Shown here in pieces: positions 1 to 64,000 of a stretch of 64,000 nucleotides of DNA; position 1 is the first letter of the stretch; the number at the start of each line of letters is the position of its first letter. Where the stretch lies: positions 1-64,000 of the forward strand of contig NZ_JACSIT010000080.1 in the NCBI RefSeq assembly GCF_014349155.1, in the 5' to 3' direction. A program made the translations under genes and the position numbers. Origin of the DNA: Neolewinella lacunae. GTDB lineage: Bacteria > Bacteroidota > Bacteroidia > Chitinophagales > Saprospiraceae. Below the pieces are notes generated by a model. It saw only the letters and a program-made list of their open reading frames with translations. It made no database searches and was not told the origin of the DNA.

Positions 1-825
1 GCGGTGTATCAATAGTAATGGTGAGCCATCAAGTTTCGCTGCCAGAGGAAGTAGCCAATGGCCGCCACATGGTTCTCTAGCTTCTTCGAGAAAGCGACAC
101 TGCGCCGAACCAATCTACTTACCCTTGCTCTGACGCCCGTAAAATAACCTTCAATGAAAAAAGTAAGCGCCTTACTCGGATGATGCTGGTCACTTGGTAT
201 CGTCTGGTAGTATGCCTCCCAGTAATCGGTAGCAAACTGGCAGTGATCTCTTAACCGTTGCGGGAGCTTATCTAGCATTTTTTCGGCGTCCGCTTTGCCT
301 CGACCTCCAACATGAAAGGCCAAAACCTGCTTGATCGCTGGGCAATAGACTACCCAAATCCAACGCTTGTTTTTCTTGCAGCCGACGAAAGACCACATCT
401 CATCTAATTGAATTTCAACGGATTGTAGCTCTTCATCACTCAGATTCTCTAGGAGCTCGTAATCTACTCCCAAATTGTCCGGCGTTTGCTCCCAGATTGA
501 AGCCGCAAAGTTCATCAGCCAAGTCATGCTCACTTCCATGGAACGACAAATTCCACGTAAGCTTACCCTTTCGCTAAGCAGTCGCTCAATGTATCCACGT
601 TTCTCTTTGCTGATCAAGTGGCCATTATCTACGACAAACTGTCTGTTACAATCCTTACAACGAAAACGTTGCTTTTGGTGGTGAGTTTTGCCGTACATGA
701 TTATCTTGCAGCTCGTGCAGCTTGGGCAGGTAAGCATTCTTTCTGAGTTTTGTCGCCACTAAGATAGTGAACTTGCCCAGCTGCCATCTTCCTTTACAGA
801 GTGCCATTACTAATGATACACCGCC
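1..825. mobile_element. IS1-family insertion sequence, essentially complete
   Basis: The element is bounded by terminal inverted repeats: positions 1-21 and the reverse complement of 804-824 agree at 20 of 21 bases, both starting GCGGTGTATCA. It holds one transposase gene on the minus strand. About 825 bp is a normal size for an IS1-family element carrying one uninterrupted transposase frame. The outermost left base, and any target duplication on that side, lie outside the window. The right end runs straight into AAAAATATGG, the start region of the next gene. Confidence 0.85.
9..737 (-). CDS. IS1-family transposase (single-frame InsAB-type)
   Basis: This 242-residue DDE transposase catalyses cut/copy movement of the surrounding element. 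It has an N-terminal zinc ribbon (Cys4, Cys7, Cys27, Cys30), a helix-turn-helix region near residues 45-75, and a catalytic core with likely acidic residues Asp112 (LDEMWSF), Asp171 (ATDYWEAY) and Glu196 (FFIEGYF). The RARVSRLVRRSVAFSKK stretch near the C-terminus is typical of IS1 transposases. Unlike classical IS1, which needs a -1 frameshift between insA and insB, this is one continuous frame. The usual Asn after the catalytic Glu-Gly is not conserved (EGYF instead of EGxN), but no stop or frameshift is present, so it may be active. Confidence 0.92.
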   Translation of the reverse strand: MLTCPSCTSCKIIMYGKTHHQKQRFRCKDCNRQFVVDNGHLISKEKRGYIERLLSERVSLRGICRSMEVSMTWLMNFAASIWEQTPDNLGVDYELLENLSDEELQSVEIQLDEMWSFVGCKKNKRWIWVVYCPAIKQVLAFHVGGRGKADAEKMLDKLPQRLRDHCQFATDYWEAYYQTIPSDQHHPSKALTFFIEGYFTGVRARVSRLVRRSVAFSKKLENHVAAIGYFLWQRNLMAHHYY

Positions 826-831
826 AAAAAT

Positions 832-1122
832 ATGGCTAAAATAATTTGTGACAAGCATGGCCCTAATATGGTTATATTTGTTACTCCAGAAGTAAAATCC
901 TTGATTTACGATGATGCTAACGGAAATGAAAAAATAATTAGGCTTGAAGGAGAAATTTCCCCTGATGCGCCATTCGTGTTTTTTGATTTACCTAGTGAGT
1001 ATGTAGGCATGGGGGAACATGAAAAGGAAGAGCATGTTAGCTATAGAATGGAACGAGCATCGCCTGTGTGCGAGATTTGTTTCTATGAGTATGTTGATAA
1101 AATCGGAGGGTATGTGGAGTAA
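832..1122 (+). CDS. Small AT-rich protein with CxxH/CxxC cysteines, unrecognised
   Basis: I do not recognise this 96-residue protein. It opens MAKIICDKHGP and ends with a CEICFYEY motif, so a zinc-binding Cys/His set (C6xxH9 with CxxC) is plausible. Base composition is much more AT-rich than the neighbouring genes, suggesting transfer. The ATG lies only a few bases after the right end of the IS element, so the native promoter and leader have been separated from the gene, and any earlier start would have been removed. A second small frame overlaps its end. It may be a relic or an accessory-region gene expressed from the IS. Confidence 0.5.
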   Translation: MAKIICDKHGPNMVIFVTPEVKSLIYDDANGNEKIIRLEGEISPDAPFVFFDLPSEYVGMGEHEKEEHVSYRMERASPVCEICFYEYVDKIGGYVE

Positions 1123-1225
1123 TTTGTATGAAGTCGAACCATTGGAGTACAATTCAGATAATCGCACCAAAATCAAGCCGGAGCTTATGGTTACTCTGGA
1201 TATTCCAGCAAGTGTTGTGAATTGA
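1112..1225 (+). CDS. Possible 37-residue ORF overlapping the previous gene
   Basis: An ATG at 1112 follows AATCGGAGGG, a Shine-Dalgarno-like purine run, and overlaps the last codons of the preceding gene by 11 bases. The peptide (MWSNLYEVEPLEYNSDNRTK onward) is acidic and AT-rich like its neighbour. It could be a translationally coupled small protein, or the C-terminal part of a formerly longer frame. No family is recognised and the call is tentative. Confidence 0.25.
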   Translation: MWSNLYEVEPLEYNSDNRTKIKPELMVTLDIPASVVN

Positions 1226-1273
1226 GTTGGTACAGCTTTAATTTTTTGTAGGTACGGCCCCCAACCTGAATAA

Positions 1274-1310
1274 CCCCGGATGTAGGATGCACCGCATCCG
1301 TAATCCGGGG
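1274..1310. repeat. CCCCGGAT hairpin repeat, copy 1
   Basis: An imperfect inverted repeat: CCCCGGAT and GGATGC pair with GCATCC and ATCCGGGG. Related copies lie at 28493-28529 and, inverted, at 40401-40434; the 28.5 and 40.4 kb copies share an additional flank reading AACCTTAATAACCCCGGAT. It lies in the gap between the small AT-rich genes and the MBL hydrolase gene. Confidence 0.7.
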
Positions 1311-1395
1311 GTATTCCCGCTAGCGTAAAGTGGTGAAAGGGGGGAAATGCTTTACGTCAACCCACACCGTCTCACCCCTCAGCCCAACCTTCCCT

Positions 1396-1439
1396 GCATC
1401 CCGAAATCCTCCGGGACCATCGCCTGCGGCCGCGCCCAA
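1396..1439. repeat. Dispersed CCTGCGGCCGCGCCC element, 44-bp inverted copy with 8791-8834
   Basis: These 44 bases are an exact reverse complement of 8791-8834. The right end, CCTGCGGCCGCGCCC (1423-1437), is the core of the dispersed repeat family described in the findings. The rest, ATCCCGAAATCCTCCGGGAC, occurs only in this pair. It lies just after the stop of the MBL hydrolase gene. Confidence 0.85.
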
Positions 1440-1448
1440 AAAACTGCA

Positions 1449-2240
1449 TCACCCCGCTAAAGCACCCCCCTGCCGCAAAACCATCCCATCCCAGCCCGCC
1501 CGCACGTTGGGCGGCAGTTCCCGGCTGAGCTCCGCGCTGCGGCCCATGCCGTGGCTGAAGTGGGTGAGGACGCCCTGGCCAACGTTGAGCTCGCGCAAAT
1601 AACGGAGTGCTTCGTCCAGTGAGAGGTGGGAGTGGGTGCCCGTTCGGTTCAGCGCCGAGAGGACCAGCGCAGACAAACCCGTGCAGCGCGCCAGGGTAGT
1701 GCTGGGCAGCGACTTAACGTCCGTCAGGTAGCCAATATCTCCCCAGCGGATCCCGAAGATGGGCAAAGGGCCGTGGCTGACCTCCAGCAATTCAATATCG
1801 TGCCGACCAAATGAAATCCTCTCGCCGAAATTGACCTCCCGAATGTCCAGCCGCGGCACTCCGGGATAACCCGAAAAGGCGTAGGCAAAGCGCTCGCGCA
1901 ATTCTTTGGCCACGCGCGGAAGGCAGTATACGGGCATCTCAATGCCCTGGGCAAAGCAGTAGGGCCGCAGGTCGTCAAGCCCGGCCGTATGGTCATTGTG
2001 TTCGTGGGTAATCAGTACGCCATCCAGAGTTTTCACCCGGGCGCGGAGCATCTGCTGGCGGAAATCTGGGCCAACGTCAATCGCAAAATTTTGGACGCCC
2101 GACCGCAGCAGGGCGCTGGCCCGCAGGCGATTGTCGCGGGGGGCGGTCGAGCGGCAAACCGGGCAAGAACAAGTCAGCACGGGCACGCCCTGCGACGTTG
2201 CCGTGCCCAATAAGACCAACTCTTCGCGTTCTAGGTCCAT
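1449..2240 (-). CDS. MBL-fold metal-dependent hydrolase (PhnP-like)
   Basis: A 263-residue metallo-beta-lactamase-fold hydrolase. The dinuclear metal signature THEHNDH lies near residues 78-84, and a Cys cluster (TCSCPVC) near residue 25 resembles PhnP/RNase Z-like phosphodiesterases that bind a structural zinc. By family the likely reaction is hydrolysis of a small (cyclic) phosphodiester, but the substrate is unknown. The ATG at 2240 overlaps the galE stop by one base (TGATG), so translation is probably coupled to galE; a GTG one codon earlier is an alternative start. Confidence 0.8.
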   Translation of the reverse strand: MDLEREELVLLGTATSQGVPVLTCSCPVCRSTAPRDNRLRASALLRSGVQNFAIDVGPDFRQQMLRARVKTLDGVLITHEHNDHTAGLDDLRPYCFAQGIEMPVYCLPRVAKELRERFAYAFSGYPGVPRLDIREVNFGERISFGRHDIELLEVSHGPLPIFGIRWGDIGYLTDVKSLPSTTLARCTGLSALVLSALNRTGTHSHLSLDEALRYLRELNVGQGVLTHFSHGMGRSAELSRELPPNVRAGWDGMVLRQGGALAG

Positions 2241-3262
2241 CACTTGCCTGACTCTCCCAGTTTTTGCTCCCAGGCCCAGGCGCTTTGCATGATTTCCTCT
2301 ACGCCCCGGCGGGGTTCCCAGCCCAGTTCCAGGGCGGCGCGGGTGCGGTCGGCGTACACCGCTACGACGTCACCCGGCCGGCGGGGCCCCAGTTGGTAGT
2401 TCAGTTTTACGCCGCTCACTTCCTCGAAGGCCCGGATGGCTTCCAGCACCGTGAGCCCTTCGCCAATGCCCAGGTTAAACAACTCGGGGTTTTTAGTGGC
2501 CTTGTCTTTCAGCAGGTATTTCAGGGCCAGGGTATGGGCGTGGGCCAGGTCCATCACGTGGATGTAATCCCGCACACAGCTGCCGTCCCGCGTCGGGTAG
2601 TCCGTTCCGAACACCGTCATGCTGGCCCGTTTTCCGGCGGCCACGGCGGTGATGACGGGGACGAGGTTGGAAGGGGAGTCCGAAGGGTCTTCGCCCAGCA
2701 GGGTGCTTTCGTGGGCTCCGGCGGGGTTGAAATAGCGGAGGATGACCGACTGAAAGTAGGGGTTGGCGCGGCAGAAATCGGTGATGATGTCTTCGCCCAT
2801 CTGCTTGGTGCGGGCATAGGGGCTTTCGGCTTCCTTGCGCGGCGTTTTTTCCGTCACGGGCAGGGCATCGGCGTTGCCGTAGACGGAGCAGGAGCTGGAA
2901 AAAACCAGGTTGCTGCTGCCTTGCCGCTGCAAACCTTCCAGCACATTCATCAGGCTGTTGAGGTTGTTGCGGTAGTATTCCAGCGGCTTTTGGACGCTTT
3001 CCCCCACCAGTTTATAGGCCGCGAAGTGGATGGCCCCCGTAAGTTGTTCGCTTTCAAAAAGCTTACGGGCGGCGGCGGCATCGGCCAGATCGAGCTCGTA
3101 GTTCTTCACTTTTACGCCGGTGATGGCCTCAATGCCCTCCAGTGCTCCGGGGCGGGAATTGTGGAAATTATCGACACTCACTACCTCGAATCCGTGCTGG
3201 ATCAAATCAACAATGGTGTGGCTGCCAATATAACCGGTGCCACCGGTAACCAGGATTTTCAT
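2240..3262 (-). CDS. galE: UDP-glucose 4-epimerase
   Basis: GalE interconverts UDP-glucose and UDP-galactose, supplying galactose for surface glycans. The 340-residue protein starts MKILVTGGTGYIGSHT, the Rossmann NAD-binding loop. It has the SSCSVYG serine region and the catalytic YxxxK pair in SPYARTKQ near residue 150, and matches family length. The frame is open further upstream, but the extension is not conserved-looking and the Rossmann start fixes the ATG at 3262. It is translationally coupled to the downstream MBL hydrolase. Confidence 0.95.
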   Translation of the reverse strand: MKILVTGGTGYIGSHTIVDLIQHGFEVVSVDNFHNSRPGALEGIEAITGVKVKNYELDLADAAAARKLFESEQLTGAIHFAAYKLVGESVQKPLEYYRNNLNSLMNVLEGLQRQGSSNLVFSSSCSVYGNADALPVTEKTPRKEAESPYARTKQMGEDIITDFCRANPYFQSVILRYFNPAGAHESTLLGEDPSDSPSNLVPVITAVAAGKRASMTVFGTDYPTRDGSCVRDYIHVMDLAHAHTLALKYLLKDKATKNPELFNLGIGEGLTVLEAIRAFEEVSGVKLNYQLGPRRPGDVVAVYADRTRAALELGWEPRRGVEEIMQSAWAWEQKLGESGK

Positions 3263-3332
3263 AAGTTGGGGTTGATGGGGTGAAAATGCGAAAAATGTGG
3301 GGAAGGTGTCCGGGAATTTGCCTTCGCCGGTC

Positions 3333-5114
3333 TCAATTGTGACGAATTTCGTCGGGCGGAATCGCAATGCCCATCCGCGCCATCAGGGTGGTGGCATTAA
3401 AGCTTTGGCTCACGCCCCGGTGCAGGCGGTAGTCAAAAATGAGTTCGTCGCCCTGGGTTTTGACCTCCATCGCGTAGTTTTCGACGTGGCTGCCGGGTTC
3501 TTTTTCGAGGTCGGCCAGTTCCAGATCGTGGGTAGCGATGATGCCCGCTCCTTTGTCGCGGATGAGCTGGCGGATGAGCGCCCGCGAGCCCGTGTGGCGG
3601 TCGCGGGAATTGGTGCCTTTCAGAATCTCATCCAGCAGGAAAAACACGGCATTATCCGGTGCGCTGACGGCTTCGATGATGACTTTAAGGCGCTTCAGTT
3701 CGGCGTAAAAGCTGGAGGTGGCCGCGCTCAGGTCGTCGTGGGTGCGCATGCTCGTCCACACTTGCAGGGGGCGCGTACGCAGGTGCAGGGCACAGACGGG
3801 GGAGCCGGCCTGGGCCAGGACGAGGTTGATCCCCACCGTGCGCAGCCACGTTGATTTGCCGGCCATGTTGGACCCCGTCACCAGCTGAATGTGCCCGTCG
3901 GTGCGCATCTCCACGTCGTTGGTCACCCGGCGGGCGGGGTGGAGGAGGGGATGGCCGAGGCCGGTTGCGTGGAGGATGGGCTCGGTGGTGAATGCGGGCT
4001 CGGTCCATTCCGGCTGGTTGAAGCGGAGGGTGGCCCAGCTGACGTAGGCGTCGGTCTCGGCCAGGGCCTCCAGCCAGCCGGGCAGGGCCGTCCGGTGAGC
4101 TTCCCGCCAGGCGTCGAGCTTACGCAACCACTGCAGGCTCCAGAGGCCGCTGATTTCCAGCAGCAACACGAAAGGATTGTAGCGTACGTCAAGTTGGCTG
4201 CTCAGGTAGCTCAGGCGGCGCAGGGCGGGGACGGCCGCGCGGAGGTCAGCACCCCCGGGGCCCGTGCTGGCGTGCTCCAGCAGGGCGGCGTAGCCCAGGA
4301 GCAATTTGCCCATGGCGGCCGTGTAGGCGTGTTCGCGGGGGATGATCTCGGCGTACTTGCGCAGTAGCAGGGCGGCGGGAACGAAGGCCAGCGCCGCCAC
4401 GAACCAGGGGACGAATAAAAGGCCGGTCACCACGCCCAGCACACTCAGCACCGGACTGAGCAGCAACAAGGTCCTTTCCCAGCGCCCCGTCACCACGGCC
4501 GGGCGTTGCAACCACGCTGCGAGCCGTTGGAAATGACCGATTTCATCATGGAGGCCGTGGCCCAGGGTGCGAAAGTCGAGGCACCATTCGGGCATTGCTC
4601 CGAGGGACTGGCCCTGCACCTGCGTCCGCGCCCGCTCCATCTCGCTGCTGGGCTGTAATAATTGCTTGGCCAGCAGTTCCCGGCCCGGTGCCGTGACCGT
4701 ACGGTTGAGGAACTGGAAGAGGCTGTGCGGACCAAAAATATCGAGGTCGAGCGCGTAGGGATGGGCGGGATCGAGCAGGTCTTGGCCGCCGTCGAAGTGC
4801 CCGAAGTCGTGGTCCAAGGCCCGCAATTCTCCCGCAGCGAGCTGGCTGCGTACCTCCGCCGCCGCTGCCCGCTGCCCGATCCTGCGGTGTTGCCGGACGC
4901 CCCAAACCAGGGGCGGAAGCGTGAGCCCCAGCGCCAGCAAACCCCACCAACCGCCCGCGCTGAAGGCCAGAATCAGGCCCACCACCCAGATCAGGAAAAC
5001 GAAGAGGCGCACCAGGGCCAGGCGTTCGTAGCGCCGGCGGAGTTCTGCCGCCTCCGCCGTTTGACTGGCCAGTAAAGCGGTGTAAAATGGCTTTGGTGCC
5101 GTCATGTGCTGCAT
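3333..5114 (-). CDS. Membrane-anchored MutS-family ATPase
   Basis: About 593 residues. The N-terminus carries hydrophobic segments (around residues 30-70, and another pair near 205-245), and the C-terminal third is a MutS ATPase domain with Walker A TGSNMAGKST and Walker B FFLLDEILKGTNS followed by the DRHTGS region. There is no N-terminal mismatch-recognition domain, so classical repair is unlikely. Such MutS-like membrane proteins are common in Bacteroidota and their role is unclear. Start MQHMTAPK at 5114 is chosen; ATG 5105 is close behind. A copy of the dispersed CACCTGCGTCCGCGCCC element sits inside it at 4617-4633, encoding ARTQVQ near residue 161. Confidence 0.85.
   Translation of the reverse strand: MQHMTAPKPFYTALLASQTAEAAELRRRYERLALVRLFVFLIWVVGLILAFSAGGWWGLLALGLTLPPLVWGVRQHRRIGQRAAAAEVRSQLAAGELRALDHDFGHFDGGQDLLDPAHPYALDLDIFGPHSLFQFLNRTVTAPGRELLAKQLLQPSSEMERARTQVQGQSLGAMPEWCLDFRTLGHGLHDEIGHFQRLAAWLQRPAVVTGRWERTLLLLSPVLSVLGVVTGLLFVPWFVAALAFVPAALLLRKYAEIIPREHAYTAAMGKLLLGYAALLEHASTGPGGADLRAAVPALRRLSYLSSQLDVRYNPFVLLLEISGLWSLQWLRKLDAWREAHRTALPGWLEALAETDAYVSWATLRFNQPEWTEPAFTTEPILHATGLGHPLLHPARRVTNDVEMRTDGHIQLVTGSNMAGKSTWLRTVGINLVLAQAGSPVCALHLRTRPLQVWTSMRTHDDLSAATSSFYAELKRLKVIIEAVSAPDNAVFFLLDEILKGTNSRDRHTGSRALIRQLIRDKGAGIIATHDLELADLEKEPGSHVENYAMEVKTQGDELIFDYRLHRGVSQSFNATTLMARMGIAIPPDEIRHN
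4617..4633. repeat. Dispersed element core inside the MutS-like gene
   Basis: CACCTGCGTCCGCGCCC on the plus strand, preceded at 4592 by GCATTGCTCCG, a module that also precedes the copies at 42908 and 54977. In the gene (minus strand) it reads ARTQVQ. Confidence 0.7.
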
Positions 5115-5182
5115 GGCAAAGGATAAAGGAAACCCAACCGCTCCCGAAAGCACAAAGCTATAAACTACGCAACTACCGAACC

Positions 5183-5233
5183 ATGAACTATGAACTATGA
5201 ACTATGAACTATGAACTATGAACTATGAACTAT
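5183..5233. repeat. Seven tandem copies of ATGAACT
   Basis: Seven exact heptamers run from 5183 to 5231, directly upstream of the protease gene. Each carries an ATG, and the last (5225) is in frame with that gene. A related array lies at 57388-57459, and similar GAACTAC units occur in the repeat at 43741-43935. Confidence 0.9.
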
Positions 5234-5263
5234 CTTCGCCAAAGACCCATCCCTCCCACGCCC

Positions 5264-6325
5264 ATGCTTTCCGCTTACGTATTCCAGGTGGCCACGCCCT
5301 TCAGCACCGGCACCGGCGTTTACCTGCCCGACTATAATCTGGTAGTGACCAACGAGCACGTGGTGCGCGACAACGCCACCGTAGTGATCGGTAGCGAAGC
5401 CGAAGGGGAGCAACTGGCCAAGGTGATTTATCTGGATGCGTATTACGACCTGGCGTTTTTGCGTCCGCCCACCCCCTTCGCCCTGCCCGCCCTGCCGCTG
5501 GCCGAAACTCCGCTGGCGGTGGGAGACCGGATCCTGACCATGGGCCAGCACTTTGGCCACCCCCTGCGCACCAGCGAAGGGGTGGTGCTGGAAACGGACC
5601 GGCAGCGCCACGGCATTGCCTTCATCCTGCACGACGCCTGGCAGGAAGCGGCGCACAGCGGAGGACCTGTTTTTACCCCCGAAGGCGAATTGGCGGGCAT
5701 TAACATGTACGACCTGCAGGAGGGCCGGGGCCGCGCCCTGAGTTTGCCGGTTGCGACCGTACGGGCCTCCTTGGAAGGCTTCGCGCAAGGGGATGGCCTG
5801 GAGGCCGCCCGCTGTTTTCACTGCCGGGAGGTCATCTTTGCCGTGGCGGTCAACCCCAAAGGCCACTGCCCCCACTGCGGTGCGGAAATCACCCTGCCGA
5901 ATATGGTGGAAGATTACGCGCCCACCGGCGTGGCGGCCACCGTGGAAGACATCATCACGACCGCCGGCCACGACGCCCGCCTCGCCCGCCGGGGGCCCAA
6001 CCTGTGGAGCATCCGCCAGGGCAGCGCCATCATCCAGCTGGCCTACCACGAAGACAGCGGGCTGGTAACGGGTGATGCCCACCTCTGTGCGCTGCCCGAC
6101 TTCCCCGACCCCGACCTCTTCGCTTTCCTGCTCCGCGAAAACTACGAACTCTCCCAACTCAGCTTCAGCACCTACGGCAACGACGTCATCCTCTCCCTGC
6201 TGATCTACGATCGGTACCTGACCGTAGAAACGGCCCTGCCCCGCTTCCAACACCTTTTCCAGAAAGCCGACGGCTACGACAACGTGTTGGTGGAGCGCTA
6301 CAACGCGAAGTGGTTGGTGCATTAA
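5264..6325 (+). CDS. Trypsin-like serine protease fused to zinc ribbon and C-terminal domain
   Basis: The 353-residue protein has an HtrA/trypsin-like fold: His32 in TNEHV, Asp62 in AYYDLAFL and Ser132 in AHSGGPVF form a plausible triad. A zinc ribbon follows (C184xxC187, C202xxC205). The C-terminal 150 residues resemble a YbjN/type III chaperone-like domain, but this last call is weak. There is no signal peptide or membrane segment, so it probably acts in the cytoplasm. Start MLSAYVFQVA at 5264 is preferred, because the upstream ATG at 5225 belongs to a heptamer repeat. The gene converges on the esterase and shares its TTAA stop overlap (6322-6325). Confidence 0.75.
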   Translation: MLSAYVFQVATPFSTGTGVYLPDYNLVVTNEHVVRDNATVVIGSEAEGEQLAKVIYLDAYYDLAFLRPPTPFALPALPLAETPLAVGDRILTMGQHFGHPLRTSEGVVLETDRQRHGIAFILHDAWQEAAHSGGPVFTPEGELAGINMYDLQEGRGRALSLPVATVRASLEGFAQGDGLEAARCFHCREVIFAVAVNPKGHCPHCGAEITLPNMVEDYAPTGVAATVEDIITTAGHDARLARRGPNLWSIRQGSAIIQLAYHEDSGLVTGDAHLCALPDFPDPDLFAFLLRENYELSQLSFSTYGNDVILSLLIYDRYLTVETALPRFQHLFQKADGYDNVLVERYNAKWLVH

Positions 6326-7098
6326 TCCCCCGCCAAAAACGCCACAACTTTGTCCTGCGCCAGCCCGCCAAACATCCAGCGGCCGCTGTCGAGGTGGTCG
6401 CCCCCCGGCAACACTTCCAGCCCGGCGGGGTAGCCCAAGCTGCGGAGCCTGGCCAGGAATTCTCGTGAATGGGTGATGGGCACTACCCGGTCGGCCGTGC
6501 CGTGGATGAGGAGCCAGCGTTGGTGCTGCTCCGCGCGGGCGGGTTCCAGGACGTTGATCGGGTCAAGATCAGTATAGCGGGGCAAGAACAGGCGGCGGCC
6601 CGTCAGGTGCTGAAAGGACAGGGGGCCGGCGCAGCACAGCACCGCCGACGGCCGCACTTCCCATCCCGCCGCTTCCCACCAGGATCCCTGGCTACCGAGC
6701 AAGGCGGCCAGGTGGGCGCCGGCACTCATCCCCGCTACGTGCAGTTCCGCCACCGGAGCAGCTGGGCGGCAGTGGGCGATGGCCGTCCGGCAATCGCCCA
6801 CAATCCGGTGCAGGCCCACGCGGGGCGGGCGGCGGTAACTGGGCAGCACCACCGTGAAGCCCCGCTCCAACCAGGGGATGGCCGCCGGAACAAAGGTTTC
6901 GGGCCGCCCGAAAGTCCAGGCACCACCATGGAAGTAAAAAGCGTAGCGCAGCGGACCTTCTTCGGCGGCAGCATTCCGGTTGCGGACCACTACGACGTAC
7001 TGCCGGGGGTGGGGACCGTAATACGCGCGCTCCGTTACAACGTCCATTTTAGCGCGGGCCCGGCGGCAGGCCAACCAGTAGGCGGGAAGCTTGAACAT
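6322..7098 (-). CDS. Alpha/beta hydrolase (carboxylesterase-like)
   Basis: The 258-residue protein shows the BD-FAE/HSL-type esterase layout: an HGGAW oxyanion motif, nucleophile elbow GMSAGAHLA, the acid in HGTADRVVP and His in PGGDHLDSG. It hydrolyses an ester of unknown identity. A short hydrophobic N-terminus (MFKLPAYWLACRRARAK) is not a convincing signal peptide. The frame stays open well upstream into the next gene, but the ATG at 7098 gives the family length. It lies 11 bp after the GT39 gene and is likely co-transcribed. Confidence 0.8.
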   Translation of the reverse strand: MFKLPAYWLACRRARAKMDVVTERAYYGPHPRQYVVVVRNRNAAAEEGPLRYAFYFHGGAWTFGRPETFVPAAIPWLERGFTVVLPSYRRPPRVGLHRIVGDCRTAIAHCRPAAPVAELHVAGMSAGAHLAALLGSQGSWWEAAGWEVRPSAVLCCAGPLSFQHLTGRRLFLPRYTDLDPINVLEPARAEQHQRWLLIHGTADRVVPITHSREFLARLRSLGYPAGLEVLPGGDHLDSGRWMFGGLAQDKVVAFLAGD

Positions 7099-7109
7099 TG
7101 TACTGGTGT

Positions 7110-8741
7110 TTAGTGGGCTGCGGCGGCTGGACGCAGGTAAAAGGTGAACCCGCCCCGGGAGTACAACACCTGGGCATCCGGCACCTCCCGCAGCACCTGC
7201 TCGGTTTTGCGGAGCGGACTGGCAAAATAAAGCGGCAGCGTAGTGGGGCCGTGGAACTGGCACTGCCGGTCTTGGCAACCCGCAGCGTAGCGTTCCGGCG
7301 GAATTTTGGCGTAGAACCAGTGGGCATAAGATTTGTAGTAGGCCGTGCCGAGGTAGACTTCCTTCCCTTCCAGACTTTGGAAAAAGGCAACGGCTTCGCC
7401 CTGGCTGTAGGCTTGCAGGCGGGGGGCAAAGCTGGGCAGGGCGACTGAGACAAAGGCGAAGGAAATCAGCAAGTGAGCCAGCAGTACCCGGGGTGGCGGG
7501 GCGCTCTGCAGTTGCCACAACACCGCTAGTCCGCCCAGGAGGAGCAGTCCTGGCAAGAAAGTGTACCAGGGCCATTCTACGGGCAGCTGCAGGCGCGAGA
7601 CCAGCTCCGCGTCCTGGATGCGGGGAAGCCATAGCTCGACGGTGCTTCCCGCAGCGGGGAGGGCCAGGGACAGCAGGGCGTAGAGGCCCCAGATTGCCGC
7701 TGTAGCGGTTTGCACGTGGCGCACGGACCCGGGGGCGGAGCTGCTCACCCACCGCGCCGCAAACCAGGCCAGGGGAAAGTAGCAGAGGCTGGAGTAATGG
7801 ACGATCTTGGTATTGACGATGGAAAAGAGGATCAGAACGGTCCAGAACAACAGGCGCATGCCGCGGTCGGCCGGCGTAGCGTAAGCCCGGCGGTTCAATA
7901 GGGCGGGCAGGGCAAAGACGCCCGCCGGGAAACATCCGAGCAGCAAGACCACGACGTGGTAACCCGGGAAGCCACCGTGGCCCGCGTCTTCTTTGGAAAA
8001 CAGTCGCCACTGGTAAGCCAGGAAATCCAGCACCAGGCCGCCCTGGTCTTGCCACCAAAGTGCGGCAAACCACAGGGCGGCGGGAACGAGCGCCAGCAAA
8101 CCGATCAAGGCATACCTCACCGCCCGCCCCGGTCGCTCGCAGGGAACGAGCACGAGCAGGCCCAGCCAGCACAAGCCGCCGATGAGTCCCGCCGCCGGGC
8201 CTTTGGTGAGCACCGCCAAACCCAGCCAAGCGCCGGAAATCAGGACGGTTCTGCCGTTGAGCCGTTCGCCCGCCAGGCTGGGAAAGAGGCCCAGCAGGAT
8301 GAACAGGTTGAACCAGGGGTCGATGATGCCCGAACGGAAGTACAACTGCGGCAGCACGCTCAAACCCAGCAGGGCCGCCCACCACAGGCCAAAAGGGTCG
8401 CCGTGGAGCCGCTTGCCCAGCCGCCAGAGCACCAACAAAGTGAGCACTCCGCAAACCACGTTCGGAAAGCGGGCCCCGAGCGGGTTTTGGCCCCAGATCG
8501 ACATGGAAAGCACCTGAAACCAGGCAAAGAGCGGCGGCTTTTCGTGAAAGGGCTGGTAGTTGATGGTGGGCAGCAAAAAGTTGCCGCTCGCGAGCATCTC
8601 TCTAGCCGTTTCGGCAAAATTGAGCTCATCCCAGTCAAAAAGGGGGAGGTGGTTCAGCCCCAACAACCAACTGCCCACCAGGACGCTTGCGCCGATGAGC
8701 AACAGTTTTGCTGGCCGCGGGGAAGGTGCTGGGTGGGCCAC
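7110..8741 (-). CDS. GT39-family (ArnT-like) membrane glycosyltransferase
   Basis: A polytopic membrane protein of 543 residues with about eleven hydrophobic helices. The first periplasmic loop carries FDWDELNFAE and, further on, FHEKPPLFAWF, the conserved acidic and EKPP motifs of ArnT/PMT-type GT-C enzymes, which use polyprenyl-phosphate sugars. It probably moves a sugar from a lipid carrier to lipid A, a glycan or a protein. The nearby polyprenyl-phosphate-mannose-synthase-like gene (8958-9671) could make its donor; that pairing is inferred from proximity. Confidence 0.82.
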   Translation of the reverse strand: MAHPAPSPRPAKLLLIGASVLVGSWLLGLNHLPLFDWDELNFAETAREMLASGNFLLPTINYQPFHEKPPLFAWFQVLSMSIWGQNPLGARFPNVVCGVLTLLVLWRLGKRLHGDPFGLWWAALLGLSVLPQLYFRSGIIDPWFNLFILLGLFPSLAGERLNGRTVLISGAWLGLAVLTKGPAAGLIGGLCWLGLLVLVPCERPGRAVRYALIGLLALVPAALWFAALWWQDQGGLVLDFLAYQWRLFSKEDAGHGGFPGYHVVVLLLGCFPAGVFALPALLNRRAYATPADRGMRLLFWTVLILFSIVNTKIVHYSSLCYFPLAWFAARWVSSSAPGSVRHVQTATAAIWGLYALLSLALPAAGSTVELWLPRIQDAELVSRLQLPVEWPWYTFLPGLLLLGGLAVLWQLQSAPPPRVLLAHLLISFAFVSVALPSFAPRLQAYSQGEAVAFFQSLEGKEVYLGTAYYKSYAHWFYAKIPPERYAAGCQDRQCQFHGPTTLPLYFASPLRKTEQVLREVPDAQVLYSRGGFTFYLRPAAAAH

Positions 8742-8790
8742 CGGAGGCAGGTTTTGGGCAAGTTACGCGGCGGGCGGGTGATTTGTTGTA

Positions 8791-8834
8791 TTGGGCGCGG
8801 CCGCAGGCGATGGTCCCGGAGGATTTCGGGATGC
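8791..8834. repeat. 44-bp inverted partner of 1396-1439
   Basis: Exact reverse complement of 1396-1439, including the core GGGCGCGGCCGCAGG at 8793-8807. It lies in the gap between the GT39 gene and the GT2 gene. Confidence 0.85.
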
Positions 8835-8900
8835 CGGGTAAAAGACAGGGAATGGGTTCGTCTGGGGCCGTGCAGTTAGACTTCCCTGGCTCTTCATCCC

Positions 8901-8947
8901 TACTCCCCCTTTCGGGGGGTCGGGGGGGAGCACCTGCGACCGCGCCC
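8901..8947. repeat. Composite GC-hairpin plus CACCTGCGACCGCGCCC element
   Basis: TACTCCCCCTTTCGGGGG continues into a G-rich run and then CACCTGCGACCGCGCCC (8931-8947). The same composite occurs inverted at 21468-21512 and in the same orientation at 42880-42924 within a histidine kinase gene. It lies immediately before the GT2 stop codon. Confidence 0.8.
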
Positions 8948-8957
8948 TGCTTCCGGA

Positions 8958-9671
8958 CTAGCCGAAACGGAGGGTGAGGACGCCCTTGATGGCTTCTTTG
9001 ACGATGGAGCCGTGCATTTTGCTGGCCCCCAGCACGCGGTCGGTGAAGGTGATGGGCACTTCCACGATGCGGAAGCCCAGCTTCCAGGCCGTGTGTTTCA
9101 TCTCGATCTGGAAGGCGTAGCCGATGAAGCGGATGGCCGAAAAATCGATGGCTTCCAGCACCGGGCGGGTGTAGCACATGAAGCCTGCGGTGGGGTCTTT
9201 GACGGGCATCCAGGTGATGATGCGTACGTAAAGCGAGGCCCCGTAGGAGAGGATGCGGCGATCGGCCGGCCAGTTTTCCACGCCCCCACCCCGGGTGTAG
9301 CGGGAGCCCACGGCCACGTCGCCGCCTCCCGTGTGACAGGCTTCGCGCAGGCGCACGAGGTCCTGGGGGTTGTGGCTGAAGTCGGCGTCCATCTCAAAGA
9401 AATAGTGGTAGCCCTCGGGGCGCTTCAGCCCCCAGCGGAAGCCATCGAGGTAGGCCGTGCCGAGGCCGAGTTTGCCACTGCGCTCCAGCAGGTGCAGGCG
9501 GTCGGGGTGGCGTTGTTGCAGCTCGCGGATGATGTCGGCCGTGCCGTCGGGTGATCCGTCGTCGACAATCAGCAAGTGAAAAGGGTAGGGCAGGTTGAAT
9601 ACCGTATCCACCATCTTGGCGATGTTCTCCTTTTCGTTGTAGGTTGGGATGATGACCAGGCTATCGCTCAA
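8958..9671 (-). CDS. Polyprenol monophosphomannose synthase-like GT2
   Basis: The 237-residue GT-A glycosyltransferase matches dolichol-phosphate-mannose synthase: IIPTYNEKENI at the start, LLIVDDGSPDGT for nucleotide binding, EMDADFSHNPQDL (DxD-like) and GSRYTRGGGVENW. It would transfer mannose (or a similar sugar) from GDP-sugar to polyprenyl phosphate at the inner membrane. No ATG fits; a TTG at 9671 gives the family-typical start (M)SDSLVIIPTYNE and lies about 20 bases after a TATCTTTG box. Upstream in-frame codons are not part of the gene. Confidence 0.88.
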   Translation of the reverse strand: MSDSLVIIPTYNEKENIAKMVDTVFNLPYPFHLLIVDDGSPDGTADIIRELQQRHPDRLHLLERSGKLGLGTAYLDGFRWGLKRPEGYHYFFEMDADFSHNPQDLVRLREACHTGGGDVAVGSRYTRGGGVENWPADRRILSYGASLYVRIITWMPVKDPTAGFMCYTRPVLEAIDFSAIRFIGYAFQIEMKHTAWKLGFRIVEVPITFTDRVLGASKMHGSIVKEAIKGVLTLRFG

Positions 9672-9690
9672 GAGTTCGGATTTTGGTCTG

Positions 9691-9698
9691 CAAAGATA
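9691..9698 (-). promoter_or_regulatory. TATCTTTG -7 box for the GT2 gene
   Basis: TATCTTTG on the minus strand fits the Bacteroidota -7 consensus TAnnTTTG and lies 19 bases before the TTG start. No clear TTTG -33 box is seen at 19-21 bases upstream. Confidence 0.55.
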
Positions 9699-9842
9699 GG
9701 CTTTTGACGCTTTTTCCGGTGGGGAGAATGCCAGCCGCGTTGCCCCGCAGGACGGCTGTCGCTCAGAAACGGCTTGGTCGGGAAAAGACAGCCGACCGAA
9801 CTTTGCCGAACCGCAAAAAACTTCCCCCCTATTTTTACCGTA

Positions 9843-10649
9843 ATGGATCACATGTTTCGACCACTCCGCTTTCTCTTCCCCTTTTTCCTCGCGGGCGTGG
9901 CTTATGCCCAGGGGCCCATCAGTGGTTTTCCCGTCGCGAAGGGAGAGACGGCCATCGCCCTGGGCTACAGCCGGGAGGCTTTTGACGTTTACCTCCTGCC
10001 CGAAGACCAGCGGGAGAACCGGGAGGTGACGACGGTGGGCTACAGCTTGTTCCTGGAACGGGGGATGAGCGACAACACCTCGCTGGTTGCCACCCTGCCT
10101 TACCTGCGGGCCAATGACCGCCCCGGCAGCCTGCAGGATGCCTCCCTCTGGCTGAAGTATCTGAACCTGGAAAACCGGGCGGGCCGGGCCTGCCACCGCC
10201 TTTTCACCGCCGTCGGGCTCAGCTTTCCGGTGGGGAATTACGAAACGGCCGGCATTACTGCGCTCGGGCAGCGGGCCCTGGTTTTTCAGGGGCGGCTGGC
10301 CTACCAGTACCAGCACGATAGCGGTTGGTTCCTCCACGGGCAGACGGGCATCGACTTTCAGTTCTCTCCCGCCTCCCAAACGGCGTGGCCGGTTCTGCTG
10401 CGGACGGGCTACGGCGGCAAATACTTCTACGTGGAGGGCTGGGCGGAGTTTGTCACGGCCTTAGCCGGCGGCGCGGGGCCGATGACTGCGGCGGTGGGCA
10501 CGGGCAGCAGCTGGCAACGGCTGGGGGCAACGCTGTATATCCCCCTGCAAGACTGGGTGGGCGTGGTAGCCGGCGGGGCTTGGGTGCTGGACGGTGAATT
10601 TATCGGGAAAAGCGAGCGGGTTAATCTGGGGGTGGTGTTTAAATTTTAA
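9843..10649 (+). CDS. Outer-membrane beta-barrel protein of unknown role
   Basis: The 268-residue protein has a signal peptide (hydrophobic LRFLFPFFLAGVAYA, cleaved before QG) followed by alternating hydrophobic/aromatic strands and a terminal VNLGVVFKF, the usual C-terminal beta signature of outer-membrane barrels. It resembles the MetA/phenol-degradation-type transporter-like barrels found in Bacteroidota; substrate unknown. Start ATG 9843 (MDHMFRPL) or 9852 (MFRPL). It is divergent from the GT2 gene and followed by two hairpin/T-run terminators. Confidence 0.7.
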   Translation: MDHMFRPLRFLFPFFLAGVAYAQGPISGFPVAKGETAIALGYSREAFDVYLLPEDQRENREVTTVGYSLFLERGMSDNTSLVATLPYLRANDRPGSLQDASLWLKYLNLENRAGRACHRLFTAVGLSFPVGNYETAGITALGQRALVFQGRLAYQYQHDSGWFLHGQTGIDFQFSPASQTAWPVLLRTGYGGKYFYVEGWAEFVTALAGGAGPMTAAVGTGSSWQRLGATLYIPLQDWVGVVAGGAWVLDGEFIGKSERVNLGVVFKF

Positions 10650-10655
10650 ATAGGG

Positions 10656-10675
10656 GCTGCTGCGCAGCTTTTTTT
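10656..10675 (+). terminator. Short hairpin with T7 run
   Basis: GCTGC-TGC-GCAGC followed by TTTTTTT, just after the outer-membrane barrel gene. The following GAACCACT recurs after the next hairpin, showing local duplication. Confidence 0.5.
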
Positions 10676-10694
10676 GAACCACTGAGATTGTTTG

Positions 10695-10715
10695 CCTGCT
10701 TGCGCAGGTTTTTTT
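10695..10715 (+). terminator. Second short hairpin with T7 run
   Basis: CCTGC-TTGC-GCAGG followed by TTTTTTTGAACCACT, a diverged duplicate of the hairpin at 10656-10675. Confidence 0.45.
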
Positions 10716-10783
10716 GAACCACTAAGAACACGAAGAGGTGCTAAGACGGGTGGTTGAGCCGCAGTGCGGCGAAGTGAGGTCAA

Positions 10784-11210
10784 GACGTTTTACGTCGCAG
10801 TTGTTCTAGATCGGATCCGGACCTCTGGTCCGGCACTGCATTTAGCCCATGGAGTCGCATGGAGGTAAAACATGGAGTTGCGTGGAGTGGTGAAGAGGAC
10901 CAGACGTTTTACGTCGCAGGGGCAGGTGAGGTCAAGACGTTTTACGTCGCAGTGTCAGACGGGGTACAACCTTGGTAGACATTATCAGCAAAGGTTTACA
11001 GTCGACGTGAAACGTCTCCACCTCACATGAAACGTCTCCACTTAGGGTGTGTAATCTGATACAGAATGCCCTCACGGTAACTGTGCCGTGGGAAAAACTC
11101 ATAACTACGTTTAAAACCAGTAGTTACGTTTTTACAAGGGAGCCAGAAAACGGCGAACAGATTTCCCGTCAGATTACACACCCTACGTCTCCACCTCACG
11201 TGAAACGTCT
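10784..11210. repeat. Cluster of GACGTTTTACGTC palindromes, gene-free
   Basis: This gene-free stretch (10650-11259) carries direct copies of GACGTTTTACGTC at 10784, 10903 and 10936, an inverted form GACGTGAAACGTC at 11004, and degenerate forms near 11026 and 11198, each followed or preceded by CTCCACCTCAC or GCAG. The unit is itself a short palindrome (GACGT/ACGTC arms). The stretch 10848-10887 also resembles part of the repeats at 47367-47606. The 143-bp MITE-like element is inserted inside the cluster. No convincing gene is seen. Confidence 0.7.
11043..11185. mobile_element. 143-bp MITE-like element with 17-bp terminal inverted repeats
   Basis: TAGGGTGTGTAATCTGA at 11043-11059 is matched exactly by its reverse complement at 11169-11185. 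GGGTGTGTAA-type ends recall IS256-family termini, but no transposase is encoded. The interior holds a further stem (TAACTAC/GTAGTTA). Flanks on both sides read ACGTCTCCAC, which may be a target duplication or simply the surrounding repeat. Confidence 0.75.
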
Positions 11211-11259
11211 CCACCTCACGGCTCCACCATTTTGCGCACCAGGGGTGCTTAAGCCTCCC

Positions 11260-11760
11260 TTAACCCCCTTCGCCCAGGTAGCGTTTTTGGATCAGCTCAT
11301 CGACGGTGGCGGGGCGGACGGCCAGGACGGCTCCGGCAAAAAAGAGGGTCATACCCGCCAGTGCGTGGTTGGCATCGAGGGTGACGGTTTCATCGTTCCA
11401 GCGTAAGATTTTGGCGTTGACGGCCTTGCCATCGGAGGCGGTGAGGGTGACGAACTGCCCGGCGACGAGGAGGCTGGGGTCGATCTGTTCCCGCTCGTTC
11501 TGGAAGTGCTGGATGGGGAGTTCCCAGATCTGGTCTTTGCTGGGCTGGCCGTAAGCCTCTTCGGGGGAGAGGAGGAAGGTGAAGCCCATGCCGGGCTTCA
11601 GGCCAAAAATGCGGCGTTCCCAGGCGGGGAGCATTTTGCCGACGCCGAACATGAAGTGGAAAGGGTGGGCTACGTCCATCCGCTCCAGCAACGCACCTTG
11701 GGGGCCGCCTTCCCGGACTTCGTAACTGAGGCTAACAATGGCGTGGTCATCAACGTGCAT
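11260..11760 (-). CDS. SlyD-like FKBP-type peptidyl-prolyl isomerase
   Basis: The 166-residue protein has the SlyD arrangement: an FKBP half (VSLSYEVR; FGVGKMLPAWERRIFGLKPG), an insert-in-flap region starting at EEAYGQ, and the return strand NHALAGMTLFFAGAVLAVR. It catalyses proline isomerisation and may act as a chaperone in the cytoplasm. There is no His-rich metal tail. The Met at 11760 starts directly in the FKBP fold, so the longer upstream frame is rejected. It follows the small zinc-finger gene by 22 bp and may share its promoter. Confidence 0.85.
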   Translation of the reverse strand: MHVDDHAIVSLSYEVREGGPQGALLERMDVAHPFHFMFGVGKMLPAWERRIFGLKPGMGFTFLLSPEEAYGQPSKDQIWELPIQHFQNEREQIDPSLLVAGQFVTLTASDGKAVNAKILRWNDETVTLDANHALAGMTLFFAGAVLAVRPATVDELIQKRYLGEGG

Positions 11761-11782
11761 GGGAGTAGGATTTTCAGGGGTG

Positions 11783-12037
11783 TTAGTACTTACGGTCAAT
11801 GAGGGGGCTATTGGTGCCCGGGCCAGTGTGGTGGCGGCGGACCTCGTCGAGGCGGTCGCGGCAACTGCTACAGCTGGCCAGGTGCTCGCTGATGCGGCGG
11901 CGGACGGCGGCGGGGGTCTGGCCCTTCCAGAAGTCAATCAGTTCCTGCTCCGAAAGGTGGCGGAAGGCCGCGAAGACTTCCTTGCCGATGTAGTAAATCA
12001 GGGCCGCAGCAACGGCGGCAACGAAGAGCAATTTCAT
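11783..12037 (-). CDS. Small membrane protein with anti-sigma-like zinc-finger motif
   Basis: The 84-residue protein has one N-terminal membrane helix (MKLLFVAAVAAALIYYIG), then a soluble part containing HLASCSSCRDRL, the HxxxCxxC zinc-finger motif of anti-sigma factors. It is too short for a full anti-sigma protein and no sigma factor gene is adjacent, so a regulatory role is only a guess. The start at 12037 lies four bases after a TATCTTTG box, implying an almost leaderless transcript. Confidence 0.6.
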   Translation of the reverse strand: MKLLFVAAVAAALIYYIGKEVFAAFRHLSEQELIDFWKGQTPAAVRRRISEHLASCSSCRDRLDEVRRHHTGPGTNSPLIDRKY

Positions 12038-12041
12038 GGGG

Positions 12042-12049
12042 CAAAGATA
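12042..12049 (-). promoter_or_regulatory. TATCTTTG -7 box immediately before ATG 12037
   Basis: Matches TAnnTTTG; only CCCC separates it from the ATG, so the mRNA should have a leader of a few bases or none. Confidence 0.6.
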
Positions 12050-12147
12050 AGGCATCCCCGGCGGGCGACCCCTGCCGTTGAACGGAAGAGAGGGCGCTTT
12101 TGTCGAAATCTCCGGGCCATTCCCGCCAGCGTGCGTACTTTGGCATC

Positions 12148-13233
12148 ATGTCGACGCTACTGCGAGATAAACCAAGCCAGGAGATCAGTGGCTTCCTAGA
12201 TCGGTTGGGGCATACCCTGACGCGGCAGCCCTATTACCACGCCGGGGGCTGGCTGGCCTTCTTCGTATTACTGGTGGCCATGCAGTGGCGAACCGGGGAG
12301 TTTTCCTTCGGCATCTCCCTGGCCAACGAACTGATCAACGTCGCCTTTTACATCGTAGTCGTCTACATCAACCTGCTCTACCTCTTTCCGGCCTACCTGA
12401 AAAAAGGGCAGTACTGGACCTACCTGCTGCTGCTGCTGGCGATCTCCTTCGTCTTCACGCCCCTCAAGTTGGTCCTCAAATACGTCTTGTTCACCAAAGC
12501 CGGCGGCCTCCAGGAAGACATTTTGAATAACCTCTACGCCTATTTCTTCAGCACTTTTTTGGTGGCGGGCCTGAGCACGGTCGGCAAAATAATGGTCGAC
12601 TGGATCGTCCTGAACCGCAAAAAAGTAAAGACGGAGAATGAGACGATGCAGTCCGAACTGCGCTTCCTCAAAAGCCAGATCAATCCCCACTTTCTCTTCA
12701 ATACCCTCAACAGCTTGTACGCCCTGACGCTGAAAAAAGACGATAAGGCCCCCGACATCGTCATCAAGCTTTCCGAGATGATGCGCTACATGCTCTACGA
12801 GTGCAACGAACCCCGCGTCCCCCTGCGCAAAGAAATCAATTACCTGCGCAATTACCTCGACCTGGAGCGCCTGCGGCAGCGCAAAGGCATCGACATCCAA
12901 CTTGAGGTGAGCGGTGCGGTGACCGACCAGATGGTGGCTCCGCTGATGTTTATTCCCTTCCTGGAAAACAGCTTTAAACACGGCGTCAATGCCGCCATTA
13001 ACGATGGTTTTGTGAAAGCCAGCCTGCACGCCGAAGACCGTTCGGTGCGTTTCATCATCGAAAACAGCAAGGGCTCCATCATGCCCAGCCAAGTTCACGG
13101 CAACCGCCCCAGCGGCGGCATCGGACTGGTCAATGTACGCCGGCGCCTCGACTTGCTCTACCCCAACGCCTACGAGCTGGAGATCAAAGAGTCTCCCGCC
13201 ACCTACGCCGTTCATCTTTCCTTAAAACTTTAG
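12148..13233 (+). CDS. LytS-type sensor histidine kinase
   Basis: A 361-residue membrane sensor. Four hydrophobic helices occupy roughly residues 30-155. The His-kinase domain follows with LKSQINPHFLFNTLNSLYAL (the phosphorylated His), then an ATPase domain with PFLENSFKHG (N box) and RPSGGIGLVNVRRRL (G box). It would phosphorylate the LytTR regulator encoded 47 bp downstream. ATG 12148 (MSTLLRDKPSQ) is preferred to the ATG at 12100. A TACTTTG sequence just upstream is one base short of the -7 consensus. Confidence 0.9.
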   Translation: MSTLLRDKPSQEISGFLDRLGHTLTRQPYYHAGGWLAFFVLLVAMQWRTGEFSFGISLANELINVAFYIVVVYINLLYLFPAYLKKGQYWTYLLLLLAISFVFTPLKLVLKYVLFTKAGGLQEDILNNLYAYFFSTFLVAGLSTVGKIMVDWIVLNRKKVKTENETMQSELRFLKSQINPHFLFNTLNSLYALTLKKDDKAPDIVIKLSEMMRYMLYECNEPRVPLRKEINYLRNYLDLERLRQRKGIDIQLEVSGAVTDQMVAPLMFIPFLENSFKHGVNAAINDGFVKASLHAEDRSVRFIIENSKGSIMPSQVHGNRPSGGIGLVNVRRRLDLLYPNAYELEIKESPATYAVHLSLKL

Positions 13234-13280
13234 TTGCCCGGGGCCCAACCCCCGCCCCAAACTAGCCAAATAAACGCAAT

Positions 13281-14006
13281 ATGATCCACGCCATAATTGT
13301 CGACGACGAGCCCCTGGCCCAGGACATCCTGGAGACCTACCTCCAGAAGATCCCCCAGATCGAACTGGTGGCCAAGTGTGATAATGCCTTCCAGGCCAAT
13401 GACGTACTCAACTCCCAGGACGTTGACCTGATGTTTCTCGACATCAGCATGCCCCAAATGACGGGCACCGATTTCCTGCGCAGCCTCAAAGACCCACCGG
13501 TAACCATCTTCACCACCGCCTACCCCAACTATGCCCTGGACGGTTTCGAGCTCAATGCCCTGGATTACCTCGTCAAGCCCATCAGTACCGAGCGCTTCCT
13601 CCAGGCCTGCAACCGGGCCATCGAGCAAGCCGAACTCAAGCAAAAAGCCAAAGCGGGTCAGGTAGAAGACGGGGGAAGCGATTTCTTCTTCGTTAAAGCC
13701 GACAAAAAATTGGTCCGCGTTAACCTGGCCGACATCGTTTACATCGAAGGACTCAAAGACTACGTCATCATCCGCATGCCCGATGACCGCGTGATTACCC
13801 TGCAGACCATGAAATCGCTCGAAGACCGCCTGCCCCCCAGCAGCTTCCAGCGCATCCACCGCAGTTTCATCGTCAACCTCGATCGCATCGAGGCCCTGCA
13901 CGGAAATATGGTGGAAGTAAAGGAAAAAGGCAAAATCACGAACCTCCCCGTCGGCAAAAGCTACCGCGACGAACTGGCCGCCCGCATTGATGGGTTTAAG
14001 TTGTAG
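13281..14006 (+). CDS. LytTR-family response regulator
   Basis: 241 residues: a receiver domain (VDDEPLA acidic pocket, phospho-acceptor Asp in MFLDISMP, Thr in FTTAYPNYA, Lys in DYLVKPIS) and a C-terminal LytTR DNA-binding domain (FFFVKADKKLVRVNLADIVY; FQRIHRSFIVNLDRIE). It acts as partner of the preceding LytS-type kinase. The target genes are not evident from the window. Confidence 0.93.
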   Translation: MIHAIIVDDEPLAQDILETYLQKIPQIELVAKCDNAFQANDVLNSQDVDLMFLDISMPQMTGTDFLRSLKDPPVTIFTTAYPNYALDGFELNALDYLVKPISTERFLQACNRAIEQAELKQKAKAGQVEDGGSDFFFVKADKKLVRVNLADIVYIEGLKDYVIIRMPDDRVITLQTMKSLEDRLPPSSFQRIHRSFIVNLDRIEALHGNMVEVKEKGKITNLPVGKSYRDELAARIDGFKL

Positions 14007-14107
14007 GGGAGGGCTGAAGTTGGGCGAAAAAACCAATAAGTGTCTTTACCAAATGACATCTTCATAATTTCCCGTTGCCCTACGCTTCGTTGTTGGGTAG
14101 AGTTATG

Positions 14108-15010
14108 TTATTGCCAAAGCGGCTCCTCTTTCCAGCGTATTGGCATGCCCATTGCCTTGATTCCAACAGTGGGGTAATCCTCCAACAGTTTTCCCATTCT
14201 CTGGGGAAAACGGTTGCCTGGGCTTATCGTTTGTAGCAAGTACTGGAGACAACAAAGGATGGCATAAGTGCTGGAGGAAGAATCTATGGTTTGGTTGTCG
14301 ACCCAAGGGAGATGAGTTCTATGCGGGAGAATTGGCCGTATAGGCAATACCCGGTCATACAGTCGGCTGTGGTGAGCACAGATATTTCGAACTACAGTTA
14401 TAGCTTGTAACCAGCTTTTGAGCAAGGTGTGCCGACCTAGGCCAAGATCACGAGCAATTCGGTCTTTCTCCGGGAGCTCATTTCGCAAAGATTCGTAGAT
14501 CTTAGAAAGTGCCCCCATCGTGAGTACTTCAAAAGACTTCCACGCTGGCGGGCATCGATGGTCAAGGATATACTTACGCTGATGTTCAACAATGAAAATT
14601 TCCTTACTTCTACCGACCTCTTTCCGGATGGAGGAGATGATTCCTTCGTAGTCGGCTCTGCGGAAAAAATACTTCGGTTCCTCAAACCAATGAGCGCCGT
14701 AAGCGAGGGATAGTTCGTAAATTAATCGTGTTCGGATCCCCACTTCAATACGCTCAATCATGTTCATAATGATTAGGCGCAACTCGCGATCAAAATTGTA
14801 TCGAAGAACAACTTGTTCCAAAGAAGTACCCAGCCGAAAGCGGTGAGTTAAGCGGTCCTCTTGATCTGACCACCAATATCCTGCCAACCGGTAATAGCTT
14901 ACATTACGCAAGAAGTGCTGGGCCGTTTGCTCATCAGAAATAAGCATGCCTCGGCTACGCAACAAAGCAATCTGGTCGGCGATGCTAATAGGGCGTTTAG
15001 TGTCTAGCAT
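14108..15010 (-). CDS. Abi family protein (AbiD/AbiF-like, HEPN)
   Basis: This 300-residue protein belongs to the Abi_2 family of phage abortive-infection proteins. Seen: the N-terminal ADQIALLRSRG and NVSYYRLAGYW motifs, FDRELRLIIMNMIERIEVGIR in the middle, and RNICAHHSRLYDR with an R208-x4-H213 HEPN nuclease signature. In this family the HEPN site is thought to cleave RNA after phage infection. Composition is more AT-rich than the flanks, consistent with horizontal transfer. It stands alone, with its own strong promoter (15081-15112). No second toxin or antitoxin gene is adjacent. Confidence 0.88.
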   Translation of the reverse strand: MLDTKRPISIADQIALLRSRGMLISDEQTAQHFLRNVSYYRLAGYWWSDQEDRLTHRFRLGTSLEQVVLRYNFDRELRLIIMNMIERIEVGIRTRLIYELSLAYGAHWFEEPKYFFRRADYEGIISSIRKEVGRSKEIFIVEHQRKYILDHRCPPAWKSFEVLTMGALSKIYESLRNELPEKDRIARDLGLGRHTLLKSWLQAITVVRNICAHHSRLYDRVLPIRPILPHRTHLPWVDNQTIDSSSSTYAILCCLQYLLQTISPGNRFPQRMGKLLEDYPTVGIKAMGMPIRWKEEPLWQ

Positions 15011-15080
15011 GGCCTAAAATAAAATGACCCGCCTGGGTGCGCTGCCCCCGAAAGGGCAAGCGTGGCGGGTACTATTGGTG

Positions 15081-15112
15081 CAAAGTTAGGTTCGCTCTTG
15101 GTTTTCTGCAAA
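15081..15112 (-). promoter_or_regulatory. TTTG-N20-TAACTTTG promoter of the Abi gene
   Basis: On the minus strand, TTTG (15109-15112) and TAACTTTG (15081-15088) are separated by 20 bases, matching the Bacteroidota -33/-7 consensus. The start codon is 70 bases downstream. Confidence 0.7.
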
Positions 15113-15225
15113 TTTTTTGCTAGATTTCCTTGTGCCCATCCCAATAGAAGCTCGAATTTCTAAAGGAGGCGCGGACTTGGGCTACTAACTTTCTAAGGTA
15201 GTTAGATCTTCACTGCCTACAAAAG

Positions 15226-15286
15226 AAAAGACCCGTCGCAGTACGCTATCCTTATTAAAGGTAAGCGCACTGCAGCGGGTCTTTTT
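15226..15286 (-). terminator. Long imperfect hairpin after the alpha-2-macroglobulin gene
   Basis: Arms 15226-15247 and 15263-15286 (AAAAGACCCG against CGGGTCTTTTT) pair over about 20 bp with a few mismatches and a 15-base loop. T-rich ends on both strands allow termination in either direction. It lies 29 bp after the macroglobulin stop. The rest of the 15011-15314 gap holds the Abi promoter and no gene. Confidence 0.75.
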
Positions 15287-15314
15287 ATGGGGCTCTAAGC
15301 CCGGGTTTCGTCCA

Positions 15315-18300
15315 TTACTCCACCACAATCCGCGCGCCCGCCGTATTGGCCCCGAATTCCGGCGCGTACATGCACTGGACGCGGCCCAGGCCGTTGCTGA
15401 AGCTGCCTTTGTGGGTCGCAAAAAGGTCGTACTCCAGCGTGTAGGTGCCGCGGGGGAGGTGGTCGATGAAGAAATTGGTGGCCAGGTCGCCGGGGGCAAA
15501 GTAATAGCCCAGGCCGTTGCGGTACTGGTAGCCGGAGATTTGGGTGATGGGCTCGAAAGTAGCGGCGCGGCGGTCTTTGAGGTGGACGTAATCCAGGTCG
15601 CGGTCGCTGCGCAGGATGAGCCGGACGGTCACGCGGTCGCCGGGGGCCAGGGGTGCGTCGGCGGTAATGGGTTCCAGGCGGACACCATCGGCGGTGGCGA
15701 TGCGGCGGAACAGCTCCCGGTCGAGCGTCAGGGGGCCGTCGTTGCTCCCCGCCACCTTCGTGGCCAGTTCCGTGTACTGCCAGTACACCCCGCCCCAAAC
15801 CAGGCGATTTTCCTGATTTTTTACGCGTACGGTGGCCAGGCCACTGTTCACTTCGCTGCCGGGCAGGGCCAGGGAGAAGGCTCCCGTAGCCGCTTCGGGC
15901 GTGTTTTGGAGGGCGCGGACGCGGGTGCTGAGTAAGTCGCGAGCGGCAAAGTCCGGCCACTCTACCCGGATGGCTTCTCCCTCCGATTCGGTCCAGTTGG
16001 TTCCCCCGTTGAGCAAGGCAAAGACGGCGGCGGCGCTGGCCTTGGTGGTTTCCCAGCGGTTGGTCCGTTTGTTGGTCAGGAGCCACAGGCGCATTTCGTC
16101 GAGTTCTTCGGTGGTGCCTCCGGCCAACTGGAAGGCCTCCAGCAGGCGGCAGTGGGTCTCGATGGGGAGTTGCTGCCAGGTGTAGCCCTGGCCGTATTTC
16201 CAGAACATCCCGAACTCGTCTTTGTGCAGGGCCCGTTCGCGCAGGGAAGCAACGATGGTGGTGGCGGTGGCGCGGTCTCCGGTCTTGGTGGCGGTGGCTA
16301 CCAGGAGGGCCTGTTCGTAGAGGCCATACTTCGTCCAGCTGCTCTTCGTACGGGTAGTGTAGAAGGCGAGGGCTTCCCGTGCCTGGTCGTCCTGGGGCGG
16401 TGCTGCGGCGTGCATTGCCCGGGCGTAGAGGTAGTGGACGACGGTGCTGGAGGGCTGGTAGTCTTTGCGCTGGTCCGGGGTTTTTTCCGTTTGGCGGAGG
16501 TATTCGACGTACTCTTTGCGCCAGGCCTCGTCGAGGAAGGCAATGGCACTTTTGCTGATACCCGATACGCGGGCTTTCTGGTCGGGCGAAACAACGTCGA
16601 GCTGCCGGAGCCGGCCGAGGGTTTCCACCACGTACTGGGTCATGTAGCGGTTTTCGCGTCCGCCGGGGAACCAGCTGAAGTAGCCGGAAGCATCCTGGCG
16701 CTGGGCCAGTTTTTCCAGGGCGGCGGTTTGCTCGTCGGCCAGTTTTTTGAGGTCGAAGAGGTCGCCGATGCGGGCGCGTTGGGCGGCTTCCGACTCAGCT
16801 TCGCGCAGCCAGGGCGTCTCGGTCAGCAGGGCGTTTTTGAGTTGGGGGTTGCGTTCCAGTTCACTCTTCAGGGCGTTGGAATCCCGTTGCCACTGGCGGA
16901 AGACTTGCTCCAGGATGGGTTTGCTGCTGACGGTGGTGTAGGCCAGCTGGTTGGCGAAGTAGCGGTTGGCGAGTTGCTCCGTGCAGTCGTAAGGGTACTC
17001 CATCAGGTAGGGCAGGGCCTTGAGGGCCAGCCAGGCCGGGTTGGTCGTGGCCTGGAAGGTATAGCCCACGTGTTGCAGGCTGTTGCTGCGGTTGCTGGCC
17101 AGCAGGGGCAGTTCGATGGTTTTCTTCTCCTTCCGTTTGAGGTAGAAGGGCTGGCTGACGGTGATCAGGGTGCGGTCCGATAAGACGGGGAAGACGTTCT
17201 CTTCGCCGTCGGAATAAGCACCACCCCGGGCGATGATGCGGTAGCCGACGGGGCCGACGGTGGAAAAGCCTTCGGGGATGCTGAGGTTAAAACAGAAGGT
17301 GCTTCCCGCTTGGGCGGACACGCTTTGCTCCGTTGGACAATCCCCTGCACCTGCGTTCAGCGCCCGCATGGTCTCCGCAGGGAACGCCTCGCCGGTGATG
17401 GGGTTGAACAGCTCCAGCTGCACGCGGGCCAGCAGCGCCGTATCCGTCAGGTTATTGACGCGGGCGGTGAGGGAAAGCGCGTCGCCTTCGCGGACGAAAC
17501 GGGGCACGTTGGGCAGGACCATGAGCTCCTTCTGCGTCACGATCGTTTGCTGGGAAATGACCGAGGCCAGATTTTTGTCGTGGGCCAGCAGGCGGAACGT
17601 CCAGCTCGTCAGGGCTTCCGGACTGTTGAAACTCACCGTCAGGCGACCGGAGTCGTCGCTGGTCAGTTCCGGTAACCAAAAGGCTGTTTCCTGGAGGTTG
17701 GTCCGAATTTGCACGGGGGCGTCCTCGCCTCCTCCGCCTTCTCCCGGCGCGGGCGGCGGCGGTGGCGGCGGCACGGAATCTTCCGCGCTGTAGTTGGCGG
17801 GGGCAGAGGCCGCCATCGGGCTGGGGCTGGCCTTGGCGACACTTCTCTGAACACGCATCTCCGCCATGTCTCCTCTTCCGCGCGGAGCTTCACTTGTTAA
17901 GAATAGCTGGTCTTCATAACGACCGTAGTTGAGAAAATCGAGCGGCCCGAAGTCAAACACGGGTGGCATCAGTGCGTCGGGGAAACTGGGCTCGGGGATA
18001 TTGTTGAAGCCGTAGCCGGAGTTGGTGCCCGCCTGCAGTTGCTCGGCAAAATCGCGGTAGCCGTAGTAGAAGGGGAAGGCGCTGAGGTTCCAGCGGCCGC
18101 CGGCGTAGATTTGGTCGAGGCTGGCGTCGTACATCGAAGCCAGGGCGGCAGCGGCGATGGGCGTGCTGTCGGCATTGCTGATCGTGAGGGTCCACCGCTC
18201 GGGTTGGCCGGGGCGCAGTTTGGCGCGGAAGGTGGCGTATTCTACCCGCAGCTTTTTGTTTTCCCAGTCGAGGGTGAAGCGTTCGCTGATGGTCGTCAGT

Positions 18301-21300
18301 TGGTTCAGGCGCAGGAAGGCGGCAAAAAACTGGATGCCACCCCGGTCTTCTTCCGTTGGCAAGTAGGTGATGGTGGTGCGGCGGTTGGCGCTGGTGGTAG
18401 CGTGTACGTAGCCACGGCGGCTGGCCCAGCCGTAGGTGATGCGCGGGATTTCTACCCCGCCTACGAAGGTGAGCGTGATGGGCTGCCCCACTTTCACTTC
18501 CTGGTCGAGGCCATCCAGGTAATAGCGTTGGCCCGGCGCGAGTTCGCCCTTCGCCAGGTCCATCACCTGGAAGGTCAGCGGTTCTCCCTTGGTGCCGTCG
18601 GGGTAGGTCCATTCCAGGCGGTAGTGGCCTACGGCGTATTTGGAGAGGTCAACGCTGGCGCTGCCTTTGCCGTCGGCCACCTGCATTTCGCCGGTGGGGA
18701 CGGGGAGGTTTTTGGCGGGCCATTCCTCCAGGGGGAGGGTAGGGGTGCTGGGCAGCTCGGGGAAGCGCTGGAGATATTCTTTTGTGTCGAGGAGGGGCCG
18801 ATCGGGGAAGGGCCACTGCCGGCTGCGCAGACCGATGCCGGGCTTGGTGACGGGCACGATGCGGTACAGCACCGTCAGGGCCTCGTCGGTGCCGTTGGCC
18901 AGGATGGTGAGGCTGTCGCTGATGTCGTAGCTTTCCGCGGGGATTTGCAGGCTGATCAGCGGTTTCTCGCCGCGCAGCCCAACGGTTGTGCTGGCTTCGT
19001 GGGTTTCGCCGGTGGCGTCGCTGACGTCGGCTTCAATCACGTACTGGTAGCGGGCGCGTTTTTGCTGCAAGCCTTCGGCGGGAGTGAAGGTGACGGTAAA
19101 GGCCCCGTCGCCGTCGGTCGTCGCGCTGCCGCTGGCCACCAGCTCACGGTCTCCGCCGCCGCCGCCGCGGGACCACCAGTACCAACGGACTTCCTCCACA
19201 AAGACGCGGTAATTCACTTTGGCGTCGTTCAGGCCCGGTCCGGCGAAGAGCGTCGCCTTGCCCTCAACGGTGGTTTCCTGGCCGGCCAGGGCGAAGTCGG
19301 GGCCGTCCAGTTTGACTACAAAACGGGGGCGCTTGTATTCTTCGACGCGGAAGGAGACGGAGCCCCCTTCGGTTTCGATGCGGAAATTGCCCGTCAGGCC
19401 ACCCGCGGGAAGTTTGAAAGAGTGGTTGAAGCGGCTGTAGGCGTCGCTGGTCACTTCGGCCTTGCCAGCTTCCTGGTAGTTGGCGTCGCGCAGGGTGAGG
19501 GTGCGGGTCTCGCCCGTCAGCATGGTGGGCATTTCCCGTTGGTCTTTTATCCAGGTGATGCCGTAGACGTGGACCGTCTGTCCGGGGCGGTAGATGGCCC
19601 GGTCGGTGAACAGCGGCGTGAAGGGCGTTTTGCGGTTGCGGTCGGGGCGATCGTTGCGGTAGGCGTAGATCGGCTCGCTGGTGTAGCGGTCGTCGTTGGC
19701 CGCGTCTTTGAGGAAGAACTGGATTTGGGTCTGGTTGACGTCGGGGTTGGGGATGCGGCCGTCGGCACCCGTCTTGAAGGTGTTTACCGTGGTCCAGTCG
19801 CCGTTGCGCCGCTCGCTGAGGCGGCGGACGGTCACTTCCACGCCGGCGCGGGGGGCACCGGTGCTGCGGTCGACCACCTCGTAGTAGTACTTTTCGCCGT
19901 CGTTGAACTTGACGAGGGCGAGGTTGCTGACCTGGAAGAAGTTAACAACGACGGTTTCTTTAGCCAGGTCAAACTCCTGCCCCGTGCTGGTGAGCAGGCA
20001 GTAGCGGCCGGCGGCTTGGGCCTTGATCCAGCTTTCGGTGTTGTGCCCTTCGTAGTCGTCGTTGTCGGGCAGGCGGAAGTCGGCCCGGGCGGCCAGGGGG
20101 AGCTTGCGCAGGGCATCAATGCGCTTTTGTTCGGTGTCGTAACGGCCAGATTCTGTCCAGTCATCGGGCAATTTCACCAGGCGGTGGTAGACGCGCCCGA
20201 CGTTGCGGTAGTTGAGGAAGAAGAGGAGGTTTTCGCCTTTGCCGTAGGTCTCCTGGACGGTCGCCTGAAGGTCTACCCAGGTAATTTCCCGGCGGAGGGT
20301 TTCGGCGGCGGCGGTGACGAAGGGCAGTTTTTCTTTGATTTGGGCGAGGATCTCCAGGGCTTTGGCTTTGGGACGGGGACCGAGTTGGTCGTCGCTGCGG
20401 TTGTAGCGCTGGGCTTTGCGGACAAGGATTAGGTCGCGGCCCGGCACGTTGGCGTAGGCGCGGTAGAGCGCATCGAGGGTCGCGAGGTAAAGGCTATCGG
20501 ATACGCCGAGTCTGTCCAGGAATTCGATGCGTTGCAGGTCGGCACCCAGCAGGGGGGTACCGCCGCTGCCCAGGTGGTAGCGCAGGAGATCCTGGTGGAG
20601 GCGGAGCTGGCGGGCGTTGCCGCTGGTGGAATCGAGGTCGCTGAGGTCGAGTTCCACAAACTCGGCCGCCGGTACCCAGAAGCGCTCGGTATTGCTTGGG
20701 GTGGGGTTGCCGACGCTGAGCAGGGGGTTGCCCAGGATGCCCATGGCGGTTTGCACCATCAGGTCGTACAAGGTGGGGGTGAAGAGCATGCCCGCTTCCT
20801 CGCCCTTCACGATGGCGGGCACGGTGGTGAGGCGGGTGCGTTCTTTGGCGGCCAGCTCCAGGGCCGTAAGGAGGTGGTGGTTGGCGGCGTCGGCGAGTTG
20901 TTGGAGGTTCCAGTCGGCCAGCGGCGTGGTGGGGCTGGGGACGGAATCGCGCGTGGTGGCCGTGGCGTTGCGCAGGCGGTAGGCGTTTTGCTGAGCAAAA
21001 TTGTAGTAGCCCTGGCCGAGGAGGAAGTGGAGGACGGCGGCTACGACGGGGCGGTTGGTATTTTCGGCCAGTTCGGTTTGGAGGAGGCGAAGGCTGGCGT
21101 CGTAGCCATCTTCTTCGAGTTGGAAGGTGTAGGCCGCCCGGTAGGCCAGGCTTTTGAGCATGTCGTCCTGGTCGCCTTCCCGCTCCGCGCGCTGGTAAAG
21201 CTGTTCGGCGGCTTCCAGGGCGCTGCGGTACTTGCCTTCCTGGCCGAGTTTATCGATGTTTTGGTAGGCGGTTTGGTAGTCTTGAGCCATCAGGATGGTG

Positions 21301-21338
21301 GTGGCGGCCAGCAGCAGGCCGAGCAGGAGATAACGCAT
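15315..21338 (-). CDS. Giant alpha-2-macroglobulin family protein
   Basis: About 2007 residues, exported by a signal peptide (MRYLLLGLLLAATTILMAQ). Middle and C-terminal macroglobulin domains are recognisable (TDRAIYRPGQTVHVYG; VEEYKRPRF; LNVPRF-like VLPNVPRFVREGDALSLTAR). The thioester motif is present as YDCTEQ near residue 1452, followed by an alpha-alpha toroid region. A proline- and glycine-rich bait-like linker lies near residue 1190. Bacterial relatives trap attacking proteases in the envelope by covalent thioester capture. Usually a penicillin-binding protein 1C gene is next to it; none is here. ATG 21353 (MKFYSMRYLL) is an alternative start. Confidence 0.92.
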   Translation of the reverse strand: MRYLLLGLLLAATTILMAQDYQTAYQNIDKLGQEGKYRSALEAAEQLYQRAEREGDQDDMLKSLAYRAAYTFQLEEDGYDASLRLLQTELAENTNRPVVAAVLHFLLGQGYYNFAQQNAYRLRNATATTRDSVPSPTTPLADWNLQQLADAANHHLLTALELAAKERTRLTTVPAIVKGEEAGMLFTPTLYDLMVQTAMGILGNPLLSVGNPTPSNTERFWVPAAEFVELDLSDLDSTSGNARQLRLHQDLLRYHLGSGGTPLLGADLQRIEFLDRLGVSDSLYLATLDALYRAYANVPGRDLILVRKAQRYNRSDDQLGPRPKAKALEILAQIKEKLPFVTAAAETLRREITWVDLQATVQETYGKGENLLFFLNYRNVGRVYHRLVKLPDDWTESGRYDTEQKRIDALRKLPLAARADFRLPDNDDYEGHNTESWIKAQAAGRYCLLTSTGQEFDLAKETVVVNFFQVSNLALVKFNDGEKYYYEVVDRSTGAPRAGVEVTVRRLSERRNGDWTTVNTFKTGADGRIPNPDVNQTQIQFFLKDAANDDRYTSEPIYAYRNDRPDRNRKTPFTPLFTDRAIYRPGQTVHVYGITWIKDQREMPTMLTGETRTLTLRDANYQEAGKAEVTSDAYSRFNHSFKLPAGGLTGNFRIETEGGSVSFRVEEYKRPRFVVKLDGPDFALAGQETTVEGKATLFAGPGLNDAKVNYRVFVEEVRWYWWSRGGGGGDRELVASGSATTDGDGAFTVTFTPAEGLQQKRARYQYVIEADVSDATGETHEASTTVGLRGEKPLISLQIPAESYDISDSLTILANGTDEALTVLYRIVPVTKPGIGLRSRQWPFPDRPLLDTKEYLQRFPELPSTPTLPLEEWPAKNLPVPTGEMQVADGKGSASVDLSKYAVGHYRLEWTYPDGTKGEPLTFQVMDLAKGELAPGQRYYLDGLDQEVKVGQPITLTFVGGVEIPRITYGWASRRGYVHATTSANRRTTITYLPTEEDRGGIQFFAAFLRLNQLTTISERFTLDWENKKLRVEYATFRAKLRPGQPERWTLTISNADSTPIAAAALASMYDASLDQIYAGGRWNLSAFPFYYGYRDFAEQLQAGTNSGYGFNNIPEPSFPDALMPPVFDFGPLDFLNYGRYEDQLFLTSEAPRGRGDMAEMRVQRSVAKASPSPMAASAPANYSAEDSVPPPPPPPAPGEGGGGEDAPVQIRTNLQETAFWLPELTSDDSGRLTVSFNSPEALTSWTFRLLAHDKNLASVISQQTIVTQKELMVLPNVPRFVREGDALSLTARVNNLTDTALLARVQLELFNPITGEAFPAETMRALNAGAGDCPTEQSVSAQAGSTFCFNLSIPEGFSTVGPVGYRIIARGGAYSDGEENVFPVLSDRTLITVSQPFYLKRKEKKTIELPLLASNRSNSLQHVGYTFQATTNPAWLALKALPYLMEYPYDCTEQLANRYFANQLAYTTVSSKPILEQVFRQWQRDSNALKSELERNPQLKNALLTETPWLREAESEAAQRARIGDLFDLKKLADEQTAALEKLAQRQDASGYFSWFPGGRENRYMTQYVVETLGRLRQLDVVSPDQKARVSGISKSAIAFLDEAWRKEYVEYLRQTEKTPDQRKDYQPSSTVVHYLYARAMHAAAPPQDDQAREALAFYTTRTKSSWTKYGLYEQALLVATATKTGDRATATTIVASLRERALHKDEFGMFWKYGQGYTWQQLPIETHCRLLEAFQLAGGTTEELDEMRLWLLTNKRTNRWETTKASAAAVFALLNGGTNWTESEGEAIRVEWPDFAARDLLSTRVRALQNTPEAATGAFSLALPGSEVNSGLATVRVKNQENRLVWGGVYWQYTELATKVAGSNDGPLTLDRELFRRIATADGVRLEPITADAPLAPGDRVTVRLILRSDRDLDYVHLKDRRAATFEPITQISGYQYRNGLGYYFAPGDLATNFFIDHLPRGTYTLEYDLFATHKGSFSNGLGRVQCMYAPEFGANTAGARIVVE

Positions 21339-21423
21339 AGAGTAAAATTTCATCCGAAAGATAACGGAAACTTTGGTGCGAATGGTTCGCAAGAGCTTAG
21401 ATGCTGGTTTTGGGGGGAATGCA

Positions 21424-21431
21424 CAAAACTA
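21424..21431 (-). promoter_or_regulatory. Possible TAGTTTTG -7 box for the macroglobulin gene
   Basis: Fits TAnnTTTG; leader of about 70-85 bases to the two candidate ATGs. No good -33 box is seen. Confidence 0.35.
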
Positions 21432-21467
21432 AGCAAGAGTGTTGCGGGCGCCAAAGGGGGAGTAGGT

Positions 21468-21512
21468 GGGCGCGGCCGCAGGTGCTCCCCCCCGACCCCC
21501 CGAAGGGGGGAG
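21468..21512. repeat. Composite GGGCGCGGCCGCAGGTG element with GC hairpin
   Basis: Core at 21468-21484, followed by CTCCCCCCCGACCCCCCGAA and a G run. It is the inverted equivalent of 8901-8947 and 42880-42924. The surrounding gap 21339-21788 contains this, one hairpin repeat (21572-21616) and no gene. Confidence 0.85.
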
Positions 21513-21571
21513 TTAGGACAAGGAGCAAGGGAAGAGGGCTGGCGCAGGTACTTTCCCGCCTCCAGTATACG

Positions 21572-21616
21572 CCCGGCTGAGGGTGTCCCCACCCTAAACC
21601 GGGGTTTATGGTGTGC
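21572..21616. repeat. GAGGGTGTCCCCACCC hairpin repeat, copy 1
   Basis: CCGGCTGAGGGTGTCCCCAC then a partial second arm. Same family as 24301-24344, 33763-33809 and 33924-33970. It lies at the left side of the AT-rich island. Confidence 0.65.
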
Positions 21617-21788
21617 CGGAGATCCTGGCCTTGGGGGCCGGTTTTCAAAGGAAGGGCCAAGGCATTGCTCGTTGGTGGGGCGGGAGGGATCGCTGCGCCC
21701 GTCGTAGCTTCTTCATGCCCAGTTTGGTGATCGTAAATATGAAATTGGTACATTTACAAATTAAAACGGCAGTTAAAATAGATGCGTT

Positions 21789-22589
21789 ATGTGGTCAATA
21801 CTTAAGAAGAAGCGAAGTGCAAAAATGGTTTCTATTAAGGCTTCATTTAGTTATCAAGAGTCTTTTGACTACATTTTTAATGATTTTATAATCATTTTGT
21901 TGTCAGCTGGTTTGAGGACAGAAGGAATGTTTTTTGACTACCGAAGGCTAAAGGTAATTCCAGATAGATTAAAGAAATCGTACTTAAGTACACCAGAGGT
22001 TATTGAGATGATGTCTTTTGTTTTCGAGGAAAAAGAGCCTGAGATTTATTTATCTGGCGATAAATATTTTAGTGAGGTCCTCCTCCCGGAAACGTTTACT
22101 TTTTCAAGGACAATATCTCCTGATAAAGCATTTTTGGGATTTTCATTTGCTGAAGGTAATTTAGATGTTGCTAATTTGGACAAATTCATTGGCGAGTTTT
22201 CAAACAAGCAGCTTGATTTTGTGTCGTTGGTAGATGTAGAGTATGGGTTGTCTGCTAAAGAAAATTGGCAAAAAGCTTACTACCCGTCCGAGCATAATGG
22301 TTTTGTAAAAGGGGATGAGTCAGTATGGGCCCAGTCTCCTATTGTCTACATTGATAGTATAGGTATAATCCCTTGGACCGCATCCACTTACTGGTTCGGT
22401 AGTGGATTTTTCGCGGCGATAGATAAAAGCAAGGTCATGTCTTTTGCGGAAGCCGAAGAAATTACGGAGCTCCCTAATGGGGTGGTTAAAATGGTATTGC
22501 ATAAACAACTCATAGTAGATTCAGACAAGGAGAATACCCGAAAACGAGCAGCCTTTAAACGGCACCTAGGCATTGAATGGCCAAAGTAG
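21789..22589 (+). CDS. Unrecognised 266-residue AT-rich gene
   Basis: I do not recognise this protein. It lacks a signal peptide or membrane helices and looks like a soluble alpha/beta protein, with aromatic-rich segments such as IIPWTASTYWFGSGFFAAID. Base composition is clearly more AT-rich than the genome average here, as in the next two genes. Its general look (soluble, orphan, low GC, in a repeat-bounded island) would suit an immunity-type protein, but nothing shows this. An alternative start is the Met at residue 13 (MVSIKASF). Confidence 0.5.
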   Translation: MWSILKKKRSAKMVSIKASFSYQESFDYIFNDFIIILLSAGLRTEGMFFDYRRLKVIPDRLKKSYLSTPEVIEMMSFVFEEKEPEIYLSGDKYFSEVLLPETFTFSRTISPDKAFLGFSFAEGNLDVANLDKFIGEFSNKQLDFVSLVDVEYGLSAKENWQKAYYPSEHNGFVKGDESVWAQSPIVYIDSIGIIPWTASTYWFGSGFFAAIDKSKVMSFAEAEEITELPNGVVKMVLHKQLIVDSDKENTRKRAAFKRHLGIEWPK

Positions 22590-22610
22590 GGCTAGTCTAT
22601 TTTATTAGTC

Positions 22611-22618
22611 TATCTTTG
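22611..22618 (+). promoter_or_regulatory. TATCTTTG -7 box
   Basis: Fits TAnnTTTG, 23 bases before the ATG at 22642; so the second gene of the AT-rich island has its own promoter. Confidence 0.6.
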
Positions 22619-22641
22619 CTTGTAAAAAAAAAACTAGTTGA

Positions 22642-23151
22642 ATGAGAAATTTATTTGTCCTTCTTTTGTTCCTCTCCCTTTGCAGGTTGCCCGGCCAGGA
22701 GCTTCCAAGGATATCCGACCTGATTACATCTCTGGGCTGCGATGAAGTTGAATGTTTTACGCTTTTTGCCGAGCAGCATCAATGCCAGCTGGTCTCGCAA
22801 AGTGGAGATTTAGAAACACTCGAAGCTGCGTATCTGTCATCGGTAAGTTACCCGGCTTTTGGCAATCCAGATGTTTTAGTGGCGGACTCTTTATTCTTTC
22901 TTTATGCAGAGGATTCTTCAATGGTTGCTATGATAACGTCAAGTTTGGAAGAAATCCAAAAAATACTCCCAGAACTTGATCAAGAATTAAATTTCAAAGA
23001 GGTGGCCTCTGGGCCCCGGGGGAGTGCAGATCCACGTACTTACAGAAGCGAAAAATTTCCTGCAATAGTTCTGCGGCTCATTTTCTATTCTGCGATGCAG
23101 GAGGGTCAGAAATATGAGATACTCAAAGTTGAACTTACAGAAATTAAATAA
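22642..23151 (+). CDS. Small exported protein, unrecognised
   Basis: 169 residues starting with a signal peptide (MRNLFVLLLFLSLCRLPGQ). The mature part is acidic, with three cysteines near residues 33-48 (CDEVECF and QC). No family is recognised. AT-rich composition and the small size match the neighbouring genes of this island. Possibly a periplasmic or surface accessory protein. Confidence 0.55.
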   Translation: MRNLFVLLLFLSLCRLPGQELPRISDLITSLGCDEVECFTLFAEQHQCQLVSQSGDLETLEAAYLSSVSYPAFGNPDVLVADSLFFLYAEDSSMVAMITSSLEEIQKILPELDQELNFKEVASGPRGSADPRTYRSEKFPAIVLRLIFYSAMQEGQKYEILKVELTEIK

Positions 23152-23381
23152 ATGGAAGCTGGCGCAGTTTTGGCAACTTAAGATTCAATCTGTCGCATCC
23201 GATTAAGGTTATTCTTGGGCCGTAAAATTGTTGATGTAGTTTAAACAAAAGGTGCTTCTTTGACAAGAGCGCCACGGCGCAAGTTTACCCAGCAAGGGGG
23301 CATTCCACCACTGGCACTGCAGCCACAAAGCATCTCTTGCCTACCCCAAGAGATTTCCTTTCCCCAGTATCATTGTTGACT

Positions 23382-24233
23382 ATGAAAAAAACTGCGCGTC
23401 ACGCTTTTTTTTTACTTTCTTTGTTACTGCTTCCCAGTTGCTCCCAACGCATCCAGAAAAACATGAACCAAAGCTTAAGGGTTGAACAATTCAGGGCTAG
23501 CGTGAGCGAGCTGCAAAGACTAATAGATGAAGGGGTGTTTGAGCGGAACCTCGAATATGAACGAATCTACGAACGGACACGGGAGGAGTATTTTAAAGTT
23601 TTTGTGTCCAAGGTAGATGGGACGGTAGCCCTAGTGCCGTCGCGTGGATTTGCCACGTTTAGTTTTGGGGGCGGGAAGTCTGAGCCTGCCGTTAAAGTTT
23701 ATTCCTCTTGGGAGCGTTTACTGCAAGCGGTAAGTCCTCCCCCTTACTTGAAAAAGGGAAACGGAGCGACGATGGATTTGGAAGGACTGATCGATTCTGA
23801 GGAAGAGTTTTTGATCTATCAGCGGACCTATCGCCAGGAACTGGCCAAGTGGCTCGAGCTGGCGGAAGAAGATTTAGTGGTTAATGATTCGTTTCAATAC
23901 GACTTGGTCCAGTTCGCGCTTACTGAAAAGATAAAGGACTCTTACGATGCCAGATTAGCGATTCACCTCGGATTGCTGCTGGCCGATTTGGTAGTTCACG
24001 AATACGGTGCCAAACTGGAGTACCGGGAGTTGCTCTTTTGGGAAGTAGTTACTTACTATCTTACGTTTGAAGATGGCACAATGATTATGCCTTGGGCGCA
24101 TACTTTGGGGCACTTCAGGGCTGCTCCGCAAGACCGGAACTTGAACTTCAAGTACTACCTAAAACACGTTCGGGGCTGGGCACACCATCATCTTTACGAT
24201 TTTCCACCTTATGAAAAAGGGGAGAAACCGTGA
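23382..24233 (+). CDS. Predicted lipoprotein, unrecognised
   Basis: 283 residues. The N-terminus MKKTARHAFFLLSLLLLPSC ends in a lipobox (LLPSC), so it is likely a lipoprotein. The mature part is mainly helical and charged, and ends with the aromatic/His-rich HVRGWAHHHLYDFPPYEKG. No domain recognised. The ATG at 23382 is chosen because it opens the lipoprotein signal; the frame is open 15 codons earlier. It is the third gene of the AT-rich island. Confidence 0.6.
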   Translation: MKKTARHAFFLLSLLLLPSCSQRIQKNMNQSLRVEQFRASVSELQRLIDEGVFERNLEYERIYERTREEYFKVFVSKVDGTVALVPSRGFATFSFGGGKSEPAVKVYSSWERLLQAVSPPPYLKKGNGATMDLEGLIDSEEEFLIYQRTYRQELAKWLELAEEDLVVNDSFQYDLVQFALTEKIKDSYDARLAIHLGLLLADLVVHEYGAKLEYRELLFWEVVTYYLTFEDGTMIMPWAHTLGHFRAAPQDRNLNFKYYLKHVRGWAHHHLYDFPPYEKGEKP

Positions 24234-24300
24234 AACTGAGGTGGATAAATAAAGACCGTACAGCGTCAGCTTAAACCCTGGCAAAACGCAGAAAGGCTGG

Positions 24301-24344
24301 AGCTGTCCCCACCCGAAACATGGACGTTCGGGTGGGGACAGCCT
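24301..24344. repeat. GAGGGTGTCCCCACCC-type hairpin repeat, copy 2
   Basis: Arms AGCTGTCCCCACCCGAA and TTCGGGTGGGGACAGCCT pair almost perfectly around a 9-base loop. It closes the right side of the AT-rich island; followed by CAACCGGGATTT as in the other copies. Confidence 0.8.
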
Positions 24345-24439
24345 CAACCGGGATTTAAAGCGTACCGAGGAACCTTAACCCTGTTTCATAGGAAGGCGCA
24401 AGATCTTCTAAAAACCAATCTTTCGGAAGCCCAAACTCC

Positions 24440-25633
24440 CTAATCCTCCCTCACCCCAAACTCTTCCTGCGCCACGCGGCGGACCTCATCGGCCACGCGC
24501 CACGCCACTTGCTCATCGAGGGTGGGGGGGATGACGTTGTCGACCGTAGGGTTGCGGAGGTGCTCGGCGATGGCGCGGGCGGCGGCCAGCTTCATGTTGG
24601 GCGTAATGCGTGGCGCGCGCGCGTCCAGCGCACCCCGGAAGATGCCGGGGAAGCCCAAAACGTTGTTGATCTGGTTCGGCAAATCACTGCGGCCCGTCCC
24701 CACGATGGCGGCACCACCGGCTTTGGCCTCTTCGGGCATGATCTCCGGGATGGGGTTGGCCATGGCGAAGATGATGCTGTCTTTGGCCATGGTCCGGATG
24801 TCGTGGCGGTCGAGCAAATTCGGCATGGAGACGCCGATGAAGACGTCGGCCCCCACCAGGGCGTCCTTCAGGGTGCCCGACTGGTTTTCGGCGTTGGTGA
24901 ACTCCAGGATTTCCAGCTTGGCGTAGTTCAGGTCGTTGCGGCCGGCGTGGATGATGCCTTTGCTGTCGCACATCACAATGTCTTTCACGGGCGTGGCCAG
25001 CGGCGAATCGGGGTTATCAACGGCTTTGAGGAGGCGGGCGATGGCGATGCCGGCCGCACCGGCACCGTTGATGACTATCTTTAAGTCCTCCATTTTTTTG
25101 CCCACCAATTTTGAGCCGTTAAGGAGGCCCGCCAGGGTGACGATGGCCGTGCCGTGCTGGTCGTCGTGAAAAACGGGGATGCCAATGTCTTGCAGGCGGC
25201 GCTCGATCTCGAAGCTGCGGGGAGCCGAGATGTCTTCCAGGTTCACGCCGCCGAAGACGGGCGCAATGAGGCGGACGGTCTCGACGATCTTATCCGTATC
25301 CTGGGTATCGAGGCAGATGGGGAAGGCATCGATGTTGGCAAAGCGCTTGAAGAGCATGGCCTTGCCCTCCATCACGGGGATGGAAGCCAGGGCACCGATG
25401 TCGCCCAGGCCCAGTACCGCCGAGCCGTCGGTGACAATGGCCACGGTGTTGCTTTTGATGGTGTACTTGTAAACGTCGTCGGGGTTGGCGGCGATGGCCT
25501 GGCAGGGGGCCGCTACGCCGGGGCTGTAAACGAGGGAGAGGTCGTCTTTGCTCCGCACGTCCATCTTAGGGGAGATGCGGATTTTACCCTTTAACGAGCG
25601 GTGCAGGTTGAGGCTTTCTTCGAAGTAATTCAT
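24440..25633 (-). CDS. Malic enzyme, short form
   Basis: 397 residues. Oxidative decarboxylation of malate to pyruvate with NAD(P)H formation in the cytoplasm. Seen: SPGVAAPCQAIA, TDGSAVLGLGDIG, PVMEGKAMLFKRFA, FHDDQHGTA (metal ligands), and the Rossmann motif VINGAGAAGIAIARLL. It lacks the C-terminal phosphotransacetylase-like domain of MaeB, so it is the short bacterial type. Cofactor choice cannot be read with certainty. The gene stands alone with a TAATTTTG box 19 bases upstream. Confidence 0.93.
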   Translation of the reverse strand: MNYFEESLNLHRSLKGKIRISPKMDVRSKDDLSLVYSPGVAAPCQAIAANPDDVYKYTIKSNTVAIVTDGSAVLGLGDIGALASIPVMEGKAMLFKRFANIDAFPICLDTQDTDKIVETVRLIAPVFGGVNLEDISAPRSFEIERRLQDIGIPVFHDDQHGTAIVTLAGLLNGSKLVGKKMEDLKIVINGAGAAGIAIARLLKAVDNPDSPLATPVKDIVMCDSKGIIHAGRNDLNYAKLEILEFTNAENQSGTLKDALVGADVFIGVSMPNLLDRHDIRTMAKDSIIFAMANPIPEIMPEEAKAGGAAIVGTGRSDLPNQINNVLGFPGIFRGALDARAPRITPNMKLAAARAIAEHLRNPTVDNVIPPTLDEQVAWRVADEVRRVAQEEFGVRED

Positions 25634-25652
25634 GATCTGGTTTGAGCGAGGG

Positions 25653-25660
25653 CAAAATTA
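25653..25660 (-). promoter_or_regulatory. TAATTTTG -7 box for malic enzyme
   Basis: Fits TAnnTTTG, 19 bases before the ATG. Confidence 0.5.
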
Positions 25661-25738
25661 CGTAGCACGGCGGGAAGTGGTTAGCTCCCCCCTTTTGGGC
25701 TACGGAGCTGCAAGGTACGCCGTCCTGCGGGGACAATC

Positions 25739-25755
25739 GGGCGCGGCCGCAGGTG
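25739..25755. repeat. Dispersed element core GGGCGCGGCCGCAGGTG
   Basis: Exact core in the 331-bp gap between the divergent malic enzyme and TonB receptor genes. Apart from this and the promoter I see nothing in that gap. Confidence 0.8.
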
Positions 25756-25964
25756 CAGGCAAAAAACCAGAGGGCCAAACTGTGACAGGACTTGCAGGTT
25801 GGCCCACTGGTGTGCAACGCTTGTCAAGTAGCATCGTCCTTTCCTACAACGCTTCGTCCGATTACTGCGGGGATTGGACGAAGAAGGTACGCCACCTGGC
25901 CCGGCCGCCATTTTTTTTGCCTTCGCCGGGCAACTGATTTTCCCGCCAGCCGACACTCCAACCA

Positions 25965-28385
25965 ATGAAAAGACTTTACGCACACTTCCTCCTTTGCTCC
26001 TTCATCCTCCTCTTTGGCACCTGCGTCCGCGCCCAAAACAATGGCCCCGCCAGCAAAACACCGGCCCCAACTGGCAGTGTCAGTGGGCGCGTGATGGGTG
26101 ACGGGGAGGCCGCCGCTTTCACCAATGTGCTGCTGCTCAAAGCCGCCGACAGCAGCGTCGTGAAACTGGAACTGGCCGACGAAACTGGCCACTTCACCTT
26201 CGCCGGGATCGTGGCCGCCGACTACTTCGTACGCACCAGCGGCATTGGGATCGGCGAACAAAACCACCCCGGTTTCAGCCTCGCGGCGGGCCAGGACCTT
26301 ACCCTGCCCGACTACCTCTTGCAATCCAGCGGCACGACCCTGGACGCCGTCGAAGTGGTGGCCCGCAAACCCTTCCTGGAGCAAAAAGCGGGCATGCTGG
26401 TGGTCAACGTAGACCAAAGCATCACCGGCCAGGGTGGAACGCTGATCGACCTGCTCCGCAAAGTACCCGGCGTAGTCGTGGTCGGCGACCGCGTCTCCAT
26501 GGCCGGTAAATCGGGACTGACCTTCCTCATCGACGGCCGCCCGACCAAGTACATGGACCTCCAGAGCCTGCTGCGCGATATGCCCGCCGACAACATCAAA
26601 AGCATCGAGGTGATCAGCCAGCCCGGTGCGGCTTTCGACGCCGAAGGCAGCGGCGGGGTGATCAACATCGTCCTGAAAAAGAACAGCCTGCTGGGCACGA
26701 ACGGACAGGTCTACATCGGCGGCGGCTACGGCGAACTGGCCAAGTACCGCAGCGGCGTCGACCTGAGCCACCGCCAGGGGAAGGTCAATTTGACGGGCGG
26801 CGCCAGCTACAACCACCGCAGCTGGGTGGAGGGGCTCGACCTCGTGCGCCGCTTTTCCGACCGCACCTTCCTCCAATCCAATACCTCCACCGGCACGCCA
26901 ACGAGCTACTCGGTGCGGGGTGGCATGGACTACGACTTCAACGACCGCAACCGCGCAGGCATCAACGCCCGCTACGGCTGGGGCAGCAGCCCGCGCAACG
27001 GAGACAACCGCACCGAGGTAGTGACCCCGGAAACCCACCAGCTGATGGAATCTTTCGTCACCAACCCCCGCGAAGAAAAAGAATGGTACAGCCTCAATAC
27101 CGACGCTTTTTACCGCATCAAGCTCGATACCAGCGGGCAGGAACTCAACTTCGACGCCAGCTACAACCGCTTTGAGCGGGATACCCGCATCGAACTGAAA
27201 ACGGTGGGCGCAGACTTTCCCGACCGCATCAACCTGGAGCCTTCCATGGCCAACATCATCAGCGGGCAAGTGGACTACAAAAAGCCCTTTGGCGAGCACT
27301 ATGCTTTCTCCGCGGGCGTCAAGATGAGCCGCGCGGAACTCGACAACGAGTTGCTGGCCCGCGTCGCCGAAAACGGCGGTTTTGTGGTGGACGCCAACCT
27401 CAGCAACCGCTTCCTCTACGACGAAGACATCAAGGCGGCCTACACCAGCCTGCGCTGGGAGAAGGGCGAACTGGGGGCCAACATCGGCCTGCGCTACGAA
27501 GACACCCGCATGGAGGGCTACAACGTGACGGTCGATAGCTTCAACCGCCGCAACTTCGCCCAGCTTTTTCCCAGCCTGAGTTTCAGCGCGCCAGCTTTCG
27601 GGCCCGTGGGGGTATCCCTGGCCTACAGCTACCGCATCGAACGGCCAAGCTATTACGACCTCAACCCCTTCATCTCCTACCTGGACCCACTGACCTTCGA
27701 AAAGGGCAACCCTTTCCTGCGGCCCGAGCTGATCCACAGCGCCCAGTTTAGCCTCACCTACGAGAAGCAACCCTTCTTCAACCTCAGCTACGATTTTACC
27801 AGCGACGTTATTGCCGACGTCACGGAGCAAGACGCGGTCACCGGCATCGCCTTCCAGAATACGGTCAACCTCGACCGTTTCGTGCGCTACGGGGGCAGCC
27901 TGTTCTTTCCCCTCGATTTCATTGCCAAGCCCATCAGCGGCTACGGTGGTTTCCAGTTGTACTACAATGATTATACCTCCAACTTCCTGGGCGGCAACCT
28001 CGACCAGGACCAGTGGAGCCTCACCGCCTTCTTCCAGGTGAACGCCAAGCTGCCCATGGGCTGGAAGGGCGAAGTTTCGGGCTGGTACCAGGGCAAAGGC
28101 ATTGATGGCATCATCCGCACTAATCCGCTTTACGGCGTATCCGCTGGCCTCGAAAAAGACTTCCTCGATGATCGCCTCAACCTGGTGCTTTCCGGCGACG
28201 GCATCATCCAGAAGTTCTTTACCGGCACCATCCGCTACCAGGAGCAAAACCTCGACGTGCTTTCCACCTGGGAAGCCCCCGTTTTCAGCGCCAAACTGAC
28301 CTACAAGTTCGGCAACCGCTTCCTGAAACGCAACGAAGGCCGCAACAGCTCTGCCAGCGAAGAGCGGGGGCGGATTACGGAGTAG
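25965..28385 (+). CDS. TonB-dependent receptor, outer-membrane beta-barrel family
   Basis: 806 residues. Signal peptide MKRLYAHFLLCSFILLFGTC plus VRAQ, a carboxypeptidase-regulatory-like domain (about residues 35-125), a plug domain (LIDLLRKVPGVVVVGDRVSM; FLIDGRPTKYM; VEVISQPGAAFDAEGSGGVI) and a long beta-barrel ending NRFLKR then a short tail. This subgroup of outer-membrane receptors (OMP_b-brl_3 type) is widespread in Bacteroidota; ligand unknown. The signal-peptide end is encoded by a copy of the dispersed element (26018-26034). No SusD partner is adjacent. Confidence 0.88.
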   Translation: MKRLYAHFLLCSFILLFGTCVRAQNNGPASKTPAPTGSVSGRVMGDGEAAAFTNVLLLKAADSSVVKLELADETGHFTFAGIVAADYFVRTSGIGIGEQNHPGFSLAAGQDLTLPDYLLQSSGTTLDAVEVVARKPFLEQKAGMLVVNVDQSITGQGGTLIDLLRKVPGVVVVGDRVSMAGKSGLTFLIDGRPTKYMDLQSLLRDMPADNIKSIEVISQPGAAFDAEGSGGVINIVLKKNSLLGTNGQVYIGGGYGELAKYRSGVDLSHRQGKVNLTGGASYNHRSWVEGLDLVRRFSDRTFLQSNTSTGTPTSYSVRGGMDYDFNDRNRAGINARYGWGSSPRNGDNRTEVVTPETHQLMESFVTNPREEKEWYSLNTDAFYRIKLDTSGQELNFDASYNRFERDTRIELKTVGADFPDRINLEPSMANIISGQVDYKKPFGEHYAFSAGVKMSRAELDNELLARVAENGGFVVDANLSNRFLYDEDIKAAYTSLRWEKGELGANIGLRYEDTRMEGYNVTVDSFNRRNFAQLFPSLSFSAPAFGPVGVSLAYSYRIERPSYYDLNPFISYLDPLTFEKGNPFLRPELIHSAQFSLTYEKQPFFNLSYDFTSDVIADVTEQDAVTGIAFQNTVNLDRFVRYGGSLFFPLDFIAKPISGYGGFQLYYNDYTSNFLGGNLDQDQWSLTAFFQVNAKLPMGWKGEVSGWYQGKGIDGIIRTNPLYGVSAGLEKDFLDDRLNLVLSGDGIIQKFFTGTIRYQEQNLDVLSTWEAPVFSAKLTYKFGNRFLKRNEGRNSSASEERGRITE
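26018..26034. repeat. Dispersed element core inside the receptor signal peptide
   Basis: CACCTGCGTCCGCGCCC, exact, read in the frame TCVRAQ at the signal-peptide cleavage region. Confidence 0.65.
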
Positions 28386-28492
28386 ATGTTTTTTTGGGGG
28401 GCTACGGGGGGCGTCGTTCGTACTTCCGAACATGTTCGAATGTTCATGGGGTACCTACCCCGCCCGACCCCGGAGGGGTCGAACCTTAATAA

Positions 28493-28529
28493 CCCCGGAT
28501 GGAGGATGCGCAGCATCCGTAATCCGGGG
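28493..28529. repeat. CCCCGGAT hairpin repeat, copy 2
   Basis: CCCCGGAT...GGATGC pairs with GCATCC...ATCCGGGG, as at 1274-1310. Its right arm is the first unit of the tandem array that follows. Confidence 0.75.
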
Positions 28530-28620
28530 CCTCCACCCCGCAGCATCCGTAATCCGGGGCCTCCACCCCGCAGCATCCGTAATCCGGGGCCTCCACCCCA
28601 TAGCATCCGTAGTCCGCCCC
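28511..28620. repeat. 30-bp tandem repeat, 3.7 copies
   Basis: Unit starts CAGCATCCGTAATCCGGGGC and ends CTCCACCCCG, at 28511, 28541 and 28571, with a diverged partial copy at 28601. There are no spacers, so it is not a CRISPR array. It abuts the tadA stop codon. Confidence 0.9.
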
Positions 28621-28621
28621 T

Positions 28622-29068
28622 CTACCGCCGCTTACCCTCAAAAAAGCGGCTCATCAGCGCCCCACAAGACTCGTGGAGCACCCCGAATTCCAGCTTGGTC
28701 TTCGGGTGCAGCAGCTCGCGGCCAAAACGCATGAAGCCCCGCTTATCGTCGTTGGCACCGTAAACGACGCGGCTGACCTGCGCCCAGGCCAGCGCCCCGG
28801 CGCACATCACGCAGGGTTCGAGGGTCACGTAAAGCGTGCAGTCGTGCAGGTACTTATCGCCCAGGTAGTTGGCGGCGGCGGTCAGGGCAATGATCTCGGC
28901 GTGGGCCGTTACGTCGTTGAGCTGTTCGGTCTGGTTATGGCCCCGGGCGATGATGCGCTCGTTGCTCACCACAATGGCGCCCACCGGAATTTCTCCGGCC
29001 GCAGCGGCGAGCTCGGCCTGGGCAATGGCCTGCTGCATGAACCAGTCGTCGTCGTACACTTTAAGCAT
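28622..29068 (-). CDS. tadA: tRNA adenosine deaminase / nucleoside deaminase
   Basis: 148 residues of the cytidine-deaminase fold. The zinc and proton-shuttle motifs THAEIIAL and LEPCVMCAGAL are intact, as are the GEIPVGAIVV and N-terminal helix features of TadA. TadA makes inosine at the tRNA-Arg wobble position. Some related proteins act on free nucleobases, so the tRNA role is likely rather than certain. It overlaps the GT2 stop by 8 bp, so the two are translated together. Confidence 0.88.
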   Translation of the reverse strand: MLKVYDDDWFMQQAIAQAELAAAAGEIPVGAIVVSNERIIARGHNQTEQLNDVTAHAEIIALTAAANYLGDKYLHDCTLYVTLEPCVMCAGALAWAQVSRVVYGANDDKRGFMRFGRELLHPKTKLEFGVLHESCGALMSRFFEGKRR

Positions 29069-30017
29069 CGCCGAGAATGGTTTCCACGAGGTAATTGTTG
29101 CGGTCGGAGCCCGAGCGGGCCACCAGCTCCGCTAAAAAGCCCGTCACAAAGAGAATGGTACCCAGCAGCATGCTCGTCAGGCCAATGTAGAACCAGGGGT
29201 TATTCACCACCAGGATGGCGGGGATCTGGTTGGTCAGCGAGTAGATCTTCATACCGCCGATGTAGATGAGGCTGCCCAGGCCCACCAGGAACATGATGGT
29301 GCCCATCGTGCCAAACAGGTGCATGGGCCGCTTGCCGAATTTGCCGACGAAAAGGAGCGACATCAAGTCCAGAAAGCCCGTCACCAGCCGCGAAATGCCA
29401 AATTTGGAATAGCCGTACTTGCGCGGGCGGTGCTCTACCACTTTCTCACCGATTTTCCGGAATCCCGCCCACTTGGCCAGCAGGGGCATGTGGCGGTGCA
29501 TATCGCCGTAGACCTCGATGGATTTGACGACGTTGCGGCGGTAGGCCTTCAGCCCGCAGTTGAAATCGTGGAGCTGGATGCCGCTGACGCGGCGGGTAAC
29601 GGCGTTGAAAAACTTTGAAGGCAGGGTCTTGCCAATGGGGTCCTGCCGCTTCTGTTTCCAGCCCGAAACGAGGTCAAAGCCGTCCTCTTTGATCATCCGG
29701 TAGAGCTCGGGGATCTCGTCGGGGCTGTCCTGTAAGTCGGCGTCCATCGTGATGATGACCTCGCCACTGGCGTGGCTGAAGCCTTCGTTCAGGGCCGGGC
29801 TTTTGCCGTAGTTGCGCTGAAATTTGATGCCTTTGAGGTGGGGGTTTTTGTCCCGCAGTTCCTGAATCACCCCCCAGCTGCCGTCGGTGCTCCCATCGTC
29901 CACCAGCCACACTTCGTAGCGGAAGTGGTGGGCTTGCATCACCCGGTCAATCCAGGCGGTGAGCTCCGGCAAGCTTTCTTCTTCGTTAAACAGGGGTACG
30001 ACGACGCTGATGTCCAT
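29061..30017 (-). CDS. GT2 family glycosyltransferase, membrane-anchored (GtrB/DPM1-like)
   Basis: 318 residues. A GT-A domain (VVPLFNEEESLPEL; WLVDDGSTDGSWG; ITMDADLQDSPDEIPELY) is followed by an amphipathic region and two C-terminal membrane helices (about residues 230-300). Family members put glucose, mannose or a modified sugar on polyprenyl phosphate for later periplasmic transfer. The start lies four bases after a TAACTTTG box that overlaps the stop of the upstream gene, so it can be transcribed separately with an almost leaderless mRNA. Confidence 0.9.
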   Translation of the reverse strand: MDISVVVPLFNEEESLPELTAWIDRVMQAHHFRYEVWLVDDGSTDGSWGVIQELRDKNPHLKGIKFQRNYGKSPALNEGFSHASGEVIITMDADLQDSPDEIPELYRMIKEDGFDLVSGWKQKRQDPIGKTLPSKFFNAVTRRVSGIQLHDFNCGLKAYRRNVVKSIEVYGDMHRHMPLLAKWAGFRKIGEKVVEHRPRKYGYSKFGISRLVTGFLDLMSLLFVGKFGKRPMHLFGTMGTIMFLVGLGSLIYIGGMKIYSLTNQIPAILVVNNPWFYIGLTSMLLGTILFVTGFLAELVARSGSDRNNYLVETILGDA

Positions 30018-30021
30018 GCCG

Positions 30022-30029
30022 CAAAGTTA
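30022..30029 (-). promoter_or_regulatory. TAACTTTG -7 box overlapping the upstream stop codon
   Basis: The first three bases (TAA) of the box are also the stop codon of the dihydroorotase-like gene; CGGC separates it from ATG 30017. Confidence 0.6.
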
Positions 30030-31295
30030 CGTCACCGGGTGGAACGCACCATTATGCACCACGCCTTCAATGCGGCCCGGCAGGTGCTGGCCCAGAAGCG
30101 GGCTGTTGGTGGTCTTGCCCACCAGGTCCGCCAGGGTAAATTCCTCAGCGGGGGCGGTGGGCGTAAAAACGGTCAGGCCAATTTGGGCGCCGGAGCGCAG
30201 GTGCAGTGTCGGGTCGTTGAGGAGCAGGCGGGGTCCGGCGGTAAACTTTGCCACTATTTCGGCCAGCGAAAGTCTGCCTTCCAAGGCCAATAGGCTCTGC
30301 CGGAAGGCGGTTTGGAGGCCCAGTGCACCAAAGTCGGCGTAGGGGAATTCCAGTTCTTTTTCCTCGCCGTGGCGGGCGACGTGGTTGCTCACAATGCAGT
30401 CGATCGTCCCGTCGGCCAAGCCTTCGATGAGGGCCTGCCGGTCGCTTTCCGTGCGCAGCGGCGGCAACATCTTAAAGTTGGGGTCAAAACCCGCCAACGC
30501 CCCATCCGTAAATTGCAGGTGGTGGGCGCTTACCGTGGCCCGCAGGTTGAGGCCCAGGGCTTTGGCCCGCCGCACTTCCGCCACCCCCTCCGCGCTGGAG
30601 AGGAGGTGGACGATGAGTTTGCCCCCCGTGTAAGCCAACAGCTCCACCACCACCTTGAGGGGAAGAATCTCGCTCAAGACGGGGATGCCCGGTAAACCAA
30701 GGCGGGTGCTGACTTCCCCCTCGTGCATCTGCCCTTCGGATACCAGTCGCTCATCGTAGGGCGAAACCATGATGGTGCACTGCCGGATGCGGGCGTATTC
30801 CAGGCCCCTTTTCAGCAGGCTGGTCGACGTGTAACGGTAAGGGCCGTCGGTAAACAACAAGGCTCCGGCGCGGTCGAGGTCCAGCATCTCCGTCAGGTCT
30901 TTCCCCGCCAGGTCTTTACTAAGGGCGGCCATTGGCAGCAAATCCGTAGCCGCCGTGCCGTTCTGCCGCAGGAGGTAGGCTACGTCGGCCACCGACTGCC
31001 GTACCGGCTCCGTATTCGGCAGTACCCCCACGGCCACGTAACCACCGGCCAGCGCCGCCGCCCGCAGGCTGGCGATGTCTTCGCGCTCTTCGTGGCCCGG
31101 GTCACCCAGGTAAGCTCCCAGGTCAATGAACCCCGGACTGACGTGCGCGCCAGCCAGGTCGTGCACGGGCTCTCCCGCCCGCGCTTCCAATCCAGCAGCC
31201 ATTTCGGTAATCGTTCCGTTTTCTATGCGGAGGTCAAGCGTCTGGCCGTCGTAGGGCCCGTCGAGGTCGGTAATTTGGCAGGAACGGAGTAGCAT
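30027..31295 (-). CDS. Dihydroorotase-like protein lacking metal-binding His residues
   Basis: 422 residues of the amidohydrolase/dihydroorotase fold, recognised by VSPGFIDLGAYLGDPGHEER, GVLPNTEPV and FGALGLQTAFRQSLL. The HxH metal site expected after the first strand (normally DxHVHLREPG) reads IDLGAYLGDPG, and the late Asp-His motif reads VSNHVARH, so key catalytic ligands are missing. Such forms occur in Bacteroidota and resemble the non-catalytic PyrC-like partners of aspartate transcarbamoylase. A real catalytic role is doubtful. ATG 31295 is preferred over the TTG nine bases earlier because the TATATTTG box overlaps that codon. Confidence 0.82.
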   Translation of the reverse strand: MLLRSCQITDLDGPYDGQTLDLRIENGTITEMAAGLEARAGEPVHDLAGAHVSPGFIDLGAYLGDPGHEEREDIASLRAAALAGGYVAVGVLPNTEPVRQSVADVAYLLRQNGTAATDLLPMAALSKDLAGKDLTEMLDLDRAGALLFTDGPYRYTSTSLLKRGLEYARIRQCTIMVSPYDERLVSEGQMHEGEVSTRLGLPGIPVLSEILPLKVVVELLAYTGGKLIVHLLSSAEGVAEVRRAKALGLNLRATVSAHHLQFTDGALAGFDPNFKMLPPLRTESDRQALIEGLADGTIDCIVSNHVARHGEEKELEFPYADFGALGLQTAFRQSLLALEGRLSLAEIVAKFTAGPRLLLNDPTLHLRSGAQIGLTVFTPTAPAEEFTLADLVGKTTNSPLLGQHLPGRIEGVVHNGAFHPVT

Positions 31296-31301
31296 CGGGC
31301 G

Positions 31302-31309
31302 CAAATATA
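31302..31309 (-). promoter_or_regulatory. TATATTTG -7 box
   Basis: Fits TAnnTTTG, six bases before ATG 31295, implying a near-leaderless transcript. Confidence 0.55.
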
Positions 31310-31406
31310 TGTAGCCCTAAGCACCTCCGGTGGTTTTTGCTAAAAGTTAGCGGGTGGAGAGGGCGCGCTTTTCTTAGAGCTTACAGCAGATATCCGAGAT
31401 TTTAAG

Positions 31407-33547
<2,141 letters not shown>

Positions 33548-33762
33548 AGTCAGGGAGAAAGACGAACCAAAGTGGCCTATTGTTTTACCGGGGTGGGGTA
33601 AAGGTAGGCAACCTGCGCAAAGAAGCAGCGGAGTGTAGACTGCCAGCCCTTTCTGGGCGCTCTACGGGAGTGTTGAAGATGTCAAAGATGGGTAGCAGGC
33701 GGGAGGGCATTCAGAGGGGTTTGAGACTTAGGAGGGTCTTCGGTGCACGTCAAGGTCTGTTT

Positions 33763-33809
33763 GAGGGTTTCCCCACCCGAACGGCTCTGTTTCGGGTGGG
33801 GACACCCTC
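33763..33809. repeat. GAGGGTGTCCCCACCC-type hairpin repeat, copy 3
   Basis: Arms GAGGGTTTCCCCACCCGAA and TTCGGGTGGGGACACCCTC with a 9-base loop. The surrounding gap 33548-34198 (650 bp) holds only this and the next copy; I see no gene. Confidence 0.85.
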
Positions 33810-33923
33810 AGCCGGGATTTTTCGGGAAGGGCGGCACCTCCAAGGCTAACGCATTGTGACTTATCTTAATGTGAATTTCCTTGAATGTTTATATGGGTCT
33901 TCGCTACACTTTAAGGTCTGGTT

Positions 33924-33970
33924 GAGGGTGTCCCGACCCGAATACCCCTGTTTCGGATGGGCACACCCTC
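33924..33970. repeat. GAGGGTGTCCCCACCC-type hairpin repeat, copy 4
   Basis: Arms GAGGGTGTCCCGACCCGAA and TTCGGATGGGCACACCCTC; same loop length as copy 3, 161 bp away in the same orientation, with shared flanks AAGGTCTG and CAGCC(G/A)GGATT. Confidence 0.85.
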
Positions 33971-34198
33971 AGCCAGGATTGTCCGGGAGGGGAGGCGCTT
34001 CAAGGCACGCAGGGATTGCCCCCTCTTGTTTTCGTTCGCGCGCACAAATCGGCCATTGGTCGAGTTTCGGGGGCTGGCAGGGCCTTGCTATTGGCATTTC
34101 CACTTATCTTGCCAATCCATCATCAGCGGCACTCCGGAGAAGCGCTGCCGACGGCGTCGTTTTCCGGAAAACCCATTTATTCACTAGCCACCTCAACT

Positions 34199-35536
34199 TT
34201 GAGCATCTGGGATACCTTATTTAATCGTGCTCCCGCCTACGACCCTGCGGAGGGGCCCAACTTTCGCTTCGGCCGGTATACCGACGCTTACAAGAGCCCG
34301 GAAAATTACGTGGCTTGGGATGCGTCCCTGACCGCCTTTGAAAACGGGGATTACCTGGAAAGCTGCGCCTCCTTCATGGCATACCTGCGCGATGAGCAGG
34401 AAGACAACGTAAAGTGGCACCGGGAAGACGAAAAACTGTACTTTGAATTTTACCAGGGCAGTAAGCGCGTTACCGGCTTTGCCGACGCCGGGCAGCTGCG
34501 GGCCAGTGCCGACATTGCCATGCTCAAAGGCAACAACGCCGATCTCCTGCACCGCCTCACTTCCCTCAACTACGAGATGAAGTACAGCCGCTTCGCCATC
34601 AAGGGCCAGGACTGCCTCTCCATCGTTTTCGATACGCCCACCAACGACGCCAGCCCCTACAAACTCTACCACGCCCTGAAGGAAATGGCCTTGAACGCCG
34701 ATAAGCAAGACGACCTGCTGCTCGACGAGTTCAGCGAATACCTCAGCCCCACGGAAGTCACCCACCTGCGGGAACTCTCCCCCGAGGATAAAGCCCGCAA
34801 GCTGGAGTTCCTCCGCAGCCGCATCCAGGGAGTGATCGATCACCTCGCCGCCGGCCGCATCAACCCCGAAGAACAACCCGGAGCAGTGGCCTACCTCCTG
34901 CTCGACCTCGTCTACCGCCTCGATTACCTTCTCATCCCCGAAGGCTACACCATGGAGGCCCTCGAACGGATGCACCGCATGTACTTCGCCCGCGAGGAAG
35001 ACCAGCCCGTTACCTACAAAAACATCCGCCTGCTCAGCGAACTCCAGCACTTGCTCCGCCGCGCCCCCGAGTCTTTCGCCCAGGAACTCTACGCCGGCAA
35101 ATCCACCTTCGGCATCACGCTGCCCGCCAACCACGACCGCCTGGCGAACCTCATCGACAACGAGCTGCCGAACATGGACTGGTACCAGGACAACAGCTTC
35201 CCCACCGTAGCCCAGGCCATCCCCGGCTACGTGGTGGGCTACGCACTGTTCAACTACGCCGTGCCGCCGCCCGACCGTGATCTGCTCCAACTCTACTACC
35301 GGATCTGCGAAAATGAATATTTCCGCGGCCTCGGCTACAAGCAGCAATTTCTGGAACGCGACGGTCGCCCTGCCCGCCGGGCCATCCGCGCCGCCATCAG
35401 CGACATCGCCGAACGCCACTCCGCCACCTACCCCCGCCTGCGCCCCGGACTCAGCCAGCTCAACTTCAGCAACCTGCTTGATTTTGGACGGAGTTACCTC
35501 TTCATGATCCGGGAACTCGACCTAAGTAAGCCTTAA
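34199..35536 (+). CDS. Unrecognised soluble protein, about 445 residues
   Basis: I do not recognise the family. No signal peptide or membrane helix is seen. The protein is acidic and rich in helices, with a first domain around MSIWDTLFNRAPAYDPAEG to about residue 175, and a second helical half. The region FENGDYLESCASFMAYLRDE followed by strands loosely recalls a type III chaperone/YbjN-like fold, but this is weak. No ATG fits; a TTG at 34199 is the best start because codon use and conservation-like composition begin there, while the preceding in-frame stretch looks non-coding. Confidence 0.65.
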   Translation: MSIWDTLFNRAPAYDPAEGPNFRFGRYTDAYKSPENYVAWDASLTAFENGDYLESCASFMAYLRDEQEDNVKWHREDEKLYFEFYQGSKRVTGFADAGQLRASADIAMLKGNNADLLHRLTSLNYEMKYSRFAIKGQDCLSIVFDTPTNDASPYKLYHALKEMALNADKQDDLLLDEFSEYLSPTEVTHLRELSPEDKARKLEFLRSRIQGVIDHLAAGRINPEEQPGAVAYLLLDLVYRLDYLLIPEGYTMEALERMHRMYFAREEDQPVTYKNIRLLSELQHLLRRAPESFAQELYAGKSTFGITLPANHDRLANLIDNELPNMDWYQDNSFPTVAQAIPGYVVGYALFNYAVPPPDRDLLQLYYRICENEYFRGLGYKQQFLERDGRPARRAIRAAISDIAERHSATYPRLRPGLSQLNFSNLLDFGRSYLFMIRELDLSKP

Positions 35537-35546
35537 GACGGCCCCG

Positions 35547-35563
35547 CACCTGCGGCCGCGCCC
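35547..35563. repeat. Dispersed element core CACCTGCGGCCGCGCCC
   Basis: Exact core, ten bases after the preceding stop codon and followed by TTTTTT. Confidence 0.8.
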
Positions 35564-35572
35564 TTTTTTAAC

Positions 35573-35750
35573 GTCAGGTTGGGGGTATACAACGTAGATA
35601 TTCACTGATTTTCACATGGTTAGATCACCATGGTTTTTTAGTTCTGTAGTAGACATTACCCCACTACCGAACTACAGTACTATAATACTGCTTTCTAAAA
35701 GTCGTTGAAGACCAATTAGTGGTGGTTATTGCAAGGGCTCAACCTCATGT
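35573..35750. repeat. Large intergenic repeat, copy A (about 180 bp)
   Basis: Aligns over its whole length with 43741-43935. Both start GTCAGGTTGGGGGTAT and end GGCTCAACCTCA. Shared inner blocks include ATGGTTTTTTAGTT and GTTGAAGACCAATTAG, with ACTACCGAACTAC units between. No coding potential. It fills the gap before the cmk stop. Confidence 0.85.
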
Positions 35751-35763
35751 TTTTTTATCTGCC

Positions 35764-36435
35764 CTAAGACCGACGCCCGTAAAGGTTTTCCACCTCGGCC
35801 ATGCCCGCGGCGATGAAATCGGGCAGGCTCCACTGGGAATTGTCGAGCACAATGGCATCTTCCGCCTGTTTCAGGGGGCTATCTGCGCGGGTGCTGTCAA
35901 TGTGGTCGCGCTCCAGTAAGTTGGCGGCCACTTCGGCGCGGCTCGGGTTTTTGCCCGCCGCCAGAAGTTCGGAGAGACGCCGCTCGGTGCGGGTTTCCAG
36001 ATCGGCGGTGACGAAAAGTTTGAGGTCGGCACCGGGAAAAACGACGGTGCCGATGTCCCGTCCATCCATCACAATCGCCCCGTTGGCCCCCATCTTTTGT
36101 TGCAGCGGGACGATGGAACGCCGCACCGCCGAGACGGCCGCGACGGGCGAGACAAAACTGCTGACGGCCATGCTGCGGATCTCGTCCTCCACGTCTTCGC
36201 CGTTCAGCAGGGCCCGGTTGGAGCCCGGGACGAAATCGAGGTGGATCCCCTCCAGCGCACGCGCAACCGCTTCGTCGTCCGCCAAATCTACTCCCAGCCG
36301 CTGAAAATGCAGGGTGACCATGCGGTACATCGCACCCGTGTCAATGTATCGGTACCCCAGGGCATTGGCCATGGCGCGGGCCAGGGTGCTTTTGCCGCAG
36401 GCGCTGTAGCCGTCGATGGCGATGGTATAGTGCAT
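35764..36435 (-). CDS. cmk: Cytidylate kinase
   Basis: 223 residues. Phosphorylates CMP/dCMP with ATP in the cytoplasm. Seen: P-loop IDGYSACGKSTLA, DTGAMYRMVTL, MDGRDIGTVVFP and the lid region RRLSELLAAGK. The ATG at 36435 begins MHYTIAIDGYS right at the P-loop strand, so the upstream open frame is not used. Length matches the family. Confidence 0.95.
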   Translation of the reverse strand: MHYTIAIDGYSACGKSTLARAMANALGYRYIDTGAMYRMVTLHFQRLGVDLADDEAVARALEGIHLDFVPGSNRALLNGEDVEDEIRSMAVSSFVSPVAAVSAVRRSIVPLQQKMGANGAIVMDGRDIGTVVFPGADLKLFVTADLETRTERRLSELLAAGKNPSRAEVAANLLERDHIDSTRADSPLKQAEDAIVLDNSQWSLPDFIAAGMAEVENLYGRRS

Positions 36436-36487
36436 GGTGTTGGGTGGATTGTTTTGTGCGGGAGGTGCGCAGGCGGGCCGTACACAC

Positions 36488-36521
36488 GGCAAAGCCGGTG
36501 ATGCGCATCACCGGCTTTGCC
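36488..36521. terminator. Perfect 34-bp palindrome between DUF2795 gene and cmk
   Basis: GGCAAAGCCGGTGATGC pairs perfectly with its reverse complement. Without a strong T run on the minus strand it may be a terminator, an mRNA-stabilising hairpin or a protein-binding palindrome. Confidence 0.55.
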
Positions 36522-36558
36522 TGGTTTCTTTCTCGGGAGCAGGAGGAAAGGGGAAGAA

Positions 36559-36780
36559 TCAGTATTCGTCTTCGTTGAAGAGGAAGTCGTCCTTGCGGGG
36601 GTAATCCGGCCAGATGTCTTCGATGACGTCGTAAACTTCGCCTTCGTCTTCCATCTCCTGGAGATTCTCGATTACCTCGAGGGGTGCGCCGGAGCGCATG
36701 GCGTAATCAATCAACTCGTCCCGCGTGGCTGGCCAGGGGGCATCTTCGAGATACGAAGCAAGTTCAAGGGTCCAATACAT
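36559..36780 (-). CDS. DUF2795 family protein
   Basis: 73 residues, very acidic: MYWTLELASYLEDAPWPATR, then ENLQEMEDEGEVYDVIEDIW and a FNEDEY end. This small conserved protein is nearly invariant across Bacteroidota; its function is not established. A TACATTTG box lies 69 bases upstream. Confidence 0.9.
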   Translation of the reverse strand: MYWTLELASYLEDAPWPATRDELIDYAMRSGAPLEVIENLQEMEDEGEVYDVIEDIWPDYPRKDDFLFNEDEY

Positions 36781-36849
36781 ATTTGTGGCGTGGTTTTGCT
36801 ATTTATGAGAAAAGCGCTTGGCCGTGTTTTGTTTCCCGGCAGCTTGCCG

Positions 36850-36857
36850 CAAATGTA
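36850..36857 (-). promoter_or_regulatory. TACATTTG -7 box for DUF2795 gene
   Basis: Fits TAnnTTTG; 69-base leader. Confidence 0.45.
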
Positions 36858-36918
36858 ATAATTGGTTGGCATCTCGCGGGGGAATGCTTAGCAGAGAGAC
36901 CAAAATGCTGAAATTCAG

Positions 36919-38118
36919 CTATTTGTAAGTGCCGATGATTTGGAAATTTTTATGCTCGTAGCCGGGAGGGATTTGGCCGATCCGGCTCGAATCTTTTGGT
37001 CCCGTCGGGTCACAGAATACGTAACGCTGCCCCTGGTACTGGAAGGAATCCCCCGGGATGGTGGCGCTCCCTACGGCAATGGTCAGGTGGTCTTCGTAGG
37101 CAATTACGGCCATGGGGACGTTGAGGAGATCGCGGACGAGGGCAAAAAAGAGGGCCGCGCGGTCTTCGCAGTCTGAATAGCTGTACCCAAAAAGTTCTTC
37201 CGGCACCATCGGCTTGGAACGGCCGAAGTACTCATTGTCTTCCTTATAATCAAACGCCGAACGCGTAAAACTCGCCAGCAACTCCAGGCGCTGTTGCTGG
37301 TCGAGTGGCTCCAGAAAGCGGCGCAACTGGGGCAGCAGGCTGTTTTGCAGGGTGGGCGAGAGTGGGGTTTCCAGGTAGCAGTACTCGTGAATGAAAGGGT
37401 AGTCGTTCATGATTTCCACCATCGTCCGGTCGTAACTCACGTCCATTTCCTGCGCCACGCCGTGGTACTTGAAGCGAAGCTTTTTCTGTATGGGCTGGGC
37501 CGCAAACTTGGGCCAGCTGCGGAGCTGAAAGCCGAAGGAACGGCCCTGGGGGTTGGGCTGGTCCTGGAAGATGTAAAGCCGCTGCCGGCCGTTGCACTTC
37601 CCGTCCAGGCAACTCAGGTTGGCGTAGGGCCGCCCGCCGGTGTCGATGATGGGCACCTCAAAAAGGTCTTCGCGGGTGTAGACATTGACGAATACCTGGT
37701 CGGCCCGGTACGTCAGCCGTGCATCAAAACCCGCTTGCACGAGCAGGTTGTAGAGGCTGATCTCCTGGGCGTTGCGCGCTTTATCCTGGTAGACGATGCG
37801 CAGGCTTTCCTTGGCGAGCTTGAAAAAGAGGTAGTCGTTGAGTTGGTACTTTTCCTTGGCCTCCAGCAGGCTGCTCAATAGCACCCGCGTCGGGCGGCTC
37901 TGAAGGGCCCGGTAGGCACTGCGCAGGCTCTCCGCACTCGGTTCGTAGGGGTTGGGGATGACCATGTCGGGGTCGTAGACCATCGGCACGGACTGAGCAT
38001 AAAAATTAAGGTCAAAACGGTAGTAGTTGGCGGAGTTGCCCAGGCGGTGGGCATCCGCCCCGCTCAGGCCTACGCCCAGCGCGGCTAGAAGCAGGAGTTT
38101 GCAGCATATGGTCTTCAT
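36919..38118 (-). CDS. Exported transglutaminase-like protein
   Basis: 399 residues with a signal peptide (MKTICCKLLLLAALGVGLSGADA). The C-terminal half holds a transglutaminase-like papain fold: SYSDCEDRAALFFALV (Cys), YEDHLTIAV (His) and YVFCDPTGP (Asp) in the right order. The family acts as periplasmic protease, amidase or crosslinking enzyme; substrate unknown. ATG 38118 chosen because it opens the signal peptide. Confidence 0.8.
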   Translation of the reverse strand: MKTICCKLLLLAALGVGLSGADAHRLGNSANYYRFDLNFYAQSVPMVYDPDMVIPNPYEPSAESLRSAYRALQSRPTRVLLSSLLEAKEKYQLNDYLFFKLAKESLRIVYQDKARNAQEISLYNLLVQAGFDARLTYRADQVFVNVYTREDLFEVPIIDTGGRPYANLSCLDGKCNGRQRLYIFQDQPNPQGRSFGFQLRSWPKFAAQPIQKKLRFKYHGVAQEMDVSYDRTMVEIMNDYPFIHEYCYLETPLSPTLQNSLLPQLRRFLEPLDQQQRLELLASFTRSAFDYKEDNEYFGRSKPMVPEELFGYSYSDCEDRAALFFALVRDLLNVPMAVIAYEDHLTIAVGSATIPGDSFQYQGQRYVFCDPTGPKDSSRIGQIPPGYEHKNFQIIGTYK

Positions 38119-38336
38119 CGTCAACTGGGGCATCGTCTGAAAGTGAAAGTAAGCGGGCGCTTCTCGGGCAGTGTGTGGTCAATATACGCCGACGACTGGT
38201 AAAAAGTATGGCCCTTAGCCTAACTTTAAGCTTTCATGACGGGTTTCGCCCAATGTTGACAAAAGAAAATTGGGGCCCCGGGTCAAAACAGCGCAAACGA
38301 AAAATCGCAGCGTTTGGGTACCTCAACCATCAACCA

Positions 38337-40304
38337 TCAAGCCCCCAGTGCCTCGCTGGCCTGCTCCCAGGCCTCCATGGCGGCGTCTAACTCGTCCTGT
38401 TTGGCCTTCAGTTCGTTGGTTGTTTTGCTGACGAGCGACGCGTTGTTGTAGAAATCGGGGTCGGCCATCACCTGGTGAATTTTTTCGATCTCTTTTTCCA
38501 GGCGCTCGATTTTGCGCTCTGCGTTGCCGATGTCTTTTTCCAGCCGCCGGCGCTCTTCCGGGGATAGGGCGGGCAGTTTGGGCGCGGCCGCAGGTGCCGG
38601 GGCCGTTGTCCCCCCCAACCCCCCAGCGGGGGGAGCAGCGGGGGCGGTCGGCAGGTCGGCTTTGGATTTCTCCAGTTCCACCGCCCGCATATTGTCGATC
38701 TTCCGCTTTTCCAGGAAGAAGTTGACGTCTCCCAGGTGCTCGTGCAACTGGTGATCGCGGAACTCAATCGTCCGGTCCGTCAGCCCCGCCAGGAATTCCC
38801 GGTCGTGGCTCACCACCACCAGCGTGCCGTCGTAGTCGAGCACCGCCTGCTTGAGGCGGTCCTTGCTGATCATGTCCAGGTGGTTGGTCGGTTCGTCCAG
38901 CACCAGCAGGTTGAAGGGACGCAACAGCATGCAGGCCAGGGCCAGGCGGGCCCGCTCTCCGCCGGAGAGGACGGACACTTTCTTCTCCGCATCTTCCCCC
39001 GTGAAAAGGAAAGCCCCGAGGATGGCCCGCAGGCGGGTACGCATTTCGGGCGGACTGGCCTCTTCCATCGTCTCCAACAGGGTCTTTTTGCCGTCCAGGG
39101 CGTCGCTCTGGTTCTGGGCGTAGTAACCTACGGAGACGTTGTGGCCCATTTCTACTTCCCCCGAGGTCGCCGGGATGTTGTTGATCAGGATTTTGGCCAG
39201 CGTCGTCTTGCCCTGCCCGTTTTGGCCCACGAAGGCCACGCGGTCGCCGCGGTCAATCTTCAGGTCCACTCCCCGCAGCACGTTCAGTTTGCCGTAAGTC
39301 TTGGTGATGTTGCGGGCTTGCAGGGCGATGGCCCCCGAGCGGGGGGCTTTGGCAAAGCGCAGGTTCATCACGGCGGTATCCGTCTGGTCCAGCTCAATGC
39401 GCTCGATTTTGTCGAGCTGCTTTTGCATCGATTGGGCCATCTTCGTTTTGGTGGCCTTGGCCATGAAGCGATTGATGGTCCGCTCTTTGTCGGCAATGAC
39501 TTTTTGCTGGTTCTCGAAGGCCGCCTCGGCTTTTTCGCGGCGGTCGGCCTGGAGCTCCACGTATTTGCTGTAGCCGGCTTTGTAGTCGTACACTTTGCCC
39601 AGCTCGATTTCCAGGGTGCGGTTGGTGACGTTATCCAGGAACTGCTTATCGTGGCTGATGGTCACCACGGCCCCGGAGTAGGTGCTCAACCAGTTTTCGA
39701 GCCAGATGATGGACTCAATGTCGAGGTGGTTCGTAGGTTCGTCCAGCAACAGGTAATCGGGGCGCTGGAGGAGCATTTTGGCCAGTTCAATGCGCATCTG
39801 CCAGCCGCCGGAGAACTCCGTGGTTTGGCGACCAAAGTCTGCCTGCTGGAAGCCCAGGCCTTTGAGAACCCGCTCCGCTTCGGCCTCCATCGTGATGCCG
39901 CCCACCATGGCGAAGCGCTCGGTCAGCGAGGTGAACTCCTCCAGAAAGGCCGCGTATTCGTCGGTTTCGTAATCCGTGCGCGTCTCCATCTCTTTGGTCA
40001 TGGCCGCCAGGCGCTCTTCCATGGCCTGGATGTGAGCAAAGGCCGTCAGTGTTTCCTGCATTACGGAGCGGCCGCTGGGCAGATCCATCTCCTGGTGCAA
40101 AAAGCCGAGGGTACTGCCAGTGGGCCGGGTGACGGTGCCCTGGTCGCTGCCACGGTCGCCGGCAATGATTTTGAGCATCGTCGACTTTCCCGCTCCGTTG
40201 CGGCCCACGAGCCCGACCTTATCCCGCGGCATAATGACGAAGGAGACGTGGTTAAACAAGACGCGGTCGCCGTATTGTTGGTAAATTCCAGTGACGGAGA
40301 GCAT
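38337..40304 (-). CDS. ABC-F family ATPase
   Basis: 655 residues with two ABC domains and no membrane part. Walker A sites are GRNGAGKST and GQNGQGKTT, signatures FSGGWQMRIELA and LSGGERARLALA, Walker B regions LLLDEPTNHLD and LVLDEPTNHLD. The interdomain linker (about residues 235-310) is charged and helical, and the C-terminal 70 residues form a coiled coil. ABC-F proteins act on ribosomes in translation or antibiotic protection. Between the second ABC domain and the coiled coil a low-complexity Pro/Ala/Gly linker contains a dispersed element copy (38580-38596, read APAAAP). Confidence 0.92.
   Translation of the reverse strand: MLSVTGIYQQYGDRVLFNHVSFVIMPRDKVGLVGRNGAGKSTMLKIIAGDRGSDQGTVTRPTGSTLGFLHQEMDLPSGRSVMQETLTAFAHIQAMEERLAAMTKEMETRTDYETDEYAAFLEEFTSLTERFAMVGGITMEAEAERVLKGLGFQQADFGRQTTEFSGGWQMRIELAKMLLQRPDYLLLDEPTNHLDIESIIWLENWLSTYSGAVVTISHDKQFLDNVTNRTLEIELGKVYDYKAGYSKYVELQADRREKAEAAFENQQKVIADKERTINRFMAKATKTKMAQSMQKQLDKIERIELDQTDTAVMNLRFAKAPRSGAIALQARNITKTYGKLNVLRGVDLKIDRGDRVAFVGQNGQGKTTLAKILINNIPATSGEVEMGHNVSVGYYAQNQSDALDGKKTLLETMEEASPPEMRTRLRAILGAFLFTGEDAEKKVSVLSGGERARLALACMLLRPFNLLVLDEPTNHLDMISKDRLKQAVLDYDGTLVVVSHDREFLAGLTDRTIEFRDHQLHEHLGDVNFFLEKRKIDNMRAVELEKSKADLPTAPAAPPAGGLGGTTAPAPAAAPKLPALSPEERRRLEKDIGNAERKIERLEKEIEKIHQVMADPDFYNNASLVSKTTNELKAKQDELDAAMEAWEQASEALGA
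38580..38596. repeat. Dispersed element core inside the ABC-F gene
   Basis: GGGCGCGGCCGCAGGTG, followed by a GC-rich hairpin-like arm (CCCCCCCAACCCCCC then a G run). It encodes part of a Pro/Ala linker in the ABC-F protein. Confidence 0.8.
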
Positions 40305-40359
40305 AGTTTCTCAGTTGGTCGGGAGGGCCTGCCCCAACGGGGGGCCGTATTTGGGGCGG

Positions 40360-40367
40360 CAAAGATA
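40360..40367 (-). promoter_or_regulatory. TATCTTTG -7 box for ABC-F gene
   Basis: Fits TAnnTTTG; about 55-base leader. Confidence 0.5.
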
Positions 40368-40400
40368 CGTTGCATCCGCCTATCTGAGAGTACGCCCTGA

Positions 40401-40434
40401 TTCCGGATGCGGTGCAGCCTCCTCCTATCCGGGG
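40401..40434. repeat. CCCCGGAT hairpin repeat, copy 3 (inverted)
   Basis: CCGGATGCGGTGCAGCC then CCTCCTATCCGGGG, followed by TTATTAAGGTTCAACCCCTC, the inverse of the flank at 28475-28493. Confidence 0.65.
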
Positions 40435-40469
40435 TTATTAAGGTTCAACCCCTCCGGGATCAGAACTGC

Positions 40470-40560
40470 TCCCTTTTGCCCCTTTCATCTTTTATCCCTT
40501 TCCCCCTTTATTCCTTTTCCCCTTTATCCCTTTATCCCTTTCCCCCTTTATCCCCTTACC
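40470..40560. repeat. Polypyrimidine low-complexity tract
   Basis: About 90 bases almost wholly C and T on the plus strand, built from imperfect units CCCTTTATCCCTTTCC. It runs up to the nspC stop codon. Confidence 0.85.
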
Positions 40561-41671
40561 CCATCCGCGCCTCGTAATCTTCGTAGCTGAAGTGGCGGCT
40601 GGCGATTTCTTCGCCGTCGGCGTCAATCAGGCGAATGTCGGGGTGGGGGACGCCGTTGAACATGGTCGTTTTTACGGTGGTGTAGTGGGCCATGTCTTCA
40701 AAGATGACGCGATCACCCACGCGCACGGGCTGGCGAAAGTGGTAGGTATCCAGGTAATCGCCCGCCAGGCAGCTCATGCCCCCCAGGCGGTAGGGGTAGG
40801 GGAAGGCGGGGTTTTCCTTGCTTGATACGCCGCGCAGCTCCGGCCGGTAGGGCATTTCCAGGGTGTCGGGCATGTGGCAGGTGAAGCTCACGTCGAGCAT
40901 CAGGGTCCGGCTACCGTAGTTTTCCACGATGTCGAGTACCGTAGCGTCCAGCGTGCCGGTGCCCCAGGCCATGGCGCTCCCCGGTTCGAGGATGACCTGG
41001 AGGTGGGGGTAACGCTGCCGCAATTGGCGCAGGGCAGTAATGAGGGCATCTACGTCGTAGCCTTCCTTGGTCATCAGGTGGCCGCCGCCCAGGTTGAGCC
41101 ATTCAATCTGTTCCAGGTAGTGGCCAAACTGGGCCTTGACCCGCTCAATGAGGGTAGCCGTGTTGCTGGCCGTCGATTCACAAAGGGTGTGCACGTGCAG
41201 GCCGCGGAGCCCCTTGGGCGGTTTGGCGGGCAGGTTGGGCAGGGTTTCGCCCAGGCGGCCGTGGGGGTTGGCCGGGTTGTAGAGTTCCGTTTCTACCGGA
41301 CTGTATTCCGGGTTAACGCGCAAGCCTACGTTGGTGCCCAGCTTTTCCCAGGTGCTGCGGTAGCGTTCTAATTCGGTCAGGCTGTTGAAGGTCAGGTGAC
41401 CAGCCAGCGCGGCCACTTCGGCAAATTCGTGCGGGCGGTACACCGGCGCGTATACGTGGGGCTTTTTCCCAAAGTGACGCTCGATGAGCTTGGCTTCGTT
41501 GAGGCTGCTGGCCGTCGCCCCCGTCAGGTACTCCGCGAAAATGGGGAAAGCCGGCCAGTAGGCAAAGGCTTTCAACGCCAGGATGATGGTGACGTCGGCC
41601 GCAGCAGCAACGTCGGCAACGAGCTCCAGGTTCTGCCGGAGTTTGTCTTCGTGAATGGTAAATTGGGCCAT
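40556..41671 (-). CDS. nspC: Carboxynorspermidine decarboxylase
   Basis: 371 residues; PLP-dependent decarboxylase of the alanine-racemase fold, making norspermidine or spermidine by the carboxy-polyamine route. Seen: PLP lysine in LALKAFA, HVHTLCEST, WLNLGGGHL, ILEPGSAMAW, CHMPDTLEMPYRPEL and the active-site Cys in GGMSCLAGD. Length and motif order fit NspC. The partner dehydrogenase gene is not in the window. ATG 41671 is four bases after a TACCTTTG box. Confidence 0.92.
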   Translation of the reverse strand: MAQFTIHEDKLRQNLELVADVAAAADVTIILALKAFAYWPAFPIFAEYLTGATASSLNEAKLIERHFGKKPHVYAPVYRPHEFAEVAALAGHLTFNSLTELERYRSTWEKLGTNVGLRVNPEYSPVETELYNPANPHGRLGETLPNLPAKPPKGLRGLHVHTLCESTASNTATLIERVKAQFGHYLEQIEWLNLGGGHLMTKEGYDVDALITALRQLRQRYPHLQVILEPGSAMAWGTGTLDATVLDIVENYGSRTLMLDVSFTCHMPDTLEMPYRPELRGVSSKENPAFPYPYRLGGMSCLAGDYLDTYHFRQPVRVGDRVIFEDMAHYTTVKTTMFNGVPHPDIRLIDADGEEIASRHFSYEDYEARMG

Positions 41672-41675
41672 GCCG

Positions 41676-41683
41676 CAAAGGTA
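41676..41683 (-). promoter_or_regulatory. TACCTTTG -7 box immediately before nspC
   Basis: Fits TAnnTTTG; the spacing CGGC to ATG is the same as at 30022-30029. Confidence 0.6.
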
Positions 41684-41714
41684 GAACTTGTTACTATGAA
41701 CCTCACCATCGGAC

Positions 41715-42470
41715 TCACTTTCCCAGCCAATCTTTGAAGCGTTTGACGCGCTGCCGGCTCACCAGGTTCTCGGTACCGCCGGTGGGCTGCAGTTCCAGCA
41801 CGAGGCGGTGGTTGAAGTAGGGCTGGACCTTCCGCACGGCATCGATGTGGATGATCTGGCCCCGGTTGATGCGAAACCAGTCCTTGGGAGCCAGTTCTTC
41901 CTCGATTTGGTCCAGGGGACTGTCCAGAAGTACCCGTTGCCCGGTGTGGGAGAGGGCAAAGGTGAGCCCTTCGTCGGCGTAAATCTGCCGAAGTTCACTC
42001 ACGCGCACCGGCACCCATTCGCTGCCGCGTTGGGCCAGGAAACGCTCGCGGTAGGCGGGTTGCCCGCGTTGGATGAGGTTGGCGATGCTGGCCCAGTCGG
42101 GTGGCGGCGGCGGCGTAGCGATCCGCTCCAGTTTATCGAGGGCCCGCGCCAGGTCGGGGGCTTCAACGGGCTTGAGCAGGTAATCGATGCTGTTGACCCG
42201 GAAGGCCCGGATGCCGTACTGGTCGTAAGCCGTAGTGAAAATAATCGGGCAGTCGCAGGCTGCGCGCTCCCAGATGCTGAAGCTCAGGCCGTCGGCGAGG
42301 TGGATGTCGCTGAAAATGACCGAGGGGTGCGGTCGTTCCTGGAGGGCGCTGACGCAGGATGCAATGGAATCGGTAGTAAAGGCAATGTGGAGATCGGGCC
42401 GTACCTCCGCCAACAGCTTGGTCAGGCGGCGCAGCGCAGGGGGCTCGTCCTCAATGATCCAGGCCGTCAT
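41715..42470 (-). CDS. LytTR-family response regulator
   Basis: 251 residues. Receiver domain (IIEDEPPA, phospho-acceptor in IFSDIHLAD, FTTAYDQYG, YLLKPVE), a Pro-rich linker, and a LytTR DNA-binding domain (WFRINRGQIIHIDAVRKVQP). It overlaps the start of the kinase stop by four bases (ATGA), so the pair is translationally coupled. Confidence 0.93.
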   Translation of the reverse strand: MTAWIIEDEPPALRRLTKLLAEVRPDLHIAFTTDSIASCVSALQERPHPSVIFSDIHLADGLSFSIWERAACDCPIIFTTAYDQYGIRAFRVNSIDYLLKPVEAPDLARALDKLERIATPPPPPDWASIANLIQRGQPAYRERFLAQRGSEWVPVRVSELRQIYADEGLTFALSHTGQRVLLDSPLDQIEEELAPKDWFRINRGQIIHIDAVRKVQPYFNHRLVLELQPTGGTENLVSRQRVKRFKDWLGK

Positions 42471-43708
42471 GGCGTACCGGTTGGTGCCAGGGGGCGGGTG
42501 AGGGCTTTGGCAGACCCTTCCTCCCTTTCCACTGCGGCAGCACCGGGCAGAATGGGCAGGTAAACGGTGTAGTCGGTGGCCGTCTGCTCAATGACCATCT
42601 CGCGGCCCGTCAGCGCGGCGTAGCGGGCCCGCAGGTTGTGGTGCCCCCAGCCGGTGGAACTCAATGTCCGGTCGCGCAGCTGTAAGGGGTTGCTGACGAT
42701 GACCTGCTCGTCGTCCAGCGTAATCGTGATCCGCAGCGGGCAGGCGGAACTGACCACGTTGTGCTTGATGGCATTTTCCACCAGGAGTTGAACCGATAGC
42801 GGGACAATCCGGTAGTGGTGCAGGTGCGGCGGAACCTGCGGCTGTTCGCGGGGGATCGTGCATTGCTCCTCCGTCCTTTCTCCCCCCTTCGGGGGGCCGG
42901 GGGGGAGCACCTGCGGCCGCGCCCCCATACTGGCCACCGCCCGGTCGGAAAGCCGCCACTCGATCACCAGTTTGTCCTCAAAACGCGTCTGCATCAGGAA
43001 AATGTAGTCCTGCAAAGCCAGCAATTCTTCTTCCAGCCCAATGAGTTCCTTGTGGCGGTATTCCAGGATGCGGCGGTAAACGGCGGCCAGGCGCTGCGTA
43101 AATAGCGTCGCCGTTGCCGGGTCTTCGGGGATCACATTGACCAGGGTATTGAGGCTGTTGAACAGGAAGTGGGGGTTCATCTGGTGCTTCAATACCGCCA
43201 GCTGCGTCCGCATATTCTCCTTGGCCAACTGCTCCCGCTCCAACACGCTCTGCTTGTACTTCGTGAAAAAATAGCCGCCCTCGTAGGCCGCCACCACCAT
43301 GATGACCAGCGTATAGGTCATCACAAACTTGAAAAAAACGGAGGGTTGGGGCAGGCCCTGGTCCGCCATAAAAACGCGCACCAAAGGCTGGGTCACCGAT
43401 GAAACCAGCAGCACGGATAAGGCCAGCAGAAAGAAGGTAAGGCCCAAACGAACCGCCGTTTGCTGTTCCCCGGGAAAACTTTCCCGCAACTGCATCACCA
43501 CCTGCCGACTGATCAGCCAGTGTACCAGCGTAAACAGAAAGGCTATGCCGTAGCAGGTAGCACTCTCGGTCACGTCCATCCCCGGGTTGGCCCCACCGAA
43601 AAGGACATTGGCCAGCCAGGCCAGTGGCAGCATACCCAGGATCATCACCGGCAGGTCATTGAACCCGAGAAGACGAATGCGGTCGGCCTTGGAACGGAAA
43701 ATCTGCAT
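42467..43708 (-). CDS. LytS-type sensor histidine kinase with inserted repeat-coded segment
   Basis: 413 residues. Four membrane helices occupy about residues 15-150; the kinase core has VLKHQMNPHFLFNSLNTLVN (His), LVENAIKHN (N box) and TGWGHHNLRARY (G box). Between the dimerisation helices and the ATPase domain, residues about 262-285 read GARPQVLPPGPPKGGERTEE, which is the direct translation of a composite dispersed element (42857-42924) and looks foreign to the family. The insertion keeps the frame and lies before the conserved VPLSVQLLVENAI, so activity may survive. Confidence 0.9.
   Translation of the reverse strand: MQIFRSKADRIRLLGFNDLPVMILGMLPLAWLANVLFGGANPGMDVTESATCYGIAFLFTLVHWLISRQVVMQLRESFPGEQQTAVRLGLTFFLLALSVLLVSSVTQPLVRVFMADQGLPQPSVFFKFVMTYTLVIMVVAAYEGGYFFTKYKQSVLEREQLAKENMRTQLAVLKHQMNPHFLFNSLNTLVNVIPEDPATATLFTQRLAAVYRRILEYRHKELIGLEEELLALQDYIFLMQTRFEDKLVIEWRLSDRAVASMGARPQVLPPGPPKGGERTEEQCTIPREQPQVPPHLHHYRIVPLSVQLLVENAIKHNVVSSACPLRITITLDDEQVIVSNPLQLRDRTLSSTGWGHHNLRARYAALTGREMVIEQTATDYTVYLPILPGAAAVEREEGSAKALTRPLAPTGTP
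42857..42924. repeat. Full composite dispersed element inside the kinase gene
   Basis: Modules in order on the plus strand: GCATTGCTCCTCCGTCC, then TCTCCCCCCTTCGGGGGG with a G-rich run, then CACCTGCGGCCGCGCCC (42908-42924). It is the most complete copy in the window. Confidence 0.85.
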
Positions 43709-43740
43709 GATGAAGCGGTTTGCGCAAGCCCCAAAGTAAT

Positions 43741-43935
43741 GTCAGGTTGGGGGTATGCAAGGTAGGTATTTGCTGATTTTCAGATGCTTAGATCGCAATG
43801 GTTTTTTAGTTCGGTAGTTTTGTAGTTGGGCATTGTCCACTACCGAACTACCGAACTACAAAGCTACTGAACTGCCTTTTAAAAGGCGTTGAAGACCAAT
43901 TAGTTGTGATTACTGCAAAGGCTCAACCTCAGGTT
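43741..43935. repeat. Large intergenic repeat, copy B (195 bp)
   Basis: Partner of 35573-35750, same orientation. It contains ACTACCGAACTACCGAACTA units and the CCTTTTAAAAGG palindrome. No gene in the 272-bp gap, which ends with a terminator hairpin. Confidence 0.85.
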
Positions 43936-43942
43936 AAAGTAA

Positions 43943-43974
43943 GGCTGGCAGGCGAAAAAATACACCCGCCAGCC
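43943..43974 (-). terminator. Hairpin after the TonB receptor gene
   Basis: GGCTGGCAGGCG and the GC-rich arm CACCCGCCAGCC pair around an A-rich loop six bases after the receptor stop codon; downstream on the minus strand is TTACTTTAA. Confidence 0.6.
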
Positions 43975-43980
43975 CCGGTG

Positions 43981-46392
43981 CTAAAATTGTACGCGGTATT
44001 GGATGTCTGGGAAGAAGCCACTCTGGTACACCGTATTGACTACCCCGGTGACCGGGTTGAAGCGCTCCTGAAACACGTTTTCCCGGTTGGTAAGGTTCTG
44101 GAAGTCGATGAAAAAGCTTTGGCTGAATTTTTTGCTCGGACTGTTGAGCTGCACGCCAAACTTGAGGTCGGTCCGGAAATAAGGCGTGTAGCGCTCGGTG
44201 AAGGCACGGCTTTCGTCGCGGATGTCCGTCTGGAATTCCCGGCTCCGCTCCAAATCGACGGGACTAAAGTAGCGTCCGCCGGAAGTAGTGACCCGGGCGT
44301 TGATCGTGAAGCGGTGGCGCTGGTCTTTGCCGAAGGCCCATTCCCGTCCTGCCAGCAGGTTGGTCACGTAGTTGTTGTTGAAGGCGGTATTGCGCTCAAT
44401 GCCGTCGCTGCCCGTGTACTTGCTCTCAAACAGGGACCCGGTGAAGAGCAGGTACCAGTTTTTGGCGAAGTAGTGTTCCAGGGTTACTTCCAGGCCGTAG
44501 TTGCGGCCCGTTCCCGTGTTGGTCAGGCTGCCGCGTTCGGGGAAAACGAAGTCGGCGCCGGCGTTGAGAATGGAGAAGCTGGAGGGGAAGTTGTCCACCG
44601 GAATGTCCGAAAGCCCCTGGTAATACACTTCAGTCTTCAGGTGCCAGTTGGGCGCGAAGGCGAGGTCGGCACCTACAACGTAGTGGTCGGCCAGCAAAAA
44701 GCCCAGATTCTGGTTGGCGTCGGGGGAGCCGGTGGTGATGTCGCGGAAGAAATAAACGGGCAAGGCTGGCGTCTGGGCGTGGCGTCCGTAGCCGGCGTTG
44801 AGCGTCAGTTTCTCCGTCGCTTCGTAGCGCAGGCCCAGGCGAGGCTCTACGGCGAAGGATTCGGAGAGGCTGAAGTACTGGCTGTGCAGGCCCAGGTTGA
44901 GGGTCATTTTGCTGCCTACGCGGTAGCGGGCCTGCCCGAAGACCTGGTAGAGGCCGAAGCTGCCGTCGAAGTCGCGCAGCCGGTCCAGGTCCTGCTGCCC
45001 GTCGCCGTCGCGGTCGGGCTGTCCGTCGCGATCGTCCACCAGGGTGGCGAGGCCGATGGATTCCGCCTGGAGGCCGGTGCGGATGGTCAGGCGATTGCTG
45101 ATTTTGCTGTTCAGGTAGCTTTTGATGCTGTAGCGGCTGGTGTTGTCGTCTACGTCAGTAAAGATCAGGCCGTCCCCGCCTTCGTCGTTCATGGCGTACT
45201 CCTCGAAAGTGTTGCCCTGCCAGGAGCCGCTGACGATGGTCCGCAGGTAAGTGTTTTCTCCGGTGATGAGGTTGTGGCGCAGGCCAATGACGCCGAAGTA
45301 GCTATTGACGTAGGAGTTGCGGTTGGGGTTGGCGAAGAGGTCGGTGGAGTCGGTTTCCGTTCCCAGGAAGTCGATGTTGCTCGTCCCCGCGATGCCGAAG
45401 ACGGAGAAGCGCCCGGCTTTGCTGTTGCCGAAGTCGACGTTGAAGGTCAGGTCGCGGTAATCCGGCGTGGCGTTGGTACCGATGGGGATGCCGATGGCTT
45501 CGGCCAGCCCGACGAAGCTGTTGCGGAAGCTGGCCACGAAGCTTCCGCCCCGGTTGTTGAGCGGCCCTTCGGCCATGGCTTCGAGGCCGGAGAAAGTGCC
45601 CAGCTGGGCCATGAATTCGTAGCGGTCGCGGTTGCCCTTGCGCAGGGAAAGGTCAAAAACACCCCCGATGGCGTTGCCGTACTCGGCGGCGAAGGCGGAG
45701 GTGGCAAAGTCGGAGTTGCCCAGCATATTGGGGTTCAGGGCCGAGACGGGGCCACCCGTGGTGCCGAGGGTGGAAAAGTGGTTGGGGTTGGGGATGGGAA
45801 TGCCTTCGAGCTGCCAGAGCAGGCCGGTGGGGGAGTTGCCGCGGATGACGATGTCGTTGCGGCTGTCGTCCGAAGTAGCCACGCCAGCCAGGTTGCTGGC
45901 CATGCGGCTAACGTCGGCCCGCCCCCCCGCAAAGCGGTTGACGCTCTCGGCGGTGAAAGTCTGGCTGCTCACCGTGGCCATGTCATTGATCGATTCTCCG
46001 GGTTTGGTCTTGGCCGTCACGGTAACGGTAGAAAGCTCGGCGATGCTTTCTTCCAGACTGAGGTTCAGCAGCGTTTCTTTGCCCGCCGTGACCACGATGT
46101 TCGGGAGGTTGCGGCCCTCGTAGCCGAGGTAGCTCAGGCGGAGGGTATGGCGGCCGGGGGGGACGTCCGTAAAACTGAAATAGCCATCCCCGTCGGTGGT
46201 CGTTCCCCGGCTGGGCTCCAGGCTCAGGAGTTCTACCGTGGCGCCGATCAGGGGCATCTCCGATTGCCCGTCGAGCAGCTGCCCTTTTATCGATTGGGCA
46301 GCCAGGCCCACCGCCAGGGCCAGGAGAAAAATCAGGGTCAGCAGCAATTTGCTGTACCAGTTGGCCTGGGAAGATAAGTACACGTTCTTCAT
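43981..46392 (-). CDS. TonB-dependent receptor with carboxypeptidase-like regulatory domain
   Basis: 803 residues. Signal region to AVGLAAQ, then a CarboxypepD_reg-like domain (IKGQLLDGQSEMPLIGATVE; GYFSFTDVPPGRHTLRLSYL), a plug (IVIRGNSPTGLLWQLEGIPI; NAIGGVFDLSLRKGN) and a barrel ending TVYQSGFFPDIQYRVQF with terminal Phe. It would bind and import a nutrient using TonB energy; ligand unknown. ATG 46392 (MKNVYLSSQ) is preferred to the ATG eight codons earlier. No SusD-like gene is adjacent. Confidence 0.92.
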   Translation of the reverse strand: MKNVYLSSQANWYSKLLLTLIFLLALAVGLAAQSIKGQLLDGQSEMPLIGATVELLSLEPSRGTTTDGDGYFSFTDVPPGRHTLRLSYLGYEGRNLPNIVVTAGKETLLNLSLEESIAELSTVTVTAKTKPGESINDMATVSSQTFTAESVNRFAGGRADVSRMASNLAGVATSDDSRNDIVIRGNSPTGLLWQLEGIPIPNPNHFSTLGTTGGPVSALNPNMLGNSDFATSAFAAEYGNAIGGVFDLSLRKGNRDRYEFMAQLGTFSGLEAMAEGPLNNRGGSFVASFRNSFVGLAEAIGIPIGTNATPDYRDLTFNVDFGNSKAGRFSVFGIAGTSNIDFLGTETDSTDLFANPNRNSYVNSYFGVIGLRHNLITGENTYLRTIVSGSWQGNTFEEYAMNDEGGDGLIFTDVDDNTSRYSIKSYLNSKISNRLTIRTGLQAESIGLATLVDDRDGQPDRDGDGQQDLDRLRDFDGSFGLYQVFGQARYRVGSKMTLNLGLHSQYFSLSESFAVEPRLGLRYEATEKLTLNAGYGRHAQTPALPVYFFRDITTGSPDANQNLGFLLADHYVVGADLAFAPNWHLKTEVYYQGLSDIPVDNFPSSFSILNAGADFVFPERGSLTNTGTGRNYGLEVTLEHYFAKNWYLLFTGSLFESKYTGSDGIERNTAFNNNYVTNLLAGREWAFGKDQRHRFTINARVTTSGGRYFSPVDLERSREFQTDIRDESRAFTERYTPYFRTDLKFGVQLNSPSKKFSQSFFIDFQNLTNRENVFQERFNPVTGVVNTVYQSGFFPDIQYRVQF

Positions 46393-46425
46393 GGTTTTTT
46401 GTAATTGTTGCCACAAAGAAGCAGG

Positions 46426-46442
46426 GGGCGCGGCCGCAGGTG
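46426..46442. repeat. Dispersed element core GGGCGCGGCCGCAGGTG
   Basis: Exact core just upstream of the receptor gene; followed by CAAGGTGCG. Confidence 0.8.
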
Positions 46443-46608
46443 CAAGGTGCGTCAGGCTGAAGCGTCGTTATTCCCGGATGAGTTGTCACGCAGCGCCCCG
46501 CCATCTCCCCGCCGCCCCGCACAAAGCCCGAAGTGCGGAGAAAACCACGGCGCACAACCATCTGCGGGAGTAGGAGTTTTCCTGCGTAGAACTACCATTA
46601 CACTTTTC

Positions 46609-47367
46609 ATGCAAAGAAGAAATTTCCTCGCCGCCAGTGCTGCCGCCCTTCCTTTCGCCCTGGGGGCTTCCCCGCTGGCGCCCAACACCGCTGCGGCCGA
46701 TCGCCAGCTATTGGAACTGCGGACCTACGAAATAAAATTCGGGGGCAGCGGACAAGCCCTCCTCCTCGACTACCTGAAAAACGCGCTGGCCCCCGCCCTG
46801 CAACGCCTGGGCTGCGCCGACTTCCGCACCATGAAAGAGCTGGGGAACGAAGAACCCGCCAAACTCTGGGGGCTGATTTCCTACCCCAACGCAGATACCT
46901 ACCTGCGCGCCCAGGATTTGAGCCAGGATGCCACCTACCAGGCCGCCGCCAGCGGCTACACCGCCGTACCCGCCGAAAAGCCCATCTTCAGCCGCTACAG
47001 CTCCCAACTCCTGCACGCTTTCACGGGCATGCCCCAGGTGCAGGACCCGGGCGATGCCGGCCTCTTTGAACTGCGCACCTACGAAGGCTACAGCGAAGAC
47101 GCCGTCCGCCGCAAAATCAAAATGTTCAACGACGAAGAATTCCCCCTTTTCTATAAAGTAGGCCTTCTGCCCGTTTTCTTCGGCGAGATGATCAGCGGCC
47201 CCTACCGCCCCAGCCTGGTCTATATGCTACACTTCAAGGACATGGAGGAACGCAATGCCAACTGGCAGGTTTTCATTGCCCACCCGGAGTGGAAAGCCAT
47301 GTCGGCCAAAGCCGAATACGCCAACTCCGTATCCAATATCCGCAAAACCTTCTTGCTGCCCGCTTAG
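46609..47367 (+). CDS. NIPSNAP family protein with Tat-like signal
   Basis: 252 residues. The N-terminus MQRRNFLAASAAALPFALG carries a twin-arginine (RRNFL) signal, so export by Tat is likely. Two ferredoxin-like NIPSNAP repeats follow (LLELRTYEIK near residue 36 and LFELRTYEGY near residue 152, the latter ending SLVYMLHFKDMEERNANW). Function is not established; NIPSNAP proteins in Bacteroidota are often periplasmic. The ATG at 46609 is right before the Tat motif, so the long upstream frame is not used. Confidence 0.85.
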   Translation: MQRRNFLAASAAALPFALGASPLAPNTAAADRQLLELRTYEIKFGGSGQALLLDYLKNALAPALQRLGCADFRTMKELGNEEPAKLWGLISYPNADTYLRAQDLSQDATYQAAASGYTAVPAEKPIFSRYSSQLLHAFTGMPQVQDPGDAGLFELRTYEGYSEDAVRRKIKMFNDEEFPLFYKVGLLPVFFGEMISGPYRPSLVYMLHFKDMEERNANWQVFIAHPEWKAMSAKAEYANSVSNIRKTFLLPA

Positions 47368-47606
47368 CCCGGTTCCGGACGTCCCGTCCGGTAGATGCAG
47401 CCCATGGAGTTTTGCTTCGCAGTATTTCATGCTCCTGGAGTTAAACATGGAGTTGCCTGGAGTTTGCCCGGTTCCGGACGTCCCGTCCGGTAGATGCAGC
47501 CCATGGAGTTTTGCTTCGCAGTATTTCATGCTCCTGGAGTTTGCCCGGTTCCGGACGTCCCGTCCGGCTTATACCTATGTGCCAACCGGACGGGACGTCC
47601 GGAACC
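47367..47606. repeat. Direct repeat array with CCGGACGTCCCGTCCGG palindromes
   Basis: Units begin GCCCGGTTCCGGACGTCCCG at 47367, 47466 and 47543. The first two are 99 bp apart and almost identical (including CCCATGGAGTTTTGCTTCGC); the third is truncated and is followed by an inverted palindrome copy at 47585. CATGGAGTTGC sub-blocks also occur near 10850-10887. The 240-bp gap holds no gene. Confidence 0.9.
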
Positions 47607-47607
47607 A

Positions 47608-48633
47608 TTACCCCTGCACCAGCAAATTACACCCCCGCACGTCGCTGGCATCCACGCGCCCGAGCACCTCGAATTGTCCGTCTGCATCCACCCGCCCGAG
47701 GTCGTCGGTAGCGATGAAGCTGATGGTGTCCAGGTTGGCCAGGTCGGTCAGGTTCAGGGCTCCGGTTTTGCCGTTGGGCAGGGTAGCGAGTGGGTCGGTG
47801 ATGTCGCGCGCGGTGGCCTTCAGCGTAGGGGCGGGGATGAAGCGGCCACGCTGGGGGGCGTAAGCCTGGCTCAGCAGTTCCGTCATGCCGTATTCGGAGT
47901 GGATGTGGGTTTGCCCGAAGGCCTCCGCCAGGGTGTGGTGCAGTTCGGCGCGGGTCAGTTCGCGGCGTCGGCCTTTCATCCCGCCGGTTTCCATCACGAT
48001 GGTGGGGCCGAGTGGGGTGGGGAAGCGCTCGGCCAGGTCGAGCAAGGCGAAGCTTACCCCGATGAGCAGCGGCGCGGGGCCGGGGGCGTCGCGCAGGCGG
48101 AGGAGGGCATCGTGCAGCCCTTCCAGGTCTTTAAGGAAAAACCCGGAAGCGGGGTGGCCCGATTGCCGGATGAAGTCTTCAGCCATGAAGACCAGGCTGG
48201 AGCCCGTTCGCTCCAGGTAAGCGGGCAGGAGCGCCAGGATGGGTCTGCCTAGCAGTGGCCCGTACTGCCGCTCGAAGGCGCGGCGGGCGTTGGCGCGGTA
48301 CCAGGCGGGGTCGCGTAAGGGGTGTTGGCTGGTCTGGTCGCCGGTAGTGCCACTGCTGCTGAAAATTTGGGCGGCTTCCCAGTGGCCACTTTGCAGGAAG
48401 CAGGTTTTGAACAGGGCAATCGGCAGGTGGGGAATGTTCGTCGTTCTGGAGACGCGGGCAGGCTCCACTTGCAACAAATCGAGGAAACGTGCGTAAATAG
48501 CATTGTACGCCGCCTGGTAGCGGAAGACGTCCAGCGCCAGCGCTTCGAAAGTAGCGGCGTTTACTTTCCGGATGCGACTGAGCAGCCGCGTGCGTTCCAT
48601 CTCTTGCGTACTTCCCGGGGAAAAAGCTTCCAT
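47608..48633 (-). CDS. LuxE/PaaK-type acyl-protein synthetase-like enzyme
   Basis: 341 residues, ANL adenylate-forming superfamily related to LuxE. Seen: FSSSGTTGDQTSQH (phosphate-binding loop), METGGMKGRRRELTRAEL, HSEYGMTELLSQAY (Tyr/Glu motif) and ATDDLGRVDADG late. It probably activates an acyl group as acyl-adenylate. Substrate unknown. ATG 48633 or the Met at residue 12 (MERTRLL) may start it. It is divergent from the lipoprotein gene, with 40 bp between. Confidence 0.82.
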   Translation of the reverse strand: MEAFSPGSTQEMERTRLLSRIRKVNAATFEALALDVFRYQAAYNAIYARFLDLLQVEPARVSRTTNIPHLPIALFKTCFLQSGHWEAAQIFSSSGTTGDQTSQHPLRDPAWYRANARRAFERQYGPLLGRPILALLPAYLERTGSSLVFMAEDFIRQSGHPASGFFLKDLEGLHDALLRLRDAPGPAPLLIGVSFALLDLAERFPTPLGPTIVMETGGMKGRRRELTRAELHHTLAEAFGQTHIHSEYGMTELLSQAYAPQRGRFIPAPTLKATARDITDPLATLPNGKTGALNLTDLANLDTISFIATDDLGRVDADGQFEVLGRVDASDVRGCNLLVQG

Positions 48634-48673
48634 GCTGCCTTAACACTTGCCCCGCCCAAAAGTCAAACCGGCC

Positions 48674-49165
48674 ATGAATCGAATCTTCTATCTTTTGCCC
48701 CTCCTCTGCTTTGCCGCCTGCGTTAACCCGCCGGATTTCCCCATTGAGCCCGTTTTGACCTACGAAGGCATCAACAAGAACCAGATCTACCAATTCACGA
48801 ACGGGCCGCTGGATAGCATCATCGTACACTTTTCTTTTACGGACGGCGATGGCGACCTGAGCCTGAGCAGTACCACCGATAGTGTGGACATCTTTTTTAC
48901 GGATAGCCGCCTGGGGATCCAGACCCCCTTCACGCTGCCCCTCATTCCCCAGGAAGGCACGGGAAATGGCATCAGCGGAGACATTTTTGTTACCGTCATC
49001 AACACGTCGGCCATCTGCTGCATCTTCAACAACCGCTTTTGCACGGAAGACCCAAGCTTCCCCGTCGATACTTTTTCCTACGCCATTCAGATCCGCGACC
49101 GTGCGGGCAACCTCAGCAATGTGATCCGTACGGAAACCATTGATATCTTGTGCCTCGGGCAGTAG
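48674..49165 (+). CDS. Predicted lipoprotein, unrecognised
   Basis: 163 residues. MNRIFYLLPLLCFAACVNPP is a lipoprotein signal with lipobox FAAC. The mature part is beta-rich with FSFTDGDGDLSLSSTTDS, a Ca-binding-like DxDxD pattern, and closes IQIRDRAGNLSNVIRTETI, as in cell-surface Ig-like proteins of Bacteroidota. Function unknown. ATG 48674 opens the signal. Confidence 0.65.
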   Translation: MNRIFYLLPLLCFAACVNPPDFPIEPVLTYEGINKNQIYQFTNGPLDSIIVHFSFTDGDGDLSLSSTTDSVDIFFTDSRLGIQTPFTLPLIPQEGTGNGISGDIFVTVINTSAICCIFNNRFCTEDPSFPVDTFSYAIQIRDRAGNLSNVIRTETIDILCLGQ

Positions 49166-49268
49166 GTTTGCCGCCAACGCTGGCTGCCGCTGGCCACTAT
49201 TGCCGAACTATTTTTGATAAACTGGTCTTACGCTAAACTCCGTAGGCTTTTTGCTACTTACTCCTTCT

Positions 49269-50711
49269 ATGAAAAAACTACTACCCATTCTTTTCTTTTC
49301 CCTCATTGCTTCCTTTTCCCTGCGGGCGCAGGAGATTGTGAGTGTCCAGGAACAACCCGGCATTGATCGTTTCATCCTTGACCTGCTCCTGCCGGCCATC
49401 AGCATTGATTACGGGGTACGGAATTTCAAGGTGGTTTATACCACTACCGATGCTTTTGGCCAGCCGGATACGGCCAGTGGCCTGCTCTGCGTCCCGAACA
49501 ACGCTAATCTGGTTTACCCCCTGGCCGTTTACAATCACGGTACGGCCGGGAACCGCGAGGCCGTTCCCAGCCGGGAGGGGGTAGGAGAGCGGCTCTTGCC
49601 CCAGGGCATTGCGGGCAGCGGATTCATCACCCTGGCCCCGGATTACCTTGGTTTGGGGGACAGCGACGGCATCCACCCCTACGTCCACGCCGCCACGGAA
49701 GCCAGCGCGGGCCGGGATATGCTGCTGGCCGTCCGGTCCTGGCTGGAAAGCCAGGGCATCCGCGAAAACGGACAACTTTTCCTGACCGGCTACAGCCAGG
49801 GCGGGCACGCTACCCAGGCGCTGCACCGCGACCTGGAGACCAACCCCGGGGACGACAACCTGACGGTAACCGCCGCCACCCACCTTTCCGGCCCCTACAG
49901 CATCTCGGACGTAATGCGCGAAACCCTCTTTCAGGAGGAACTGGCCACCCTGCCCGGCTACATCGTGTATACCTACGTCAGTTACAATTACGTCTACGGC
50001 GCCTTCGATAGCCTCGGGCAGGCGTTTGTGGAACCCTACCTGAGCCCCATCGATTCCTTCGCCCGGGGAATTACCAGCCTGGATGAGTTCAACGTTCGCC
50101 TGACCAACTTGCTGGTCAGCAACAATGCCATCCTGGGCGACATTCTGCAAGACTCTATCCTGGCGGCGCTGGAGACCAAAGACACCTCTTCGGCCATCGT
50201 CCGCGCGCTCATCGACAACGATACCTACGACTGGGCCCCCACCGCCCCAACGGTAATTTACTACTGTACGGAAGACGAGCAGGTTCCCTTCCAGAACGCC
50301 ATCCTGGCGGACTCGGTGATGCGCGACAACGGCAGCAGCAGCGTGTTGCTGGAAAGCGGGGGTGCGCGCAACCACGGCGGCTGCGTTTTGCCCGCAGCGG
50401 TACGTACCATTGAGTTCTTTAAAGCCCTGGCCAATATTTTCCCCGTCAGCACGGGTGAGGTGGCCGCCCGCCCGGAGGTGAGCCTGGCCCCCAACCCCGT
50501 GCGGGCGGGCGACCAGGTTCAACTGCAGGGACTTCCCGCCGGCAGCTACCCTTACCTCCTCTACGACCTGAGCGGCCGCCAGCTGGCCCAGGGCCAGACC
50601 AGCACTGACGCCGGCCTGCGCCTCCCGGCTCAGGCACCACGGGGCTGGACCGTCCTGCGCGTGTACCTGCCCGACGGCAGCTCCTTCGTGCGCCGCATTC
50701 TGGTACAGTAA
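49269..50711 (+). CDS. Secreted alpha/beta hydrolase with T9SS sorting domain
   Basis: 480 residues. Signal peptide MKKLLPILFFSLIASFSLRA, then a lipase/esterase-like domain with YNHGTAGNRE, nucleophile GYSQGGHAT, and likely acid and His in TEDEQVPF and GGARNHGGC. The last 75 residues are a type A Por secretion sorting domain: LAPNPVRAGDQVQLQGLPAG, YDLSGRQLAQGQT, and the terminal VRRILVQ. It should be exported by the type IX system and processed. T9SS genes are not in the window. Confidence 0.87.
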   Translation: MKKLLPILFFSLIASFSLRAQEIVSVQEQPGIDRFILDLLLPAISIDYGVRNFKVVYTTTDAFGQPDTASGLLCVPNNANLVYPLAVYNHGTAGNREAVPSREGVGERLLPQGIAGSGFITLAPDYLGLGDSDGIHPYVHAATEASAGRDMLLAVRSWLESQGIRENGQLFLTGYSQGGHATQALHRDLETNPGDDNLTVTAATHLSGPYSISDVMRETLFQEELATLPGYIVYTYVSYNYVYGAFDSLGQAFVEPYLSPIDSFARGITSLDEFNVRLTNLLVSNNAILGDILQDSILAALETKDTSSAIVRALIDNDTYDWAPTAPTVIYYCTEDEQVPFQNAILADSVMRDNGSSSVLLESGGARNHGGCVLPAAVRTIEFFKALANIFPVSTGEVAARPEVSLAPNPVRAGDQVQLQGLPAGSYPYLLYDLSGRQLAQGQTSTDAGLRLPAQAPRGWTVLRVYLPDGSSFVRRILVQ

Positions 50712-50852
50712 TTGTTGCACCCTGGCCCACCGGTGCGGGGCGGACCTTCCCGCTGGGGAAACCGCCCCGCACCAGTTGGCCAGCACCATTTTTTTGCCCT
50801 TCCACCAAAACCACTGCGTTCTGCATCGTAACCCCCATACCTCTTTTGCCCG

Positions 50853-51329
50853 ATGAGCTTTTCCCGGACCCTCCTCTGCTCCCTTATCCTTTGCTTTGCA
50901 TCCTGCGTCAGCGCCCAGCAAAATGCCCAGCGCGGTTCTAACCTTGATGGTATGTGGGAAGGCACCATGGTGGTGGGCGGGATTTACTCCAATGAGCAGC
51001 TGCCAATGCAGCTCTACCTGACGACCAAGGGCGTGTACATCGAGGGCCGCAGCTTCGTGCAACTGCCCACGGGCGGCACGCTGCGGATGGACCTTAAGGG
51101 CCAGTTGCACGGCGATATGTCCATCAGCATGGTCGAGGTAAGCTTTGCCGGTGACCCCGATAACGACGTAATGCCCGAATTTAACCGGCAATACCAGATT
51201 GCGTTTAAAGACGACCTCTGGAACCCCCGCCTGGTGGGGTTCTGGCAAGAGGTGACCAACGAAGTTTTTGGCGCCAAGCGGCAGCGGGGCAAAATGGTGC
51301 TCACCAAAAAGAAACCACGGGGAGCTTAG
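50853..51329 (+). CDS. Small exported protein, unrecognised
   Basis: 158 residues. Signal peptide (MSFSRTLLCSLILCFASCVS, cleaved at AQ). The mature part begins GMWEGTMVVGG and is beta-rich with a basic tail, resembling a lipocalin-like small barrel; no firm family. Between it and the hydrolase gene (50712-50852) nothing is seen. Confidence 0.6.
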   Translation: MSFSRTLLCSLILCFASCVSAQQNAQRGSNLDGMWEGTMVVGGIYSNEQLPMQLYLTTKGVYIEGRSFVQLPTGGTLRMDLKGQLHGDMSISMVEVSFAGDPDNDVMPEFNRQYQIAFKDDLWNPRLVGFWQEVTNEVFGAKRQRGKMVLTKKKPRGA

Positions 51330-51363
51330 ACCCGCGCTGAATGCCGGGCGGTTGCGGAGCCCG

Positions 51364-51789
51364 TCAATTTTCCATTTCGGAGTACATCAGACCAGCGTTG
51401 TAGGCTTTGAGGACGTGGCGGACGGTGCCCGTCAGCTTCGGCGGCAGTTGCTTGAGGGAAAACCACTCCACGTTTTCGAACTTCTTTTTCTCGCGGCTCT
51501 GGGGGCTTCCGATGTAGTGGTAGGCCCGGAAGTAGAGCACGATGCGGTGAGCGCGGTTGGACTTTTTGTGGAGGACGTGAACGAGTTCCAGGTCGTCTTC
51601 GGCCAGTTTGATGCCGGCTTCTTCCCAGCTTTCGCGGATCAGGGATTGGATGGCGAATTCCTTGCGTTCAATGGTGCCGCCCACCAGGGAGTAGTTGCCT
51701 CCGTTGGGTTTGGTTTGCTTGAGCAGGAGGATTTTTCCGTGGTCCTGGAGCAGCAGCCTTGCTTTGAGAGAAACGGCGAACTTTGCCAT
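51364..51789 (-). CDS. NUDIX hydrolase
   Basis: 141 residues. Nudix box GGTIERKEFAIQSLIRESWE with EAGI completes the GX5EX7REXXEEXGX pattern, near residues 35-57. Hydrolyses a nucleoside diphosphate derivative; substrate not identifiable. The Met at 51789 is chosen because the fold starts with FAVSLKARLLL; the long upstream frame is not conserved-looking. It converges with the preceding gene. Confidence 0.88.
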   Translation of the reverse strand: MAKFAVSLKARLLLQDHGKILLLKQTKPNGGNYSLVGGTIERKEFAIQSLIRESWEEAGIKLAEDDLELVHVLHKKSNRAHRIVLYFRAYHYIGSPQSREKKKFENVEWFSLKQLPPKLTGTVRHVLKAYNAGLMYSEMEN

Positions 51790-52119
51790 CTTAATGCGGG
51801 AGATTGTTCGGCAATTGGGGCGGTGCCGGGTGAAATGGTTACTTTTGTGGCGCAGTTGCACCTTTCGGGGTGGGTTGAGTGATGAATTGCTGGCTTCACT
51901 GCGCCGTAAAAGTACCCGCTTAGCTTGGCTAATCAACAACTTTTCGGGGTAGCAGGCTAAAAAGACGCCAGCGGCTAAGCTGGGAACTGCCTTTTCCGCC
52001 CGGGTACGACCGGGCACTGGACAACTAAAGTACCCCTGGCCGGGCCATACGAACTACTATTTTACTCCGGGTGTTTGTACTTTGGTCCGCTACTTAATGG
52101 GATAACAGAAACACAATGT

Positions 52120-53205
52120 ATGCGTCACGAAAGTGTTATTAGTACCATTGGCAATACGCCGCTGGTCAGCCTGGACCGCATCTGCGGCTCCCGCATCTCC
52201 GCCAAAGTCTACGGCAAAGTGGAGTCTTTCAACCCCGGACAATCGGCCAAAGACCGTGCGGCGCTGTACATGATTGAGCAGGCGGAGAAAAAAGGCCGCA
52301 TCCAGCCCGGTGCCACCCTCATTGAGGCTACCAGCGGGAACACGGGCTTCAGCATTGCCATGATTGCGGCGGTAAAGGGCTACAAGTGTGTACTGACCCT
52401 GACGGACAAAGCGGGCCCCGAAAAACGGGCGCTGCTGACGGCGCTGGGCGCGGAGATCGTCCTCTGCCCGGCCGCTGCGGAGCCCGAAGACCCGGCCTCC
52501 TACTATTCCCAGGCCGAGCGCCTGGCCGCCGATATTCCCAACAGTTTCTACCTCCGCCAGAACTGGAACCTCGACAACAGCAACGCCCACTACTATTCTA
52601 CCGGTCCTGAAATCTGGAACGATACCGATGGTAAAGTGACCCACTACGTTTGTTGTGCCGGCACCGGTGGCACCCTTTCCGGCACCGCGCGCTACCTGAA
52701 GGAAAAGAACCCCAACGTCACCATCGTGGGCGTGGATGCCTACGGCTCCGTCCTGAAAAAGTACTGGCAAACGGGCATTTTTGACGCCGACGAGATCTTC
52801 AGCTGGAAGGTGGAAGGACTCGGTAAGACGATCATTCCCGATAACGTGGCCTTTGACCTCATCGACGAGTTCATCAAGGTCGGCGACCGCGCCGCCGCCC
52901 TGCGCGTGCGCGAACTGGCCCGCCGCGAAGGCATGTTGCTGGGCTACAGCAGCGGGGCGGCCCTGGAAGCCGTCTTTGCCATGCGCAAACAATTGACGCC
53001 CGACGACGTCGTTGTAGTCCTTTTCCCCGATCACGGCAGCCGCTACCTCGGCAAGGTCTTCAACGACGAGTGGATGAAAGAACAGGGCTACCTCCGGCCC
53101 AACGGCGAACCCGCCGCCTACAGTGTCCGCCACCTCCAACGCATGTACCGGGTCTACAAACGTATGTACGGCCGTAAAATTAAAGAGCGCTTTAACCTGG
53201 CTTAA
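52120..53205 (+). CDS. PLP-dependent cysteine synthase / cystathionine beta-synthase-like
   Basis: 361 residues, fold type II. Seen: SVISTIGNTPLVSLDRI, PLP lysine in QSAKDRAALYMI, EATSGNTGFSIAM (PLP-binding), AGTGGTLSGTARYL and GYSSGAALEAV. Catalyses beta-replacement giving cysteine or cystathionine. It has no CBS domains; the C-terminal 60 residues beyond the catalytic core (YSVRHLQRMYRVYKRMYGRK) are basic and of unknown purpose. ATG 52120 is chosen over the frame opening at 52075. Confidence 0.9.
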   Translation: MRHESVISTIGNTPLVSLDRICGSRISAKVYGKVESFNPGQSAKDRAALYMIEQAEKKGRIQPGATLIEATSGNTGFSIAMIAAVKGYKCVLTLTDKAGPEKRALLTALGAEIVLCPAAAEPEDPASYYSQAERLAADIPNSFYLRQNWNLDNSNAHYYSTGPEIWNDTDGKVTHYVCCAGTGGTLSGTARYLKEKNPNVTIVGVDAYGSVLKKYWQTGIFDADEIFSWKVEGLGKTIIPDNVAFDLIDEFIKVGDRAAALRVRELARREGMLLGYSSGAALEAVFAMRKQLTPDDVVVVLFPDHGSRYLGKVFNDEWMKEQGYLRPNGEPAAYSVRHLQRMYRVYKRMYGRKIKERFNLA

Positions 53206-53291
53206 ACCGGGGGCAGGCCAGCGGTAGATCCCCCCCGCCCCCCGCAACGGCACCAGTTTTTGGCATCCCTACCATCACAGCATATCGCCTT

Positions 53292-53951
53292 ATGAAAACG
53301 CAATCCAGTAAGTTCAAATCCAACGGCGAGGCCCCGCCGATGTTTGAGAACAAAATTCTCAACCGGCTCAGCCAAACCCACATCGCCACGCCCATCATCA
53401 TTTTCTTCGCATACGCCATAGGGCTGCTCTGGTATACGCTGGCGAAGACCGACATCCCCGGTCTGGCCGTAGTCGGCCTCTTCCTGGGGGGCACGCTGGC
53501 CTTTACCCTGACGGAGTACATCGTCCACCGCTGGGTTTACCATCCCCCCCACGGTGCGTCGGATAAGTACAAGGAAATGACCTACAACATGCACGGTTTT
53601 CACCACGATTACCCGAAAGACAAGCGCCGCCTGGCCATGCCGCCGATCCTGGCCGTCATCATCGCCACTACGCTGCTCTTCCTGTTCAAGCTCGTCCTTG
53701 CGCAGTACGCCTTTGCCTACCTGGCGGGCTTCGTGGTGGGCTACGCCATGTACCTGATGGTACACTACACGGTACACATGTACCCCCCGCCCAAGAATTT
53801 CCTGAAGGCCCTGTGGGTCAATCACTCCATTCACCACTACAGCGAAGACGAAGTGCTCTTCGGCGTTTCCCAGCCCCTGTGGGATTACGTTTTTGGCACT
53901 ATGCCCAAGTCGGAGCGCGACCGCAAGAAGGCCGTAGAGATCCTGCGTTGA
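53292..53951 (+). CDS. Sterol desaturase/fatty acid hydroxylase family protein
   Basis: 219 residues, about four membrane helices. The di-iron His clusters are all present: EYIVHRWVYH, MHGFHHDYP, VHYTVHMY and NHSIHHYSEDE. The pattern resembles fatty acid 2-hydroxylase (Scs7-like); in Bacteroidota such enzymes hydroxylate lipid acyl chains (e.g. sphingolipid). Precise substrate is inferred only. Confidence 0.87.
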   Translation: MKTQSSKFKSNGEAPPMFENKILNRLSQTHIATPIIIFFAYAIGLLWYTLAKTDIPGLAVVGLFLGGTLAFTLTEYIVHRWVYHPPHGASDKYKEMTYNMHGFHHDYPKDKRRLAMPPILAVIIATTLLFLFKLVLAQYAFAYLAGFVVGYAMYLMVHYTVHMYPPPKNFLKALWVNHSIHHYSEDEVLFGVSQPLWDYVFGTMPKSERDRKKAVEILR

Positions 53952-53965
53952 GGCAAGGTTGAGCC

Positions 53966-54286
53966 ATGGCACAGTACATCCAGGACGTCCACGACGTCGC
54001 CCGCATGATCCCTCCGGGGCGGGTGACGACCTACGGAGCCATTGCCGACTTCCTTACCCTGGGCAGCGCCCGGATGGTGGGTTGGGCGATGCGGCAGTGC
54101 CTGGCGGAGGATGAGGTGCCCGCGCACCGGGTGGTCAACCGCAAGGGGGAGCTGAGTGGCCGCAACAACTTCGCCACGCCCACCCTGATGCAGGAGCGGC
54201 TCGAAGCCGAGGGCGTGCGGGTGGTAAATGACCAGGTGGTAGATTTTGCCCGGCACTTCTGGGCACCGACTGAGCTGCAATTATGA
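53966..54286 (+). CDS. Alkyltransferase-like protein (ATL), Ada/MGMT family without active Cys
   Basis: 106 residues of the MGMT DNA-binding domain. MIPPGRVTTYGAIADFL is the helix-turn region; the usual PCHRV reads VPAHRVVN, with Ala53 in place of the alkyl-acceptor Cys. Such ATLs bind O6-alkylguanine and hand the lesion to nucleotide excision repair. It overlaps tsaB by four bases (ATGA) and lies 14 bp after the hydroxylase gene, starting a tight chain. Confidence 0.88.
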   Translation: MAQYIQDVHDVARMIPPGRVTTYGAIADFLTLGSARMVGWAMRQCLAEDEVPAHRVVNRKGELSGRNNFATPTLMQERLEAEGVRVVNDQVVDFARHFWAPTELQL

Positions 54287-55086
54287 TGCGTCTTTTACTG
54301 GAAACGGCTACCGATGTCTGTTCCGTGGCCGTCGCCCGGGGGGAGACCCTGCTGGCGGAGTACACCGCTCCGGAGGCCCACCGCCATTCCAGCCACCTCA
54401 CCGTCTACATCCGGCAGGTGCTGGCGGCGGCGGGAGTGGCCTTGCGCGAGGTGGAGGAACTTGTGTTGAGCGACGGACCCGGCAGCTACACGAGCCTGCG
54501 GGTGGGGGCGGCCACGGCCAAGGGTTTGTGCGTGGCCCTGCCCGGGCTGCGGCTGCGGGTGGTGCCCACGCTGGCGGCGCTGGCCCTGGCGGCTCCGGCG
54601 GCGGAAGCGCCCACGCTGGCCGTCATCAATTCGCGGCGTGGCGAAGTATTCGGCCAGCTCTTTTTGGGGGCGCGGTCCCGAGATCCGCTATCGCTCGTCG
54701 GGACCACACAAGAGGCTGGGCATCTTGCGCGGCCGCAGGTGCCGGCAACGGTGGGCAAGCAGGGGATGCCCCCCGGCTGGCATCCGTATTTCCGGGAGCC
54801 CCACAACCTCCGCCTGCTCGAACCCGACTGGCTGGAGCAAATTGTGCTGGCAGCCAGTACGGCCCACTTCCGGGTGTGCGGGCCAGGGGGCGAGCGCCTG
54901 CTGGAACACCTTCCACCCGGGGCACATAGGCCGGAGTTGAGCGGGCCCCGGCATTGCTCCGCCGTCCACCTCCTCGCACCTGCGTCCGCGCCCACTACCT
55001 CCCGCCTGGTCGACGTAGCCACCTACGAGCCCTTCTACCTCAACCCGCCCTTCGTCACGACGTCGGCCAAAAAGACCCTGGGGTGA
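54283..55086 (+). CDS. tsaB: tRNA threonylcarbamoyladenosine protein TsaB, with element-coded inserts
   Basis: 267 residues, longer than usual (about 220-240). The N-terminal ASKHA domain is intact: LLETATDVCSVAVARG, SDGPGSYTSLRVGAATAKGL. TsaB pairs with TsaD for t6A37 tRNA modification. Two dispersed-element copies lie in it: residues about 149 (LARPQVP) and about 232 (LAPASAP). The region between residues 130 and 175 looks inserted and may explain the extra length. ATG 54283 overlaps the ATL gene; the stop overlaps the truA GTG. Confidence 0.88.
   Translation: MMRLLLETATDVCSVAVARGETLLAEYTAPEAHRHSSHLTVYIRQVLAAAGVALREVEELVLSDGPGSYTSLRVGAATAKGLCVALPGLRLRVVPTLAALALAAPAAEAPTLAVINSRRGEVFGQLFLGARSRDPLSLVGTTQEAGHLARPQVPATVGKQGMPPGWHPYFREPHNLRLLEPDWLEQIVLAASTAHFRVCGPGGERLLEHLPPGAHRPELSGPRHCSAVHLLAPASAPTTSRLVDVATYEPFYLNPPFVTTSAKKTLG
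54727..54741. repeat. Dispersed element core in tsaB, copy 1
   Basis: GCGCGGCCGCAGGTG, read LARPQVP in TsaB. Confidence 0.75.
54953..54993. repeat. Dispersed element composite in tsaB, copy 2
   Basis: GCATTGCTCCGCCGTCC followed by CACCTGCGTCCGCGCCC (54977-54993), opposite in orientation to copy 1 and read in another frame (LAPASAP). Confidence 0.75.
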
Positions 55087-55844
55087 GCCGCTATGCACTG
55101 GAACTGGCCTACCGCGGCACCCGCTACGCCGGCTGGCAACGCCAACCCAACGCCCTGAGCGTTGAGGAAACGGTGGATACCGCCCTGAGCACCATTCTGG
55201 GCGAGGAAATCAAAATCGTGGGCTGCGGGCGGACCGACACCGGCGTGCACGCGAGCTACTACGTGGCGCATTTCGATTTCGGCGGCACGATCCCCCCGGC
55301 TTTCCTGGCGCGCTACAACCGCTTTGTGGCCGAAGACGTGGCCTTGCTGGGACTGTGGCGGGTGCCCGACGATTTTCACGCCCGCTTCCACGCCAGCAGC
55401 CGCTCCTACACCTACCGCATCCGCCTGGCTAAGGACCCCTTCCAGACCGAAACCGCCACGCTGCTGCCCCGCAGTGAGCGCTACGACCAGGAGAAGATGC
55501 AGGCGGCTGCCCAACTTTTGCTCGTCTACGGGGCTTTTGCACCTTTCTGCAAAGCCCACTCAGACGCGTTTACGATGGAGTGTACGCTGACGGAAAGCCG
55601 CTGGGTTTTCGGGCCAGAGGAATGGACTTTTCACATTTCGGCCAACCGCTTTTTGCGGGGGATGGTGCGGTTGATTGTGGGGACTTGCCTGCAAGTTGGC
55701 GAGGGAAAAATGAGCCTGGAGACCTTGCGGGAGGTGCTTGATCGGCAGTCGGCCCTGCCGCAACCGCACAGTGCGCCGCCGACGGGGCTTTACCTAAGTG
55801 CGGTAGAATACCCGAATAAAGCGGGCTGGGATTGGCAAAATTAA
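55083..55844 (+). CDS. truA: tRNA pseudouridine synthase A
   Basis: 253 residues. Isomerises uridines 38-40 in tRNA anticodon stems. Catalytic Asp in CGRTDTGVHA; also RYALELAYRGTRYAGWQRQ at the start and FLRGMVRLIVGTCLQVGEG late. No ATG fits; GTG at 55083 gives the standard start and overlaps the tsaB stop (GTGA), so the two tRNA-modification genes are coupled. Confidence 0.93.
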   Translation: MSRYALELAYRGTRYAGWQRQPNALSVEETVDTALSTILGEEIKIVGCGRTDTGVHASYYVAHFDFGGTIPPAFLARYNRFVAEDVALLGLWRVPDDFHARFHASSRSYTYRIRLAKDPFQTETATLLPRSERYDQEKMQAAAQLLLVYGAFAPFCKAHSDAFTMECTLTESRWVFGPEEWTFHISANRFLRGMVRLIVGTCLQVGEGKMSLETLREVLDRQSALPQPHSAPPTGLYLSAVEYPNKAGWDWQN

Positions 55845-55856
55845 GGTGTTAGGCCT

Positions 55857-55864
55857 TACCTTTG
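55857..55864 (+). promoter_or_regulatory. TACCTTTG -7 box for the WecA-like gene
   Basis: Fits TAnnTTTG, 46 bases before the ATG, with a TTG about 22 bases upstream of the box. Confidence 0.5.
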
Positions 55865-55910
55865 AAAACCCTCGCTAGTTACTCGTCCCCACCCTATACT
55901 CCCAAGAACT

Positions 55911-57017
55911 ATGTTGACCCTCGTGCTGAGCTTGCTGATGTCTTTTGCATTGGTGTACGCCATTCTCCCCTCCGTCATCCGCATTGCCCTCAACAAAGGG
56001 CTGGTGGCCAACCCCATCGCCCGCAGCAGCCACGAAGAGGCCACGCCCTGCATTGGCGGCGTTCCCATCTTTATCGGCATCATGTTTACGACGCTTTTGC
56101 TGACGCCGTACGGGCAGTGGCATCAGTTGCAATTCATCCTGAGCGCCATCGTCATCGTGTTTCTGGTGGGGATCAAGGACGACATTGAGAACCTTTCGGC
56201 TTTGTATAAAATGGTGGGCATCCTGGTGTCCATCACCATCCTCATTACCCGGGGCGAAGTGCAACTGGACCAGATGTACGGCCTTTTTGGCTGGGGGAGT
56301 GCGGACGCTTTCCCGCGCTGGCTCTGCTTTTTGGTTTCGGGCTTTACCCTGCTGGTGATTACCAACGCCTTTAACCTCATTGACGGTATTAACGGACTTT
56401 CGGCCACGGTGGGCAGCATTGCCAGCCTGTGTTTTGGGGTGTGGTTTTTTATGGTGGATGAGTTGTACCTGGGGGTGCTTTCCATGACTACTGCGGGGAG
56501 CCTGGTGGCTTTCCTACGGTTCAACGTGACGCCCGCCAAGACTTTTATGGGGGATACGGGAGCGCTGGTGGTGGGGCTTTTGCTGGGGGTGATGGCCATT
56601 AAGTTCATCGACCTTTGCGCTACGGCCACCATTCCTTCGAAGTACCGCTTTGCCGAACCAATTGCGGTGGTGGTGAGTATCCTGATCATCCCGCTCTTTG
56701 ATACGATCCGGGTTTTCGTTACGCGAGCCCTCCGGGGCGTCAGCCCTCTGCAGCCCGACCGGCGACACATTCACCACCTCCTGATCGATTCTGGCTATAG
56801 CCACATGGAGGCCACCACGATCCTGGGCATTGCCAACCTTTTGTTCATCAGCCTGGCCTTTTCGCTGGACGGGCTTTTGGGGCTGCACGCTCTACTGGCC
56901 CTGATGATTGGCATTGCGATGCTGCTGACTTTCGTTCTCCACCGTAACGTTCGGTTGATCAAGGCCGGCCACGTGGTGAGCCAGCACGAGGCGGTGGAAT
57001 TAAAGCAACCGGCTTGA
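55911..57017 (+). CDS. WecA-like polyprenyl-phosphate sugar-1-phosphate transferase
   Basis: 368 residues, about eleven membrane helices. Polyprenyl-phosphate N-acetylhexosamine-1-phosphate transferase (WecA/MraY superfamily): LVGIKDDIENL, ITNAFNLIDGINGL, FNVTPAKTFMGDTGA and SPLQPDRRHIHHLL, the last typical of WecA rather than MraY. It would start lipid-linked glycan synthesis, matching the Wzy/Wzz-like genes nearby. The crcB TTG overlaps its stop. Confidence 0.9.
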   Translation: MLTLVLSLLMSFALVYAILPSVIRIALNKGLVANPIARSSHEEATPCIGGVPIFIGIMFTTLLLTPYGQWHQLQFILSAIVIVFLVGIKDDIENLSALYKMVGILVSITILITRGEVQLDQMYGLFGWGSADAFPRWLCFLVSGFTLLVITNAFNLIDGINGLSATVGSIASLCFGVWFFMVDELYLGVLSMTTAGSLVAFLRFNVTPAKTFMGDTGALVVGLLLGVMAIKFIDLCATATIPSKYRFAEPIAVVVSILIIPLFDTIRVFVTRALRGVSPLQPDRRHIHHLLIDSGYSHMEATTILGIANLLFISLAFSLDGLLGLHALLALMIGIAMLLTFVLHRNVRLIKAGHVVSQHEAVELKQPA

Positions 57018-57382
57018 ATTGGTTGCTCGTCTTCGTGGGCGGCGGTCTGGGCAGTCTGGCCCGCTATGGCCTGGCCCGCTGGCTGCCGGCGGCGGATTTT
57101 GCCCAAGGGAAACTGCCCTGGTTTACCTTAGCAGCCAATTTGCTGGCCTGTACCCTGCTGGGGCTGCTGCTGGCGCTCGTGGCCCGGGAATGGCTCACCA
57201 AACCACTGCAGTTGTTGCTGATGACCGGCTTTTGCGGAGGGTTTTCCACCTTTTCTACCTTCGCCGCCGAAGCCTGGTTGCTGGCCGAAGAAGGTTTCTT
57301 CCTGGCCGCAGCGGGTTACGTTTTCCTGAGCCTGGTGGCGGGGATGGTTGCGCTGGTGCTCGTCTTTTGGCTGCTGCGGTAG
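57014..57382 (+). CDS. crcB: Fluoride ion channel CrcB/Fluc
   Basis: 122 residues with four membrane helices. GGGLGSLARYGLARW at the start and TGFCGGFSTFSTFAAE in helix 3 are the CrcB signatures. Exports fluoride as a dual-topology dimer. No ATG fits; a TTG at 57014 overlaps the previous stop (TTGA), so it is coupled to the WecA-like gene. No fluoride riboswitch is seen. Confidence 0.9.
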   Translation: MNWLLVFVGGGLGSLARYGLARWLPAADFAQGKLPWFTLAANLLACTLLGLLLALVAREWLTKPLQLLLMTGFCGGFSTFSTFAAEAWLLAEEGFFLAAAGYVFLSLVAGMVALVLVFWLLR

Positions 57383-57387
57383 CAGTA

Positions 57388-57459
57388 GTTCATAGTTCAG
57401 TAGTCGTTAGTTCACTAGGCAAGAGCACTATTGAACTATGAACTATGAACTATGAACTA
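57388..57459. repeat. GAACTAT heptamers in inverted arrangement between convergent genes
   Basis: Left side reads AGTTCATAGTTCAG, right side TTGAACTATGAACTATGAAC, so they can fold on each other across the crcB/wzy gap. The heptamer also makes the array at 5183-5233. It may serve as a two-way transcription barrier. Confidence 0.75.
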
Positions 57460-58929
57460 CTAAACTCCCTCCGAGCGGCTACGAAAAATCCCCATGTTAA
57501 TCAACACCGCCAGGTTCAGCAGGTATTGCGCGCCAACTTTATCGGTTTCCATCTGGTCATTCAGGATGTTGAAGGCATCCACTACGAGCATGGCCAGCAT
57601 GGCCGCCATGATGGCGTGCCGGGCGGCCGGGTCGCTTTGGCGGTGGTACATGCGTTCGGCGATGAAGAGGGCCCCGAAGGCGTAGAGGAGGAAGATGATC
57701 AGGCCCGGGTAGCCCTGCTCCACCAGCGTCATGAGGTAATAACTGTGGATGCCGGAGCGGCCTTCGTTATCGCTTACGTACGTCCGGAAGGAATTGACGG
57801 TGTAGCCCCGGTAATTGTCCAGAAAATTCCCCGGCCCCCAACCCGTGTACGGCCGGTAAGGCACCATGTGGCCCGCCGCCACCCAGCGGTAGAAACGCTC
57901 CATCGTGGAGATGTCTTCCAGCTTGTAGGTCGCGCTGATCAGGTTGTCAAAGCGCTCGTGGGAGATGGTGCTATCGAAATTTGGGGCATACTCCAGGTAG
58001 CGGTCGTTGCGCACGAAGTAGACCGCCAGGCCCAAGGCTCCTGCCAGCGCCAGCACCAGGGCGGGGCGCAGCAGGTTCCAACGGATGAGCAGGTAGGCTC
58101 CGCTGGCCAGAGCCAGGGCCACGAAAGCCGCGCGGGTGAAAGAAAAATAAACCGCCGCCAACCACACGGGCAGCAGCAAGAAACTCCACCACCAGGTACT
58201 GAGGCCTTTCTCGCGGAGCCACCAGCGCAGGTAAAACAGCCAGGGCGTAAACGTGGCCAGGCTGCCGGCGTAGCTGACGTGTTCGCTCATGAAAGGGTGC
58301 ATCGTCTTGTACTGCATGGCAAAGCTAAAGCCGTAGGCAGCGTGGCGCACCAGCGTCTGTACCGCCACAAAAAGCAAAGGCCAGAGAATGCAGTGGACCA
58401 TCACCTTAACGCGGCGCGGCGAATCGATCAGCAGCAGGGGGACCAAAAAATAGGCCCCGACGTACCAGAGTTTGGCCAGGGAAAACTTCACACTCACCAG
58501 CGGAATGGCGCTGAAGAGCGTCGTAAACAAAATCCAGCCCACGTGCAGGTACAGCAGCCAGGCAATGGGGTGGCCAAAGGCCCCGGCGCGGTAGCTGGGC
58601 CAGTGCCGGGCGGCGTGTAAGACCAGCAGGCCCGTCAGGCCGATGGCGAGGGGCTCAGTGGGCAGGTCAGTGCCGAAGCCCCCGGGAAGGGTAATGTTGG
58701 TACTCAGCGGAATGGTGGCCAACAGCAACCAGAACAGGGGGCGGAAGTCGAGAAAAGCCTGGGCCATCACCCACAGCAAGACGGGCAGCCCCGCCAGGTA
58801 GTAGCGTTCCATCCCGATGCCCAGCGCCAGGCTGCCCAACGACAGGACTGCGTAGGCGTAGAACACCCGGAGGGGGTAACTTCCACTGCCGGGAACGCCC
58901 GGACCCGCGATGTCGCTTACTGGTGGCAT
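57460..58929 (-). CDS. O-antigen ligase/polymerase-like membrane protein
   Basis: 489 residues, about twelve membrane helices. A Wzy_C-type region is visible: AFSFAMQYKTMHPFMSEH-like loop and, in the large periplasmic part, PYTGWGPGNFLDNYRGYTVN with SHERFD earlier, then GIHSYYLMTLVEQGYPGLI. Joins or ligates polysaccharide units at the periplasmic face. Which of the two (WaaL or Wzy) cannot be told. It lies 32 bp after the Wzz-like gene on the same strand. Confidence 0.85.
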   Translation of the reverse strand: MPPVSDIAGPGVPGSGSYPLRVFYAYAVLSLGSLALGIGMERYYLAGLPVLLWVMAQAFLDFRPLFWLLLATIPLSTNITLPGGFGTDLPTEPLAIGLTGLLVLHAARHWPSYRAGAFGHPIAWLLYLHVGWILFTTLFSAIPLVSVKFSLAKLWYVGAYFLVPLLLIDSPRRVKVMVHCILWPLLFVAVQTLVRHAAYGFSFAMQYKTMHPFMSEHVSYAGSLATFTPWLFYLRWWLREKGLSTWWWSFLLLPVWLAAVYFSFTRAAFVALALASGAYLLIRWNLLRPALVLALAGALGLAVYFVRNDRYLEYAPNFDSTISHERFDNLISATYKLEDISTMERFYRWVAAGHMVPYRPYTGWGPGNFLDNYRGYTVNSFRTYVSDNEGRSGIHSYYLMTLVEQGYPGLIIFLLYAFGALFIAERMYHRQSDPAARHAIMAAMLAMLVVDAFNILNDQMETDKVGAQYLLNLAVLINMGIFRSRSEGV

Positions 58930-58961
58930 TGTGCAGATTGTTCGGGAGGGGAGTTATGCGC

Positions 58962-60086
58962 TCATTCCCGCACTTGGCGCCAATCGTACTTGCCCGCAGT
59001 ATCAATCAGCAGGGCGCCGACGACGGCGATCAGAAAACTGAAAAAGGCGGAGACGACCACAATCAGGCTCCGCATGGGCTTGCTTTTGGCTACGGGAACC
59101 TGGGCCTCCTCGATCACCTCCAGGGCCCGTTGATTGCCGCTCATGATGGTTTCAAACTGCCGCAGGCGGATGCGGGACCGGGAGAGGGCGTCGTTTTGGC
59201 GCACCCGTTCTTCCTCCAGGTTATCGATGGGCCCCAGGCTGGCGTTGAGCTTCAGGAGTTGGCTATCGAGGGCCGTGCGCGCACTGGCCAGGCCAGCCAG
59301 GTTGATTTCGTACTTCGCGATACTATCCTGGGCACTCCGGCCACCCCGGCTTCGGTAGGCTGCTATTTTGGCGTTGGCAATGGCCAGTTCTTCGTCGAGG
59401 GCGCTGGTACGGCCAGCCAGGGATTCGCTCTGGGTCTGGGTATCGTAAATGCCGTAGCGGCTCCGTAGGTCGCTCAGGCGGTCGTTGAGCTCGGCCAGTG
59501 CACTTTCGCGGGTGAGGATTTCTTCGCGCAGTCCCGCTGCCGTCCGGCCCTGCGTACCCTGGATGAGGCGGATGCTGACGGCGTTGATTTTTTCGCGGGC
59601 AGCGCGGGCCATAGCGGCGGCCCGGACGGGGTCACGGTCGTCGACGGCCAATTCGATGGCGTCGCGGTCGGTCTTTTTTACGTCGTAGTTGCCCAGGAAT
59701 TCGCTGCGCACGTAGAAGGGCGCTTTGGCCAGCGTGCTGTCAATGTCGTAGACGCGGTAAAGGTGGAAAGAGTCGACGATAAAATCCACCAGCTCGTCGC
59801 TCTCGGCAATGGCCAGGAGCCGGTCAATGTCGTCGCCATTGCCGTAAAACTGCATCCGGTTGCTGGTGGTGCCGAAGATGCCGTCGATCGTAGCCTGGTC
59901 GGGGCTGATGGCCAAAAAGCTGGTGCGGCCCGTAAAGTAGTTGGGCAGGAGCAAGGCAACGACGATGGCCAGCAAGGTGCCCGCAGCCGTAACGTAGAGG
60001 ATGGGCCAGCGCCAGCGCCACAGGCTTCTTAAAACCTCCACGAGGTGGTAGGGCGGCGAGGTTCCGTTGTTGGTAATCAAAGGCAT
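58962..60086 (-). CDS. Wzz-like chain-length determinant protein
   Basis: 374 residues. Two membrane helices (WPILYVTAAGTLLAIVVALL near residue 30, and SLIVVVSAFFSFLIAVVGALLID near residue 345) frame a periplasmic coiled-coil (residues about 190-320). This is the Wzz/GumC topology, without a tyrosine kinase domain. The VPVAKSKPMRSLI before the second helix is the typical Pro-rich signature. It probably regulates chain length or export of the polysaccharide made with the neighbouring genes. Confidence 0.86.
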   Translation of the reverse strand: MPLITNNGTSPPYHLVEVLRSLWRWRWPILYVTAAGTLLAIVVALLLPNYFTGRTSFLAISPDQATIDGIFGTTSNRMQFYGNGDDIDRLLAIAESDELVDFIVDSFHLYRVYDIDSTLAKAPFYVRSEFLGNYDVKKTDRDAIELAVDDRDPVRAAAMARAAREKINAVSIRLIQGTQGRTAAGLREEILTRESALAELNDRLSDLRSRYGIYDTQTQSESLAGRTSALDEELAIANAKIAAYRSRGGRSAQDSIAKYEINLAGLASARTALDSQLLKLNASLGPIDNLEEERVRQNDALSRSRIRLRQFETIMSGNQRALEVIEEAQVPVAKSKPMRSLIVVVSAFFSFLIAVVGALLIDTAGKYDWRQVRE

Positions 60087-60112
60087 AAGCGTAAATCAAT
60101 CCAAAAGGTGTG

Positions 60113-60120
60113 CAAAGGTA
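60113..60120 (-). promoter_or_regulatory. TACCTTTG -7 box for the Wzz-like gene
   Basis: Fits TAnnTTTG, 26 bases before the ATG. Confidence 0.5.
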
Positions 60121-60257
60121 CGGGGAGGGGAGGACATTCGTTGGCCCACCAGCCTCCCAGGCGCGCTCGGGGGAGACCAAGCTCCGGCCAGCGATGGTAG
60201 ACAGGCCTAATGCTTATTCCGTGGCTTTAGGGCGGTAGATGGGACGAGGGAAGGAGG

Positions 60258-60300
60258 CCTGTTAAAAATTTAACACAGCGAAATTTCGCAAAAAATTTTT
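60258..60300. repeat. AT-rich palindromes in the gap before the subtilisin gene
   Basis: GTTAAAAATTTAAC-like inverted repeat, then the perfect palindrome GCGAAATTTCGC at 60278-60289, then AAAAAATTTTT. The 383-bp gap 60087-60469 is otherwise gene-free; a protein-binding or terminator role is possible. Confidence 0.5.
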
Positions 60301-60417
60301 CAGTGTGTATTTTTAGCGGCATAAACCGATCTCTTTATCCTTAATCACGCACTTTTATTCTGATTCTGGGGGTGGTACTGGCCTGGCTGGACTTTGCTCT
60401 TTTGTCCATTGCCCTAG

Positions 60418-60434
60418 CACCTGCGGCCGCGCCC
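60418..60434. repeat. Dispersed element core CACCTGCGGCCGCGCCC
   Basis: Exact core 36 bases before the subtilisin start codon; preceded by GTCCATTGCCCTAG, loosely like the GCATTGCTCC module. Confidence 0.8.
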
Positions 60435-60469
60435 CAATCCGTTCACCCAACCGTAATACCATTCTGATT

Positions 60470-61993
60470 ATGCAACGTATTCTTCTTTGCTGCGCCCTGG
60501 CGCTCACCCTCTTCGCTTGTACGGACGAGGCTTTAATGACTGAGGCGGGCACCCCCACGGTGCAGCAGGACCCCCTGACGAAGGCCGAACTCAACAAACT
60601 GGTGGAGGCCCACCTCTTCGCCACCAACGAGGTTTTTAACTGGAATGAGACCACCGACCACGTCATCTGGAGCGCCCTGGAGCTGAGCCAAAACGAGGCC
60701 GTCCTCGGCTACCAGCCCGCTGGCTACGAGAATTTGCGGGAGACCATCCACGAAATCGACGTCAACAGCGGCGCCTGGAAAAGCACCCGCGACGCCCTGG
60801 TGGCCGATCTGCTGGCCGCCACCGAGCGCCTGACGGGCAATGCCATCACGGAAGAAGAACTGTTCGTCTCGCCCGAAGACGGGGTCTTGCCCATTCTCGA
60901 CATCAAGGTGCTCCACCCCGGCATCCTGGCGGAATTCCGGACCCGCCCCGAGGTGCGCTACCTGGAGCCCTCCAACTACAACGCGGGTGAGGTGGAACTC
61001 CGCTCCGGCTCCGGTTGCTCCGAAGCGCCCACGGATAACATCAACGCTGCCGACTTCACCACCATCTCCCCCAACGCCAAGCAGCCCTGGAACTACGCCT
61101 GGATGAACATCCCCCAGGCCTGGACCCGCACCCAGGGCGACAACATCGGCATCGCCATCATCGATACGGGCGTTTACCCCGAGCAAGACAAACTCGGCTC
61201 CGCCTTCAGCAGCGGTTCCAGCACCGGCCGCACCATCAGTAAGTTCGGTACCTACGAACCCAGCTTCTGGAGCAGCAGCACCGACGGCCCCAACGATCAG
61301 TGTGGCCACGGCACGCAGATGGCCGGCCTCGCCGCTGCCCCCCGCACCAGCGCGGGCAACACCGTAGGCGTTGCCTACAAGGCCAATCTGGTGACTTACC
61401 GCGCCACTTCCGACGTAATTATCAACGGCAGCAAGGAGAAAAAGGGGGTGAAAAATGCCCTGGTGGCCATCGGCAATCGTTCCGACGTAAAAATCGTGAG
61501 CATGAGCATCGGCGACGTGTTCAGCAGCGGCACGGTGGAAGACGGCATCTACTATGCCTACAACCGCGGTAAGCTGATCCTCTGCGCCGCCGGCACCTCC
61601 CTGAGCTGGACGAGCTGGTACGGCGTCATCTTCCCCGCCAACATGAGCGTCACCACGGCCGTCACCGGTATCCGCTCCAGCTCCCCCATGCAACGGTGCA
61701 ACACTTGCCACGACGGTAGTGCCGTTGACTTCGTCATCGTCATGCAGCGCGGCGAAGACAGCGACCGCACGAGCCTGACCCTGAGCCGGTTTAATAATAA
61801 CCCCGGCTACGTCGGAGGTTCCAGCGCGGCCACCGCTACGACGGCGGGCATTGCCGCCCTGGTATGGGCCACCAACCCCAGCCAATCCCGCGCCCAGGTA
61901 CTGGACCGCCTCAAGCAGGCTTCTTCCATCTACCCGGGCCGGAGCGGCAGTTTCGGTTGGGGCCTGATTGATGCCAACGCCGCTACTCAGTAA
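60470..61993 (+). CDS. Subtilisin-like serine protease, predicted lipoprotein
   Basis: 507 residues. Lipoprotein signal MQRILLCCALALTLFAC. After a pro-region of about 160 residues, the S8 domain shows Asp in AIIDTGVYP, His in CGHGTQMAGLAA and Ser in GYVGGSSAATATTAG, with the oxyanion Asn probably in ILCAAGTS-PAN. The active-site Ser sits in GSSAA rather than the usual GTSMA. It should act on the outside of the cell envelope. Followed by a strong terminator. Confidence 0.9.
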   Translation: MQRILLCCALALTLFACTDEALMTEAGTPTVQQDPLTKAELNKLVEAHLFATNEVFNWNETTDHVIWSALELSQNEAVLGYQPAGYENLRETIHEIDVNSGAWKSTRDALVADLLAATERLTGNAITEEELFVSPEDGVLPILDIKVLHPGILAEFRTRPEVRYLEPSNYNAGEVELRSGSGCSEAPTDNINAADFTTISPNAKQPWNYAWMNIPQAWTRTQGDNIGIAIIDTGVYPEQDKLGSAFSSGSSTGRTISKFGTYEPSFWSSSTDGPNDQCGHGTQMAGLAAAPRTSAGNTVGVAYKANLVTYRATSDVIINGSKEKKGVKNALVAIGNRSDVKIVSMSIGDVFSSGTVEDGIYYAYNRGKLILCAAGTSLSWTSWYGVIFPANMSVTTAVTGIRSSSPMQRCNTCHDGSAVDFVIVMQRGEDSDRTSLTLSRFNNNPGYVGGSSAATATTAGIAALVWATNPSQSRAQVLDRLKQASSIYPGRSGSFGWGLIDANAATQ

Positions 61994-62045
61994 GGCAAGC
62001 GGGTTTTAAAATGATTTTCAACGTGGGGAAAATGTTTCTCCGCAG

Positions 62046-62087
62046 GCCGTTAGCCTCACCTTATTGGGCGGGGCTAACGGCTTTTTT
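62046..62087 (+). terminator. Intrinsic terminator after the protease gene
   Basis: GCCGTTAGCC and GGCTAACGGC form a perfect 10-bp stem (loop 16) followed by TTTTTT. Confidence 0.9.
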
Positions 62088-62126
62088 AGTGCCCATTTGT
62101 GCTTCGGGAAAGGGGGAGACACCCCC

Positions 62127-62906
62127 TCAAACCGCCTCCGTCCGCGCCGCCACCCGCTCCAGCCAATCACTCATGATGGCGTTGAATTCCTCGGGGCGCT
62201 CCATCATCGGGGCGTGGGCGCATTTATCGATGAAGTAAAGCTCGGAGTCGGCAATGAGTTCCTTGAATTGCTCCCCGACGAAAGGGGGCGTGATCGTGTC
62301 CTGGTTGCCCCAGATGAGGAGGGTGGGGGCTTTGATCTGGTCGAGCTTATGCGCCAGGTTGTGCCGCACCGCAGATTTAGCCGTCATGATGATGCGCAGG
62401 CCCCGCAGGCGGTCGTTGACGGTGCTGAATACCTCGTCAACGAGTTCCTTGGTCGAAACGGCGGGGTCGTAGAAAGTGCTCTCCGTTTTCTGTTTGATGA
62501 ACTCGTAGTTCTTCCGGGGTGGGAGCGTGTTGCCCATGGCGCTTTCAAAGAGTCCACTGCTGCCCGAAAGGGTGATCGTGGCGATTTGCTCCGGGTGATC
62601 GAGCGCGTAGAGGATGGCCACGTGCCCCCCCAGGCTGTTGCCCATGATGTGCACGGGCGGAAATTTTTTGTACTTGATAAAGGCCGCCAAATGATCGACC
62701 AGCCCCGCCAGGGAAACCATCCGCAGCGGGAGGGTGAAGATGGGCAAGGTGGGAATAACGACGTTGTACTTCTCCTGGAAAAAATCAATCTGGGCGCCGA
62801 AATTGCTCAATCCCCCAAAGAGGCCGTGCAGCAGCACGAGCGGCTCGCCCGGCCCGCCAGTTTCCAGGTAATCAAAGCCGCCTTCTTGTTTCATCTGTAA
62901 TGCCAT
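62127..62906 (-). CDS. Alpha/beta hydrolase
   Basis: 259 residues of the canonical fold: LVLLHGLFGGLSNF (oxyanion HG), nucleophile GNSLGGHVA, acid in WGNQDTITPP and His in KCAHAPMMERPEEF. Substrate unknown; family members include meta-cleavage product hydrolases and esterases. No signal peptide, so cytoplasmic. Start ATG 62906 (MALQMKQEGG) or four codons later. Confidence 0.88.
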   Translation of the reverse strand: MALQMKQEGGFDYLETGGPGEPLVLLHGLFGGLSNFGAQIDFFQEKYNVVIPTLPIFTLPLRMVSLAGLVDHLAAFIKYKKFPPVHIMGNSLGGHVAILYALDHPEQIATITLSGSSGLFESAMGNTLPPRKNYEFIKQKTESTFYDPAVSTKELVDEVFSTVNDRLRGLRIIMTAKSAVRHNLAHKLDQIKAPTLLIWGNQDTITPPFVGEQFKELIADSELYFIDKCAHAPMMERPEEFNAIMSDWLERVAARTEAV

Positions 62907-62984
62907 GGGCGTAACTTAGCTGATCGGTGCGGTAAATTAACGTAAAATTTAGCGGAGATGCACGGTGGAAGGTACTGAAGTGCA

Positions 62985-64000
62985 TCAGGTCTGCCCCACC
63001 AGCTCTTCTTCCACGAAGTACATATCGAGCATTCCTTTGTTCTTGGCCTCCACTTTGCCGCGGTAGGTACAACGGAAGCGGTAGCGGATGAGGTTGTAGG
63101 TCGTCTCCGAAATATTGACTTTCCCCGGCAGGCTTTTGCTTTCGATGCGGCTGGCCACGTTGACGGTGTCTCCCCAGATGTCGTAGGCAAACTTCCGCGC
63201 CCCCACCACCCCGGCCACTACCGGCCCGGTGTGTAAGCCAATGCGGCCCGTAAAGTAGGGCAGGCCCAGGGAAGCCCGCTTTTCCCCTTCGGCCACCAGA
63301 AAACGCTGCATTTCCAAGGCCGCCCGGACGATGTCGTTGGGCATCGACTTGCGCGAGGAAAGCCCGCTGGCCACCATGTAGGCATCGCCGATGGTCTTGA
63401 TTTTTTCGACGCCCTCGTAGCGGTCCACAATGGCATCAAAGGCCTTGAAGCACACGTCGAGTTCCTGCACCAGGGCTTCGGCCCCCAGGCTTTCGGCCGT
63501 TTTGGTGAAGTTGACGAAGTCGCAAAATAAGACCGTAGCATCGGGGAATTGCCGGGCCTGGGCCTTGCCGGTGCTTTTCAGCTCTTTGGCAATGTCTTTG
63601 GGCAGGATGTTTTCCAGGAGATTGTCGGATTGCTCGCGGGCTTGCTGGAGGGCTTCGTTGGCCACCGCCAGTTGCTTCGCGGCCCGTTGTTTGACGCGGA
63701 AGCGGGAGAAAAAGGTGAGTGCCAGCAGCAGCAGCGCCAGCCCGGCCCCGGCGGCGATGTAGAGCTGGGTAGCGGCCCGCTCGGCCTGCATTTCGGCGGA
63801 CTGGCGCACGAGGGCCTCCTGGGCCAGCATCTCGCGGGCTTCGGTGGCCAGGGTTTTTTGTTCCAGAGCCTCGCGGCTGAGTTCCTTGATCTCCTGCCGC
63901 GTCTGGGCCACCTTGCGCTCAATGGCGGCTTTGGCCTCCTGGGTTTGGGTCAGCTCCTGCGAGCGGACGGCCAGTTGTTCGGAGCTGGCCTCCAGTTGCC
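62985..64000 (-). CDS. Class III adenylate/guanylate cyclase, 5' end beyond the window
   Basis: The frame stays open to the window edge, so the N-terminus is missing. Visible: a coiled coil (QLEASSEQLAVRSQEL...), one membrane helix (LYIAAGAGLALLLLALTFFS), a second coiled coil, and a complete cyclase domain. Metal ligands lie in FCDFVNFTK and IGDAYMVASG; transition-state residues in NVASRI; EKIKTIGD and FAYDIWGD supply Lys/Asp expected for ATP, so cAMP is the likely product. TPR-type repeats often precede this arrangement in Bacteroidota. Confidence 0.88.
   Translation of the reverse strand, partial: QLEASSEQLAVRSQELTQTQEAKAAIERKVAQTRQEIKELSREALEQKTLATEAREMLAQEALVRQSAEMQAERAATQLYIAAGAGLALLLLALTFFSRFRVKQRAAKQLAVANEALQQAREQSDNLLENILPKDIAKELKSTGKAQARQFPDATVLFCDFVNFTKTAESLGAEALVQELDVCFKAFDAIVDRYEGVEKIKTIGDAYMVASGLSSRKSMPNDIVRAALEMQRFLVAEGEKRASLGLPYFTGRIGLHTGPVVAGVVGARKFAYDIWGDTVNVASRIESKSLPGKVNISETTYNLIRYRFRCTYRGKVEAKNKGMLDMYFVEEELVGQT

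What the first reader, a model, noticed from the sequence alone, without database searches (positions are those of the whole stretch)
1396..60434. Dispersed short element (core CACCTGCGKCCGCGCCC, K = G or T), at least 15 copies between and inside genes
Seen directly: the 15-17 base core, in either orientation, at 1423, 4617, 8793, 8931, 21468, 25739, 26018, 35547, 38580, 42908, 46426, 54727, 54977 and 60418, plus a variant at 17348 (CACCTGCGTTCAGCGCCC). At several sites it is the end of a longer composite: GCATTGCTCCNCCGTCC, then a GC hairpin (CCCCCTTCGGGGG plus a G run), then the core. Copies in coding regions are read in different frames (ARPQV, APAAAP, TCVRAQ, ARTQVQ, APASAP), so conservation is at DNA level. 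A 17-mer would not recur this often by chance. Known parallels are the Rickettsia palindromic elements, which insert in frame in proteins, and HIP1 of cyanobacteria. Whether this one moves, or is a protein-binding or methylation site (it contains GCGGCCGC), is unknown.
Basis: partly seen in the sequence, partly recalled or inferred. Interest (0 to 1): 0.75.

Follow-up and report, generated by a model that had tools for sequence, protein, structure and literature searches.

The report
Uptake-sequence-like motif in Neolewinella genomes
A short DNA 'word', scattered hundreds of times through this bacterium's genome and spelled in species-specific dialects by its relatives, looks like the self-recognition tags that some bacteria use to take up DNA of their own kind, which would be new for this branch of bacteria if an experiment confirms it.

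Summary
The repeat is real: 10 exact and 6 near copies of the core in the window (0.18 expected), 761 exact in the genome (reversed control 0). It was found in 19 of 21 genomes of one genus (Neolewinella/Lewinella) and in 0 of 147 others sampled from the family. The unit is a bipartite 18-mer, GCACCTGCG-NNN-GCGCCC; the GC hairpin is optional and the 'GCATTGCTCC' module loose.

Relatives spell it differently: ...GGCCCCGCCC (G019, G007), ...GGCAGCGCCC (G009), TACCTGCGCTCCGCCGC (G012). At one orthologous linker four spellings occur in the species they belong to, at a second two. Some coding copies align without a gap to relatives lacking the motif, so they arose in place. Copies prefer intergenic DNA and are spaced more evenly than chance (combined p about 2e-5).

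This fits DNA uptake sequences (DUS/USS) better than a mobile element, RPE or HIP1. But uptake is untested, convincing type IV pilus ATPases were not found, several genomes mix dialects, and inverted pairs and hairpin-core units suggest a second, mobile-like layer. Verdict: works like an uptake sequence (about 0.55); membership not shown.

The parts
1420..1437 (+). core copy (TCGCCTGCGGCCGCGCCC subtype), after a different hairpin (CATCCCGAAATCCTCCGGGACCA)
3769..3786 (-). near copy (GTACGCGCCC) inside the MutS-like gene 3333-5114(-); could be coding coincidence
4616..4633 (+). core, T form, antisense inside the MutS-like gene 3333-5114(-)
8793..8810 (-). core copy (TCGCCTGCGG subtype), left member of an outward inverted pair
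8930..8947 (+). core (A at position 9) preceded by the GC hairpin; right member of the pair
15911..15928 (-). near copy (ACCCGCGTCC) inside the long gene 15315-21338(-)
17347..17365 (+). variant with one extra base (GCACCTGCGTTCAGCGCCC)
21468..21485 (-). core preceded by the GC hairpin, intergenic
25739..25756 (-). core, intergenic, outward pair with 26017
26017..26034 (+). core, T form, encoding ...GTCVRAQ at the end of the signal peptide of the outer-membrane-receptor-like gene 25965-28385(+)
35546..35563 (+). core, 9 nt after the stop codon of 34199-35536(+)
38580..38597 (-). core in the linker of an ABC-F-like ATPase gene (38337-40304,-), reading APAAAP; motif versions stand here in part of the relatives
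42880..42907 (+). GC hairpin CTCCCCCCTTCGGGGGGCCGGGGGGGAG; with the core part of a stretch of about 60-75 bp found elsewhere in the genome at 91-97% identity
42907..42924 (+). core, antisense in the histidine-kinase-like gene 42467-43708(-); motif versions stand in the same linker in part of the relatives
46426..46443 (-). core 33 nt before the called start of 43981-46392(-)
54725..54742 (-). near copy ending GCGCAA, antisense in the TsaD-like gene 54283-55086(+)
54976..54993 (+). core, T form, sense in 54283-55086(+), reading APASAP
60417..60434 (+). core 35 nt before the subtilase-like gene 60470-61993(+)

Best explanation
The element is a bipartite 18-bp recognition motif (GCACCTGCG-NNN-GCGCCC, weakly preceded by pyrimidines) that spreads and is kept uniform by recognition in trans, in the way of a DNA uptake sequence. 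Inferred mechanism: cells of one Neolewinella species preferentially take up DNA carrying their own dialect; recombination of that DNA replaces the homologous locus, so a locus whose sequence comes close to the motif is favoured wherever this is tolerated (between genes, in linkers, in signal peptides). When the receptor changes, the copies shift to a new dialect in place. In G000 some copies additionally look copied as a hairpin-core unit. Shown: copy number, position-specific conservation, dialects, in-place origin of some coding copies, even spacing in part of the contigs, near-equal counts on both strands. Inferred: uptake, receptor, drive.
For: (1) Uniformity without a decay tail: 56, 34, 21, 16 copies at 0-3 mismatches in 461 kb, then background (reversed control 0,0,0,4); 51 of 76 mismatches fall on three middle bases and 8 of 18 positions never vary in the 111 copies with at most two. 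(2) Dialects: exact KCCG/KCCC counts are 761/3 in G000, 38/264 in G019, 34/103 in G007, 11/73 in G003; G009 GCAG in 6 of 8; G012 its own. On a one-gene tree the labels I gave to 13 of 20 genomes need 4 changes (shuffled mean 6.6, as low in 1 of 200) and G003/G019/G007 need one (branch 99/98). (3) Orthologous sites carry the local spelling: ABC-F linker in G000 and G017 (exact core), G009 (GGCAGCGCCC), G019 (GGCCCCGCCC), G012 (its dialect, 2 mismatches); kinase linker in G000 and G012, each exact own dialect. (4) Gap-free coding sites against relatives that do not have the motif: G000 OmpA-like versus L141, G010 99013 versus G012 and G008; G012 31494 versus a G019 sequence two bases from it. 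(5) Spacing more even than chance: CV below the simulated mean in 9 of 9 contigs, 8 of 9 under the stricter null; combined p 2e-5 (1.4e-4 with 1-kb merging). (6) 87 of 127 copies in about 19% noncoding DNA. (7) ComEC in 21 of 21 and DprA in 20 of 21 genus genomes. Passages read on DUS/USS describe items 1, 2, 5 and 6 for them.
Against: No uptake or transformation data for this genus came up. ComEC and DprA also ring in most control genomes and discriminate little. PF00437 (PilB/PilT/GspE ATPases) gave only short partial matches of at most 25.5 bits in 20 of 21 genomes, 11 of 21 just over the cut-off, so the pilus motor of the known systems appears missing. 18 bp is longer than known DUS (10-12) or the USS core (9). 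Dialects are mixed in some genomes (KCCG/KCCC G008 284/199, G004 224/67, G011 29/29, G005 22/16). At the ABC-F linker most of the 19 relatives lack the motif, among them G007, G003, G008 and G016. Of 38 pairs within 400 bp none has both copies in one orientation and 30 face outward, 41-392 bp apart, which single uptake tags do not predict. Hairpin-core stretches at 91-97% identity look copied. G014 and G020 show no loose motif in 40 kb each and low exact counts although they keep ComEC and DprA. The G010 motif shares almost nothing with the others. In 4 of 9 contigs the spacing test alone is above p 0.1.
Confidence: 0.55

Rival explanations
1. A short mobile element (MITE- or REP-like): the core is the outer end of a two-armed palindromic element, often with an inner TTGCTCC arm and a GC hairpin, moved by a transposase in trans; lone copies are half-elements.
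For: Outward inverted pairs 30 of 38, none in one orientation; inner module within 60 nt upstream in 39 of 108 intergenic G000 copies versus 1 of 108 downstream; no conserved sequence beyond the 3' end; stretches of about 60-75 bp 91-97% identical; core 3' end nearer to a gene than its 5' end in 63 of 91 G000 intergenic copies.
Against: Coding copies with no length change; own spellings at orthologous sites; conservation confined to the core while the arms are degenerate, and no decay tail; even spacing; Y1 transposases 2.4 and 3.5 kb from the nearest motif in G000, and none found in G016, which has 380 copies; no target duplication of 4 or more bases seen by eye beside the 13 outward G000 pairs printed. 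Other transposase families were not searched.
Confidence: 0.2
2. Binding site of an abundant chromosome-organising or regulatory protein that co-evolves with its sites.
For: Bipartite logo with invariant halves, dialects, even spacing, outward pairing compatible with a dimer bridging two sites.
Against: Selection at each of more than 700 sites, part of them inside genes or antisense, is hard to sustain without drive; counts on the two strands are near equal (contigs not oriented to replication); no precedent known to me with 18-bp dialects at this number.
Confidence: 0.18
3. Coding convergence: the core is the codon usage of a common signal-peptide end (CTCVRAQ) and of AP-rich linkers.
For: In G003 4 of 8 and in G014 4 of 7 fetched copies end signal peptides as (C/S/G)TCVRAQ; 8 of 127 G000 copies lie in that frame at N-termini; the ABC-F linker codes APAAAPK in several species, so its spellings differ largely by synonymous codons.
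Against: 0 of 8 fetched copies in G009 and 0 of 7 in G020 are signal peptides; 87 of 127 G000 copies are intergenic and 18 antisense; reversed control zero; G012 and G010 use other sequences.
Confidence: 0.03

Closest known systems
DNA uptake sequences (DUS) of Neisseriaceae and their dialects (Frye et al. 2013, PMC3630211; abstract, outline and found passages seen)
   Same: Many copies, permissive and intergenic placement, inverted pairs, species dialects that follow the tree, a conserved sub-core, some genomes with two dialects
   Different: 10-12 bp, closely spaced inverted pairs acting as terminators, ComP/type IV pilus dependence, uptake proven; here 18 bp, pairs 41-392 bp apart, no convincing pilus ATPase, uptake untested
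Uptake signal sequences (USS) of Pasteurellaceae (PMC1939737, found passages seen)
   Same: Even spacing, excess in noncoding DNA, fewer singly mismatched copies than expected, no orientation bias; flanking preference on one side is recalled
   Different: 9-bp core; type IV pilus; gamma-proteobacteria (last two recalled or from PMC7965970)
REP/BIME repeats with RAYT transposases (features recalled; PMC3733652 seen in a listing only)
   Same: Dispersed, intergenic excess, species-specific, some with hairpins
   Different: Here some coding copies are in place, the core is not itself a hairpin, no RAYT association
Rickettsia palindromic elements and HIP1
   Same: Dispersed, occur inside genes
   Different: RPEs insert; HIP1 is one short palindrome without dialects of this kind

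Membership tests
DNA uptake sequence (DUS/USS) | Strong genomic over-representation of one short non-palindromic motif, both strands | tested here: met
   761 exact, 372/389, control 0
DNA uptake sequence (DUS/USS) | Species dialects consistent with phylogeny | tested here: met
   13 of 20 genomes labelled on a one-gene tree; G008, G004, G011 and G005 mix spellings
DNA uptake sequence (DUS/USS) | Arises within existing sequence (substitution or homologous replacement), not by transposition | tested here: inconclusive
   Met at several coding sites; 32 of 120 coding copies had an aligned relative; intergenic copies not testable at this divergence; hairpin-core stretches look copied
DNA uptake sequence (DUS/USS) | Spacing more even than random | tested here: met
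   9 contigs of 5 genomes, combined p 2e-5; 4 of 9 above p 0.1 alone
DNA uptake sequence (DUS/USS) | Motif-dependent DNA uptake | not testable with these tools
   needs a transformation or uptake assay
DNA uptake sequence (DUS/USS) | Type IV pilus-type uptake machine | tested here: not met
   Only short partial PF00437 matches, at most 25.5 bits, in 20 of 21 genomes, 11 just over the cut-off; secretin and pilin families not searched; a feature of both known groups, perhaps not of the principle
DNA uptake sequence (DUS/USS) | Inner-membrane channel and DNA processing (ComEC, DprA) | tested here: met
   21 of 21 and 20 of 21 (the miss is a 55% complete genome); also in 10 and 11 of 14 control genomes
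REP/RAYT | RAYT (Y1) transposase in the genomes with the element, adjacent copies | tested here: not met
   none found in G016 (380 copies); G000 genes 2.4 and 3.5 kb from a motif; 13 of 30 fetched Y1 loci hold a loose motif, 15 in 95 kb, about the general density
MITE | Insertion with empty sites and target duplications | tested here: inconclusive
   in place at some coding sites; no duplication seen by eye at 13 pairs; hairpin part absent from relatives at the ABC-F linker
HIP1 | Palindromic octamer common to many species | tested here: not met
   genus-restricted, non-palindromic, dialects

The most novel reading that the evidence does not exclude
A third, independent origin of self-DNA uptake sequences, in Bacteroidota, with several dialects in one genus, read by a receptor outside the type IV pilus family.
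Probability: 0.45. Interest if true: 0.9.

Novelty: new variant of a known kind. Interest (0 to 1): 0.75.

Why it matters
A 2013 paper calls the need for uptake sequences unique to Neisseria and the Pasteurellaceae (PMC3630211, introduction passage). A case in Bacteroidota would let the open question of why such tags evolve (selfish drive or self-recognition) be tested in an independent lineage, would give a handle on the unknown outer-membrane DNA receptor of this phylum, in which Riemerella columbina is reported to prefer its own DNA (PMC7965970), and would supply a practical tag for transforming Neolewinella. If instead it is a protein-binding site or a mobile element, dialect switching at fixed sites still needs an explanation.

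Tried and rejected
Rfam scan of the window at gathering thresholds: no match. tRNA scan: none. Signal-peptide origin: tempting after G003 and G014, but 0 of 8 in G009 and 0 of 7 in G020, and rejected as the general answer. RAYT link: rejected. A conserved 3' module (ATACTGCACCGCAAAAT) that I thought I saw in early flanks did not hold up. Other genera: 10 genomes fetched, 8 analysed in 13-40 kb each and 7 scanned for the dialects: none present; weakly repeated 11-mers in G025, G048 and G080 not followed. Control repeats for the spacing test were too few; the one that gave a value had p 0.42.

Literature: seven searches. In the rows listed (all 5 and 1; 10-12 of 25 to 2,392 for the rest) I saw no report of such a motif in Lewinella/Neolewinella nor of a proven uptake sequence in Bacteroidetes. 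PMC7965970: introduction, one results section and found passages seen; its table lists only A/T-rich k-mers for Riemerella and Flavobacterium. PMC3630211: abstract, outline, 12 passages. PMC2397512 and PMC1939737: 12 passages each. PMC5217627: 5 passages.

An earlier count gave 9 exact and 7 near copies in the window; one search shows 10 and 6.
Full report
Observation. The core CACCTGCGKCCGCGCCC has 16 matches at up to two mismatches in the window (10 exact) against 0.18 expected in shuffles. The assembly (5.8 Mb, 154 contigs) has 761 exact copies, 372 and 389 on the two strands, and none of the reversed pattern. No word is conserved beyond the 3' end.

Where it occurs. 19 of 21 genomes of the genus have exact copies, from 2+7 to 761, and two have none. 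Of 150 genomes sampled across the family, 3 belong to the genus and match; 0 of the other 147 do.

Anatomy. In 461 kb of this genome (window plus 20 pieces) there are 127 copies of the 18-mer GCACCTGCGGCCGCGCCC at up to 3 mismatches: 56, 34, 21 and 16 at 0, 1, 2 and 3, after which counts fall to background (reversed control 0, 0, 0, 4). Among the 111 copies with at most two mismatches, 51 of 76 changes fall on the three middle bases and 8 of 18 positions never change. A decaying element would vary everywhere; a recent burst would keep its arms as well as its core. The flank shows a weak pyrimidine preference on the 5' side in G001 and G008.

Position. With my own simple gene calls (about 19% noncoding), 87 of 127 copies are intergenic, 18 antisense in genes, 13 sense, 9 at sense N-termini, 8 of these in the frame that typically reads CTCVRAQ, a signal-peptide end. 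The window's copy at 26018 is one; part of its orthologs have such a signal peptide in varied spellings, others an ordinary one. Of fetched copies of the G000-type core, 4 of 8 in G003 and 4 of 7 in G014 are signal-peptide ends, but 0 of 8 in G009 and 0 of 7 in G020 (8 of 14 places fetched in G003, 8 of 26 in G009, 7 of 10 in G020). I read signal peptides as a tolerant site, not the origin.

Dialects. De novo word counts and mismatch scans show that relatives use other spellings: GCACCTGCGGCCCCGCCC in G019 and G007, TACCTGCGCTCCGCCGC in G012, GGCAG in G009 (6 of 8), TCCG and TCAG in G001 (10 and 6 of 40), and in G010, the longest branch, CATTGCTACTTTGAAGTC. Whole-genome KCCG/KCCC counts are G000 761/3, G016 380/32, G017 332/19, G001 223/4, against G019 38/264, G007 34/103, G003 11/73; mixed in G008 284/199, G004 224/67, G011 29/29, G005 22/16. 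On an ABC-F tree of 20 genomes, with labels that I gave to 13 of them before (G008 and G004 as GCCG), the CCC users G003, G019 and G007 need a single change (branch 99/98) and all labels 4 changes, as low in 1 of 200 shuffles. A looser motif is present at about 19-27 per 100 kb in G000, G001, G002, G007, G008, G009 and G019, 10-11 in G011 and G013, 4-6 in G003 and G005, 1 in G010 and G012, and none in 40-kb samples of G014 and G020.

In-place origin. At the ABC-F linker (window 38580) 19 relatives were examined, two giving no match to my pattern. G017 has the exact core, G015 and G004 copies two bases off, G009 and G019 their own dialects exactly, G012 its dialect with two mismatches; G005, G006 and G020 have GCACCCGCGCCCCG, a plausible precursor; the rest, among them G007, G003, G008 and G016, have neither. 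G000 alone adds hairpin-like sequence. Because several species code APAAAPK here, synonymous drift could give some of this by chance. At the kinase linker (window 42908) G000 and G012 each have the exact own dialect; G001, G004, G008, G015, G016 and G018 have variants, G013 and G019 none. Of 120 coding copies, 32 had an aligned relative in the DNA at hand; 40 of the 102 listed pairs (up to 8 per copy) cross the site without a gap. That count includes some loci matching their own genome and some three-mismatch copies that may be chance. Clear gap-free cases against a relative without the motif: G000 OmpA-like versus L141, and G010 99013 versus G012 and G008; G012 31494 faces a G019 sequence two bases away. 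A G000 transporter and its G020 ortholog share the exact core.

Spacing and pairs. After merging copies within 500 bp, spacing is more even than in simulations that keep the coding/intergenic split: CV below the simulated mean in 9 of 9 contigs. Combined p is about 2e-5 with no or 500-bp merging and 1.4e-4 with 1 kb, and 2e-5 with a null that draws whole intergenic regions, where 8 of 9 contigs are below the mean and 5 of 9 below p 0.05. G019 and G012 alone show nothing. Of 38 pairs within 400 bp in samples of ten genomes, 30 face outward (41-392 bp), 8 inward, 0 share orientation. This is unexplained by a simple uptake tag and is the best argument for a two-armed element. Hairpin-core stretches of about 60-75 bp at 91-97% identity also look copied.

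Machinery. ComEC 21 of 21, DprA 20 of 21, both also in most control genomes. PF00437, the pilus and secretion ATPase family, gave only short partial matches of at most 25.5 bits, 11 of 21 genomes just over the cut-off; I take them, without checking, for UvrA-like and other ATPases. Y1 transposases vary from 0 to 7 per genome, were not found in G016 with its 380 copies, and are not near the motif in G000.

Conclusion. Dialects that change at fixed sites, in-place coding copies, absence of a decay tail and even spacing together favour recognition in trans with drive, as in DUS/USS. Passages read on those systems describe the same features; one search also reports many DUS gained by recombination rather than point mutation. 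The uptake step is inferred. I file it as working like an uptake sequence, not as a proven member.

Noticed in passing
G010 sample (L227-L231): A quite different dispersed motif, CATTGCTACTTTGAAGTC, 13 copies at up to 3 mismatches in 100 kb, 8 of 13 intergenic, one in place in a coding gene: perhaps another dialect or an unrelated system.
   Followed up: partly
window 28482-28616, 1263-1310, 40388-40461: GGATGC(R)CCGCATCCGTAATCCGGGG repeats, partly a 30-bp tandem array: another intergenic repeat family of this genome.
   Followed up: no
window 47364-47571 and 31403-31428: CGGTTCCGGACGTCCCGTCCGG palindromic repeats; one array carries TTTTGCTTCGCAGTATTTCATG.
   Followed up: no
window 5172-5232 and 57427-57459: TATGAACTA tandem runs, among the commonest repeated words of the genome sample.
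   Followed up: no
window 35569-35751 and 43737-43935: Two stretches, 82 bp (87% alike) and 119 bp (78%), beginning just after the 35547 core.
   Followed up: no
window 40475-40570: Array of an 8-bp period (TTTATCCC-like) upstream of the ABC-F-like gene.
   Followed up: no
L046 12271 (contig C19 72270): Exact core in a gene that looks to me (recalled motif) like tRNA-guanine transglycosylase, in the stretch where zinc-binding cysteines are usual; could be a frameshift, an assembly error or a degraded copy.
   Followed up: no
L063/L141 (N. aurantiaca), 5' end of the ortholog of window 25965-28385: The core sits in an N-terminal extension of about 31 residues ahead of an ordinary-looking signal peptide.
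   Followed up: no
G001 and G008 samples (L242-L261): Other over-represented words: GTTGCAGGTTGCAGG in G001; GCTACACTAAGG and GGAACCATTAAGG in G008.
   Followed up: no
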